From Nereocystis luetkeana (lineage: Eukaryota > Sar > Phaeophyceae > Laminariales > Laminariaceae), in contig JARUPZ010000014.1 in NCBI GenBank assembly GCA_031213475.1, positions 6,974,174 through 7,038,173 on the forward strand: a stretch of 64,000 bases of DNA. Direction: 5' to 3'. This document shows, piece after piece, positions 1 through 64,000 of the stretch. Both the position numbers and the translations under genes were made by a program. The notes beneath the pieces were generated by a model. It made no database searches. It saw only the letters and a list, made by a program, of their open reading frames with translations, and was not told the origin of the DNA. Positions within the stretch are counted from its first letter, which is position 1; every line of letters begins with the position of its first letter.

Positions 1-43
1 GCAGCCGCGTGTATGGCCCGTTTCGGCCCGTTTTGGCCGCGGT

Positions 44-200
44 TTGGGGTCAGGGTCAGGGTTAGGGTTAGGGTCAGGGTTAGAGTCAGGGGTTGGGTTG
101 GGTCTTCGCCCGTGCCTTGATCCCAACAGGAACCAAAATACCAGAACAGCCTACCAACCTAAAGATCCTTTCTCCCAGATTGTAGTGGGACCTCGCACTA
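44..200. repeat. Dispersed repeat with TTAGGG/TCAGGG telomere-like tract
   Basis: Positions 50-110 are a degenerate run of TTAGGG, TCAGGG and TTGGG units. The run plus the next ~90 bases recur in reverse complement at about 34,890-35,025, sharing the same landmarks (GTCTTC, CCTTGATCCC, AACAGCCTACCA, AAGATCCTTTCTCCCAGATTGTA). Because the telomere-like tract travels with unique flanking sequence, it is an internal repeat and not a chromosome end. Confidence 0.75.
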
Positions 201-462
201 GCGGTAGTAGTGCCGATGGTCCCTTTATAGTGCCGGCTGAGCGCTGCCAGTGCCGGCTGCCTGCCTGCTGTAGTGCGGCCGGTGAAATCGCTTGTCACGG
301 GCAGGGGCGACTAGTGTGGCGGGCAGTGTGCGAAGTAGTTAGTGCAGGTTGACCCTATAAACAGTGTCAGTATTGTTGGCTGGCGCGTATACGCCGGCAC
401 CTAGAGGATAGAGGGACCGGCACTACTGCTGTGTATATCTCTGACCGGCAATACAATAACAC

Positions 463-572
463 TATAGGTAGGTAGGTAGGGAGGTAGGGAGGTAGGGAGG
501 TAGGGAGGTAGGGAGGTAGGGAGGTAGGGAGGTAGGGAGGTAGGGAGGTAGGTAGTAGGTAGGTAGGTACCC
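463..572. repeat. TAGG / TAGGGAGG microsatellite
   Basis: About 110 bases of tandem GGTA and GGTAGGGA units. It lies in sequence downstream (minus sense) of the last visible hydrolase exon. Confidence 0.9.
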
Positions 573-597
573 GTTTGGAATATGCCATGGGTGTCAG

Positions 598-1010
598 GAG
601 GGGGGGGGGGGGGGGGTGTACTCGATAGGAGAGATGTACTCGATCTCATGTATGGCCGTAGTCGCGTGACCATAGACCCTCGCATTCCCTACAATGCCGG
701 GACGGAGCACGTCGGGTTTTCACCGACCAGGCAGACATTGCTTGCACCAAGCGCGAAGCGAAACGTGAGGTGCCCGGCGAGTCGCATGAAGGGTGAGCTG
801 CATCGTACTATTACGGGGGACCATAGTTAACAGGACCAAATATTGCTAGTGAAAATGGTCAAATATATACTTCGAAGTAGGTGTTTATGTATGCGATAGG
901 TCCTATTAACAATGGTTCCCCGTAATAAGAACCGCGTGTGAGGCGGACTTGCATACGGATGAAGGCTTCAATCAGTTCACTTAATTTCTGGAATAGGCAA
1001 TTCCAGGTAT
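598..1010 (+). repeat. Dispersed repeat R1, copy 1 (with G-tract, split by a MITE)
   Basis: Starts with a ~17-base G run, then a conserved block containing GCCGTAGTCG, GACCATAGACCCTCGCA, ATGCCGGGACGGAGCACGTC and CTTGCACCAAGCGCGAAGCG. Related blocks lie at about 3,366-3,590 (reverse), 10,925-11,200, 12,140-12,430 and 22,470-22,640 (reverse). The sequence resumes with GAACCGCGTGTG after the MITE at 809-927, as in the uninterrupted copy near 12,355. Confidence 0.75.
809..927. mobile_element. MITE-A copy 1
   Basis: A ~119-bp, nearly palindromic element with ends TATTACGGGGGACCATAG and their inverse, both running into TA. It interrupts dispersed repeat R1: comparison with the uninterrupted R1 copy at 12,140 shows where it inserted. 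It encodes nothing. The length, terminal inverted repeats and TA ends fit a miniature inverted-repeat element moved in trans by a Tc1/mariner- or PIF-like transposase. Confidence 0.8.
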
Positions 1011-1319
1011 GAGAGGGGGGGGGGACGCTTCCTTCCATGGTGGAAAGACAGTGCCAAAAAGACTGAGCGAGATACACACGTTTTATCAGTCTTGTCCGAA
1101 CAGACGAGAGTCATCGCCGTACCATAAAAAAAAAAACAAGAAAAAACAGAAACAGCGCCGGCGTAAAGGGCATCCGAACTAAACGATGAAACAAACGCGC
1201 CACTGTATTGTTTAGGCTAAGGCGACTCACGTGCAATGACATCACAAACGAATGCCACCTATAAAGCAAGCACAACTCCGGGACAAAATCCAGGGTCAAC
1301 AGGAAAATGTAACCCCACC

Positions 1320-1352
1320 AACCCCCCCCCCCTCCCCCCCCCCCCCCCCCCG
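1320..1352. repeat. Poly-C tract followed by CT-rich microsatellite
   Basis: A run of C broken by single T and G bases, followed by (TCTCTGTC)-type repeats to about 1,420. It lies just past the donor side of the 1427-1486 hydrolase exon. Confidence 0.85.
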
Positions 1353-1426
1353 TCCCTGCTCTCTCTCTGTCTATCTCTCTGTCTCTCTCTCTTCTATCCC
1401 CCCCCCTCATCTCCCTCGCTCTCTAC

Positions 1427-4400
1427 CTGATTGACGAAGAAGCTGAGGTCCTCGATGTGGTCATCAAAGCTCTCCACGTACGTCACCTGGTCGATAATTT
1501 TCAGAAACAAGGAGCGTGCCAAAAAAACGATGAACAGACACAAAAACCGGGTGCTCGCCGGGTTCGGCCCGTGACGTCGGAGCTCGCTTCGCTTGGTCGG
1601 AAAATTCAAGGAACTTTCGGGTAAAATTCTGAACACCAACCGGGCCTCACGATTGCGTTCAGAGCGGTGTGCGTAAACCCTGCTCGCGCCGGCGCAGCAG
1701 ACCTTGCTCGACTTTTTTTAGAACTGCAAACCACTGCTCGGGACAAACAACTCGGGGAATTCGTGTGGGGGTACTTTTTTTTTGTTTTTCGTTTCTGTTT
1801 CGTTTACGATGACAGCCGCCGCACCCGCTCTCAAGCCCTCGTTGGGAAAAAAAACCACTTGGAAATAGATAAGGGTGGGGACCGTTTTGATTGGAGCGGG
1901 GGGAAAAAACCGACCTACTAGGGCGGGAGACCATAGTAAATAGGGCCCACGGTACACACAAAAACCTGCCAGGCATGCACTTCCCGATTTATACTAACAA
2001 TATTCGGTCCTATCTAGTATGGTCCCCCGTAGATAGTAAACTGCACCGAGCCAACCCACCCACCCACCCACCCACCCACCCACCCACCCACCCACCCACC
2101 CACCTACCCACCTACTTACCCACGTGCTGGGATGGTGGGGGCAAAAAAAAAAAACAGCTCAAGGCTGGGGCGAGTTTTGGCAACTGCCTGCACCTGGCCG
2201 CACCCGGAAGACAACGAAACGATTACGTCAGGACTACGATAAAACGGGAAAGGTCGTCCTCGGGATGCTTCAGGGCTTACTCGGCGTCCCGGCTATTTGT
2301 ACCAAGGAGGCACCCGCCAGAACAAAATGTATATATACATATATATATTGTATAAGAACATCGCGCTCGTTTTAAACTCAGGGGCTCACTACTGTGCGTC
2401 CCGGCTTTACGGGGGCACGTGGCTGCATGAAAAAGAAAAATAGAACTAAAATCGAGTTTGATTTCCTCCCGTGTCGAGATGGGCACGCGCATTTACGGCC
2501 AACGAGAGTGTTACGATGGTTGAAGCATGCGCTCGCGCCGGAGGATTGCACGATGGTTGAAAAACGACCGCGCGGAGCTTCCTCGCAAACCCGAAACAAT
2601 TCAAGACAAACTGAAACAAAACGTTACCCTACAACTACACTAACGAGAGCCGACACCTACGAAGTTACACTTCGAGTGCATGCTCCAAAAACGTTGTTAC
2701 CCACGCGTCGGATATTTGAAAAAAACAAAAAACAAAAAAAGCAACACCACTAAACACAGCAGGCAGGCCCACAACAAACCACGAACCGTATGGGTACTCA
2801 ATATCACGTATGGCGGTAGTTGTTTGGGGGGGGGGGGGGGGGGGGGGGGGGTGCTAAAAACGCCATTTTTGGGTAAAACCGTACTACATACAGTACGTAC
2901 AGATAAGGTGCTTATTTTCCTGTTTACGCTGCCGTTCACTTTCGTTGTTTTTTTCCCCATGCTGTACAGGGTCTGTTTTTACCAAACGTTTTCCCCCGAG
3001 GACGCCTTTCGCATCTCTCCCACCCCCCGCCCTATATTGTATATTATATAATATATATATATATATATATTATATATATGGGTTAGGTTGGCGTCGGTTG
3101 GCGACGTCGCTGAAAAAAACACGCCTCTCATTGCGTGAGCTAAACAACCAGGGAATCGTTGGCGGTTACCACGGCTGGCGGTCGAGCCAGGTTCTTCTTG
3201 TGCGGGGAGAACCTTAACTCCGCACAAGGGGGATGATCGTAGTATGTATATGGTAAAGGCACCCACGAGGCAGCTACATAGTAAGCCCATTTGCTGCCCC
3301 CGGAAGTGGCCACGCCAGAAAATAAATCAATGCGTTGACGCTGCCACCCGTATTCAGGAAAACCCGCCTCCAAAGCGGTTCGTAGTAGGATGAAGCTCAC
3401 CCTTCATGCGGCTCGCCCAAGCACCTCACGTTTCGCTTCGCGCTTGGTGCAAGCAGTGTCTGCCTGGTCGGTGAAAACTCGACGCGCTTTGTCCCGGCAT
3501 TGCAGAGATGCGAGGGTCTACGGTACTACGGTCACACATGCGACTACGGCCGTGCAAGATAATGGGTACCCCCCCCCCGCCCCCCCGCGCTTGCGCCTCT
3601 TTCGGGACGTCAGAGCAAAAAACTGTCAGTTTTTTGTTCCCTTTATATCCCCGGCTTCCGGGACAGGGGGGATGTGTCACAACCCCACCGCGACAGGGGG
3701 GTGCAGCATCATCGCCTGAGTGCACCGTAAAACATACGGTGGTCTCAACTCTCGTAACGTGTGATATGTGCTGCCGCTGTATACTCCTGCTGCAGTACAC
3801 TCTTTCTCCCTTCATGGGACGCTTTTTGTTTTTTTGGCCGCTACACTGTAATCCAAATGCATGAGGGTCCGAGCTCGATGTGTTCAGACAGACCTGTTTT
3901 CGCGGGTCACACGACCCGGTCCTCGTTTTTTTTTCAGGAGGTCTTTAAAACCTCAAGGGCCGGGCAGGGTCGGGTCGGGTCGGGTCGGGTCGGGTCGGGT
4001 CAGGTGACCCCATCCGACACGACTCGCGAGTGTTGACCTGACCCGTGAACAGGCCTGGTTACAGTTACATAGCGAAAGTTCCGCGCACCTGTGGATCCAG
4101 CAGAAGCCGGCCGGAGAGGCCTTGAGACCTCCAGTCCATCGCGTACACGTTGAAACCGGCCGCCAAAAGCTCCGAGATAACATCGCCGTACTGGTCGAGG
4201 TCGGAGAGAGGGGGGGGGGAGGGGGGAGAGGAAGAGGGGGGGGGGGGGGGGGGGGGTGTGGCGGGAACCTACAATAAGTGTTCACGACTTGTCCCAGCTT
4301 TGAATAAAACATGTTGATAGGTTCAAACTGCTGTGAAGTTGTTCCACGAAATATGTATCGTCGTTCCGAGACTTTATCTCCGAGAAATGTCTCAGGCCAT

Positions 4401-7400
4401 CGAGGGCAACAGAGTTGAGGAAATTAAAGTAAAGTTTAGTTCAACCATTTTATCGAAACTGAGCCAAGGTCCGTCTGTATCAGCCTTCGGGAAAATGGGG
4501 CGGGAGGGGCAGGGGGGGGGGGGGGTTGCGGCACCAAGATCAGGAACCGCCAAACACGCGCTCATACACGAATGTAGTCATGCCCACATCGCGACCCCCC
4601 ACCTACAGGAGAACGCCTCGCTATGAAAGGAGAAGCCCTTTTTACCACTGCGGGAAAGTCTGCTTGTGGCAAGGGCTGCGGCCTGACCGGCTATACCGGA
4701 AAACAAACAAAAAACGCCGACTGGCCGTCGCAGTAGTGGTCTGTCCCTAGAATAGGGTCGGCTTGAGTAGCGACGGTTGCCCGCCAGAGTGCCTGTGGAA
4801 TCGCTTGGCATTGGTCATGGGATCAACCAGTGTGTTAGGTACTACGGGGGCCATACAGTAGTTAATAGGAACATACATTGTTAGTAGAAATGGTTCAACA
4901 TGTAGGTTTTTATGTATACCACAGGTCCTATTAACTATGCCCCCCCGTGATAGTGCGCGGAGTTGCTAATAATAGTGCCGTTTGCCACTGGGAATAGTGC
5001 CGATATTGTTCGCCAAGCGCATACCGGCGCTATACAGGAACGGGAGCCGCAGTTGGCTACGGTTTACAGCCAGTTTGGGTGCCGCGTCACATTTTTTTTT
5101 TTTTTTCAAAAACAAAACGTTTCGCATTACCTACGCCAGCTGTGTGTTCAACCGATTGAGTGATTGATACCAGATACTCGCTCGCAAAATTGCAAGCTGC
5201 TGCGATGGCTTCTTTTCCGGATGTGCTCATTGGCACGTCGAGAGTCTGAGGCTGCTTTAAAGGTAACGGTGGCAAGAGTCACCGCTTGGACACGTCGAGC
5301 CGCCCCCCACCGAAGCGCAAAAAAAAACATCTGCTCGGTTACAAGCATTCCTCTCTGTACGGGGTCGGGAGTGTAAGTATCGCTATGGTGTCGGTATCAT
5401 CAACACCCGAAACGTGTTTCATCTCTCGGGGCAGATCAGTACAACGCGAGAAGGGTGAGGGATGAGCGAGCGTCAAACAACACGATTGCGCTCGACTGCG
5501 GCGGCAGCGAGTTATGCGTGGCGAGGCGATCCAACACGAGCCAGTGCACTGCGCACCGCGAAAAAAAAAAAACGACGGGCGTACGAGGACCGAGGTGACC
5601 TTGATTTGTCCATCACTCCAAAGGCAAGGCAAGGCAAGGCAGGGCAGAAAAACGAGAGGACGAGCGGGCCAACAGAAGCTGACCACCGGGCAAACTAAAA
5701 GATTAACCGAGTCTGACCTCGAGCAAGGACTCGCCCCAGCCGATAAATTGAAAAACAAAACAGGGAAAACATGCTTGTTCCAGCGTAACATGTCGGGAAA
5801 TCGGAAAACACAAACGTAGGGCAGGGCACCTCGCGCGAGGGGGGGGGGGGGGGTCTCCGTCGCCAAAACAAGAGGACGAAAGAAACAAAAATAAAAAAGA
5901 ACACCTCGGATGAGTCATGAAGTCATGATCTGCAAAAAAGTTCAGTTCATCACCTGCCGTTGTCCGATCAAGGCGAACGCGCCCCCGAGAAATCGGAGGC
6001 GAAACAAACTCAAGTGCCCCCCGGGAAAACATAAAAAAACGTATGTGATACCACGCGCGATGACAGCGAGCGTAGGTTGCCAAACCGGTCTGAGGTTTGT
6101 TCTCTACGGTATGTGCTGATGTGCTGTGTGCAGCAGTTCGGCCGGTATTACGACGGGTTATTGTACGCCGGGCAGGATCTGCGCGGTAAAGAAAGATCGA
6201 ACCCATGAAGCGTGCGGTAAGACCCTGCAGATCATAAGCCCCCCACCACCCCCCCCCGCGCCCCGCCGGCAATGCTCTGGGAGAGTAACTAATCTACGGT
6301 CGAAAAATTAGATCTGCCCTGAACGAAAACAAAACTGCAGTAAATCTTGGTGATGGAAGTGGGAATCGATCGCCTGTCGGAGGTGTGACCTTTACAACCC
6401 ACCCTCCCCCAACCGTAGCCCTTAGCGAGCGATACAAGCACAGTAGCTCAGCCTGCGGAATCGAGTTCCTCTTTGTGGCGTGACAACCAAAGCCGAGACA
6501 CGTACGACATGCACCGTACAACATGGTGGACGGACGGACGGACGGACGGACGGACGAACTGACCATCGCACGAGAGAGGGCAGACCGGTCTGGGCGTAAA
6601 GGACAGACGAGCGAACGAGAGAGGGCGGACGAGTAGGGCGGATAGGAATGCTGTACCTTGAGGAAGGACTCGTCCCAGCCGGTGAGGAGGAGAGTGTGGT
6701 GCTTCGCGTTCTCCTGTGAAGCGAGCGTAGGAGGCGAGACAAAAAGGGAGACCGGGGGGCGGGGGGGGGGGGGAGGGGGCGTACTCATTTGTTACTTGTC
6801 TTAGTCATTTGAACATTGACCACGCATGCGGGGAGGGGGGGGGGGGGGGGGGCGTTATCTATAGGAAACCCGTACCTACGTGCAGCACAAGCCTGCAGCA
6901 AAAACATACAGCATGATCACACATCATAACCTTGCAGCATGAGCTGACATCACAAGTTTACAGCATACGCTTACAGCATAAGCTTACACCTTACAAGGGT
7001 ATGCTTACACACGGTTTACAGATGATAAGGTCTCCTCGGCACTGTGCGATGGTAGAGGCGTGTCGTTACGGTTCAGGTGCAGGGCAACGCATTTTGACGA
7101 ACAAAACTCTTTCTGCCTGGCGGCGCTCTCCTGTCACCCCCCCCCCCCCCCTGCCGTCATCACACCCCGATAGAATATCACCCCCCGGTGGTATACGTTG
7201 CAAAAATCGACGAATAACAAAAGATACCCATCATCACCGAGGTACGTTAGATATCACCCCAACACAGAAAAATCATCCCCGAGAGATACAAAAAAAAAGC
7301 AAGAAGGCGATTTAGCTATTGAATCTATCGCCCGGGGGTGCTTTCTTACCCCATACCAGGTACACCTTGCCACAAGAGGGGGCAGCACTTTGTGACGACC

Positions 7401-10400
7401 AAAAACATTTATGACCGACGGCGCTCTCCTCATCCGAGGAAAGAACTACCCAAGTACCCGTCGGACTGCAAGTCGGGTTTTACAAGAATATTCGTCACTT
7501 TCGCCTTCCTAAGCCACCACCGGGAATCGCTTCTCGATGATGTATTTTTCCGTTTTCCATCTCATCCCACAGGTTCAGTTTTTGGAACACCTTCAGTTAA
7601 AAAACAAGCTCCCCACGTGAGGAATATCTCCGAAAAAAAAAAAAAAAATGAGTTCCCCCACCCACCCCGCCCGCATCGCGTGCCTACACAACGCCGACCG
7701 ACTGTTCTCCACCGCTCTCGAACGGGAGAGGACACAGCTAACAAGCTTCCCCTGGGGTTGTTCCTCGGCTTTCTGGGACGGCGCTCGGGCAGCCAGCCCC
7801 TCCCTGCAAATCCTATTGAACGTACGGCAACAGCTGGTCCTTCAGGTAATTTCGGCCCCACCGAGGGGGCAACACAACCAGTCGTGCTATTGTAGCGGCC
7901 ATTTCTTTTTTGTTTACCGAGGCTCTCCCAACCGGGTGCGGCGCAGCCAGGTGTTCTTGCACGAGGAAAGAGCGCCGCCGCCCGACAATGCCCACACGAG
8001 GCGGAAATCGTCTACGTTTGGGGTTAGCCAGCCCCCGCCCCGCCTATTTCTTGGTTGGCGCCCCCGAGCGAACCCCAGCGCACACGCCGCCGCGCTAAGT
8101 ATGTCGCTGATATGTCCATAAATTCAGTAACTACTCCTCTTCACGGTTGGTATTGTTTTTTGTGGTCGCGCTCTTGGTGGTTACTTTCTCTTGCGACGGT
8201 TTCATTTTGTACGGATACACTCTGAACGTTCTCACATTTTTGACGGTTTCAATCACGACGGGGGTACACTTTTGACAGCGACAATTTTGACCGTTACAGT
8301 TTCGACGGTTTCAATCATGACGGTGTACACTCTTGACCGTTACACTTTTGACAGTTACACTTTCGACGGTGACAGTTTCGACGGTTACAGACATGTTGTG
8401 CCACGATGCGCGTACGTACGTATATATCACATTTTAGGGCCACATTATTCTGACTGACCCCCCCCCCCCCCCCCCCCCCCAGGCTCATGTCGTTCGGATT
8501 GCTCATCGGGTTGCGTTTTTACCTTTTATAAAAACTACTTCTTGGGTTACTTACTAGTGACTTGGTAACAGCGTGGAGATCCCCAAGGGAGGAACCTCAG
8601 AAGGCAAAAATTATCCATGACATACCTAGGCCATGGGAAGGGTCATCAACCATTACCATTGCACTTGCAAGGAGTTTTATCCTAAATCAGCTTTTTTGGG
8701 TGCTGTGCAGAGCTCTTGTGCTGCAGTAAAATGAAACGCCTCATCAAAAAGGTACACCCCATATATACAATACCCCCTACGGCTGTCTTTCGCACGCGTC
8801 TACTTTATCGGGGGGGGGGTTTTGCCCCCCGGTTGTGAAAGAAATTATGACGGTCCGCGGCGCCCAGGTGTCACCTGGCGAAAGTTGCAGAACTGAATCG
8901 AAACGCCGTCCTTCCTGGAGAAACTCCCTCTGGTCGACAGGTGCCTCAGCTGCGACGTGGCGAGCCCCAGAGCCTGAGGGATACCGCACATGGTAACGGC
9001 GAGGAGAAACAAAACAAAAAATAAATACTGGGACAGGCGACCGAATCACCCTCCCCGCCCCCCCCCCCCCTCTCCGATAGTCGACGGTGGGGATGCGATA
9101 AGTTCCCGCTCCAGACATGAACCGGTATCACACGCCGGTCGCAGACAATTGTCCTATTAATGCGATACATTCTACTCTACGGACTACGCACCAATGCCCT
9201 CGAGAATCTGCCGCAGGTTTGTTTACCGGCGCGATTTCCTACATCGCATTTTCGCAACAACGGAGCAGGCGGGGGGACCGGAAGGGGGGAGGGGGGGGGG
9301 GCAGGGAGGTGGGAGGCGAGGACGGCGGTCGTCCGGGGGGCGGGGTTGCGCTCCAGACTTGAGATAAAAAAAGCCGAAGCCATACCACTCTGGGTGGAAG
9401 GACCGGATGTTCTTCATAGTAATGTTTAAACGTTCTTTTTATATCTCCACCCAGAGTGCTGAATAACAGCGCTGAAAGTGCGCGGGTCGGGTAAAAACAA
9501 ACTCGCGGGTCAGGTTGGGTTGGGTCGGGTACGGTCGGGTCGGGTCGGGTCGGGTCGGGCCGGGTAAGGGTGATCCGACCCGATCCGTGAGAGTTTGAAA
9601 CCCTGACCGACCAGAAATAGAAAGCCTCCTGAGCCGACCCGACCCTACCCTACCCGACCCGTGAGATAGAAAAATTCTTGGCCAGACCCGCGGCGGGTCA
9701 GGTTATGACCCGTGACGAGTCTTGACCAAACCAAAAAGGACCATACTTTGGTTTTACGTATTCCGTAGGTGTGGGATGGGGGCAAACAAGTCGGTGGAAG
9801 GCACTTCGACCCCTTCCCAGGCATGCACGATATAAGGAACCCCCCCCCTCGTAGGAACAGCCTTGCCAGCAGACACCAGGGGGCGCGAATTAAGAATGCC
9901 CAGTCTGTGGGAAACGCCTAAACAACCGCAGTATTGAACATTGTGCCGTGTTCTCGCTCGATCGTTCGGCCGCTTTCATTTTTGTTTTCTTTTTGTTCTC
10001 GACGGGGTTACCGACGTACGTACGTGCGTACGTACGTGCGTACGCTTTTGCACGCGACAGTCAGCGCTCGATATGTCAGTTTACCGAGGTTCCATAAACA
10101 ACGGGCACGATGGAGAGACGACACCTGTGACCAAGGCTTGTGCAGAAGCCAGGAAGTAAAATTGAAAATAAAATAAACAAAAGTCACCAAGGGGATACGA
10201 GCTTGGGAGAGCAACAAACCGGGTCCAGCACGACTACGCGCACCTCTGTAAACACAAAGCAACGAAAAGAAAACGTCATGGGGGGGAAGATTATAATTAC
10301 CTCCAGCGTCGTCCACTCGTCGATGGATTCGCCCTGCTCGATCGGCGGCGTCATCTCTATAAGCACACGTCCGCGCGCCCCGAGCCACCGCGGTCGGCTT

Positions 10401-10774
10401 GAGGGTTAGTCGGCTGACAGGTATCGTCGATTCTCTCCTCGGCCCAGCTCGCCTCAATCAATTAGCCCAGGTCCTCCTCCTGCTGCCTGAAACACGCACC
10501 CTAACGGGACGCCAAGAAGTGCAAAACCCCCCCAAAAAATACGATCCCGTCCGGTCCGCGCGACCGACGCGTAAAAGTTGTCAACAAGCTCGGAAATAAA
10601 AGGACACGGCGTCTGCTTACCTACGCCTAAATTCAAGACGAAATCGGAAGCGAATGCTTCGCTCTCAGCCGTCGCGAGAGATTTCGTATACACATCTATT
10701 TTTACGTCAAGGAGCTGTTTTCGGTTCAGGCTCGAAGTTATTCTCAATTTTTCACGCGACGCGCGTCGAAACAT
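1427..10774 (-). CDS. Alpha/beta-hydrolase, lysophospholipase L2 (PldB)-like, partial, six exons visible
   Basis: Proposed exons, in gene order: 10774-10621, 10356-10301, 8973-8875, 6713-6657, 4190-4089 and 1486-1427. All junctions are GT-AG, and phases agree throughout (one phase-1 join, GTAG|GTAAGC to ATAG|AGATG, then phase 0). The product contains KDGVSIQFCNF, HHTLLLTGWDESFLK, then GFNVYAMDWRSQGLSGR and DPQ followed directly by VTYVESFDDHIEDLSFF. This matches the strand-helix region before the nucleophile elbow in serine hydrolases that act on lysophospholipids or monoacylglycerols; the bacterial relative PldB has DHRGQGRSGRLL followed by a similar acidic helix. The GxSxG nucleophile, Asp and His are not in the window, so the gene must continue past the left edge. 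The ATG at 10774 is only a possible start; exon 1 could instead begin at an acceptor further in. Introns are 0.3-2.6 kb and repeat-rich. Confidence 0.8.
1917..2034. mobile_element. MITE-A copy 2 (diverged)
   Basis: Ends in GGGAGACCATAG and CTAGTATGGTCCCCCGTA, with the family's internal ACTAACAATATTCGGTCC block. The left terminal repeat is worn (GGGCGGGAGACC). Confidence 0.65.
2055..2115. repeat. (CCCA)n microsatellite
   Basis: Roughly 12-14 units of CCCA, then CCTA variants. Confidence 0.9.
2825..2852. repeat. Poly-G tract, about 27 bases
   Basis: An uninterrupted G run in a hydrolase intron; it would be poly-C in the pre-mRNA. Confidence 0.9.
3043..3080. repeat. AT-rich (TA)n microsatellite
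   Basis: An alternating TA run with short interruptions. Confidence 0.85.
3366..3590 (-). repeat. Dispersed repeat R1, copy 2 (reverse orientation)
   Basis: Reverse complement of the R1 block: CGCTTCGCGCTTGGTGCAAG, TCTGCCTGGTCGGTGAAAAC and GCGAGGGTCTACGG. A C-rich tract at 3,571-3,590 corresponds to the G-tract end of copy 1. Confidence 0.75.
3958..4060. repeat. (GGGTC)n array with inverted partner
   Basis: Seven or more GGGTC units at 3,966-4,003, followed by GTGACCCCATCCGAC and GACCTGACCCGTGAAC, which read as the opposite-strand word. A longer element of the same design lies at 9,480-9,720. Confidence 0.7.
4200..4257. repeat. G-rich tracts forming the polypyrimidine tract of a hydrolase exon
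   Basis: G runs on the plus strand end 10 bases before the acceptor of the exon at 4190-4089. In the minus-sense pre-mRNA this becomes an approximately 50-base C-rich tract followed by CTCTCTCCGACCTCGACCAG, so it probably serves as the polypyrimidine tract. Confidence 0.6.
4840..4952. mobile_element. MITE-A copy 3
   Basis: 113 bp. Ends TACTACGGGGGCCATA and CTATGCCCCCCCGTGATA, with internal TAGGTTTTTATGTATACCA as in other copies. Confidence 0.75.
5685..5760 (-). pseudogene. Relic duplicate of the hydrolase GWDESFLK exon
   Basis: Minus-sense sequence at about 5,720-5,752 reads ATCGGCTGGGGCGAGTCCTT and GCTCGAG, then GTCAG. It closely matches the second half of the functional exon at 6713-6657 (CGGCTGGGACGAGTCCTT, CTCAAG, then GTACAG) and includes a donor-like GT. 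No match to the first half or its acceptor is visible, so this is probably a decayed partial exon duplication within the same gene. Confidence 0.45.
6527..6557. repeat. (GGAC)n microsatellite
   Basis: Six or seven GGAC units. Confidence 0.9.
6757..6780. repeat. G-rich tract upstream (minus sense) of the 6713-6657 exon
   Basis: In the pre-mRNA this reads as a C-rich tract followed by TCTCCCTTTTTGTCTCGCCTCC and the acceptor CTTCACAG, so it adds to the polypyrimidine tract. A further 17-base G run lies at about 6,836-6,852. Confidence 0.5.
6890..7022. repeat. Imperfect CAGCAT / TTACA tandem region
   Basis: Repeated short words (TTACAGCATA, TTGCAGCATG, CTTACAC) spaced 12-20 bases apart; a degenerate minisatellite. 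Confidence 0.5.
8195..8396. repeat. GACGGTT / TTTTGAC minisatellite
   Basis: About a dozen imperfect 15-17-base units of the type TTTCGACGGTTACA or TTTTGACCGTTACA. Confidence 0.75.
8457..8480. repeat. Poly-C tract, about 23 bases
   Basis: A homopolymer in the hydrolase intron between the 8973-8875 and 6713-6657 exons. Confidence 0.9.
9480..9720. repeat. Inverted (GGGTC)n / (GACCC)n arrays
   Basis: GGGTC units at 9,510-9,565 are followed about 70 bases later by the complementary GACCC array at 9,630-9,662, and then GACCCGCGGCGGGTC near 9,686. The two arrays could pair as a long hairpin. Flanking text (CCTCCTGAGCC, TTTGAAACCCTGACC) matches the flank of the 3,958 element in reverse, so this is a dispersed family. 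Confidence 0.65.
10013..10045. repeat. (CGTA)n / (CGTG) microsatellite
   Basis: Tandem CGTACGTA and CGTGCGTA units. Confidence 0.85.
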
Positions 10775-10924
10775 CTGTCCAAAGGGCGGTGAACACCACG
10801 GCGTGTTGTCTGCTGCCAGGTTTCTGGCTCACGGTCAGCGCTGACTGGCTTCTAAAAAATCATAGTCCTGCCACACGAGTGTGAGCACCTAAACAAGAAA
10901 AAAGCGACACACACACTGTCCCCT

Positions 10925-11200
10925 TTCGAGGTCCGGACAGGGGGCGGGCGGGGGGGCGTCCTCGATCTCATGCATGGCCGTAGTCGTATGTATGACCATA
11001 GACCCTCGCACCCCTACAATGCCGGGACGGAGCACGTCGGGTTTTCTCCGGCCAGGTAGACAGTGCTTGCACCAAGCGGCGAAGCGCCGTGAGGTGTCCG
11101 GCGAGTTGCATGAAGGGTGGACACTCTTGCATATAGATGACGGTGTCAATGGATTGACTTAGTTTCTGGTGTGGCCACTTCCAGAGACAGCAACGAGGGT
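10925..11200 (+). repeat. Dispersed repeat R1, copy 3
   Basis: A G-rich left end, then CATGGCCGTAGTCGTATG, ATGCCGGGACGGAGCACGTC and TGAAGGGTGG, continuing with ATAGATGACGGTGTCAATGG and CTTAGTTTCTGG, which are shared in weaker form with copies 1 and 4. Confidence 0.75.
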
Positions 11201-11699
11201 ACTGTGTAACTGCCTCGCGGGTGCCTAACCTTATACACACTACATGGCACAACCGTTCCCCCAGTGTAGAGTAAATATCCCCCACCCCGCACAAAAAAAA
11301 CTCTGGCTATTGTAGACCGCCTGGTAACCGCCAAACAAATATACGAAAAACGAAAGCGGTACCCTGGCTGTCTAATGTAGCTCGCGCAGTGAGAGGCCTG
11401 CTTCAGAGCGTCATCGCCAAACCGACACGAACCCAACCTTTACATATACCAGGTATATGAAAGGGCGGGGGTATGCTGAAATCAAGTATGAAAGCACACT
11501 GAAAAACAAACAAAACTAACATTTCGCATATTTTTGTCCAGAAATTGTTCCACCTCAGCAGTGGTTTGTTCTTCACTCTCACCGTTTTTACAGCAGTAGC
11601 ACCTGGCACTACTGCTGTCTGTGCACCCTGGCGAGCAAGTATGCTACATACGCGCCACTCTACCCGCGTAGTTTTCACGCCAGAGTCCTTTCCAGGGAT

Positions 11700-12098
11700 A
11701 TTATAAGGGGCAGTGTCGCACGGGTGACAATAGAAGGTGACGTACAGCACAGGTGAATAATACTCCGAAGTACAAGGTAGCCGCATCACACGGGCGATAG
11801 GATAAGGTGCCGCATCACACGGGCGATAGGATAATGTACCGCATCACACGGGCGATAGGATAAGGTACCGCATCACACGGGGTAATAATACAACGTCCCG
11901 TATCACACGGGTGATATGGCAAGGCACCGTATCGCACGGGCGATAACATAAGGCGACATATCACACGGGTGATAACATAAGGTAACCGTATCACACGGGT
12001 GGTAAGATAAAGGTACCCGTATCACACGGGTTATACGATAAGGCACCGTATCACGCGGGTGGTCACTTAAGGCACCGCATCACACGGGTGACAAAGTA
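11700..12098. repeat. About 31-bp minisatellite (CCGTATCACACGGGTGATA)
   Basis: Twelve or thirteen tandem units built on CGCATCACACGGGCGATAGG / CGTATCACACGGGTGATA, with a variable AAGGTACC spacer. The left units are most alike; the right ones are diverged. No open frame spans it. Confidence 0.9.
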
Positions 12099-12139
12099 AC
12101 CCTCCTCCCCCCCCCAAAAGGGTTTCAAGGCCGTTTTTC

Positions 12140-12430
12140 TTCAAAATCATTGGGGGGGGGAGAGGGAGATACTCCATATCACGCATGGCCGTAGTCGTAT
12201 GACCATGGACCCTCAAATCACTAAAATGCCAACGGGACGCAGCAGCCCGTCGGGTTTGCAACGAACAGGCGGAGATTGATAGCACCAAGCGCGAGGCGAA
12301 ACGCAAGGTTTACGGGGAGAGTCACATGAAGGGCAAGCTGCATCCAACTGAGGAACCGCGTGTGGGGCGTAATTTCTTACATATAGACGGCAGCGTCGAA
12401 TGGACCAGGTTGGCGGAACAGCAGTACGAA
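12140..12430 (+). repeat. Dispersed repeat R1, copy 4
   Basis: A G-tract at 12,151-12,160, then GCATGGCCGTAGTCGTATG, GACCATGGACCCTC, CACCAAGCGCGAGGCG and GAACCGCGTGTGGGGCG. This copy is uninterrupted and shows the pre-insertion state of the site where MITE-A copy 1 sits. Confidence 0.75.
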
Positions 12431-12545
12431 CACGGGGCCGCCTTGGAAATATCGCCAACGACATCTTTCCGTTTCGTCCGCCGGAATCCGGAAAATAAAT
12501 GAATACCTGCACGTATTTCCAGTGCAATCTTCAGGCCCCCCCTGA

Positions 12546-12660
12546 TTATTTTTTTTTGAGGGGGACCATAGCATATAGGACCAAATACTGAGAGTAAAAA
12601 TAGGTATATATAGGTTTTTGTGTAGACCATAGATCCTATTAACTATGGTCCCCCGTAATA
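12546..12660. mobile_element. MITE-A copy 4
   Basis: The right end CTATTAACTATGGTCCCCCGTAATA is intact. The left end is eroded to a T run plus GAGGGGGACCATAG. Confidence 0.7.
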
Positions 12661-14640
12661 ATATACCTCTGAGATACTGTCTTTGGTGTTTGTGCCGCCT
12701 CCTCATACGTACGAGGGAAACTACGGTGTACGACGCTTGTCTCGGCGGGAAGAATGAACGGTATCACCCCCGAAGGTCGTGCCGCAAAAAAACGTGGGTT
12801 TTGTGTTCAAAACACTACATACAGCAAACGACTCGCTCGGCGTTAGCAGCTCCAGGGTTGAAAGCTCGTCCGACGGTGTGTGTTGCTATCCTGCGAGTTT
12901 ATGCTGGGCCACCTCTGATCGGGAGACGCTGGGAGCCCGTGTCGCGTTCACATCAGAGTGGTATACGTACGAGCTCGGCTAGAAAAAAAAATGGATAAAC
13001 CATCGGCACGTCGTATCTCGTGAACCACTACGAATTATAACTTGAAATTGGGAGGCACTAAAGACCTATGCCAATGGAAACGCGAAGTTCATTTTTTTTT
13101 CAAATTTATTGCTTTAAAAACACAGCCGAAATTTTCCTCGTACCCCCTGTGGGAAAAAAAGAGAAAAGTGTTTGATTTTTTGAGTTTTTCTCCCCAACGG
13201 CTGCAGGCGGCGCAATGCGTTTTTTCTGGTTGCAAATTGTCAACACGGTGATAGAAACCAGCTCGTGCGACGATCGACGCTCGATCTCAACATAGACTCA
13301 GCTCACGGCCAACCCGTCCGGTATCTGGCAAGACCAACGAATATAGATGACGGCCTCGAAGATATCAGATGGATCCATGGTCTAGGGGTCGGGAGCTTGC
13401 CGGCGGCGTACTACGGTACCCTCCCAAACCTAAAAAAAAGTCTATTGCCATTCGAGACGGATGGAAAAGTTTTGCCTTCTGTTTTGTGCAAACCAGCGGC
13501 CAAATGTTTTTTATCATACCCCTGGTCCCGTCACATGACACGGCCATTCATTGTGTGAAGACGGTGACGCTAGGGTGGGTCGGAGCCCCTAACGAGCGCA
13601 CTCCGTTCAGAATTCATGACGCAATCGTTGGTTTTGTTGATCGATGTCTGTCGAGGACTCGGAATCTCGCCGCTATGAACCAAAGATCGGCCTGAGTTTT
13701 TCTCAAGCCGATGTTGGCCCAACATCGGCCCCAGATTTGCTTTTTCCGGGCTTTTCCAAAAGTTAGGAACTTTTTTTGTTTTTTACGTGGCCCATAGGAA
13801 GCGTGTTCTGAAATATTTTGGCGGGTATGTTCGAAATTCAAACTTTTTATTGAAACTTCGCTGTCCCATTGGCACAGGTCTAACCCTGACAACACGGCAT
13901 GCGCAGAAACAAAAATGTATATTAAACTCAAGACATGTTTATAATTCGACTCGATCTCGACGAGATACTGGCGACAACTCAAAAACACCAACTTTTCAAT
14001 ACAAACATCGTTGTTCCCGATCATGGCGAAAACTGGTGGAGACATAACTGAAGAAAATACGAGAAGACCGATACTAGTTTCAGCGCCCCATTCGCCACCC
14101 GTCGAGAGATATCGCCAAAATACTTTCCATACATAACGCAAGTAGTTAAGGTCCGTTTTGGTTCTTCTACGATGCCGCGTCCAGATTTGCCAGTTTCGAC
14201 TTGAAAATTCAACCTCGCATTTGCATCACATATACCAACAAACGGAAAGCGAGCCCTTTCTTTTTTCAGACAGGTTACGGTCGTTATGGATGGTATTTTT
14301 CCGGATCTTTGGATCGGTCTTACCTCTCGAACCAAAAAAAGGGGCTTGCTTTCCATTTGTGGGTTGGTGCATGATCAACGCCGTGTAAAAAAATCGCATC
14401 CAAGTTACGTAGTTTTGAGCGGGGCGTGAACAATCAACCGATTTGAGAGCACCTTGGCTGGCCCAGCTCGTAGGAGAACAGGGAAAAGCAAAAACACAGG
14501 AACGACTCGCCTTTTGTGTTACTGAGTCCCATATGGAGAAGGTGGGGGGGCGGGGTGTACCCTAACGGGCAGTGACAGGTCCTTGTACTACCCGTCCGGT
14601 ACACGGGTAGCAGACGAACAGGTTACGAGTACGTAAAACC
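12661..14640. other. No convincing gene
   Basis: About 2 kb with scattered short open frames on both strands, but no recognisable domain and no exon with good splice sites. Coding content cannot be excluded. Confidence 0.4.
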
Positions 14641-14641
14641 C

Positions 14642-15060
14642 TATTACAGGGGACCATAGCAAACAAGACCTACTGTACGGTACACACAAAACCTATACAT
14701 TTATCATACATATGTTTACTATTACGGGGGACCATATTAATTAGGACCAAAATATTGTTAGTGTAGTAAAAAAAGATGAATATGTCGGTTTTTATGGGTA
14801 CCGTAGGTTCTATTTACAAGGTCCCCCGTAATAACAATAATTGGTCCTATTACGGGGGACCATAGTTAATAGGACCAAATATTGTTGGCAAAAAAAGCGA
14901 AATATATAGGTTTTGGTGTGTAACGCAGGTCCTATTAACTATGGTCCACCGTAATAGTTACCATGGTCCACCGTTATAGTACCAAAACCTATATATTTAC
15001 GTACATTAAAGTAGTTTTACGAACAATATTTGGTCCTATTTACTACAGGCCCCCGTAATA
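14642..15060. mobile_element. Cluster of four MITE-A copies
   Basis: A partial copy at 14,642-14,717, full copies at 14,720-14,833 and 14,848-14,956, and a further copy at 14,959-15,060. All share the CGGGGGACCATA ends and the GGACCAAATATTGTT interior. They abut within 3-15 bases, suggesting repeated insertion into earlier copies or local duplication. Confidence 0.8.
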
Positions 15061-15280
15061 GTGCTCTTGAGAAGAGACCGTTCCTCTTGGGTGCGCCAAG
15101 CCAAACTTTTGGCGTTACCTTGCCGTTTCTAGGGTCGAGGGATCGGCCAGTCAATGGAGTGGTCAGAACCAGAACCGAAACTGCGCCCAATTTTGGGGGG
15201 ATCAACCACTTGGAAATAATAATGCACGACTAGTTCTTGCGGTTTGTTCCAAACAGACCTGCACACGGGGGACCATACAG

Positions 15281-15321
<41 letters not shown>

Positions 15322-15498
15322 CTCACATTAACTCACAATACAATGCAGTCCGTGGTCGCAGGACAGGCTCCAATAACTGTGGAGTGGAAGAAATACCTCG
15401 GTAGTAAAACGGAGGCAAAAACAAAAAACAAGCAAACGCACTCCACCACTGCGGACACCAGGGAAGCAAAAAGGAGACTATTAATAACAGACAAAAAC
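15281..15498 (+). repeat. Element X, copy 1, starting with (TTG)n
   Basis: A (TTG)13-14 run, then CTCACATTAACTCACAATAC, GGTCGCAGGACAGGCTCC, GTGGAGTGGAAGAAATACCT and GACTATTAATAACAGACAAA. A second copy in reverse orientation lies at 16,288-16,476. The plus-strand open frame across it is rich in Val then Lys and has no recognised domain. Confidence 0.7.
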
Positions 15499-15879
15499 CT
15501 AAAAAAGAAGATGAAGCGAAGCAAAAAAAGCAAAAAAAAAAAAACAGAAGCAGACAGCAAAACGCAAAAAAGGCAAAACGGACCACACTAACAGAGACAC
15601 AAAGAGGTACAAACGGGAATGAAAGAAAGATGAAAAAAAGAAGGGACAAAAACGCGATAATCACGGGCGGGGGGAAAAGAAAATACGAAAGGCAGGCACT
15701 AGAGCGTACAGACATGCAAAGTTGCCCAGGTCGCACCATGCTAGTTACTTGGGTCCCAAAGAAGGGAGTGCATCATGACGATGATAGCCATAACCAGGCT
15801 TCAGTCTGTTGGGCAGACCGCCTCCCCCCCCTCCCCCCCCCATTCCCCCTCGTCGCCCTTTCGCCCCCCCCCTCTTCCC

Positions 15880-16775
15880 TGCCATTCTGCACACTCGCGT
15901 TGGCGTCAACGGCTGGTCGTGGTTGCAGCTATTCTATGCCGTTCTGCCGATGCCTCCTTCTCATCTGTATGCCATTTCCGCATGAAGGCCTCCGCCCCTT
16001 CCTCGACTCGTCGGAACCATCAGTCGGCTTTCTGTGCTGCCTCGCGCCACCCTTCGAGCTTGATGATGAACTCCTTGAGGTCCTCCTCAAGGTACCTCAT
16101 TCAGTCCCACTCCTGTCCTCCGGAGTAACCCTTACCCCCAACCATCTCCCCAAACATCACCCTCTTCGGCAGACGCTCCTCTCCCATGCGTGTCACAAAG
16201 CCCGCAAACAAGAGCCTACGTCTGCGTACCGCCGTCTCAACGCTCTCAGATTTATTCCTGAGAAGTGCGCTAGCATAAGATAGAATGTTTTGTCTGCTAT
16301 TAATAGTCTCCTTTTTGCTTCCCTGGTGTCCGCAGTGGTGGAGTGCGTATGCTTGTTTTTTGTTTTTGCCTCTGTTTTACTTGAGGTATTTCTTCCACTC
16401 CAGAGTTATTGGAGCCTGTCCTGCGACCACGAACTGCATTGTATTGTGAGTTAATGTGAGAACAACAAGAACAACAAGAATGTGGTCTTCGCGCTTTCGT
16501 TTTCGCCAGCCGATGCATCGGAGGAGCATCTTGTGGTGGACCTCCCGTAGCCTACCGTAATCAGTCTTGCTCGGGCTCCAAGTAACGCAACCGTAGAGCA
16601 ACGTTTCGATCACATTCGCACCTTCAGGCGTAGGCGCACACCCGGGCGGTCATAGATTCCCATCTTATACCGTCCGAAGCATGCCCATGCCCTCTGGTGT
16701 CGACGCGCTACCTTGACACTTCTGCCCGTCCAATCTGCGCTGATAGCCCCGCCGAGATACACGAACTCGGTCGTT
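15880..16775 (-). pseudogene. Non-LTR (LINE) reverse transcriptase fragment, 3' part, decayed
   Basis: Minus-sense peptides in order: EFVYLGGAISADWTG, RRHQRAWACFGRYKMGIYD and RPGVRLRLKVR, then (after a frameshift) ETLLYGCVTWSP, LREVHHKMLLRCIGWRKRKR, then (after a 189-bp insertion) SESVETAVRRRRLLFAGFV and MGEERLPKRVMFGEMVGGKG, and finally EEDLKEFIIKLEGWREAAQK. This is the conserved end of the RT and its C-terminal tail in LINE elements, which copy themselves by target-primed reverse transcription. In-frame stops and a frameshift show it is dead. The 5' part with the catalytic YxDD is absent. Confidence 0.75.
16288..16476 (-). mobile_element. Element X, copy 2, inserted into the LINE
   Basis: 189 bp flanked by a perfect 7-bp duplication, AGAATGT (16,281-16,287 and 16,477-16,483). 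Removing one AGAATGT and the element rejoins the LINE reading (REDHIL to LSYASALL). The element starts with CAA/AGAACAACAAG repeats and ends at GACAAAAC in its own sense; no terminal inverted repeats are visible. It is SINE-like in size and duplication, but no tRNA promoter is recognised. Confidence 0.75.
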
Positions 16776-16876
16776 TGTACATAGGACCAGGCATTGTTCG
16801 TAAAAATAGCGAAATATGTACTTTTTCGTGTTTACCGTAGGTTCTATATAATATAATATGGCCCCCAGAAATAGTA
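16776..16876. mobile_element. MITE-A copy, degenerate
   Basis: TAGGACCAGGCATTGTTCGTA through TTTACCGTAGGTTCTAT and ATATGGCCCCC. The terminal repeats are largely lost. Confidence 0.55.
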
Positions 16877-16881
16877 CTGAA

Positions 16882-16970
16882 CCCTTTTAGAATCGCAGTC
16901 CCGTTTTGGCGACAAACCACTCACATTTCAAGTAGTGTGTCCCCAAAACGGGACTGCGGTTCTAAAGGGG
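16882..16970. mobile_element. MITE-B copy 1
   Basis: An 89-bp palindromic element: CCCTTTTAGAATCGCAGTCC at one end and GGACTGCGGTTCTAAAGGGG at the other, with GTCCCCAAAACGGG inside. Unrelated in sequence to MITE-A. Confidence 0.75.
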
Positions 16971-17219
16971 ATAACACTCAGGAACCAGTTACCTTGGTCC
17001 ACCTCTGGCGGGGAATATAAGCGTCGGTCGATTTTCATTTCAGACTCCCAAGATGTGTATTTTTTATTTTGCCGTCCGTAGTGATATGGCTCAAACGATG
17101 TGCGTACCCCAACCATAGGCAAACTGTGCCACGACAACACGCCACACTGCTGCAGCAAACGATCTACTGCTGTATTATGAACGTACGTATATACATACCT
17201 GCCACTGCAGCAGTATGTA

Positions 17220-17420
17220 AGCTGTAACTATTTTTTATCTCAAGTAAAAAGTTGTCCCTCAAAACGCGGGCAAAGGTGAAAATGGGTTGGGAGCGCGCCT
17301 CTGGAGCCTGGACAACTTGGTCACGGAGAGAACGGACAGCTAGGTTGGTAACCGCTTTGCGCGGGTGCGCCGTTGGTCGGGGATGACCCCTCTCTACCTG
17401 CGGCGCCATGCTCGTACTCG
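17220..17420. repeat. Direct repeat D, copy 1
   Basis: CCTCAAAACGCGGGCAAAGG, TGGGTTGGGAGCGCGCCTCT, GGACAACTTGGTC and CTGCGCGGGTGCGCC-like text reappear about 1 kb downstream at 18,205-18,400. Confidence 0.55.
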
Positions 17421-17679
17421 TACAAATACCCCTCGGACGGATGCATCGATTCCCACAGCAGTCCATCAACACGATGTACCATGTACTGCTGTAGACCTTT
17501 CAAAGCAGATAGATGATCTATATATTCAAGATATTTCATGATCCAGCTCGTGTTCGTGGCCGGGACCTGTATGTACACGCTGCATGGTCTAGGACGTGGT
17601 CTCTGGGTTGGATCTGTAGTTTGCAAAACTCCCGCACAACCACTCACAACGGCAATGTAGGGAACCACTGCTGCTGTAT

Positions 17680-17795
17680 TATTACGGGGGACCATAGTAA
17701 ATAGGACCTACGGTACACCCAAAAACCTACCTGGTATATATTTACCTCTTTTTATCGACAATAGTTGGCCCTACTTACTATGGTCTCCCGTAGTA
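17680..17795. mobile_element. MITE-A copy with intact ends
   Basis: 116 bp from TATTACGGGGGACCATAG to CTATGGTCTCCCGTAGTA. Confidence 0.8.
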
Positions 17796-17988
17796 GGACC
17801 GCAGTCCCGTCGTGGGGACAACCTACTTGGAAATTTGAATGGGTTGTCCCCAAAATGGGACTGCAGCTCTAAAAGGGGTAAACCTCCCCCTTATTAATAG
17901 TACTGCAGTCCTCTGATGGGGACAAACCGGCCGACAGTAAATCCAAGTGTTTTACCCCCAAAACGGGACTGCGGCCTTAACAGGGTTA
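17796..17988. mobile_element. Two MITE-B copies in tandem
   Basis: Copies at about 17,796-17,878 and 17,900-17,988, each with CGCAGTCC ends and an ACCCCCAAAACGGGACTGC-type arm. They directly abut the MITE-A copy at 17,680. Confidence 0.7.
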
Positions 17989-18204
17989 AGGTGATCTACC
18001 GGTAGGTACAGCAGTGTATCAGTATCGATTCGAGGTAACCTCAAGCATTCCCATCGTACATCTTGTGCCCGAACTCGGAAAATAAATGCTCGTAGTTACC
18101 TGGTATCTCTCACCTGTGGGTATGTTCGGTGCGCCACTCCAAGAAGGCGACTGCTGTACGTACTGCTGTCGGTAGGTACCAGGTACTGGTATCGTTTTCC
18201 GCTA

Positions 18205-18400
18205 TTTCAGTCTAATTCCAAGTAATTTATCCCCAAAACGCGGGTTAATAAAAAGGTTCAAATGGATTGGGAGCACCTCTGGATCCTGGACCATTTGGTC
18301 TCAGCAGCGTCATCGTACAGCTCTCACAGGTGGTAGACAGCCTGCGCGGGCGCCCCTTGAGCAGGGTCCAACGCCCCTCTCTCTGCTGGAAACAACGAGC
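18205..18400. repeat. Direct repeat D, copy 2
   Basis: CCCCAAAACGCGGGTTAATA, TGGATTGGGAGCACCTCTGG, CCATTTGGTCTC and CCTGCGCGGGCGCC match copy 1 with about 20% differences by eye. Confidence 0.5.
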
Positions 18401-18404
18401 GCAG

Positions 18405-19096
18405 CACAGGCTGCGGTTTGCGGAGTTTGTACGTAAAATACATGCCTGGTACGTACGGACGAGAACTCGGGTTTTTACTGCTGTTTATTAGCTGTTGTTG
18501 ACGTTGAAGTCAGTTGTGGGGCTCGTTCAAAGCGACTCTTACTCGCGTCTCCTCACCTCGGGTCTGAAGCGAACTTGACTCGTATGCCTCTCGTGACAGC
18601 TACCTGTTCTATTCTGCTCTTCGGTAGCAGATTGACGACGCGTCCTTCGAATCAGGCCCAAGATGTTCGTCGATGGATCGATGGATGTGTCGGACGTGGG
18701 ACGTGCGGCGTAATTACGCTTCATCACAAGGCCTTCCAGTTCTTGTGAAAACCACAAGTTCTTCGTCGTGAACAACATGCATAACAGCGCCCCTAACCCA
18801 TAGGCCCGGTCCGCCCGGGCTGCAAACCGCTTCCCTAGACGAGTCTGGTTCATGACAGGACATATACCGCCAGCAACATTCCCGTCGGATTACGATCTTC
18901 GCCAACCATCTCCTAATCAAACGCCTTTATTTTGGCGAGCATCCTGAAACGACACACCTTTTTATAGTTTTTAGACCGACGGACAGCAGGCCGCAGCAGA
19001 CGCCGGCAGCGTGCCCGAGCACAGACTAGCCTCACCCTGACAACTCAAAACGGCCGCGAATCGTGCTGGGGCGTTATCCAAGGGGCGTTACCCAAG
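18405..19096. other. Upstream region of the 19.1-kb gene, no clear feature
   Basis: A minus-strand open frame of about 104 codons (18,853-18,539) is Arg-rich and matches nothing I recognise. No MITE or exon is evident. A promoter for the gene at 19,097 presumably lies here, but I see no clear TATA element. Confidence 0.35.
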
Positions 19097-22000
19097 ATGG
19101 ATCTTCTGGATAGGGAGGAAATGCAGTACGGCCCTCAATCTCGTCCACGCCCTGATTCTCATTCAGATGATCGCGATCGAGACCTGCATACCTCAGAATC
19201 ACCACCACCATCAGGTGAGGCATCAAGTATCAGCAGTGGCACGACGACGACACCAGCAGACGCGGCGCGGGCAGAGACACCGGTGGTACCGCGGTCAGCG
19301 GACGGTCGCTTTGGACGGGGTAAACAGCAAGTCGTTGACGGCTCGGCAAGGAGCCCGTTCGACTCGGTGCAGAGCAAGTTCCGAGACGTGGTGAAGAAAG
19401 ATGTTATGGCTCGTGTCCGACGCAAGGGGCATGGCGCCAAGCAGGAGGTTACGGGGTCACTGGTGCGAGGCTCGCCGTGGTTCTTTCCCGACGACGTTCA
19501 GAAGTCGGAGGTTCCCGATCGAGACATTCACCTCATGACGTCAATTTACCTGGTCTGCTGGGGGTTTTATGACGCCGACATCAAGGCCCCACCATGCCCT
19601 TTTTTGTCAGAGCTCCGAGCATGTGAGTCGTGATGACTGAAGTTAGTGCCTTCTACAGCAGCACACCACACGCACTGGCGGCATTGTAGATACCGTTTGC
19701 GTACGAAAACGAAGACCGAACTGTCCTTAAATTTCCGTTCAGAGTCGCGTGTACCAACGTGCAATCATGAAGATGTACACGTGTGTTTTTACGGGTACTA
19801 ACGAAAGAACACCAGATACTGCACAGCTGTAGGACACGGCGTACTGGTTTGTGTGTGCGGTTATGTGCACGTCTTGATGCCTTATCTCAACTATGAAGCT
19901 ATCCGCGCCCTCGTCAGGTGGTCAGCGATGGGTGGTACCCTAAAGCTCGACTTGTTCACGGAGCATTACAACTAGGAGCTCCTTGGTTTTCAACACAAGT
20001 GCAGCGCATGTGCAAGAAAAGAGAGGGGGAGCAAAGCCACGGGGGAAGAGTCGAGGTACGGCATAATTACATTTTCACGTTTATTCGGGCTGAGTACTGG
20101 CAGGTGCAGCCAGCACAATACACACTATTAATACTGTAGAAATATCCGTTCTCCCTGTATTTCATACTCGCCCTCGTTTCTTCACTCTTTTCTTCGTTTG
20201 TGAGGTTTATGCTGTACGGGGTGGCGTTCTGTGGGACGCATGCAAGTTATGCCAGTATGAGTTCAAATACAAGGTATCTGGTAGATCTACCGGAGCACTC
20301 CAGAGCCAGTATAATTATGCTGCCAGTACATCTGTACTGGCAGTATATATTGCGCCAGCAGCCAGTCTTAAGATGTACCTGGTGTAATAATGCGTGGCCC
20401 TGGCAGTTTGTGAGTGCATTCGCAGCATAACGCTGCTGTAGCTATAGAGCTAGTAATATGATGGAACATCTGTGCCTATCCGTCCGTCCGTATGATATGC
20501 TAATATTGCTGCCTGCGTGTTTTGCAGGTTCAAGTTTACTCCTTGGCATCCGGGCGTGCTTCGCCAACTACCGCGAGATTTGGTGGAGGCATTTCCTGCG
20601 ATGATTCTCCCCTACTCGGCAGTAGATCGACGGATCCTCGTCCGTATCGAGCAGACTCCGGAGACAAAGAAAGGCTTTCAGACCCTCGCTAACCAAATAG
20701 AGGAAGCCCACAAAGCGGAATTTCATCAGGGGGAACTTCGGTGAGAATGCTTATTTGTCGGAAGTTACTGTCAGGTTTCTTCCGATAGGTCGCTACGGTG
20801 TTAACCGCCTCAGCAGCGGGGAGAGTATGCAACATTCCATGCGGCCCGTCGATACTCTTGTCCGGTGCAAAACGTACGAATGCCTCTTGCTTGTTCATGC
20901 TTCACTGCTGTACGAATTCAAACTGGCACAAGGAGTTGTTTTCGCGTCAACGCATTTCACGTCGGTAACGCTTGTGTGTGCTAACAACTTCGTAGTTGTA
21001 TTTCGAATAGAAGTGACTGTTCGCTGGGCCACTCTAATGTGCTTCTCATGAACGTGCCGTCCATTCTGCAACATGTCATTCCCTGCTTGCTCCAGGTGGA
21101 AATTGCGGATAGGCCGGAAGAGACGAGCGATGCAGGCTTCCTTGGTCGCTGCCGACAACGAGACGCTGCGAAAGCCTCCGTGTTTTGGGGGGTTCAGCGA
21201 CAAGGACGGGTACAACGGGAAACCGCCTTCAGCAGGTGTCCTAGAGGCGGCGGCAACCCTGCGAAAGAGCCAGCGCGTGCATGTGGAGAAGCCAGGCGTC
21301 TCTTCTCCAGGTGCCAACCAGGGCCCCTCTGTTGGTGTGCTGCAGGGTGGATCTAGACTGGTCTCACCGTCAGATGTTGTTGCAGCTGGAATCCGGCCGC
21401 GGCCACGACCACCACCAGCTCGATGTTCAGCGCCCAGTGGTGACCACGGGGGGAGGGAGGGGGCAGTCTCGGGCGGGATAGACTTTGTCGGGGTTGACGT
21501 TGGTGATGACGATGGGGGCGGTGTTGATCTGCTTGCTATGCTTGGGATCGACAAGATGGCCCACGGTGACGGTGGAACTGTGGGTGTTTCACAAGCAGCA
21601 GGGCGAGAAACCGCTACACCCGGGGGTTCGCTTCGATTGGGAGAGGGTGGGAGTCGCCAGAGGCATGTGGGAGAGGAAGGAGGGGACCAGGCGCTTGCAG
21701 GAGATAGTGGCGTAGGAGACCGGGGGGCTGGTAAGAGGTTGGCTGGAGCGTTAGTGGGCGACGCGGGGGTGCTTAGAGGGGGGGGGCAGGTCGCAATCGG
21801 CGACCCCTGCCATGTCATGCCCATCCAGGCGTGCAAGGCTGTGCGAACGATCGCTCCTAAATTCGGAATCGAAGATCTTTCCTCTGTGCTACTGCAGCCG
21901 TGGAACTCCCGTCCGATGGATCCGCGTGTAGGAGCCCTGAAATCTGTGCCAAAACCTCGAGCGAGGCCAACCTGCCAGACTTGTGGGCATCTGTACACGA

Positions 22001-22152
22001 GCGGCCGTTTCCACTCGACTACGTATCACAAAAGGGGGGTCGGAGGGCGAACGGAGTGTTTGGTGGTTAGCCACGAGCGCAGGCAGCGGACGTTTCCGAG
22101 GCGTGCGAAGGGGAGATTTGATACGTGCACCTGCCACTTGTGTAGCGAGTAA
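19097..22152 (+). CDS. Multi-exon zinc-motif protein, likely transposon-associated and possibly degraded
   Basis: Exon 1 is 19097-19622 (ATG in AAGATGG; donor GTGAGT). It encodes an acidic, Ser-rich N-terminus and then HLMTSIYLVCWGFYDADIK. A second coding stretch ends at 20055; its 5' limit is unclear. Then 20528-20740 and 21096-22152, with GT-AG sites and matching phases (AG|G, CG|G). Motifs: DGWYPKARLVHG, FQHKCSACARKE, FTPWHPGVLRQLPRDLVEAF, LRKPPCFGGFSDKDGYNGKP, and a C-terminal CQTCGHLYTSGRFHS plus TCTCHLC zinc-like cluster. The order recalls a zinc-ribbon region of multi-copy, transposase-like proteins (DUF6729-type); that assignment is from memory and tentative. Two problems: DGWYPKARLVHG and FQHKCSAC are in different frames with a TAG between them, and a Gly/Ser-rich stretch follows GYNGKP where a catalytic core might be expected. 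It is probably a decayed or deleted copy. Confidence 0.5.
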
Positions 22153-22469
22153 TCCGCGCTGTGGATCGTTTATGTTCTTCTTGGATATTTGGGCACTGGG
22201 TGAAATTCTGTCCGCTGTTTTAGGGTGAAGCGTCGTACACACCAGGACTACGATATACCATCCCTTTACATTCTTTTCTGTTCTGTAGGGTGGCCGGAGC
22301 AGTCTCTTATCGACACCTCAAACTAAATAAATCAGGATGGAAAACAGATCCGAGCGTTGTTATCACCGGACGGTCTGAGATATGTTTCTTCTCTGATTTT
22401 TCCAATTTTGGATCATTTGGTTTCAGCGATTCCCCAATGAATTGACCCATTGAAAACTGTCGTCCACGT

Positions 22470-22640
22470 ACGAGTGCGCCTCACAAGCGGTTTTTAGCAC
22501 GATTTAGTTCACCGTTCATGCAACTCACTGAACACCTCACGGCGCTTCGCGCTTGGTGCAAGCAATTTCTGCCTGGTCGATGAAAACCCTTCGTTCTCCA
22601 TATAACGGCATTTTAGGGATGCAAAGGTCTATAGGCGCCT
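22470..22640 (-). repeat. Dispersed repeat R1, copy 5 (no G-tract)
   Basis: Reverse orientation: GGCGCTTCGCGCTTGGTGCA, TCTGCCTGGTCGATGAAAAC and ATGCAAAGGTCTATAGG. The poly-C end seen in copy 2 is missing. Confidence 0.65.
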
Positions 22641-23249
22641 TCCGCAATCAACCGCTGCCCGCTGGTACCACTGCTGTTCTGTACCAGGCTCGAAGAGATG
22701 TAGAGGCTACCGCAGGACCGGTTTCACTCGATTGAGTGCGATAGCCGCACTTGAGTAGAATTAATTTATGTCTAGATAGAGATTTTTACCGAACGTATTG
22801 CGTGGGGGCCCGCATTCAAAGGTACCGCACTTAGGTGGGATCTCCGCTGAACTGAATAATTCTGCGGAATCATGACCGAAAGGATTTCTCAATTTCGGAA
22901 CTAGTGTTTGTTGTGATATTTTCGAGTTTCCCTTCACTTTCTTCTTGTCATTATGACGGGAGTCGTGCGGCGTGGATGGATGACGAACCTCTGCTTGTGT
23001 GTGTGGTATTGCCTGATGCATCGTCCCCGGGGGCGGGGCATAGTTGACGAACGCAGGACGGAGACGGCGGACAGGGAGCAAGGTACTAGACCAACTAGTA
23101 GGGAGAACCTGGCTATGATATTCGTACCACAAACTGCTGCGGCTACCTGGAGGGTGTTTGTGCTTCGCTTTGCCTGCTAGTTTCTATTGGCAGTCTCACT
23201 CTGCTTATACGTTTGCAGTGGTGCTGTGTTTCTTTAGCTCGTTCTTTTC

Positions 23250-23745
23250 AAGTATCTGCCACACCCCCTGCGGGAAGGCACGACACTTTCTGTTTCCGAT
23301 TTTCCTTCTTTTCTTTGTTTTATATTTTGTTTTTGTTTCCTCTCTTTCATATAGTGTGTATGTCGTGTCTGTCCTATATCCAGTATGATGACATGGCAAT
23401 ATTCTTTTCAAGAATTTGCCACACCCCCTGCGGGGAGGCACGACAATTTTTTCTTTTCTTTTGCCTTCTTCTCTTTCGACAGATTTCCTTTGTTTTCTTT
23501 CGTTTTTTTTCTTTAAGAGAATATACAGGTCGGGCCTGCCATATGCAGTATAATGACATGGCATCGCATTGTCTACTGCTGCGCTTACTGCATACCAGGG
23601 TACGTAACAATGTAGCTTCTCTGTAGCGTAGTTTTGAGGCCACATAACTTATATCTCTCTAGGATTAAAGAATCGGCACGGACACTGGTTGTGCTAAATG
23701 TCGACGGGTAAAACAAACAGTCTCATGTGAACAAGACACACGGGT
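23250..23745. repeat. Repeat R3: two tandem ~155-bp units plus tail
   Basis: TTTTCAAG, then TGCCACACCCCCTGCGGG and GGCACGACA, occurs at 23,248 and again at 23,405, each followed by a pyrimidine-rich stretch and TATGACATGGCA-like text. The tail (CTGCATACCAGGGTACGTAA, GGCCACATAACTTATATCTC, GAATCGGCACGGACAC) also occurs at 59,640-60,005 and in parts at 34,093-34,150 and 34,585-34,680. Confidence 0.7.
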
Positions 23746-24664
23746 AGGTTTGTCCGTAGACGAGGTAACGGCCTCCGCAAACGAAGTAACGGACAAAGCA
23801 GGGCTTATTGGTAGAGAGAATGTGGCATGTCCGTATCGGGAACTGGGATAGATCAAGTTTGGTTGGAAGGGAAGGCCTCGCACGCAGTCCTTCCAAGCAA
23901 AGCACCGAGCGTAGGTCAGCATCCCCACGCCGGGCACGAGCAAGCACGAGGTCCTGTGACGAGCACGGGCAGACGTGAGGTAATCGCTGGTACGTCGATC
24001 CAAGCCAGGAATTAGTGCCTTATTTTCCCTTTCCTCGTGTCTCTACTCCGGCCCGGCTGGGACCACGTACTGAGGGCGGGGGCGAGCTGACGCGACTTTG
24101 GTGATCGGGGGGGATTTGCTGCGAGGACTGGATTCAGCGAGTTCCAAAAAAAAAAAAACACACGGTATGTCATGTGTAGTGATTGTCGACTGACGATAAA
24201 GTGCTATCTAACGATAGGCGAAGAAACGATGAGTGGGAGCGGCGACCGCGCCCCAGTAACGGGAGGCTGCCCGTTTAGAGAAGAAGGAACCCGCACGGGT
24301 TGGGGCACCCGCTCACACGAGAGCACGAGCATAGACGTGGCTGTACGGGTGGGAAGCAGCGCGACGCGGGTCTTTGTCTTGAGGTGCATACATGCACATC
24401 GAAAAAGACGCTATGGTACATTCCTGAAGGCGGCAGAGGGAGGACGCGTGGTGGAGACAACGTGCGCGCCAGTGTACGAGAGAGAGCAAAAAAAAAAAAA
24501 CGAAAAAGAACGCATACTGATACCTGTTACCTGGTACGTATTGATCTATGCGCACATCCCACAACATACACCCCAGACCACCAGACCACCCAGGTAGGAG
24601 GTCTGGGGAGGTCCCAGGACGCTTGCGTACTGCTGTGTACAGTCAGCCCCCTTCTTAACGCGAC

Positions 24665-25400
24665 CGAGAAGGCAAGCACAAGTTCTGGACATGATACTCG
24701 TGGAAACATTTCGAAGTAATGGCTTCTACTGTTTGTAATATAATTTGAGTCGGTGGAGACAGCAGTTCTGCTGTATGCGATGGAAACATGCCGTCGCAAG
24801 ACCGACACGGTGTTGTTTGCTGTGGAGACGCAGCCTCGTTACTAGCTCTGGGCATGATACTCATGGAAACATGCCGGAGTATAGGCCGCTATAATAATAA
24901 TGAGACTAATAATAACGATAATAGAAAACAACACGCAGCACAGCAGCACAAGACAGGTCGGGGTTCTCATAAACGTGATAACACAGGAATGCGATGGGCA
25001 CTGTATAATCAGCCCGGGGTACAAGAAAAGGGACGAAAAGGAGAGCAAATTGTTTCGTATACATACGCGTGGACGGGGGTTTCCATAAACGTGATAAAAC
25101 AGGAATGCGAGGGGCACTGTATAATCAGCCCCGGGGTACAAGGAAAAAGGGACGAAAACGAGACGAAATGCTACATGTACCAAATATGATGTGGCTGTAG
25201 ACTAAATTGAGTCGGTGCACAATGGAGATGGTACCGCTATACTGTGGGCGACAATTATTGAGAAGAAAACAAAAACATACATGTTGACGGACGACCGACA
25301 CGGGGTTGCTTGCTGTGGAGACACAGTCTAGTTACAAGCTCTGGGGCTGAGACCCATGGAAACATGCAAGGTACTGGCCGCTCTAAGAATAATAATTATT
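24665..25400. repeat. Composite repeat: R4 - R5 - R5 - R4
   Basis: R4 (TAATTTGAGTCGGTG, GACCGACACGG, GCTGTGGAGAC, ATACTCATGGAAACATGC) occurs at about 24,665-24,905 and 25,195-25,400. Between them are two direct R5 units of about 115 bp (ATAAACGTGATAACACAGGA, GGGCACTGTATAATCAGCCC, GGGGTACAAG). R4 also appears beyond the retrotransposon at 34,022-34,110, and R5 in reverse at 55,655-55,830. Confidence 0.7.
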
Positions 25401-25411
25401 ACTATCATCAT

Positions 25412-25490
25412 ATTACGGGGGACTATAGTTAATATCTGGTAGGACCTATGGTGTACATAAAAACCTACCAGGTATATATTTAACCTTCTT
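25412..25490. mobile_element. Left part of a MITE-A split by the retrotransposon
   Basis: TATTACGGGGGACTATAG through AAACCTACCAGGTATATA and TAACCTTCTT. The remaining part is at 33,975-34,021. Joined across the retrotransposon, and counting TCTT once, they give a standard MITE-A interior. Confidence 0.85.
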
Positions 25491-25819
25491 TGTGGAGGAC
25501 AGGTTTTGGGAAAGGTTCGTAGAATGGTCGCCGCACATGTACCCATGGAAGATTCAACAGACGTGTTACCACATCTGAGAATCTCCCCGAGATTTAGGAG
25601 AACTCGGCTTAACAACCCGAACCTCCTTGAAGTCGAGTCGAGCCTTGTTTGCCCGACCGAACTTCACTCGATCTCTCTCTCATCCTTCGCTGATAAAGCG
25701 AAGGAAGGCTCTCTCCTTGCCCCACATCGCACGGAAGAAAAGGACCCTTGGCAGCGTGGGGAAAACGCTGCCACTTCACTTGGGACCCTTTGTAGTTCTA
25801 CGACAGTAGGGACTCCATA
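25491..25819 (+). repeat. 5' LTR
   Basis: 329 bp from TGTGGAGGACAGG to GGGACTCCATA. It contains an AAAGCGAAGG / CCTTCGCTGAT short inverted repeat near 25,685-25,710. The open frame seen in it is duplicated in the 3' LTR and is not a gene. Confidence 0.95.
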
Positions 25820-25845
25820 TTGGCGATCTCGATTGAATTGATTCG
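25820..25845 (+). promoter_or_regulatory. Putative primer-binding site
   Basis: TTGGCGATCTCGATTG directly after the LTR. The initial TGG fits complementarity to a tRNA 3' CCA end; the specific tRNA is not identified. Confidence 0.5.
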
Positions 25846-25936
25846 AACTCACGCTAAAAAATAAAAACAATTATTTTTAGTAAAGAGAGAAAGAGAGAGA
25901 GAGAGAGAGCAGCGACAAAGAGAGACAGCAGTCACC

Positions 25937-27923
25937 ATGGACTCAACCGAGTTCAGCATGACTGCCTCTCAAAAGCGCAGCTTAAAAAAAGAAGGAGAAG
26001 AAGAGGAGGAAACTTGCAGCCAAAGGAAAGCCAGCAACGCAATCGACTAAAGCTACGTCTCCTGATGGGGTAGCCGAGGAGAACAGCAACGACTCGGATG
26101 CCGAAAGCAACCAGGAGGCGACCCCCACAGATCAAGAGCTAAACTCTTCTATCGCGGAAGACATCATAGCAGCTGCTGCTGTTACTGGTGTTAGGTCTAG
26201 AAGCAACGATGACAACGACTCGCAGATGTCGGAGTCGTCGCAAGCTTCGAACTACCTCCCTGACGGGAAGCTGCGCTGGGCGTACGCGCAGTTGGAGAGG
26301 TATCTGGACCGAAAGGAGGAACCACCCGTCTGGCTACTCCGCATGGTCATGCAAGATGTTGACAACACAGAGCAACAATTTCAAAGGGTGAGCGATTTCC
26401 AACAAACCGAAATCAACTCTGAACTTGAGGTAGACCAACTACCAACACACTCAGCTCACTCCTCGCACCAACCCTCCGCTGACTCCCCCACTCAATCAGC
26501 CGCTGCTACCTCTGCTACCAATCACTTGTCCACTGCTGATCACCCTCTCCCTGATGATCACTCGCTCCCTGCTGCTCATGCTACTGGTACGAATGCTGAA
26601 AATCGTCTATCAAACGGTTCCCAATTTTCGAGCCAGCATGACACTAGATACGAGAATGCACGCAATTTGGCCAGTGAATTTAGCATGTCGAGAACTGAGA
26701 GCAATCCTACTCCACGAAACGAAAGCTCCACTCCAACTCCACGTGAACGAACCAACACTACCCATGTAAACCCTAGTAGTTCGAACAACACGACGAGTGG
26801 AACTCAACTCCAGGCATCCGCTACGACTGCTGAAACTACTACTGTACCAGCTCGAAACCCCATCCATTTCGTCATGAAGCAATCAGATTTACCGAAAGAT
26901 TTGATTTTGACCGGAGCTCAAACGGAAGATGTAGTGGAAACTCTGACCATTTTTCGCGCGCGTGTCCGGTTGAACTCTACTGACGGATCCTCTGATGCCA
27001 TAGTCGAACAACGAGCAATCAAGTACTTACCTCTACTAGTACGAGATGCAGCAGCAGACAGTTTACAGCAGTTGCTATCCGGGAGCCTTGAATGGCGATC
27101 AGAAGCCCAACTTGCTACATTACGTGCCAACGGATCTGATATGACTGTACGGGCTCCTCAGAGTTGGAGTGATTATGTGAGCGCCTTTACAACACTTTTC
27201 GCACCAGCAAACCGCATGTCACTTCTAGCACGAGAATTTGCCACACTGAAGCAAGACCCAAAACAATCGGTAGACACCTACGCTCTGAAAGTGACTAAAG
27301 CACGATCTCGTCTGATGGCGGAAGCACGTCGCTTGGCACCAGCTGGAATGACTCCTTTTGAACACGCCTGGTCAGTTTTCACAACGGCAAGTTTTGAGAA
27401 TGGTCTCTTACCCCATCTTCGCCTTGAACTAATCCGGGAAGATCCAGCTGTATCTTTCCAGGAATCACGAGCGCGAGCCAAAAAGCACGAGGCAAACAAC
27501 TTACGCGGAGTAAAACCCTCCCCCGATCCTATTCCCAATCCTACCCCCACTGCTGCTCAAACTTCGGCGCTATCCACACCACAGTACGACCAAAAAATGG
27601 CTCTGATGGAGACGACAATCGCAAGTTTGTCATCGTCTATGGAAAACCTGAAACGGGGAAGAACAAATGCTAGTACCTTACGGGAACGCTCGTCAACCCC
27701 TGCTCGTCGTCAGCAAAAGAAGACACAACGAAACAGCAGCAACAACAACAACCGCAACAGCAGCAACAACAGCAACATCAACGCCAACAACGACGCGTCT
27801 ACCGCTGTAGTAGTTGACACCTGCAACTACCCCAAGTGCAAATACCCCGATTCACACACCAGGGAGAATTGCGGGTTGCGTAAGGCCCACATCAGGCATG
27901 GATACGAGAAATACGCTCGTTGA
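25937..27923 (+). CDS. Gag polyprotein (one A-run frameshift near the start)
   Basis: The main open frame is 26226-27923 (565 codons). It has a Ser/Thr/Asn-rich N-terminal third, a capsid-like region with helical segments (around QSVDTYALKVTKARSRL), an Asn-rich stretch, and a C-terminal zinc knuckle variant C-x4-C-x5-H-x4-C in CNYPKCKYPDSHTRENC. The frame is open upstream to 25,985 without an ATG. An ATG in strong context (CACCATGG, 25,937) opens a different frame (MDSTEFSMTASQKR...) that meets it at an A7 run (25,984-25,990), so I take 25,937 as the likely real start, with one surplus A in the run. Gag coats and packages the element RNA. The frame ends at UGA 27,921-27,923. Confidence 0.85.
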
Positions 27924-27953
27924 TGGTGCCCATCCCGGGTACCCTCACCCGGT
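27921..27953 (+). promoter_or_regulatory. In-frame UGA between gag and pol with downstream hairpin
   Basis: After CGU-UGA-UGG the same reading frame stays open into pol. A perfect 6-bp stem, CCGGGT (27,935-27,940) with ACCCGG (27,947-27,952) and a 6-base loop, starts 11 bases after the stop. A nearby 3' structure is a common feature of programmed stop-codon readthrough. Function is inferred. Confidence 0.5.
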
Positions 27954-30900
27954 AGGAAAAATAAAACCACTGAGTCAGAAGTAGTGAGAGGTAGTTCAAC
28001 TTATGTTGTAGACACACTCCACCAAGTAACTCAGAACGGTAGGAAAAGGATAACCATTGAGCCAGAAGTAGTGAGAGGTAGTTCAACTTATGTTGCAAAC
28101 ACACTCCACCCAGTAGCTCAGAATGGTAATCAGAGGGACAAGAGTGGCCGTATGACGAGCCCTCGAACTCTGAAAGGGATATGTAAGAAGAGAGTACGTA
28201 TATTCAATAGCGTAAATAATGTTCGTTTCTCTGATAGCGTAAAGAAAGTTCGTTTCTCTGATAGCGTAAAACGAGTACGTTTTTCTGATAGCGGAGCAGT
28301 TCAAGCTGTAGAGGACCTGAGTATCAGACCTACTACTGTAGCAATAGCTGTTCAAGCTGTAGAGGACCTAAGTATCAGGCCTACTACTGTAACAGTATCA
28401 AAGCGAGCTAAAATTGCAAAAAAGAGATCACCTGTGTTTAGCGGAGGTAGCAAAGCAGTACGTAGACAACGTCGAAAGACACAGTCAGCGTTAACTTTAG
28501 CACCTCAAGCAGCACATGTAATCCGAGAAATTAATCAGATTAATGATTTATCATACAGAATAAAGTTCTGTGGTGCTGAGCACCCTGAACAGCGCTTTGT
28601 TTCATTTAATGCATCTTCGTTAAGTGAGTATCCAAAGCATCCAACTGTATTGAATGCCACCTCTAAACGGGTACGTATCCCCGCCAGAGTCAATGATCAC
28701 CCAGTACTTGATCTCACGATCGATTCTGCGAGTGACATACCATGTGTTGCCGCAGATTTTTTGCGTCAACACCCAACCTTGAAAAACACCGAAATGTTAG
28801 CTGTTCCACCAAATGCGATTAACCTTCGCAGCGCAGATGGATCGCAACTTGAAATCTTAGGATACATTCGTTTTAATCTTACACTAGGAGATATCACTCT
28901 ACCAGTGGAAGCACTCGTTTTGCCTAACCTAGGACCAGACAAGATGCTGCTTGATAACAGTATAATGGGAGCTTTTGGAGCCAGTTTAAATTGGAAAACA
29001 GAAGAACTTTCTTTTGCCAACTCTCGCATCAAAATCAAAGCAACGCATCGCATAAAAACATCCACACACCCAACTCAAATAGCCCAATGCTCAGTAGTTG
29101 CAGTAGTGGATACTAATGTAGAGTCGGTACCAGTTTACCTCACCAAGAAATGCTGTATACCACCACAACATGAAATGGCAGTACATGTAGAAACAATCAA
29201 TGCGCCTGCAGAAACAACAGCAGCGTTAATTGAACCTCGCATAATAACAGCCGAAGACGCTAACTCGTCAGACGTACCTAAAGCGTTTCACAGGTTAGTT
29301 GTTGCTCGTACTGTTTGTCATTGGTCGGCCGTCAACAAAACCGCCATGGTACAAATAGCAAACCCGTCGAACCGCCGAGTATATCTTGAAAAGAACACCA
29401 TATTAGGATACATCTCACGAGTCAAGGCCATACCTGAAATGAATGTCAGCACAACTCAAAGTGAAAATCAACCATCGGAGTCCACTCGAGAGGAACTCCG
29501 AGGTGCTTTGAAGAAAGCTTTTACATCAACAACTTTTTCATCTGACCAATGTTCACAAGTACTTGATTTATGTGCGAAATATCGTGCGATTTTCTCGTTA
29601 TCTTCTAGTGAATTAGGGAAATGCACTATTATGGAAGCAGATTTTCCTTTGCAACCTGGTACATCCCCAGTCGATAGAAATCCATACCGAGCGAATCCAC
29701 GAGTACAAGAAGTCATAGACAAATGCGTGAATCAAATGGAAAAAGATGGAATAATAGAACAAAGACCAAGCCCTTGGGGCTCAGCAGTTACAATCGTAGC
29801 TAAATCAGATGGTTCTCCACGATTTTGTGTAGACTATCGATCTACGGTTAACAAAAGCTTAATACGGAAATCTTGGCCTATGCCGGACATGGAAGCACAC
29901 ATTGACACAGTAGCAGGCGCTAAATTTATTACCGTTTGCGATGTACAAAGTGCATATCACCAAATTCCAGTAGCAGAAGCTGAACAAGATAAAACCGCTT
30001 TTGTAACACAAAATGGTAAATGGGTTTTTAAAAAAACTTCCTTTTGGAGTAGCAAACGCCCCTTTCCTGTTCTCAAGGATGATGTCACTAACCTTTTCAC
30101 ATTTTGGTTCAAAAAAGTGGTCTCTTAGTGTATATGGACGACTGCATATGTTGTTCATCGACATGGGAAGGTCACTTAATCCTCCTAGAAAACACTTTCA
30201 AAGCGATACAAGCAGCAGGTCTCACCCTCAAACCATCCAAAGTTCAATTCGGACCCAAAGAAGTTAAATACTTAGGCCATATACTATCATCAGATGGTAT
30301 TCGAATTGGTGAAGACCGCGTCAAAGCTATCATTGATTTACCAAAACCCACAAATATCAAGCAATTGAGATCAGTGTTAGGCATGGTAAACTTTGTAAGG
30401 AAATTTATTCCCAATTTGGCAGCAACAATAGCTCCTTTGGTAGCTCTAACGAAGAAAGAAGCAATCAAAGAAGTAAGTAAACGTTGGGGTCCTGAACACG
30501 ACCAGGCATTTGCACGAGTAAAACAATTACTTACTGAAGCACCTGTCTTACATTTTCCGGATTTTTCTAAAAGCTTTGTCATACATGTCGATGCCAGTAA
30601 TGCAGGAGCAGGAGCATTCTTAGCTCAGCAGAACGGTGACGACTTGAATATAATTGCTTACTACAGCCAACGATTCAACGATAGTCAACGCCATTACTCA
30701 GCCACACTCAAAGAATGCTACGCAGTAGTGTTAGCCATACAGCATTGGCGCCCTTATTTATGGGGAAAACATTTTGTTTGTGTGACTGACCATGCGGCAC
30801 TAAGATACTTGTACTCGATGCAAGATACATCAAACATGTTGACACGTTGGGCAATAGCTTTACAGTCATATGACTTCACAGTCAAGCATAAACCGGGAAA

Positions 30901-32755
30901 ATTACATGTAGTTCCTGACACATTATCACGGTTATTTGCTTTTGAACAACAAGAAGAAATGACTGAGCCAAAATTAGCACCAATATGCCGAAACGTTCCC
31001 GAAGATCCCACTCTACGAACGGGAGTTCCTTATCAACCATACCAAGTGTCCGCAGATAAACTCGACGAAATAAAACCCGTCCGAAGTGATCGCGAGTTAT
31101 TCAATGCCGCATCAGTGTTTATAAGCGCGACAAACTTGTTTGAATCCGTTGACCAGGAAAGGTTACGAGAAACGCAACGAGCAGAATACGGAGAGTATAT
31201 CGACTACATACTTGACTCTAATGCATACCTACCTGACAAAGAAACGCTAACAACTATGTCGTACTACTCAGTACAAGACGGATTGTTGTTCAAGTCGTAC
31301 TTACCAGGTCACCTTCGAAAAAGAAGCACGTTTCGTGATCAGCTAGTGTTACCTAATGCCCTTATTGGACTAGTGTTACATGCTTACCACGACCATGCTC
31401 TATCAGGAGGACACCTTGCATTCCGACCTACGTACGATAAAATCCGCCAGAAATACTGGTGGCCGACTATGAATCGCGACGTACATAAGTGGTGCCAAGA
31501 ATGTCAAGCATGTCAACGTCGAAAAACAGCTCACAACAGACCAAAATTACCTACAGGCCACCTACCTGTAGAGCGACCGTTCCAAAGAATTTCTGTCGAC
31601 TTAGTCGAATATAAATCAGAATCTATATCGGCCGCCGGTGTCAAATGCAAAATAGTTCTATCTATGATGGATCACTTGACAAGGTTCACATTACTGACAC
31701 CAATTCCAAACAAGTCAGCTGACACAGTTGCAAAAGCCATTATTGATCGCATTATAGGTATTTTCGGTCCACCGGAAGTTCTACACTCAGATCAAGGGCC
31801 AGAGTTTGAGAATAAAATCATTTTCCAGTTACAAAGTATACTTGGATACAAGAAAACCCGGACGACACCATATCGACCACAAGGAAATTCTGTGTCTGAA
31901 CGTGTACATTCAACAATGCAGGCAATGCTAGCGATGCATAGTTCGATTGAACAAGATAACTGGGCATCTCTCTTGCCATTTGTTCAACTGGCTCACAATA
32001 CGTCTTTTAGTGCAACCATGCATGAAACACCGTTCTTTTTAATGTTCGGTAGACAAGCCAGATTGCCAGTTGACATCATACTCGGTATTCCTCATGTAGG
32101 AAGTACAGCAGATACAGAAGTATTCGCACAAAATACCCGAGATAACTTACAAATAGCATTTGAGTTAGCGCGTCGTAACTTAACAGAACGTGCAACAAAA
32201 CAGGCGGCTGACAATGATAAACTTGCGCCGTATCCTGTATTTAGCCCTGGACAGAAGGTACTGGTATACAGACCCTTCCAGGACACAGATGGTCCAAATC
32301 CAAAACTATTACTACCGTGGCGAGGACCGTATATAATCTGCTCTCAACTTTCTCCAGTAGTGTATCGAGTACGACGCGCGAACGAGACAAGAGAAGTATC
32401 AGTACACCTTGCTCACATCAAACCCTACCATCCGCGGGAGAAACCACCAGCACCTCAATTTGACAAACTGGCAAATTTCTTTCTGGGAAAACAAATCCCA
32501 TTACCCGCACTGGACCATCAAGACCAAATTCTACCCAGAATTGAGTCATATATCGTTGACAGGGTAGTCAGCCACAAACGTGGTCCTGGCAGAAAAAGTG
32601 CCCACAATTACAAGTACCGTTTACGTCTGCAAGGCTATGGTCCTGAATCAGATATTGAATATCGAGCAGACGAGGTACCACAATGTCACGAACTTATTGC
32701 TGCATACAGAACCACTAATGGTCTGAATCGCGCTTCCCACAATGATCCCGTCTAG
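27924..32755 (+). CDS. Pol polyprotein: protease, RT, RNase H, integrase, chromodomain (two frameshifts)
   Basis: Open in the gag frame from 27,924; no ATG is needed if UGA is read through. The N-terminal ~140 residues are tandem repeats. Protease has IDSASD (DSA in place of DSG/DTG) near 28,722. RT has FCVDYR and QSAYHQIP; then A7 (30,030-30,036) shifts the frame, LPFGVANAPFLFSRMM is read in the second frame, and A6 (30,111-30,116) shifts to the third, which carries LVYMDDC. From 30,104 one frame runs 883 codons: RNase H (HVDASNAGAGA, TDHAAL, DTLSRL), integrase zinc motif (H-x-H... CQECQACQ), catalytic D (near 31,596), D in HSDQGPEF and E in GNSVSERVHS, GPY/F module (RGPYIICSQ), then a chromodomain-like end (YIVDRVVSHKRG, YRLRLQGYGPESDIEY). 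As written it cannot make a full Pol; both shifts are one surplus base in an A-run. Confidence 0.9.
27951..28400 (+). repeat. In-frame tandem repeats at the Pol N-terminus
   Basis: Three sets: an 87-bp (29-codon) unit duplicated at 27,951 and 28,038 (GGTAGGAAAA... GAAGTAGTGAGAGGTAGTTC); a 30-bp unit repeated about three times at 28,206-28,300 (GATAGCGTAAAGAAAGTTCG; peptide DSVKKVRFS); and a ~51-bp unit duplicated at 28,297-28,395 (GTTCAAGCTGTAGAGGACCT). All keep the frame. Confidence 0.85.
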
Positions 32756-33645
32756 TAACTTTTGGTAACGAAAACGTGGTCAAAACAGGAAACGAGCAAC
32801 AATCCAGTTGAGCGCTCAACAAAACAAATCATAAATATATAAACTGGATGCTCAGCAGCAGATATAAGAGACACGAAAGCAAAACGAGGTATACTCTTGG
32901 AAAGGAACCAAGATTTACCACGGTGAACAAATAACATACGTTTGGGCGTATGTGGACAGGGAGACAAGTCATAAAAGTGTAGGTGATTAGATCGTTAATG
33001 GAACCTGGTTTAGCAAACCAAACCACAAACGACAAAATTAACCACACAATCACCGTTTGCTACGTAGTCTGACATTGATCAAGGCATACTAGATGAAAAA
33101 CTCGTTAAATGAGAAATATTCTAAATGCATCAGATCAATATACCCAAGCGGTACGGTCCACGCGAACCTAATCCGAACGTCTATAAGATGTTAACATTGT
33201 TTTTTCTGACACTGGCTTGTATTTTTTAATACACCAGCAAAGAGAACAAGGTTAGCTCACCAGACAACAAATCCAGATTACACATTGATCAAAAGTGTAA
33301 CTGAGATATCGCCCATGCTTATCAGCTACCATGGGAATGTTAACTTCGTGCGGCCACACTTAGTTTTACGTTGAGTTATATGTGAGGGCACTCATAAAAA
33401 CTCCGAATACAAAGCTGTAAACATGCCAACTAACTAGTGTATGAAGTTCTTATACTGGCCTGTGTTTTTCAGCACAACAGTGAGGAGACGAACGACTAAC
33501 ACAAGCAAGTTTAGCGGGCGAACCAAAATAATACGTACTACAACCCAAATACCTTTACCACCATATAAAGTATCATTCCCTTACTGAATGATCGCCACAA
33601 TTCATCCTTAACAGATGGATTTGTAGCGCATGAAGAGGGGGGTAC
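32756..33645 (+). other. Non-coding 3' region of the retrotransposon
   Basis: An AT-rich 890-bp stretch between pol and the 3' LTR with no open frame of note. It ends in the purine tract. Confidence 0.7.
33632..33642 (+). promoter_or_regulatory. Polypurine tract
   Basis: GAAGAGGGGGG, three bases before the 3' LTR; the expected primer for plus-strand synthesis. Confidence 0.75.
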
Positions 33646-33974
33646 TGTGGAGGACAGGTTTTGGGAAAGGTTCGTAGAATGGTCGCCGCACATGTACCCA
33701 TGGAAGATTCAACAGACGTGTTACCACATCTGAGAATCTCCCCGAGATTTAGGAGAACTCGGCTTAACAACCCGAACCTCCTTGAAGTCGAGTCGAGCCT
33801 TGTTTGCCCGACCGAACTTCACTCGATCTCTCTCTCATCCTTCGCTGATAAAGCGAAGGAAGGCTCTCTCCTTGCCCCACATCGCACGGAAGAAAAGGAC
33901 CCTTGGCAGCGTGGGGAAAACGCTGCCACTTCACTTGGGACCCTTTGTAGTTCTACGACAGTAGGGACTCCATA
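33646..33974 (+). repeat. 3' LTR
   Basis: 329 bp, base-for-base the same as the 5' LTR by reading. Followed by TCTTTGACTAAC, the remaining part of the split MITE. Confidence 0.95.
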
Positions 33975-34021
33975 TCTTTGACTAACAATATTTGGCCCTA
34001 TTAACTATGGTCCCCCGTAAT
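33975..34021. mobile_element. Right part of the split MITE-A
   Basis: TCTTTGACTAACAATATTTG to CTATGGTCCCCCGTAATA. See the left part at 25,412-25,490. Confidence 0.85.
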
Positions 34022-34710
34022 AGTAATTTGAGTCCGCGTGCTGTGGAGACAGTACTGCTGTGTGCGATGAAAACATATCGACGCACGACCGACACACTGG
34101 TTGTGCTAAATGTCGACGGGTAAAACAAACAGTCTCATGTGAACTAGACACACAGCAGCGCATTGTCTTTTTTGCTTACTCTAACAGACAAACCGGAAAA
34201 ATGGGAACGAAGCCTAAAATGAGAACCAAGCCGTATCTCCAGAACCATGGGGTGTACCAGGTATCAGATAACCAAAATGATCCTGCGAAACCCCTTGGCC
34301 AGCCCTGTGAGAGGAGATCGTCAGAACGTCATGCTCCATCTCGTGCCTTCGGGTGGGCGCAAAAAGCGACATACGCTGGCTCTATTGTGATTTCTCTAGA
34401 TGCTGGCTACCGCGGCGATGCCGAGAACTTCCAGCCTGAGCGACAGCTCATTCGAAGGCTGCTGTACAGCCCCACAGGACTGTCAACTTTTTTTCTTGGA
34501 GTTGTACACAATTGGTTAGCTTTCTAAAAAAAACCGTCCGTTCTCATTTTTTGTTTCGTTCCCATTTTTCCGATTTGTCTGTAACTGCCTACGGAACAAT
34601 GTAGTGTATCTATTGCGTAGTTTTGCGACCACACAACTTGTATCTCTCAATTATTAATGATAGGATTGAAAGAACGGCTTGATGTGAAAAACACACACAC
34701 ACACACATTT
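34022..34710. repeat. R4 and R3 fragments and (CA)n
   Basis: R4 at 34,022-34,110; R3 tail pieces at 34,093-34,150 (GGTTGTGCTAAATGTCGACG) and 34,585-34,680; a short (CA)n at about 34,690-34,706. The plus-strand open frame at 34,060-34,527 overlaps repeats and shows no domain. Confidence 0.55.
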
Positions 34711-34889
34711 GAAAAAAGAGCTGACAACCAAAACCCCCGAAAGTTTTAAAGATGAAGTTTTTAAGAACACCTCTAAGACCTACTACTACAGTAGGACCGC
34801 ACTATCGTTTTACTATAGGTTTGCGTGCGTACCACAGGTACCAGGTACCAGGGAGCGAATTAACTGGAAGCAAACATGGGGGGGCAGGC

Positions 34890-35025
34890 GAGGGTCCATT
34901 ACAATCTGGGAGAAAGGATCTTCAGCTTGGTAGGCTGTTCAGGTATTTAGGCTCCTGTCGGGATCAAGGTACGGGAGAAGACCCAACTCCCCCCCTGACT
35001 CTAACCCTAACCATTAGGGGTGGGG
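34890..35025. repeat. Second copy of the telomere-like dispersed repeat (inverted)
   Basis: Reverse complement of 70-195: TACAATCTGGGAGAAAGGAT, TGGTAGGCTGTTC, GGGATCAAGG and CCCTGACTCTAACCCTAACC. Confidence 0.75.
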
Positions 35026-35029
35026 AATG

Positions 35030-38000
35030 TTGATTTCTGAAGGCCACAAAGTTTGAAAGATTCCCCTGATGCCCTTGTGGTCGAAGATGCGGTAGCAGAG
35101 TGACGACAAAGGGTGGTACGACGGGGAGGAGAGCGGTATGCGAGGGGAACGTTTGTGAATGGTACTATTGACTGTGCTCAATAGACACGACGTAGATGTT
35201 TCATTTAGTATCAGGGAGTTCCATATATTGATGTGGGATTATAAGAGCGGGAGATTAATTGTGCCTGCAATGTGATGGATAATCGTGTGGATGCGCCGCC
35301 ACCTGAGTCACTCGACAGCACTGATACGTAATAATATATATAAGAGAAGTTCCGTGATATTGTCTGGAGTCAACCACGCGTTCCCGTGCCAGATGCGTCT
35401 ATACCTTTAGAGATCAATCAACAGGTACAGGTATTGAGCAGGTGAACACCGTGGGGACTGACCGTGGTTCGAACGAAAATATCATTGGGCGGGAACACCG
35501 CACCGCCTTCTCCGCTATAGCAACTTCCTCCCTCGCCGTAAATATCGACACACCATCCATATTGTTTGGACATAAATTTCGACGCATCTTCGAGGGCCCT
35601 TAGAGTGGAGAAATTGACCCGTGAGGTGAGAAGTGGCAGGGTAGCAGCAAAATATTACAGTCGCCGTTTGGCCGTTTAGAGAGAAGGCACATCAGACGAC
35701 GGAGCGGTGGGGTTGAAAAGGCCTGCGTGTTTCGATCGACACCGGTAGTATTGGGCAGTTAAACCGCACAGGCGTCTACTGCACGTTGAAACTCACTCTG
35801 CACTCACATCATACACAAACCTGCTATTCGTGTAGACGGTAGATATAGGTTCAAAGGGGATTCGGACGTTTTCTTGGATGCATACGCCGCGACATTCGTT
35901 TTGAATCACAGCAGACCTTGCACGCGGTACTTCATGATACAGCAGGAGAGGTTAGGTGAGCAACTATAAACTCCTCGTACGGAATAATTCGAAACCCCGT
36001 CCAGCCGAACCCGGAGACGCGACAACCGAAAACTCGAGACTGATTATAGGGTTTCCCCGTAAAAAATTTAAAAACGTCGTGAAAGAACGTCGTCTCAGTT
36101 ATTTTCCGGCAAAACAAATCGTCGCGAAGTTCGCGGTGACGTTTGAACCACAGTTTGGCGAGTAGTCTGCGGAAATGATGTAGATCTCGACGTTCAGCCC
36201 GCTTTTTCATCTACCAGGTACCTGGTACCTGGTATTTCCTGTGCCGATGGCGCATTCCTCATACTCTCATCGCCTACCAGATACAAAGCATGAACCTGCA
36301 AGAACTAAAACGTCCGGTTTATCAACTGGCGCTACTGCCGTTGTACACCCCTTCCATTCGTGGGTCCAATCACGTGTGTGTTGATTACTGTATGTATGCC
36401 TGTAGCTCGTACAGCGGCAGTGGCCGGACGTACGAGTACATACAGCAAACACACCATCAGGTGTCATACCTGTTTTACTACTACTGCTGTAGTGGTATAA
36501 AACACTCGTATCTGGACAGCAAGCTTCGAAAACGCAAAACCATATGGAGCGATCCTCCGTCCTGCTGCTTCGTACATCATACTCGTACGAACGCCATATA
36601 CATACTCCGATGACCTGCTACATACAACCTCAAGCACACCCTGCTGCGGTACCGCCGCCTGCGTTATCCCCCCCCCTGCTCATCATCCTCGTCCTTTTCA
36701 TCTGCCTCCTCCACCCCGCTCGGACCTCCAACCACAGCAGCAGCTCCCCCACCTCTCGTGCCCACAAATTCCAACTCCGGTGAGCGTCACAGCGAGCCAA
36801 AGCTATCATCCAGACGCACTGGAGAGCTGTTGCTCCCGGTCGCCCTCAGAGGTCCAACGCCACCCCCCTCGACCCCCAGTCCGGCATGCTGCGGCTCTCC
36901 ACAGCCTTGGCGGTGGTCTCGGCTCGGCGGGGTGCCAGTGCAAAGGGGATGTCTTTTGCGCTCGCTGTTGGTGTGGTTGCATGCCCCTGGCTGCGTGCAC
37001 CCGAGGACATGTTTCCTCTCGTCGACAAGAAACTCAACATGCGATCAGCGCAGAGCTGTAGATGGGTTTCACACAAACAGAAAGCAGTATCTATCTCCCG
37101 CGGTGCCAGCCGGCCACACGTTGAAGCGGTATATGTCGTCGTGGTGCACTGCAGCTGCTGTGGGTTGCTTACAGCGCACGAGATGAGGGATGCCAAGGCT
37201 GGGAGATGGGGATGGCCTGGCTGCGGTCTGTTCGCAGCTGTTCATCCTCACGACGAAAAAAAATATGCCGTCGAAGTACCTCTCGTCAGATTTTTTCGTC
37301 GTGGTAAAAATTTCTAAGTTTTTGAATTTTTACGTATAATTTAGCGGCGTAACCTCTAGACGACTTTCTTTTGGCGAGACGACGATTTTCACGACTTTCT
37401 TTTTTTACGGGGAAACCCTATATTATAAACTACGGATAAAAAGCGGGAAACATGCGTTGGTGCATGGCGATGCCTCACGGTGGAAGACGGTTGGGCCTAC
37501 TGCAAGGGACGCGCCCAGAGTTTCTCGGGCGCGAAAGGTATTGATTCCACCCCCCCTACGAACAACAGCGGGGTACAGCAAAACTAAGCAAGGACATATC
37601 AGCAATGGTCAAAGCCGATTCCGAGCGATCAATGTCACGTTGAAATCGGCACTATCAAGCATATTATTCTAGAGCGCGCAGCTGTACGAGTACCACCTAC
37701 TGCGAGTGTCTTAAAATTTCTCCATGTATTCGTATATTGGTTTTGCTTTGAAACGCAATATCCTCCCACACGGGCTCCTTTAAGGAGCCGACGGCGTCAA
37801 CGCCATCCCTGTTCGACGCATGTACACCCGTGCTTCCTTCGCAGTTACGAAAGGGATTACCGTACAAAGGACATCGCACACAATACGAACGGGACTCCGT
37901 AGTACGGTGCTCAGCTACTCTTGTGCAGTCTATCTCGTGATGAAGGTGGACCACTTTCAGTCTTGCTAGATAGTTCTGGCGTCGCCATTGATAGCTTTTG

Positions 38001-38978
38001 ACACTAGGGCCGAGAAAGGCCGACTTGAGAGATTCACAGACGGCTTTCTAGCGGTTTTGGTGAGATGACGATGCCCCAAAGCCTGGCAGGAAGGGCCGCA
38101 TACGCAGAGGAATACAGGATTCTTCAAAGGGCACTCCGTCCCGACTGGGATCGTTCCAACAACACAATGATTACGTGTACGCGTATATGGCATTCAAAGT
38201 TTTCGTCAACAAACACATAAACTACCACAACCCTCGCAGGCCTTCTTGCTGGCGTGCAATATTCGGCATCCACGCGACATGACGGGGGTCCTGTATATCT
38301 TGTCTCGGGAGTGGTGACAAGTATAATATCTTCATTGTTGACCTGAACGCCACAGACTCGGGGTAATCATCCCTGATCGTCCTATCAGCCGCCCCGTCAA
38401 AGGTCAACCTTGATAAACCGAGTGACGGCAGATCCGGACGAGCGTAGGGTAGCGGAGGAATGTTTTTCCGCCACCAAAGTAAGCACTACCAGATGCACAC
38501 TACCGTCGCCTACGTGCCAACGATACCTACTGTGCAACGAGCACGGGAGATGCCAGGTATTCCCGACTATTGAGTTGAGGACATCCGTCCTCCTGTCTTA
38601 AATACGCCGACCTATCCGTGCTTCCCTCTAGCGTAACACGCGCGTCCCCGCAGATAATCCGCAGCGCCTTTGTCTCGCGAGCGGAACGGAAAACTCAGAA
38701 GCCATACACTTGAACTAACTTACGCAACAAGTCTGCTTTGTTCATCTCATGCCGAGTTGGTTTCGCGAGGCTCTCTACAGCGAGCTTACCAACTCTCACC
38801 TAGAACAATCCAAACTTTGGGCAAAAGACACATGCCACAAGTCGCGTTTCCACTCCGAAGGATAGCCTGGTACGATGCAGCCGTGTGTCAAAACTCTTAT
38901 GTTGTGCGCTCACAATCGAAAGACACTACGGACAATTACACAAATCTCAAACAAGTTCTCGGTTGGCTTTGAAACCTT
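35030..38978. other. No convincing gene; one CxC-like fragment
   Basis: About 4 kb of mixed sequence. The plus frame at 36,780-37,061 contains CQCKGDVFCARCWCGCMP and ACTRGH, a spacing like the Cys-rich CXC motifs of tesmin/TSO1-type or transposon proteins; it is probably a fragment. Minus frames at 37,697-38,193 are Cys-rich (CPLKNPVFLCVCGPSC) but broken. A donor-like GTAAGC follows CCACCAAA at about 38,478. TACCAGGTACCTGGTACCTGG at 36,212-36,233 is a dense cluster of a word seen all over the window. Confidence 0.35.
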
Positions 38979-40565
38979 TCAAAACATGCACTCAGTTTTT
39001 ATGCGGAATGAGGGGCTCCTCACTGCACCGTAGGACGGGATACAAAAACCAGATTTGCTGCGAGCCGTCGCGACCGTGCGAACGAGTCCGGCCTGGAGAG
39101 TCCCGTGATGAGGGCAGTGGGTGGGCTGCTTTCCGTCGAGTCCCAAGCGCGCTTGTTTCCTACACCTGTCCACTCGGCACCTGGTCTTGAAGTAGACCAC
39201 GTGGTCCCCCAACAGATCGCCCTTGTGGCTGCCGCATACGGTGGCTACATCATCGAGGTTTACACCCCAGCTCGGTAACCTGGTGCATCCGTTATGCGAG
39301 CAACGCCTGTTGCTGATGCCCATGATGTTTTCATCAGCGTGTTGCATGCAGCACGTTGCCGTTTCGCTACCCTCGGTATTGTAGACCGGTTGTTTCATGT
39401 ATGAGTCATGTGGGCAACGCCTTTCACCAACGATCACCATGCCGAATTCAGCATGTTGGTTGCAGTACGCCGCCGTCTTGCTACCCTCGACATTGAAATT
39501 TGGGAGCCTAGCGCAAGAGTCATATGAGCAACGCCTTTTACCAACCCTTACCATGCCGTCTTTAGCATGCTGCTTGCAGTACGCTGCCGTCTTGCTACCC
39601 TCGACATTGAAGCTCGGCTGTGTTGTGCAGGAATCATGAGAGCAGCGCTTGCTTTTAACGTCCACCATGTCGTCCATAGCATGCTGCTTACAGTACGCTG
39701 CCGTCTTGCTGCCCTCGGTGTTAAAGGTCGGATGTTTCGTGCAGGAGTCATGTAAGCAACGTCTGCTTTTAACGTCCACCATGCCGTCCATAGCATGTTG
39801 CTTGCAATAAGCCGCCGTACTGCTACCCTCGATATTGAAGGTCGGCTCTTTCGTGCAGGAGTCGTCTGAGCAGCGTCTGCTTTTAACGTCCACCATGTCG
39901 TCTTGAGCATGTTGTTTGCAGTACGCTGCCGTCTTGTTGCCCTTGGTGTTAAAGGTCGGTTCTTTTTTGCAGGATTCGTACGAGCAGCGCCTGCTTCTAA
40001 CGCCCACCATACCGTCTTCAGCATGTTGTTTGCAGTACGCTGCCGTATTGCTACCCTCGACATTGAAGCTCGGAATTCTTGTGCAGGATTCGTGGGAGCA
40101 GCGCCTGCTTTTAACGTTTATCATGTCGTCTCCAGCATGTTGTTTGCAGTATACTGCTGTCTTGCTACCCAGGATGTTAAAGGTTGGATGCTTTGTGCAG
40201 GAGACATGTGCGCAACGCCTGCTTATAACATTCACCATGTCGTCTTCAGCATGTTGTTTGCAGTACGCTGCCGTCTTGCTTCCCGCGGTGGAATAGATCG
40301 GCCGTCTCGTGCAGGAGAAATGTGAGCAACAATTTTTGGTAACGTTTATCATACCGTCCCCCGCATGTTGCTTGCAGTACACTGCCGTATTGCTACCCTC
40401 GACGTTGAAGCTCGGTTGTTTCGGGCAGGAGTCGTGTGAGCAGCGCTTGCGTGAAACGTCAACCATGCCGAATTCAGCATGTTGTTTGCAGTAAGCTGCC
40501 GTTACGCTGCTCCTGATGTTGAACTTTGCGCGTCTCGTGCAGGAAACGTGTGAGCAACCCACCAT
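38979..40565 (-). CDS. EsV-1-7 repeat protein, 13 repeats
   Basis: 528 residues in one exon. The start is ATG at 40565 (ACAATGG); the frame is open 17 codons further upstream but without an ATG. It consists almost entirely of ~38-39-residue repeats fitting C-x4-C-x16-C-x2-H-x12, e.g. CSHDSC, 16 residues, CKQH. I count 13: repeats 1-10 are canonical, repeat 11 has Tyr in place of the second Cys (CPHDSY), and repeats 12-13 are diverged and lead to a basic, repeat-free tail. The family is named after an EsV-1 virus gene and includes the Ectocarpus developmental regulator IMMEDIATE UPRIGHT; the Cys/His pattern suggests metal binding. The role of this member is unknown. It has no signal peptide or membrane segment. 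A second copy lies in the inverted arm at 63,742. Confidence 0.9.
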   Translation of the reverse strand: MVGCSHVSCTRRAKFNIRSSVTAAYCKQHAEFGMVDVSRKRCSHDSCPKQPSFNVEGSNTAVYCKQHAGDGMINVTKNCCSHFSCTRRPIYSTAGSKTAAYCKQHAEDDMVNVISRRCAHVSCTKHPTFNILGSKTAVYCKQHAGDDMINVKSRRCSHESCTRIPSFNVEGSNTAAYCKQHAEDGMVGVRSRRCSYESCKKEPTFNTKGNKTAAYCKQHAQDDMVDVKSRRCSDDSCTKEPTFNIEGSSTAAYCKQHAMDGMVDVKSRRCLHDSCTKHPTFNTEGSKTAAYCKQHAMDDMVDVKSKRCSHDSCTTQPSFNVEGSKTAAYCKQHAKDGMVRVGKRRCSYDSCARLPNFNVEGSKTAAYCNQHAEFGMVIVGERRCPHDSYMKQPVYNTEGSETATCCMQHADENIMGISNRRCSHNGCTRLPSWGVNLDDVATVCGSHKGDLLGDHVVYFKTRCRVDRCRKQARLGLDGKQPTHCPHHGTLQAGLVRTVATARSKSGFCIPSYGAVRSPSFRIKTECMF

Positions 40566-40726
40566 TGTGGCAGGATACTGCGGCAGTGAAGCACCTAGGG
40601 TAAAACGGGAGGGCACGTGAAGGCATCAAAGAGGTCTATGGCTGAGCCATCATACGTACTGCTTGTGGAGTTATTGGTAGCCGCTTACGGATTAGAGGGC
40701 CGCGAGGTCGAAAGGCGGACAACCTT

Positions 40727-40804
40727 GGTGTCACACGCTACATGTAACCACTAAGCTACCTTGGCGGGGGGCGGCATTGTATGCCGCTGTTTCGAAATAT
40801 GACA
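40727..40804. other. ~78-bp block present only in the left arm, tRNA A-box-like
   Basis: Absent from the right arm, where AACCTT-CGA-TGCTGGG is continuous. In minus sense it contains GGTAGCTTAGTGGTTAC, a good match to a tRNA/Pol III A box, and 45 bases later the shared TTTCGACCTC is weakly B-box-like. It may be a tRNA-derived fragment; no complete tRNA fold is visible. Confidence 0.35.
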
Positions 40805-41439
40805 TGCTGGGTGTAAAGCGTTTCGTTTGTCCTAGAAATACTCTCGAACGAGCCAGTTAGTGAAACTTGCTGCTTACAGTAGATGCATCCTACGGCAGGG
40901 CTGCACCTAGCATTTTATGAAGCACATCGCTTGGCCAGTGATTTACCCTAACGCACACCTGACGTTACCAAAGCTTTAATGTGCAACCTGATTAACATAG
41001 ATATTGTCTACGGGCTGGTTGAGGTGAATCCTGGAATAACAGTCAACAGTCGGAAGTTCACGTCGTTCTTGGGGGTAGACCCAAACCTTTTTCACACGTG
41101 TTCGATGACCCCTTGTCGTCCCGTTACCGGGCGGAGGTTCTACGTTTTTCTAACGTATGCCAGATATTTGTTTCTTTGTATATTGCTCGTGTTGTAGCTT
41201 AAGGGTGTCAGACAGAGGTCGTCATAACGAGTATGAATCACATCGAAGTCCGAACAATGGAAAATACGCTTTCCGTTTAATTGGTCTTGATAGGTAAAAC
41301 CAAACCACAAAGTATGACTTTCGGGGCACAACGAAGCGTTATACGGACGATACATCAAATAAGTAACCTACTGTTTTCGATGCGAATCTTTATCCAGTTT
41401 TTGACGTGAATCGATTTGGCTTATCATGTTGGAAGTGAG

Positions 41440-41694
41440 TCAACGCTCCCGGGAAATCCTGGTGCTTCGGTCGATTGCATCGGTGATCATGATGGAGACT
41501 ACAAAACGCGAAGATAAACGCGAAGCAACCGGCACAACAGACGCACCCGCACTCACAGACCATAGGTCAGCAAAACGCGGCGGTCGCAACTCAATACAAA
41601 TTAGGGTGGTCGCCAGCCCAGGCTCCCAACCATCTCGACCGTCGAACGGCACGAAGCCCAACCGATCGACCTCAAGACCGAACGTTACGCTCAA
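41440..41694 (-). other. Open frame conserved in both arms (unknown)
   Basis: Minus frame with VDRLGFVPFDGRDGW and RLSSRFVVSIMITDAIDRST. The right-arm counterpart (plus strand, part of 62,435-62,947) keeps the frame with roughly ten replacements in 85 residues, and the opposite strand is also open in both arms. Replacements are as frequent as expected without selection, so I do not claim a gene. Confidence 0.25.
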
Positions 41695-44600
41695 GACGTC
41701 GATATATCTGCAGGCGTTGAAGAGATCCTCCGCCAGCGCGAGAGGCTCTTGAGACCAGCAGCTTTCTAGGCTCCGCCGCCAGACATACCCAGAGGTGGGC
41801 GACCCCGCACACTCTACGACCCCTGCCGTCGCCCTCTTTCACTGCTGTTCGTTTTGCCACCTATGCGTGTGTGGTGTGCTGCGGCTTTCCTTTTTCCATA
41901 CATTTCGAACAAATTTGTCGTCGCTTCTCCCTAGCTGTCAAACACCGGCTTTCAAGAAAGTCTAATCGTAATATGATACCAAAAAGGGTACCTGGTATAT
42001 GTTTTCCAGATCGAAAAAGTTAGTTTACTGTTGATGCGGTCCCTTGCTATTTTTTGGCAGAAGAAGCAAAAGACGAAATCGCTTCGTCAAACGGTCCAAA
42101 CTGTGCTCGCAGAATCGTGTGCAATATTCCAAGACCGATATCCCGACAAAGTCTTGAATATTTTTTATTTGTCCGGAAAAAGTGAGAGTTATACGGTGTT
42201 GCCTCGAAGTCGCGTGGATATTTATATGTTCAACTTCAAATCGTTCAACACGAGTTCAATTGGTCCGATGCACTCACTTCATCGAAGTATTTCACTAACC
42301 ACTGCCCATATATGCCCCGGAATGCCTGGAACAGGCTTGTCCAGAATCACAAATAAAACCTGGTCGTTTCTTCGTACGGAATTGGCTAACTGTAGCTGCC
42401 CGTTTTCAAGGCCCGTGGTTTGTTGGAACACAATTTCGCCGTTAGCGCAAGTCCTACGACCCCCGAACAAAAACGGGCAGTGTCCACCTCTTCCGCTGTA
42501 TATTGTGGTCAGCGTAACACCTATTACGCGATGTTCGAGTAGATAATGTAAGCGGCATTCAGGTCTAAACTAATGTACGAGTTTGAGCTTGAACCAGCAG
42601 CTTCGACCCGTCATAGGTTCGTATCCAAACAAGTTTTCAATACACAAACAAAATTACAGCGAAAACAGTTGATTCCGCAGACATAATCTGCGAAAAGGCG
42701 CCAACCCTATCGTAGTACGCGTGGTTGAGCAGGCCAGAAGATGGTTCCGTCATATACCATCGGCTTCAGGGTAGTGTTGCACGGATTGGATGTGTGACGT
42801 GTGTGTCATTATCAAAGGTCTCTCTCGGAAAATTTCATGCTTTCCTGGTCGACACTCAAGAAACCAAGGGATGATTTAGACTCATCGTTATCACGGCATG
42901 CTTTCGAGTCAAGGCAGAAAAAAAGGCTGGCAAAAGCTTGTTGTGGCAACGAAGCGTTGAAGTGCTATACAATGGACGAGGGAGTGCCGTGGATTGACGG
43001 TATTTCGCCACATCTATAGCCCGGAGTACACTCAAAAGTCGGGATCGCCAATAAACGTTTGACGCTACATCTTCAGTGGACTCGCCCCCAGCACAAGGTT
43101 TCGCTTCAAAGCTCAATATGCTCTGGCCGGTGGAGCGCTTTACGTGAGCAGCTACCGGTTCGTATGAAAAAAAGAAACTATGCTTATCAGTGTCAGGACT
43201 AGCGCAAAGAAAGGTTGGTCGGGTTCCAGGAACACACCTCACGAGAATCGCGTTTCGAGCGCGAGATATTCACCTCTGAACCAGAGACGGACCACACGGT
43301 TCGATTGCCCACCAGTCGCTACACTCCCTAAACGAAAGGCACTTCGTAGCAAGGCAGCTTCCGTATAGCAGATTGATCTGCCTCCGCACCCAACCCCACC
43401 CGGACGAGGCCACCCTACTATTGTTCTGGTTCTCCAGTCTTGAGGAGCTCTAAGCCCCACCCAATCCCCGACTTTCGAGATGAATGAAAGCGCAACACCA
43501 AATGCCTAGGACCCAGCCCGACGTAGCGGTTGCATTTTTGCACTCAAACCTTTCTGACCGGTTGAGCTCCGTAGGTGAGAACCACCTGGTATTGTTTTCA
43601 CGTTTTCTAGCACATTTATTGTAGAACTATCAAATATCGGGAATAGAAACGTTGGTCGGATTGAGATGTTTTCGAGTTTTATTTCCGGTGAGACACGTTG
43701 AGCTCCCCGTGTGAGTAGCTCAGGGAAAAAGACACCACCCTCCGAGGGGCATGCGTCCTACGCATACACCGAGTAACACAAAATCATAAAAGATGGTGTT
43801 TACTACTATGTTCGGCAGCATTCCCATTCCCCGGCAGCCAGAAGTATTTCGTCAAAACAATCTTACCCGTATCGTGGCACCGGTGTTCGCATATATAAAA
43901 ATACACCCGGACGAGGGGACTGGGAGTCCAGCATCACGATTTCCGTGAAACACAGAGGCGTTATTTAATATTGCGCCGCCATTGGCCTACCTGCACATTG
44001 AACCCAGGACGTACTAGAGGCAGGGTCGGTGACAGCAATACATCGCTTCTTGTGGCTGAGTTTAGCACTACACTGCCCGAACCCGCCCCTCAGTCGTATT
44101 CGCCGAGCGCAAAAGCAAGGCACGGAGGACTGCAACTACAGCAAACAAGTAGCCAGATCAGACAAACGATAAGTTTTCACATGCTCGAAAATAAAAAACG
44201 CCCTTTTGACGTCCGTCGATATTTTGTTTTTTCACAAATACGTAAATGCAAGGTCTGCAGTATACTCTAGTACGGGATTGCGTAAACTTTACCGTCGGAC
44301 ACGAACCGCTCTTCTGAAAACGTAAATATCAGGGCACATACCACCTGTACTACTGCTCATGTTGTTCCTGTCAATTATGCCGTCGTTTGTTCTGATAACT
44401 GTGTTGGTCGTGATGGGACAGGAGGAATTGAAAATGAGTCCCGATCCAGAAAAAAACACAGCTCTTGGTGGAAACCATGTGATAGTAACTACTGTGTAGA
44501 GCACGATCGCCATCTCATTGAATCGCAGAACCTCATCCCATTTGGTGGGCATAGCGATAGACAGATTTGTCTGTCGGAGCCGAACGCAGCTGTGCGTCAA

Positions 44601-45887
44601 GCCATAAGTTGGTTTTTGCGTGAACAGATGGTGTAGAGAGCAAAATGTACAAACACTTGCACCAATACACCTCTAGTTTGGCGTTGGGTACTTTGACGGC
44701 CCGGGTAAGGTGCCGAGTCGGCATTAGGAACCGCACCCAATGCTTGGACAGCATCATAATCGGTTGATAACCTTAGTATTATTATACATGATTCGGAAAC
44801 CTGCTGGAATGACTCGTTTTTTTGTGCAAAGTCGACAAGAAAAACATCACCGGCCTAAAACGGTTGCCATACCCTGTGCCACAATTGTGGGAGAATGGTC
44901 AAAACCTGGTGCCATATTTGGATTGTTTGGACTTGTGCCCTCCCGAAAAAGTGGGAACAGGGGAAAAAATAAAAACACGATTGGGTCGAACCCTGTTCAC
45001 AGGACCTCATCGAGGCCGTCTTTTAATCCCTGCACAGCCCGTCACTGCACGTATGGCTACCTGGGCGTGGTATTCAGTAGCGGGCTTCTTGCGGTGCGCA
45101 TAACATCGATACACTAATAAACCCCGCAAATTGTACCAGAAGTCAAAGTACCAGTCTGGTCCTTCAGCTATACCTGGTAGGACCTTGGACAAGCCTGCAA
45201 ATACCGCAACACGCTTCCAACATACGAGGTAGTCAGTATATATATTAAGGCCACGCTGGCACTCAAGCGTTTCCTGGCCTCTCGGCTTCCGGTCACTCCA
45301 ATCTCTACATGTTTTATCGCAACAGGAAAAACAAACAACACCATTTCAATACGCTGCGTACAAAACTTGAACTCGAAAGAGGTTCATCACAGCAACTTGT
45401 GTTTCTCTTTATGTTGGCATCCCGCAGATTCTCACCAGAGGCCTACACCTCGACCTAGAGGTGCTGCGGTGGTCGCAACTAGACTAAGTTTGGTATACAG
45501 GAAATGCGACAAAAAACAACCATCAAGTAAAACATTGCACTTCACTTGCGGACAGGTAGAGCTCCTCACAGGAACTATCACCCCCCGCGAAATTGAGGGA
45601 TGCTGCTGATGGGGTGTGTGAGGGAGTCGGGTGCGCCAGATGGCAGTCGAACATAGCCAGAATCGACTCACGAGGTGTTTTCGTGTACTCGAAGTTGCGC
45701 GCGAGTCGCACAAAAAGCGGGCAAAAACCATGTAATGCTTTATTCACGAAAGGGAGCATAGCACAATGGCTACATCACCTATGAAGAAACGACCTTCACA
45801 AAACAGTGCTGTTCTCCAGTCGGATGGTGTATCTCTTCAGTAGTAACAGTCGCTATCGAAAATGCCGCACGGGGCGAAACTACGTTA

Positions 45888-45920
<33 letters not shown>
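45888..45920. repeat. (TA)n microsatellite
   Basis: Fourteen or more alternating AT units. Confidence 0.9.
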
Positions 45921-45921
<1 letters not shown>

Positions 45922-46987
45922 AGTTTTCCCTTCGGAGTGGCATGAGCGTAGCGTGTAAGAAGACTCTTGCCGAAATACCTATTGGGTGGGTTGGTTTGAC
46001 CTATTTCACCAATTGCAATTGTATGTGCTGCAGTTGGGGCAATAGCTTGAATGTACCTGTTAACAACCAAATATGTATTAGTAAAAAGAAAATACTAGTG
46101 GAACATACATGCAGATGAGGGTGACGCAAGAGAGCAGTTCTAATGACCGAAAGAGCAGGTAGTAATTATGTATTACAGCTGCTATGAGATATGAAGGCGA
46201 GATGAGCGTGATACCTGGTATGCAACTTCGACAGTAAGCACTTTCTCCACGAATCGCAGCGCCAGTAGACACATGTTCTGCGACACCTAAAGGTTCGACA
46301 ACGAACGAAACCTTTGGCGGACGCCCAAACCAACTACGACAGAAATTCCTCAAGGAAAAGCGTCTTCAACGAAACGTAGCAGTGGGCCCGGGGCCGGCGT
46401 GAAACGCAAAGAAGTCGAAGCGACGGGAGTAAGTCGTAGCAAAAATTCCCTTGCAAACGCGAATGTCGCTAATATCGACGGAATCAGCACCCTGGCAAAC
46501 ACCCAAGGTAGATTGAAAAAAACAGGATCTTTCGTTGCCCACAGCACCCAAAGAGGATGCGAAAAAGTTAGCTAGACCTTGGCACTCGCCAAGGCACTAG
46601 CGTGATGAAGGCGATGCAAAACCTGGCACTCTTCTTGGGTGGAAAAACCACCACCGGAACAAAATGAACCAGTCCGCTCCCCACGCTTGAACTCAAACTA
46701 CCCGCTGGCAGACTTGCAAGTACACGCACAGCGGATGTTTGCTGAAAGTATTAAAATATTATAGACGCAGGCGCACGCTGCAACGAAACGCCCTCAAACA
46801 CTTCTGTATTCAGACCCCAGGCGCAGACCAAAGGCAGATCAACTGTGTATGAAACTCTACCGGAAGATAATGATGGACACGAGAACAGACTCTTAAAAGT
46901 ACGAAGATCTATTCCGAGCCCGAACCGAGGAGATCGACCGACACAGCCTTCCCGCTTGGCGGCGCTTTTCTCCAGTTCCACCCGAGC

Positions 46988-48872
46988 CTATCCGCCGAAC
47001 TTCGCGTGGCGTTCGCCCTGAACTTGCTCGTTGTGGGCGATGAAGAGCTCCCTGGAGTGCTTGGAGCCCGAGAAGTACAGGGGGGGCTTGCACAGGCCGA
47101 TCAAGACGCCGTTGTCCTTGATAATTCCTTTGCAGTAGACACAATCCTTACGGACCTGCGAACATAGATTATAGACAACAAACCGACAGCACAAAGGAGA
47201 CATGTAAGACGCGTTGAATACAAATATTTTTGTTGGTATGAGTTTAGTTGACGAAGACTTTAAAAAGTGCAAATGCCAAAATCAGTTATACCTGATCCGT
47301 TTAAGCCAAAATCAGGTGCATACTAAATTAAAGTAAAAAACGCGGGCCACGAGCGGTGTTCTGTTCATGAAAGTCGGGTAAAAAAAGAAGCGTGCCATAT
47401 ATGGCCTCCAAAATCTAAGTCGTTTAGTTTTCTTTACGGTGTAGATACCACGGGCTTCACTTGGACCTGCAGAGGGTCACTGTATATAGGCTTCGTTTGT
47501 TCTGCGATGGCGAGGGCGCCAAGAAGAGTATTTACTTTGGCACCCCCCCACCGTTGACAGCTTAAACTTCTTCACCGTCCTCGCGGACTTGCCAGCTCGG
47601 CCCGAAATTATCTTGCCGTACCAAACCTGAGACAAACTCGACGCGGGGTGGTGCAGATAAAGACCATGGTGATGTATGGACCGCCGTGACCATAGAAAAC
47701 AACAAAGCAGCGGCAGTAGGACACAACAACTACCAAGTATTTAACAACTGAAGCACGTCGCACACCCCAAAGAAGGAAACAAGTGAAACCAGCATACTCA
47801 TGTATGCATATTTATGTAGATACGTACTTTGACGTACAACGTGCACGTGCGAGTACAGAGTTTATACGTTGCGTAATGCAGAAGAATTTCAACCGAGGTA
47901 GGGCAGACGCATACGGAGAGAAACAGCAGTGTACGTATGTGGCCTCTCTGATTGGTTCAAAGTTCGCCAAAATCAGTTGAAAGCTAGAGAGAGTAGAAAA
48001 AAACAGGTATAAGTTGGCCTTTTCGAGGCAAAATCAGTTACGATATCAGCCTGGACAATATTAATGGCAGGGCTCCTGGGGTGTGTTTTGTACTTGTTTT
48101 CAGAATGTAACTGATTTTGGCCGAAAGTGGCCAGGTATACCTGATTTTGGCAAGAACACCTTTAAAAACAATTGAAAAAAATACGCGTTGGCGCGCGCTG
48201 TAGAGGCAGAAATCACGAAAATGGTAAATACGAATGAGACGCGATGCATGATGTTGGCAAACCCTTACGTCTTTTTTCGCGGCAGAGACGGCGACGGCAG
48301 AGTCGGCAGCAGCATAAAACATGGAAACGTATTATAGTGTACTCAACGCCTGTCTGCTATCGTGTCGGGACAACAACAGCAGCAGCGGCGGTAGTCAACT
48401 GTCTCGGTGTGGAAAGAAACGCAGGCTGTGAACAACAACGGCAGCTGTTCGGGAAAAAAAAGTTGGTTATAGTGTGCAAAACAAAAACAACGTCATCAGC
48501 AGCGCATATACAAATGGCAGTACGCGTACTATACCTCTGTCTCGGTGTGAGCTCGTACCAACAAAAAAAATATGGACATTTGTTTTAGGATATACGTACT
48601 GCTGTAGTACCTGGTATGTATTTGTGAACAACAACAGCAGCAGCAGCCGCGGCGGTATAAATAGGTAGCACACAACAACAGCAACAACAACAGTAACAGA
48701 GAAGAACATAACACAACTCACCGCCACCTCCTGTCTCGAGCGTGAAGGACACGGTGCGGACGTCGATAGGCCTGGCGCATAATTCACAGTCTTTGGGCCA
48801 CTTCAAGATTATCCCGATGCCCGGGCAGGTGCCGTGGTCGCCGGTCGCAAAATCGACCTTGCCTCCAAAGTC
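46988..48872 (-). CDS. Unrecognised gene, three exon-like segments
   Basis: Segments in gene order: 48872-48722 (CAG acceptor; donor GTGAGT) encoding DFGGKVDFATGDHGTCPG, ILKWPKDCELCARPIDVRTV and SFTLETGG; 47626-47552 (CTCAG acceptor) encoding VWYGKIISGRAGKSARTVKK; 47155-46988 (TTCGCAG acceptor) encoding VRKDCVYCKGIIKDNG, LCKPPLYFSGSKHSRELFIA and a TAG stop. All are GC-rich at third positions in AT-rich surroundings, which supports coding. CELC and CVYC pairs suggest metal binding. Segment 1 ends in phase 1 but segment 2 starts in phase 0, so an exon is missing or a boundary is wrong. A CNRC pair upstream (about 48,900) may belong to an earlier exon. No family recognised. Confidence 0.4.
47272..47320. 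repeat. MITE-C-like fragment
   Basis: GCCAAAATCAGTTATACCTG and GCCAAAATCAGGT; the same words as the ends of the element at 47,966. Confidence 0.45.
47966..48152. mobile_element. MITE-C, nested inverted repeats
   Basis: Outer ends GCCAAAATCAG and CTGATTTTGGC; an inner pair GCAAAATCAGTTAC (about 48,030) and GTAACTGATTTTGGC (about 48,107). 187 bp, no coding capacity. Different from MITE-A and MITE-B. Confidence 0.6.
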
Positions 48873-49124
48873 CTGTCTCCATCATATAGCTGGGAGATGC
48901 AGCGGTTGCACTTTACAGTGGGATTGAGCACTGACTTGGACAGGGGGGTTCTGTTCGAGATGGGCTTCCAAGATCCTCCAGAAGAGGGCGAAGCAGAGGC
49001 GTATTGAAGGCAGAACCTTTAATATCGGCAGCAGCAAAAAGTTCAGTCCACTCTGTAGAAGCAGCACCACCAGGAAGAGCAGGCGATGCCATCTACCAGG
49101 CAGGAGCAGCACTAGCGGGAGGAG

Positions 49125-49260
49125 CACCCGATACCAACAGAAGTAGCGAAAGCAAAAGCAGCACCAGCAGGAGCGGCACCAGCAGGAGCGGCACGAGCAC
49201 CAGCGGCACGAGCAGGAGCGGCACGAGCAAGAGCAACGCCAGCAGGAGGCCAACTGGCCA
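49125..49260. repeat. GAGCGGCACCAGCAG minisatellite
   Basis: About eight imperfect 12-15-base units (GGAGCGGCACGAGCA). The Ala/Gly/Ser-rich open frames here come from the repeat. Confidence 0.75.
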
Positions 49261-51364
49261 AGCGGTATACGAAGAGGCAGCACCAGCGTGACGCGCGTCG
49301 TATGCTGTCTACATGTGTCCACGCACGCCAATAATCCAATGACCCGCGTCGTAGCCCTGTGTTGAAACTATTCCGGAACAAAATAGGAAAATAATCGGTC
49401 TACTATCGTATGTATGCCGTCTTATAGCCGGTCTCTTCGGGCCAAAGCAGCTGAGATCAACGGCAGTCCTGTTGAATCTGTTCCCGAAAAGTCCCTCCAC
49501 TCGCGAATAGTACAAAGCTCTCGCGAATCAGGGCTGACAGCCTTGCGAAAGGCCACCGAAACGCCCCCACGGCGACCGACCAGAGAAAACGAATTTATAG
49601 TTTTGTTTATATAATATATATATTGATGGGTGGTACTAGTATTGGGTTGACAAAAGGGCAAAAAAGGGAAAACATTCCACGTTTCTGGTGTATTTCCATA
49701 AAACCATTCTGCCACTACGGAATACGGATCTTGAGTGCCAATTTCTTGCTCTAGCTCCAAGTCGTACGAAGTAAAATATTCATTTGTCGCCGAAACTCCC
49801 ACGCGCGCGTGTCCTTGACAGCGTACTCATGAAGGTCCTAGCGCCCCGTCAAGATCGAACGCAGCGTTCAGCAAATGCGGTAATCATGGCCAACGCCTCA
49901 CGAGTTACGAGGGGTCACCGTAATCCCCACATGCCCTTGGGGTTTTACAGCCGTCATAATGCTCGTGGTGTACGTATCACATACTGCTGTAGTTGGATAC
50001 CGTTGCATTCGCATTCGTTTCTCCTGCTTTCTCTCGGGACCAGTCACAGATACGAAGGACTTTCATTTTGTTCTAACAAAACAACTGTTAGCACTCGAGT
50101 TTTGTTTGATTTCCCACGGTGATAGACCTGCTTGGTTATCTTTCTGGAACCTCGGCTAACCTTGTGCCACTCAACCAACATATTTCTAAAGTTCCTGCTA
50201 TTGTGTAGCTCATATATGAGGTCACAAAGCGGAAAGCGGATACTCCTCCCCTCTCCTCACCATACACACGCCGCCAACACTACCGCCATTACCACCCTAC
50301 TAACATCGGCAGACGTTTCCACTACGTGCACTAAGTGTATTGAGGGATACCTGTAAGATGAAACAGGGCTTCGTAAACATGGTTGTAGAAGACAATGATA
50401 AAAATTGGGTATCTAAATAACTGGTACTAGGGAATATGTGGTTCCACCGCAGGACGGCGGCGAGGCCACGATCAAGAAATGAACTTTCGAACTAGCGTCT
50501 TCGGCTGGTGGTGGCGCTGGTGGTGGTGCTTGACTCAAGGATGGTTGTTTCATAAGGTTTTGCACCTAATCTCGGCTACCTGGTATGCGACGGAATACGT
50601 ATGCTTTCCCCCCCCGCCATGACAAGCCCTGGTACCTGGAAAATAGATAGGTGCCTCAACGTGACCAATCTTCGCGAACTCAAGACGGCTTTGAACACTG
50701 AGCAAAGAAGGATGAAGATGGTATTTAGGGGCGTTTAGAGACCTTGTCCGTTTCGAAAACTGTTGTGTTTTCGTAGCGCACGCTAACAGAAGCCAATGTA
50801 CGTATCACACGGTACTAGTATACGAGCGAGGAGGAACTATACAGATCCATCAAAATTAGACAGAAGGAACTGCATTGCTGCCACACAGAGCAGCCGCGAA
50901 TCGCTATGGCCACAACGTCAAGCAGGGCGCAAACACGAGCTGTATGTACCACGCAAACCTGCGGCGTAAGAAGACGGTGTCGGACATGCCGGCATATATA
51001 GAGAGGAGCGTGCGTTTCGACCTACTGTACCCATACATCCTCTTTTGTGCCTTTAAATATGTTTTCTGTCTCACGTGTTTTGTTTAGTCTGAGCGCTGAC
51101 TGCCGCTGCTGTGTATATTTAAAGGAGGTTAAAACCAAAAGCAACAGCGACGGAGGCTATTATCACACAATTGTGATGTGTTCAGTTCGATGGCAGGCGT
51201 GTGGTTGGCCCATATCGATCCGAGGGTTGTACGAGTACTGGCGTGAATCAACGTCAGGTGGAAAAAGAGAGTAGGAACAAACATTGAATTACTTGAATAA
51301 CATTCAAGAATGGGCATAGAAACCCTCTAGTTCTTTATGACTAGGTAGGCATGAAAGGAAAGTA

Positions 51365-52305
51365 TATTACCCTGTACAAAGTTGACTCTTTTCCGGTCTA
51401 GGTTAACTTTTTTAGCTAAAGGCGCGGGCCTGCTGTTGCCCTTTGGGCTGCGTGGCTCGCAGGGGGCCGGGTGAATGGGCCACGGCCTAGATCGGTGGCG
51501 TGTGCTCTGGGCCTTCAAAGTCGCGAATTTTGGTCCACGGGAAGCCATTCCGACCTGCTAGAGCCAAGCGGGACAATACATAGTTTTCTTTGGTGCTATG
51601 TGCTGCGGCTGTAACATGTCTGATCACACCGTCCCTCAAGCTCTTGACAACGAGGCAAACACCGAACAGCCGCAGGCGCTCATTAAGATTATCTGTATGT
51701 GACGGAAAGGTCGGAGCAGTTTTCTTGTGTGTGAGTGTGTGGGCCGTGATTTCTGTCGACTCAGAAAGTATGGACGAAAACATACCAGGGTACATAACGT
51801 CAAGAATGGTGCAATTGGATAAAGTGTGAGGCGCAGTGCGACGATGCGTACGAACTCATCACTTCTTCATGACTTCATCGGTATTTCAAAGCAAACCGCG
51901 CGGGCACGATACGCACTCAACAAGCAGCAGCGGTAAAATAGCAGGTTTCGTATGTAAAAAAAGTTGTGTTTGTGCAGTGTTGACTAGGAGATACAGTACA
52001 CTGTTTTAATCGACCACACGCCCTCCAAACTCGTTCTGCCACACAACAGCATGCTGCAGCACTCGGATAAATGGGGATGACTCTTAATTATACTGCTCCA
52101 TCCTTTTCAACTTGCGACAGCCTCGGGGTTCCAAGGCAAACAACGCACCAAAGGGGAACCTTGTAGACAAGTAATGGATAGATGAAAAAATCAAAAATGG
52201 GTTCGATTTAGGGAACTACGCTGGTTCGAATACGCATAAAGTTCTTGCTCATCTCGGATAGTTGCCCAGTCGTCAATACGCTTCAGATCGGAGTATTCAC
52301 CAGCA
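51365..52305. other. 941-bp block present only in the left arm
   Basis: The right arm joins AAAGTA directly to ACGCTGCACGC. No terminal repeats or clear target duplication. No gene seen. Confidence 0.65.
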
Positions 52306-53925
52306 ACGCTGCACGCAGCAGCATGCAAGCTCGGGGCGGACGCTCGCGTTGTCTTCCACTACCTCCCCCGTATGGCAGTGGTCTCGATATTTGCTTCCAC
52401 AACAAGCGATGCGCGTCAGCGCAAAGACGTTGTAATTTTTGCACTTATGAAGAAATCAGACTGCCGGCGTAAATCCAAAACGGAGTGACACTCTAGTGCC
52501 CAACCACCCCGCCATGAGGAAACCTAGGGCCCTGGGGCAGCAGTGTTTCACGCTGAAGTTACTTGTATCAACAAGAGCAGAGCTAGACTGGGCAGCAATA
52601 CCTATCAGTTTTTATCCTCCTTAGAAACAATCTCCAAGGTGCTGTGAGCCTCTCACCCATGATGCTGCTCAAGCCCACAAACAAGATGTACAACGTCTAG
52701 TGATTCCTGCAAAACGTTAGGTCGTCGTGCTCGAAGGCTCGGGGCAGATGAAAGCGAGGTTGGACTTAAAGCGCCAGACGCTACCGGCTGTAGGGCCCTG
52801 CTGGTTTCGGTGGGCCTCGAACGTGAGAACGTGTGTGTCATCACAAGACTTTAGGTTTTGCTATATTTTTAATGGCTTGTCAACATAGTTGGAGGCGGAA
52901 ATTTCGGGGGATGGGGGACGCAAACGTTTTTGGGTGGTCCACTACTGGCCCTGGCCTTTGGGGCATGCCTGAAATAACGCCTGAACGACCTTTTCGGAAA
53001 CAGCGTGCCTGAATGGCCTTCTCGTGCCTATCTTGACTATATTTCGCGAGGCAAAGCAAGGCGTGTCAAAACGACGGAAAAGGCACTCAAACATAACACC
53101 GTTGGGTGTGAACTCCCAAAGTTAGGGGAACGGGGGTTCTTTTTACAGCCGACAGACTACCACACGCACAACCCACAGCTAACGCACCCCGCATCGCCAC
53201 AGCTCGGCTAGCAGCCAGATCAGGTTGCTGTTGGAGGTACCACGACATCTAGCACCATGCCCGGCGGGGAAGGAAGTACGCACACACCAGCAATCTGCAC
53301 TTCCACGAAAGATGCACCTGGTGGCAGCGGTTCCTCTGCAGCGGCAGGGGTACCTGCAGCAACTACCGACTGGTCTACTGCAGCATCTATCTCGTGCTGC
53401 TGCAGCAGTAGTGTGCCATGGAGTGATTGATCATTGGTAGGCGTAGGGCACCACTCTTGCTTGGCGTTTTCTGATACACAGACTCTGCGCCCCCCCAGCG
53501 AACATCCGATACTATATTGCCGTCACGATGTAAAACTAGGCAACGGGATTTCAATGGTGTGGGTGGAGCTTGCTCGTGGTTTTGTGTCCAATGATTCCAC
53601 CGATGACATATCGTTAACGGGTGATGGGGCAGAACCCAACGCTACTACTCACTGACGTCTGTGGCTTGAGAATTTTTGAATTTTTGCTCGCCCACTCGTG
53701 CACATGTTGTATTTATTTCATTTCAAGTTATTGGTTTGCATCTTTGAGCAGGAGCGAGTCAAAGCTCGTTTTGTTTTATACATGGTACCAGGAACCTAGT
53801 ATCTGATACCTGGTATGTAGTTTCAGGAGAGCGTCTGATGTTCCAGGTAAGTATGTATACGGTACACGCGACTTACACAAAAAAACACCAAAACCCTGAT
53901 GTTGTGGTAAATATTGCTACTATCG

Positions 53926-54118
53926 TATTACGGGGGACCATTGCGATTGGGGTGGTAGTAAACACGTGGTAGGACCATAAACGGATGATAGTAACAATCG
54001 ATTGTACCTGGTAGGTTTGTAACGCAGCTCCTGCCCCCACAGTATAATTTGCGTATTACCTACAGAGTACGTATTACGGGGGGGTATATTAAACATCACC
54101 TACGCTACACCAGTAAAC
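53926..54118. mobile_element. MITE-A relics at the inner end of the left arm
   Basis: A worn copy from TATTACGGGGGACCATTG (53,926) to CCTGCCCCCACAGTATA, then half a second copy (GTATTACGGGGGGGTATATT) that stops at about 54,118, where similarity to the right arm also ends. Confidence 0.65.
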
Positions 54119-55654
54119 CACAGTAGTAGCCCATGACTCAGTTTACTCCGAAATCATTTTCACTCGATAAAAAGAGTGCAAGGGTTTTACATGCGTCCCC
54201 CTTTTCAACTTCCGACACCCCCCGGATATCATGCCACCCTCATCCCAAAGGGGAACCTTGTAATGTACCAGGTAGTACCAAAGGGCACTGGGCATTCCGC
54301 AATATCCAAAATGTACATTGTTTTTTACGATCAGACCACAACAGGATGACACTGCAGGCCCAACCCGAACGCCACGAGGGAGACGAAATACCTGAGGCAG
54401 ACAGCAGTGCCGCACACACCACCAACAAAGTTGGATACACAGCAGCAGATACAGACCCCTGGCGAATAGGCTGGTGGGGAGGACAAAGCCGCATCAGTTT
54501 GTAGCCTGGTGGGAAGCACAAAACACGGACAATATCAACAAATGTTGTGAGCTTCACCTGTTCGAGTCCACAGCAGACACGCAGGAGCACAACGCCAAGC
54601 GTGCCTGCCACTCTGCGTTCTGTTGTGCTCGGGCCCTTCAATCGAATGCAAAGGAATGACTCCTGTGGACAAGATGGCAGCTCTGTTCGCCTCGATGGGT
54701 AAAGCTTGCGTGCACACCAGTCTACGAGCGCGTGGGGTATGGTTCCAACAACCACCTTTAAAAAAAAGCTTCCACCGGGAAACAGGGGTTTCATGGAAAA
54801 CCCTCTTTCGTGACAGGTGAAAGAGCAGTACAGCTCACACAACAGTAAGTGTCGCATCCATAGAGCACATCAAACCAGGAGCCTCTAACATCACGGGGGG
54901 AAGACAAACAGGACCACAACTGCAGCAGGTGCGTTGCGTAGCTATTGCAGAACGATTTGATGGTTGGTTTTTGCGCTAGTAGGCGTGGTGGGAGACGTAA
55001 TACGCAATACCCACCTTTGCACGTGCGTACCGGTATTGCTACGACACGAACACCTGTCAACCCTCGCCCGGCGAGCTAGCTCGCTCTTTTGGTCACCACC
55101 ATCTCCCCCTGTCTCTCCAAAGAAGAGCAAGCGTAGATACAAGTGTGTTTCCGATCCAGTTCAAAAGTTTGAGCACATTATATGCCCTTCCTATTAGTGT
55201 TGCGCCTGTGTTGCACTCCCCAGAAAAATGGCGGATATTGCTTCGTAAAAGTCCTGACAGCAAAGCCAATGCGAGCAAGTGTGCCGCCATTTTTTCAAAA
55301 ATCTTTTCTGATACTTTCGGGTTTACACCCACCAGTGTATACCAGCGCAATCCCACCAACCAAGGATTCCCGAGACTGTTTTGGAGCGTTAGCGACACAC
55401 CAATGTACCAGCGTTGGGTGTGCTGCGTTCTATTTTCCGTGTTCTGTGTGCCTGCTGTGTGTCCAGCAGTGTTTTTTCCCTGTATGCTATGTGGTCTGTG
55501 TGCTTCCTGTGTGCCGTACGCTCTGGGTATTGGGTGCGTGCTGTGTGTGTTTGCTGTGCGCTGTGTGCTGTTTTTGGCTCCTTCTTTGCATCACAGTGTC
55601 ACGCAGTCCTGTCCCTGCTCTGCCTTAATTTCACACAGAAACTCTGTCCCCGGA

Positions 55655-55830
55655 TGCGTAAATGATACAATTTCGTCTTCTTTTCGTCCCTTTTCTTGTA
55701 CCCCGGGGCTGATTATACAGTGCCCCTCGCATTCCTGTTTTATCACGTTTATGGAAACCCCCGTCCACGCGTACACGATACAATTTCGTCTCCTTTTCGT
55801 CCCTTTTCGTCCCTTTCTTTGTTTGCGAGG
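55655..55830 (-). repeat. R5, reverse-orientation copies
   Basis: CTTGTACCCCGGGGCTGATT, GCATTCCTGTTTTATCACGT and a second partial unit; reverse complement of 24,957-25,180. Confidence 0.75.
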
Positions 55831-55841
55831 TCTTCTCGTTT

Positions 55842-56318
55842 TCTGCTCCAGCTCGAAACGTTTCCATTGAGTCAAAATTTGGCAGGGCAGATATGAGCTC
55901 CTTGGCGCCCTCCCGTGAGTGCCAAAGCAACAGCACTTTTAGTGTCCTCCTTTGGGGCGGACCTCCTCGCTGAATGGTTGAAATTGTGGTTCCAGGCGGT
56001 TGAATTTCCCGTTCCTTGTATTATCTACCTGGTAGCCAATAATTTGTTTCTGGTGTAGAACGGGAAAGAGAAACGGAGTTGAACGTACTCGTAGCTTCTT
56101 GGTTCTTCACCTGGTCGTTCTACAGAAAAAATACTTGGCTACAGTATATGAAACTGTCAATTCAAGCGCCTGGAACCACATTTCCACACTTCAGCGACGA
56201 GGCCCGCCCCGAAGGAGGACCATAAACGTTCTTTCGCTTTGGCACACCCTCGGGAGTACACCAAGGAGCTCGTATCTGCCGTGCCAATTTTTGGCTCGAT
56301 TGAAACGTTCGGAGCGGG
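55842..56318. repeat. Inverted repeat, ~157-bp arms, ~160-bp loop
   Basis: Arms 55,842-55,998 and 56,162-56,318 (GCCAAAGC, GTCCTCCTTTGGGGCGG, TGTGGTTCCAGGCG against their complements). Each arm reads as part of one peptide pattern (AKELISALPNFDSMETF; TKELVSAVPIFGSIETF), so it may be two head-to-head copies of one exon. Confidence 0.6.
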
Positions 56319-57019
56319 AGCAGAAAAAAACTGAGAGTATAAAAAAACAGCGTCAGATGTGCTTCCATTCGCTTTGTTGTCGGGCTTTTAGTGTTTTTTA
56401 GTGGGCGGTGCAACACTGGTGGTTGCTTGCTCACTGGTGGGAAATGTGTTTTCGCCCCCGATCCCCTGATGATATACCCGCCGCCATTTTCATTGCTAAT
56501 CCCGTCAAATGAAGGGGGCGCCTAATTTCAACCGATGGATTGGAAAAGAGAACAAACACCTAAAAATCCAAGCAGTGTAATCCCCGGGATTTGACCCCTA
56601 GCTGTCCCTGTCCACCAAGATCACAAAAATACACGAACGGCAAGAGCACGTAAGAGAGCAAGTGAGGAGCACCCCAAAGTACTGCTGCACCTTATCTATA
56701 TATGATTCTGATATTTGTCTGTATATGGCGCTACAGGAGACGATTAATACATACCTGGTACATGGGGTATGATACAAACACACTAATACACCCTTCCCTC
56801 CCTACTGCTGCCTGTGGTTGGCGTCTGCTTTCACTATCACTGAGGCTTGCGTACTACCGGTACTTGTTGGTCTTTGTTGTGTAGAGAGACTCAAAGCGAC
56901 AAGAACAACAGAGTATGCTCCTTACAGCAGCACAGCAGCAGCAGCAGAGGTAGATGCAAACTATTTCTATCCGCAGAAACACACGACCACCTTATAATTA
57001 AACTACCACCACCACCAGC

Positions 57020-57128
57020 TATTACGGGGGACCATAGTTAATAGGACCAAATATTATTAGTAAAAATTGTCAAATATGTAGGATTTTATGTATACCATAG
57101 GTCCTATTAACTATGGTCCCCCGTAATA
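57020..57128 (+). mobile_element. MITE-A, complete copy
   Basis: 109 bp with near-perfect ends, TATTACGGGGGACCATAG and CTATGGTCCCCCGTAATA. One of the best-preserved copies. Confidence 0.9.
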
Positions 57129-57168
57129 GGTATAGAACGAGCGTGGTGGAAGGGACGGAGAAAGCCAC

Positions 57169-57277
57169 TATTACGGGGGACCATAGTTAACAGGACCTAT
57201 GGTATACATAAAAACCTATATGTTTAACCATTTTTACTAACAATATTTGGTCCTGTTAACTATGGCCCCCCGTAATA
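57169..57277 (-). mobile_element. MITE-A, complete copy, opposite orientation
   Basis: 109 bp, 40 bases after the previous copy and reversed (the interior reads GGACCTATGGTATACATAAA). Both copies look young. Confidence 0.9.
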
Positions 57278-58496
57278 GTGTGTACGTTCATGATATAGGG
57301 ATGCTGCTGCGGCTTCTGCTGTGTGTGATGTTGAGACGGGGTGTTGTGTCAACAGAAAACGAGAGAAACAACAACAGGACCTTTGTTGCGTGCGTACTGC
57401 TATCTGGGAAGGCTACGATAAGCGATACATTGCGCGAGCGAGGAGCACCACGAACCCATTCACAGCAGTAGTACAGCAGCAGTAGTATTGGTTTTGTGTG
57501 CGTGTGTTATCGGCTAAGCCCAAGGCTTGCTTGCTTCTGCAGGTGCTGGTGCATTCGTATTTTATCGTCTCCTGTTGTGTCGTAGAGCAGTATCAGCATC
57601 ACAGATAGGTACATCAGTACTTCGGGTGTTGCCGCTTTCTCTCTCGCTCTCTCTTGCCCTTCGTGTGGTATTGTCTTCTGGGTGGGCGGGGACGGTGTGG
57701 GGTGAAATCCCAGGGTATCCGCTGCTCGGATGTTTGGGTGTTGGTTTTCTTTTGACAGCCCATGGGTTGTAGTTTGGCGCATCCCTCAAATGAAAAAGGG
57801 AAGTATTGCTAGAGCGGGGGTTCTCGTGTATGGACACAGTTTGACCCGCCAAAAACAACAGTACCCTACAACATCTGGCATCTGTTACCCAGAATATCCC
57901 CTCCCTGCCATTGGGCTAGAGCGCCCGAGCTGTACGTACCGCTTGGCGTTCCTGCTCCTTCCTGTTTGCCGTAGGTTTGAACATTGGGTGAGGCTCACAC
58001 CATTATTTCGAGCTTTTTTGCAACGAAGTAAAACTGGTGTTACTGACTGTAAGTCTTTGTGCTGCTCACCAGGCTATTGCCTCGGTCCCGGTCTGCTCCC
58101 CTGTTAATGAAAGTAAGCTGTGTGATGTGTGCGGCCCTCCGGTCCACGGCTTTCATTTCACCTCGTGGCGGTTTGTTGGGCTTCAGTGCCATTTCCTTTG
58201 GTCTAGTACGTACGACGTGCAGTAGTAGAAGGGAGGACATTTTGCGGATTGTCGAATGTCCTTTGTATTTTGATCAGGCTCAAAAGCATTTGATAATTGC
58301 TGTAGGTGTTGATTAAATCGGGTACACCTGTTCTATTTGAGTAAAAAACAGTCAGTATTGAAACCGAGTAGAATGCACATGCCACGAGCGGTGTTTCTGG
58401 CCATGAGAAATCACAAATACATACCTAGTATATTTTTGGCCTGAACATTGAGCGTATGATCTCCAAATCTAGAGTGCTTTGTTTTCTTTAAGGGAT

Positions 58497-58626
58497 CAAT
58501 GGCGACGTTGAGGGCACCGTGCTCGGCGACAGGTTCTACGGCAGAATGCAGGACGTGGCCTGGCCTGATTTGGTGGCGTGTCTAGAGTTCAGTGTGACCT
58601 TCGAACAGGAGATTGACGGTGTTTAG
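58497..58626 (+). other. Exon-like segment, relative of the 47-kb region
   Basis: After TTTTCTTTAAG the plus strand reads GDVEGTVLGDRFYGRMQDVA and LEFSVTFEQEIDGV, then TAG, with GC-rich third positions. The upstream text (CCACGAGCGGTGTT, CTCCAAATCTAGAG, TTTTCTTTA) parallels 47,365-47,445, so this is probably a diverged duplicate of that locus. Function unknown. Confidence 0.35.
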
Positions 58627-59639
58627 TGGCCGGCTTTCCGCAGGAACTCACCTTTGGCGGTCATTTCAACCGTGCGTTAGGGAGAGGAACGTGGCCGAGC
58701 ACTCTGAACTGGATTATAGTGTCGGATGATTTTGAGCTCTCGACCGTAGGAATCACTTCTTTCTTCTGCAAGGTCAGCAATCGAGGTGTTGATGCCTTGT
58801 GTATTTTGAGCAATTTCGAATTGCATACGTTGAATATGTCTTAATAGGTTGATATGTCTTGTGGTTCGGAAGTTGCAAGGCGATACGTACGGCGTTTTTC
58901 TTTCCCGCCCCATGATGGTTTTTCGGGGAAGGGAGTGGTGTGGTTCATGGAATATGTTTTTTGGCGCCCTTGGTTAAAATTATTCTCTTTTTTTCCGCCC
59001 CTGTTTTGTATTTTTTGGAGGGGGAGAGTAGCGGAGTAATGGATTTTGGGTTAGGCGCCCTTGGTTCGACATATTTAATGCGGGCTTGGGCCGAGATCAG
59101 CTCATGAATTACCGACATAACTGCCCCAGCGGATGTACCAGAGTTAGTGTGTGGAAACGTGTGTCTAACACACCCTCTGTATCATGCTGGTACGAGAAAT
59201 CTACGTGGCCTGAGCCAGTACATCGGTATTGGGTACACATGCCATGGAGATGAGGTTTAGCGGATGGCGGCTGCGCAGAAAAAGCAGTGCGCAACGTTTT
59301 GATGCCAAGTTCGAAGAACAACAGAGAGAGGTAGTGTTCCTACAACCAACGACAAATGGCTAACGGCGACGCTCTGCGACCCTCGGCGCCGCTGCTTTGC
59401 GCTTGCCGGCGTTCCTCATGATTCCAACTGAGAAGCCCGATTGGAGGAGGCACGACTGCCGTGGCGTAGCTGCTCCAGCAACTGCGTGCTGAGTGTGCTG
59501 TTGTGCCCTCGGGTCGGGTGTCGTGGTGTTGTAGCCGCCTGTAATATTTTCCCGGCATGATAGCGCCTTCTATTTCCCTTGGTTCTTTGTCTCACTCTGT
59601 TTACAAGTAGTGGTGTTTTGTTCTTTTTCTTTGTTTTCC

Positions 59640-60005
59640 AGCTCGTTTTTTTCAAGTGTTTGCCACATCGCCTGCGCGGGGGTACGACAGTTTGTTTTTT
59701 CTATTTTTTCTTTTCTTTTAATATTTCGATTTGTGTTCTTTGTTTTTGTTTTCTCTTTGGGTGTATCCTTTCGTTTCCCTATTTAATTGAATGTTTATGT
59801 CGTCCTGTCCTATCCATATTAGCATGATGACATTACATTACATTGCCCACTGCTGTGCTTACTGCATACCAGTACGTGGCAACGTAGAATCTCTCTGGCG
59901 TAGCTTTGTGACCACATAACTTGTATATCTTCTCGGTTCGAAGAATCGGCATGGACACTTGTTGTGGTGGATGTCGACGGATAGAAAGAACTGAAGAACA
60001 CACAC
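59640..60005 (+). repeat. R3, third copy
   Basis: TTTGCCACATCGCCTGCGCG, the pyrimidine-rich block, CTGCATACCAGTACGTGGCA and GACCACATAACTTGTATATC, as at 23,250-23,745. Confidence 0.7.
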
Positions 60006-60218
60006 CTAAACAATAAAAAAACATGATTAGTCAATCAACTTTTATTTTGGTGTTGTAATCACGACCAGATGATTAGAATGAAATTATCACGATTAATCAC
60101 GCCAAAAACACCTTAAATAATCAATAGTCAAATCAAGCAAGGCCGTATTTGAGTTGATTACCAACCCTGTACGAGATGGAGGATGAAGGTATGATATGCG
60201 TATTATCCACACGGTACG

Positions 60219-60480
60219 TAATACGGGTGACCATAGTAAAAAATACCAAATATGGATCGTAAAAATATCGAAACATGTAGGTTTTTAGGTGTAGCGTAGG
60301 TGCTGTTTAATATGCCCCACCGTAATACATGCTTTGTAGGTAATACGCAAATCATACTGCGGGGGCAGGAGCTGCGTTACAAACCTACCAGGTACATGTT
60401 TCGCGATTGTTACTATCATCCGTTTATGGTCCTACCAGGTATTTACTACCACCACAATCGCAATGGTCCCCCGTAATAGT
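60219..60480. mobile_element. MITE-A copies at the inner end of the right arm
   Basis: A full copy at 60,219-60,327 (GTAATACGGGTGACCATAG to CCCCACCGTAATA) and a worn copy at about 60,350-60,480. The left arm keeps only the half of the first copy that lies in the duplicated segment. Confidence 0.7.
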
Positions 60481-63400
60481 AGCAATATTTACCACAACAT
60501 CAGGGTTTTGGTGTTTTTTTTTGTGTAAGTCGCGTATACCGTATACATACTTACATGAAACAGCAGACGCTCTCCTGAAAACACATACCATGTATCAAAT
60601 ACTAGGTACCGGGGACCATGTATAAAACAAAACGAGCTTTAGCTTGTTCCTGTTCATAGATGCAAACCAACAACTTGAAATACAACATGTGCACGAGTGG
60701 GCGAGCAAAAATTCAAAAATTCTCAAGCCACAGACGTCAGTGAGTAGTAGCGTTGGGTTCTGCCCCATCACCCGTCAACGATATGTCATCGGTGGAATCA
60801 TTGGACACAAAAACCACGAGCAAGCTCCACCCACACCATTGAAATCCCGTTGCCTAGTTTTACATCGTGACGGCAATATTGTATCGGATGTTCGCTGGGG
60901 GGGCGCAGAGTCTGTGTATCAGAAAACGCCAAGCAAGAGTGGTGCCCTACGCCTACCAATGATCAATCACGCCATGGCACACTACTACTGCAGCAGCACG
61001 AGATAGATGCTGCAGTAGACCAGTCGTTAGTTGCTGCAGGTACCCCTGCCGCTGCGGAGGAACCGCTGCCACCAGGTGCATCTTTCGTGGAAGTGCAGGT
61101 TGCTGGTGTGTGCGTACTTCCTTCCCCGCCGGGCATGGTGCAAGATGTCGTGGTACCTCCAACAGCAACCTGATCTGGCTGCTAGCCGAGCTGTGGCGTT
61201 GCGGGGTGCGCTGATTGTGGGTTGTGCGTGTAGTAGTCTGTCGGCTGTAAAAAGAACCCCCGTTGCCCTAACTTTGGGAGTTCACACCCAACGACGTTAT
61301 GTTTGAGTGTTTTTTCCGTCGTTTTGACACGCCTTGCTTTGCCTCGCAAAATAGAGTGTTGATAGGCACGAAAAGTTAATAGGCACGAAAAGGTCGTTCA
61401 GGCACGCTATTTCCGAAAAGGTCGTTCAGGCATTATTTCAGGCATGCCCTAAAGGCCAGGGCCAGTAGTGCACCACCCAAAAACGTTTGCGTCCCCCATC
61501 CCCCGAAATATCCGCCTACAACTATGTTGACAAGCCATTAAAAATTATAGCAATACCTAAAGTCTTGTGATGGCACACACATTCTCACGTTCGAGGCCCA
61601 CCGAAACCAGCAGGGCCCTACAGCCGGTAGCGTCTGGTGCTTTAAGTCCAACCTCGCTTTCATCTGCCCCGAGCCTTCGAGCACGACGACCTAACGTTTT
61701 GCAGGAATCACTAGACGTTGTACATCTTGTTTGTGGGCTTGAGCAGCATCATGGGTGAGAGGCTCACAGCACCTTGGAGATTGTTTCTAAGGAGGATAAA
61801 AACTGATAGGGATTGCTGCCCAGTCTAGCTCTGCTCTTGTGGATACAAGTAACTTCAGCGTGAAACACTGCTGCCCCAGGGCTCTAGGCTTCCTCATGAC
61901 GGGGGGGTTGGACGCTAGAGTGTCTCTCCGTTTTGAATTTACGCCGGCAGTCTAATTCTGTTCATAAGTGCAATAATTACAACGTCTTTGCGATGACGCG
62001 CATCGCTTATTGTGGAAGCAAACATCTAGACCACTGCCATACGGGAGAGGTGGTGGAAGACAACGCGAGCGTCTGCACCGAGCTTGCATGCTGCTGCGTG
62101 CAGCGTTACTTTCCTTTCATGCCTACCTAGTCATAAGGAACTAGAGGGTGTCGATGCCCATTCTTGAGTGTTATTCAAGTAATTCAATGTTGGTTCCTAC
62201 TCTCTTTTTTAACCTGACGTTGATTCACGCCAGTACTCGTACAACCCTCGGATCGATATGGGCCAACCACACGCCTGCCATCGATCTGAACACATCACAA
62301 TTGTGTGATAAAAGCCTTCGTCGCTGTTGCTTTTGGTTTTAACCTCCTTTAAATATACACAGCAGGGGTAGTCAGCGATCAGACTAAACAAAACACGTGA
62401 CAGAAAGCACGTTTGAAAACCCAAAAAAGGATGTTTGGGTACCGTAGGTTGGAACGCACGCTCCTCCCTATATATGCCGGCATGTATGGGAAAAGGAAAA
62501 CCGCAGCACACCACACACGCACAGGTGGCAAAACGAACAGCAGTGGAAAGAGGCGACGGCAGGGGTCGTAGAGTGCGCGCGGGGTCGCCCACCTCTGGGT
62601 ATTTCTGGCGGCGGAGCCTAGAAAGCTGCTGGTCTCAAGAGCCTCTCGCGCTGGCGGAGAATCTCTTGAACGCCTGCAGATATATCGACGTCTTGAGCGT
62701 GACCTTCGGTCTTCAGGTCGACCGGTTGGGCTTTGTGCCGTTTGACGGTCGAGACGGTTGGAAACCTGGGCTTGCGACCACCCTAATCTGTATTGAGTCG
62801 CCATCGCCGCGTTTTGCTGACCTATGGTCTGTGAGTTCGGGTGCGTATGTTGTACCTGTTGCTTTGCGTTTATCTTCGCGTTTTGTAGTCTCCATCATGA
62901 TCACCGATGCGATCGACCGAAGCACCAGGAGTCTTCGGGAGCCTTGACTCACTTTCAACATGATATGTCCAAATTGATATCACGTCAAAAACTGGATAAA
63001 GATTCGCATCGAAAACAGTAGGTTACTTAGTTGACGTACCGTCCGTATAACGCTTCGTTGTGCCCCGAAAATCATTTGTGGTTTGGTTATACCTATCAAG
63101 ACCAATAAAACGAAAAGAGGATTTCCCATTTTTCGGACTCCGATGTGATTTATCCTCGTTATAACGACCTCTGTCTGACACCCTTAAGCTACAATACGAG
63201 CAATATACAAACAAATATCTGGCGTGCATTAGAACAAAAGTAGAACTCCCGCCCGGTAACGGGGCGACAAGGGGTCATCGAACACGGATGAAAAAGGTTT
63301 GGATCTACCCCCAAGAACGACGTCAACTTCCGACTGTTGACTGTTATTCCAGGATTGACCTCAACCAGCCCGTAGACAATATATATGTTAATCAGGTTGC

Positions 63401-64000
63401 ACTTTGAAGTTTCGGTAACGTCAGGTGTGCGTTAGGGTAAAACACTGCTCAAGCGAGGTGCCTCATAAAATGCTAGGTGCACCCCTGCCGTAGTATGCAT
63501 CTACTATAAGCAGCGAAATCACTAACTGGCTCGTTCGTGGGCACTTCTTGGACAAACGAAACGCTTCACACCCAGCATCGAAGGTTGTCCGGCTTTCGAC
63601 CTCGAGGCCGTCCAATCCGTAATAGGTTACCAAAAACTCCACAAACAGTAGGTGTGATGGCTCAGCCGTAAACCTCGTTGCTGCCTTCACGTGCCCTCCC
63701 GTTTTGCCCTAGGTGCTTCACTGCCGCACTATCCTGCCTCAATGGTGGGTTGCTCACACGTTTCCTGCACGAGACGCGCAAAGTTCAACATCAGGAGCAG
63801 CGTAACGGCAGCTTACTGCAAACAACATGCTGAATCCGGCATGGTTGACATTTCACGCAAGCGCTGCTCACACGACTCCTGCCCGAAACAACCGAGCTTC
63901 AACGTCGAGGGTAGCAATACGGCAGTGTACTGCAAGCAACATGCGGTGGACGGTATGATCAACGTTACCAAGAATAGATGCTCTCATTTCTCCTGCACGA
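60275..64000. repeat. Right arm of the large inverted duplication (reaches the window edge)
   Basis: Reverse complement of the left arm, without its 9.08-kb, 0.94-kb and 78-bp blocks. It continues beyond 64,000. Confidence 0.85.
63742..64000 (+). CDS. EsV-1-7 repeat protein, second copy, 5' part
   Basis: ATG at 63742 (CAATGGTGGG), open to the window edge (86 codons). Repeats 1 and 2 are complete (CSHVSC, CSHDSC, each followed by C-x2-H after 16 residues) and repeat 3 begins (CSHFSC). It corresponds to the first residues of the minus-strand copy at 40,565 with a few replacements. Both copies keep all Cys and His in this part, so this one may also be functional. The two genes face away from the shared spacer. 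Confidence 0.85.
   Translation, partial: MVGCSHVSCTRRAKFNIRSSVTAAYCKQHAESGMVDISRKRCSHDSCPKQPSFNVEGSNTAVYCKQHAVDGMINVTKNRCSHFSCT

Follow-up and report, generated by a model that had tools for sequence, protein, structure and literature searches.

EsV-1-7 genes at the locus

The locus occupies the right-hand part of the window, by which we mean the whole stretch of 64,000 nucleotides analysed here. It contains an EsV-1-7 gene on the minus strand, the start of another on the plus strand at the window end and, between them, two arms of an inverted repeat around a spacer (Table 1). The protein of the left gene matches PF19114 in 12 stretches (E 2.2e-151, 491.8 bits against a Pfam cut-off of 25), with a repeat unit that is mostly 114 bp (38 aa) long. 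The right arm carries two PF19114 stretches (E 2.9e-23, Pfam), and as far as the window reaches its gene comprises the first two repeats and the beginning of the third, in register with the left gene. The repeats show the spacing C-X4-C-X16-C-X2-H, which we take to be the PF19114 cysteine motif of the EsV-1-7 family. By the repeated occurrence of this motif, both the left gene and the right arm are assigned to that family.

Table 1. Features of the inverted duplication (positions are those of the window)
Feature	Position	Strand or orientation	Details
Left EsV-1-7 gene	38979..40565	-	ATG 40565, open to stop at 38979, 528 aa
Right EsV-1-7 gene start	63742..64000	+	ATG 63742, 86 codons within window
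Left arm	40307..54119	+	Self-BLAST, global alignment
Right arm, reverse complement of left	60280..64000	-	Cut by window end; self-BLAST, global alignment
Block 1	40307-40726 / 64000-63581	inverted	93.8% (self-BLAST)
Block 2	40804-41903 / 63578-62482	inverted	91.0% (self-BLAST)
Block 3	50984-51364 / 62485-62107	inverted	92.7% (self-BLAST)
Block 4	52302-54119 / 62110-60280	inverted	92.8%, or 92.7% in other direction (self-BLAST)
77-bp left-only stretch	40727..40803		75 in global alignment
9,080-bp left-only stretch	41904..50983		ACAT at both edges, single ACAT in right arm
937-bp left-only stretch	51365..52301		Edges AGTA/AGCA
Identical tract common to both arms	52601..52772		172 bp, longest identical run
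Long low-divergence tract 1	right 61871-61487		8 mismatches in 384 (two-state HMM)
Long low-divergence tract 2	right 61191-60677		8 mismatches in 514 (two-state HMM)
Spacer	54120..60279		6,160 bp
Truncated MITE-like copy, left arm	54072..54111	-	Model 57-110, 15.9 bits, matched out to 54125
Complete MITE-like element	60219..60327	+	Model 3-110 of 111, 70 bits
Two 111-bp MITE-like copies, spacer	57019-57129, 57168-57278	opposite orientations	38 bp apart
Further repeats in spacer	55656-55808, 59589-59986		Self-BLAST

The repeats of the two genes are most alike when paired in register, with 98.2% identity between the first repeats of the two genes, 95.6% between the second, and 95.5% for the 22-base start of the third right repeat against its left counterpart. 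Out-of-register pairings of the first two right repeats range from 34 to 77% (best 77.2%), and the short piece of the third reaches 81.8% at best. This pairing in register places the copying of the gene after the multiplication of its repeats. Across the 86 shared codons there are three synonymous and five non-synonymous differences (dS 0.058, dN 0.025), too few to make their ratio of 0.42 a firm one. Divergence amounts to 3.1% (8/259) in coding as against 6.6% (227/3,430) in non-coding DNA, and the low coding value is what selection alone would produce.

Of 7,992 candidates scored against the left protein, 417 are relatives at E up to 1e-3; identity to the 120 of these that were listed lies between 29 and 63%, with 32 to 95% of the query covered. 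The listed ones that carry a species name are all from brown algae: Laminaria digitata (2), Sphacelaria rigidula (2) and Pylaiella littoralis (1). Together with the Ectocarpus names among the relatives of a neighbouring retroelement (see below), this makes a brown alga very likely as the source of the DNA. A further Pfam match of this protein, to PF12815 (CTD; 49 bits against a cut-off of 25.4, E 9e-13), has no single stretch that passes, and was set aside as a probable cross-match to the repeats. Apart from PF19114, nothing reached E 0.5 in the six-frame Pfam search of the right arm and of 50984-54119; the interval 40566-41903 was covered by this search through its right-arm counterpart only. 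Scans of IMG/VR with the EsV protein and with a 22-mer of the MITE-like elements described below gave no match, records of the source or of a very near genome having possibly been excluded from them.

Geometry of the inverted repeat

In a self-BLAST of the window, four inverted blocks in collinear order link 40307-54119 to 64000-60280, with identities of 91 to 94%. With E-values from 0 to 3e-159 the pairing is beyond chance, and a chance origin was discarded. The four blocks form three stretches, the first of which is interrupted by the 77-bp gap. In the global alignment, for which the two large left-only stretches (9,080 and 937 bp) were set aside, the arms span 3,689 columns with 235 mismatches (136 transitions and 99 transversions), that is 93.6% identity, with small indels (1 to 17 bp) in either arm. 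Segmental duplications are usually defined by copies longer than 1 kb with an identity of at least 90%, and by a low copy number in the genome; the arms, collinear and inverted, reach this length and this identity and probably represent an inverted segmental duplication. When the right arm was compared with the entire window at E 1e-5, 12 rows were returned: one is the arm itself, four are the blocks of the left arm, and seven fall on the EsV repeats of the left gene. These repeats aside, no third copy of the arm was found in the window.

These comparisons bear out the initial annotation, made from the sequence alone, in its central claim of a diverged inverted duplication with three collinear stretches in reverse complement, a 6.2-kb spacer and two divergently oriented EsV-1-7 genes, of which the arms contain the starts. 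Its statement that both outer ends fall in EsV-1-7 genes is true of the window rather than of the duplication. The right "end" is the edge of the window at 64000, up to which the homology runs, and no end of the homology itself.

Stretches present in the left arm only

As judged from their edges, the 9,080- and 937-bp stretches may be either insertions that made 4-bp target duplications or sequence that the right arm lost by deletion at microhomologies. We regard insertion of the two as a serious, if tentative, candidate: ACAT flanks the longer stretch and occurs once in the right arm, and AGTA/AGCA behaves likewise for the shorter one. On the other hand, a microhomology deletion produces the same pattern, one of the two 4-bp overlaps is imperfect (AGTA/AGCA), and the 9-kb stretch is devoid of an LTR, of matching terminal inverted repeats and of any coding domain above cut-off. 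The six-frame Pfam search at E up to 1 gave for it two DUF matches below cut-off, with E 0.17 and 0.65, in one frame.

The 77-bp piece contains a perfect match, on the minus strand at 40745-40758, to TAGCTTAGTGGTTA, presumably a tRNA box-A-like string, and may be a fragment of a tRNA-derived SINE. With up to two mismatches allowed, the string matches twice in the window against 0.58 matches expected, a number that 14 of 100 shuffles attain. Rfam gave no match, either in the whole window at gathering scores or in 40500-41000 at a lax threshold, and ARAGORN found no tRNA.

Inner junctions and spacer

On the right, a complete MITE-like element straddles the inner boundary of the arm at 60280 and continues into the spacer. 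At the left inner edge, where the truncated copy lies, close pairing of the arms ends at 54111, or at 54119 with mismatches. As the element is complete on the right and halved on the left, these junctions are most simply read as an old connection to the spacer, kept by the right arm, and a probably new inner junction on the left. The element could also have been cut by a deletion that came later in the left arm; such an event would leave the same picture and undo this argument from polarity, and the model match of the left copy is weak (15.9 bits). A second, weaker MITE-like stretch is common to both arms (60366-60479 and 53926-54032) and is therefore older than the copying. The MITE-like family covers 2.8% of the window, which puts the chance of a breakpoint inside one of its members at about 2.8%; such a coincidence is not very improbable, and the figure is weak as the test was made after the fact.

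Miniature elements of the Tc1-Mariner type are recognized by a TA target duplication together with terminal inverted repeats. The elements of the window, about 110 bp long, have inverted ends, in that one and the same element matches on both strands, and their ends read TA, by eye only. In being short, in having inverted and TA ends and in occurring in several copies within the window they resemble the Tc1-Mariner-type MITEs of Ectocarpus, as described in PMC12477816, but TcMar-N1_Ec32, the one named there, measures 217 bp, about twice as much, and any link of the present elements to a transposase is putative.

In a six-frame Pfam search of the spacer nothing matched at E up to 0.5. The two oppositely oriented MITE-like copies within it form a 260-bp palindrome (57019-57278), and self-BLAST also detected a palindrome of 489 bp in 55839-56327, which matches itself in inverted orientation at 74%.

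Uneven divergence between the arms

Mismatches between the globally aligned arms vary from 0 to 14 per 100 columns. Calculated per 100 columns over the full alignment, the dispersion index is 2.71 versus 0.94, a value reached in none of 2,000 permutations. For the non-coding part alone it is 1.88 in one phase (2/5,000 permutations) and 2.30 when averaged over phases (0/2,000), with the same result (0/2,000) at 50- and 200-base windows. An identical run as long as the longest one observed (172) appeared in 6 of 5,000 permutations. A two-state HMM separated divergence classes of 2.0% and 8.8% and delineated four low-divergence tracts, of which two are long; its gain in fit of 33.7 was equalled in 0 of 200 permutations, where the maximum was 10.1. 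Since the non-coding heterogeneity is itself significant, the unevenness is real and extends beyond the gene alone.

The initial annotation had noted this unevenness and had illustrated it by three differences in about 205 bases near 52.7 kb and many more near 41.5 kb. The unevenness is confirmed, as three 205-bp stretches near 52.7 kb have 1 to 2 mismatches and two near 41.5 kb have 18 and 20. The low value stands as low, but the count itself is 1 to 2 instead of three.

A protein gene was considered and rejected as the cause of the tract at 61191-60677. In the left copy, a 1-bp indel at 60813 shifts the 126-aa stop-to-stop frame (60626-61006) that overlaps the tract, which makes protein constraint there unlikely. 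Mismatches are somewhat over-represented in CpG (49/235, as compared to 486/3,689 columns). The patchy gene conversion proposed in the initial annotation gains from the heterogeneity outside the coding part, and past conversion between the arms is a possible and fair reading of the pattern; it is not more than possible, the comparison being one between the two arms. For the same reason uneven constraint (regulatory or RNA) or uneven mutation fits the patchiness too.

Origin of the duplication

As assembled, the inverted duplication is real and is ageing. It probably arose as a local inverted segmental duplication through break repair, later eroded by indels, which is a known kind of event. This origin is favored by the four inverted blocks, by the element that is halved on one side and complete on the other, by the in-register pairing of the repeats, by the lower divergence of coding relative to non-coding DNA and by the fact that, EsV repeats of the left gene aside, the right arm matches nothing else in the window at E 1e-5. 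A segment of at least 3.7 kb, comprising the 5' part of the EsV-1-7 gene and DNA upstream of it, would have been copied in inverted orientation 6.2 kb away; the copies themselves lie in the sequence, and their making in the repair of a chromosome break is what we infer from them. The right copy would have retained the old connection to the spacer with the complete MITE-like element, and the halved element would mark the newly made inner junction of the left copy. The copies would then have diverged, to about 6.6% in non-coding DNA, with the coding start staying more alike between them, while three larger stretches (9,080, 937 and 77 bp) and small indels on both sides were presumably lost or gained and short tracts may have been exchanged by conversion. 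Judging from the sequence, the inverted structure itself shows no sign of any role.

The duplication may also have taken the form of a staggered-break inversion, in which the 6.2-kb spacer was inverted and the arm lying between the staggered nicks was duplicated at both ends. If so, the left arm keeps the old outer flank together with the whole gene, and the right gene is cut short past 64000. Such an event accounts for an old inner flank at one copy and a whole gene at the other: the frame of the left gene is open and holds 12 Pfam stretches, and the right arm seems to retain the old inner flank, as the model demands. There is a precedent in Drosophila, where, according to PMC3355041, inversion ends carry inverted duplications of about 1, 4.3 and 7 kb and, in one case, one duplicate is intact and the other eroded. 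The D. mojavensis inversions 2h and 2q, as described there, resemble the present locus in the several-kb non-repetitive inverted copies that flank a segment, in the erosion of one copy and in the partial duplication of a gene; there, however, the event is backed by an uninverted relative, whereas here we have a single locus. The inner ends predicted by a duplicative insertion of the left copy are identical to those of the inversion, and the outer end on the right, which would be decisive, falls past the window. We therefore consider this particular form somewhat unlikely.

Two dispersed repeats or transposon-like units, each carrying an EsV-1-7 gene and inserted nearby in opposite orientation, are an improbable source of the arms. 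Several transposable elements do lie within the window, and a Tc1-Mariner transposase of Ectocarpus has acquired an EsV-1-7 domain, as reported in PMC12477816. Against this, six-frame searches of the right arm, 50984-54119 and the spacer revealed no domain besides EsV-1-7 at E up to 0.5, and the window holds no third copy of the arm at E 1e-5. An error of assembly that joined two haplotypes or paralogous contigs in opposite orientation is less probable still, in view of the 6.4% divergence between the arms, the extra 10 kb or so in the left arm and the 6.2-kb spacer between them; moreover, no stop interrupts the coding frame of either copy within the window. A fold-back artefact would be expected to give nearly identical arms, and in its near-perfect form it is ruled out by the same divergence.

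Bearing on the EsV-1-7 family

The expansion of this family in brown algae has already been published, and one of its genes, IMMEDIATE UPRIGHT, acts in early development (both according to PMC7457493). The left gene resembles the family in 12 PF19114 stretches far above cut-off, but it is 29 to 63% identical to the relatives listed. As EsV-1-7 genes are expanded in brown algae, the origin of their copies is of interest, and the locus offers a diverged pair of them with a readable inner breakpoint. A search of the literature by title and the start of the abstract (Macaisne 2017 and Denoeud 2024 were outside its scope) returned nothing on how these genes duplicate. The initial annotation had gone further and suggested that the duplication could reveal a mechanism of the spread of the family, which a single pair does not establish: this one unreplicated case, whose outer end lies past the window, shows that the start of such a gene can be copied by inverted duplication, not how the family grew. 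One might imagine palindromic MITEs, taken to be frequent in this genome, as points of breakage or strand switching that copy nearby EsV-1-7 genes in inverted orientation, the pairs being patched by conversion afterwards, as one engine of the expansion; we think this idea very probably wrong.

Other elements in the window

To the left of the locus, an LTR retroelement occupies 25491-33975. Its 330-bp LTRs are 100% identical, and its insertion is therefore probably recent. From the domain make-up of its relatives we take it to be of the Ty3 type. Its frame has 59 relatives at E up to 1e-100, and those named by organism are from Ectocarpus sp. CCAP 1310/34 (5), a Pseudomonadota MAG (1) and the flatworm Macrostomum lignano (1, 40% identity). 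The retroelement sits within a MITE-like copy, model positions 44-110 of which lie at 25411-25491 and 1-47 at 33977-34023, the two halves sharing about 4 bases, the pattern expected of a target duplication. Further to the left, a 195-bp inverted pair at 94.9% (15302-15496 and 16288-16480, about 0.8 kb apart) overlaps a 291-aa stop-to-stop frame (15408-16283) and may represent a foldback element or a short DNA transposon, and 11774-12091 is a tandem array of about 11 copies of a 29-bp unit.
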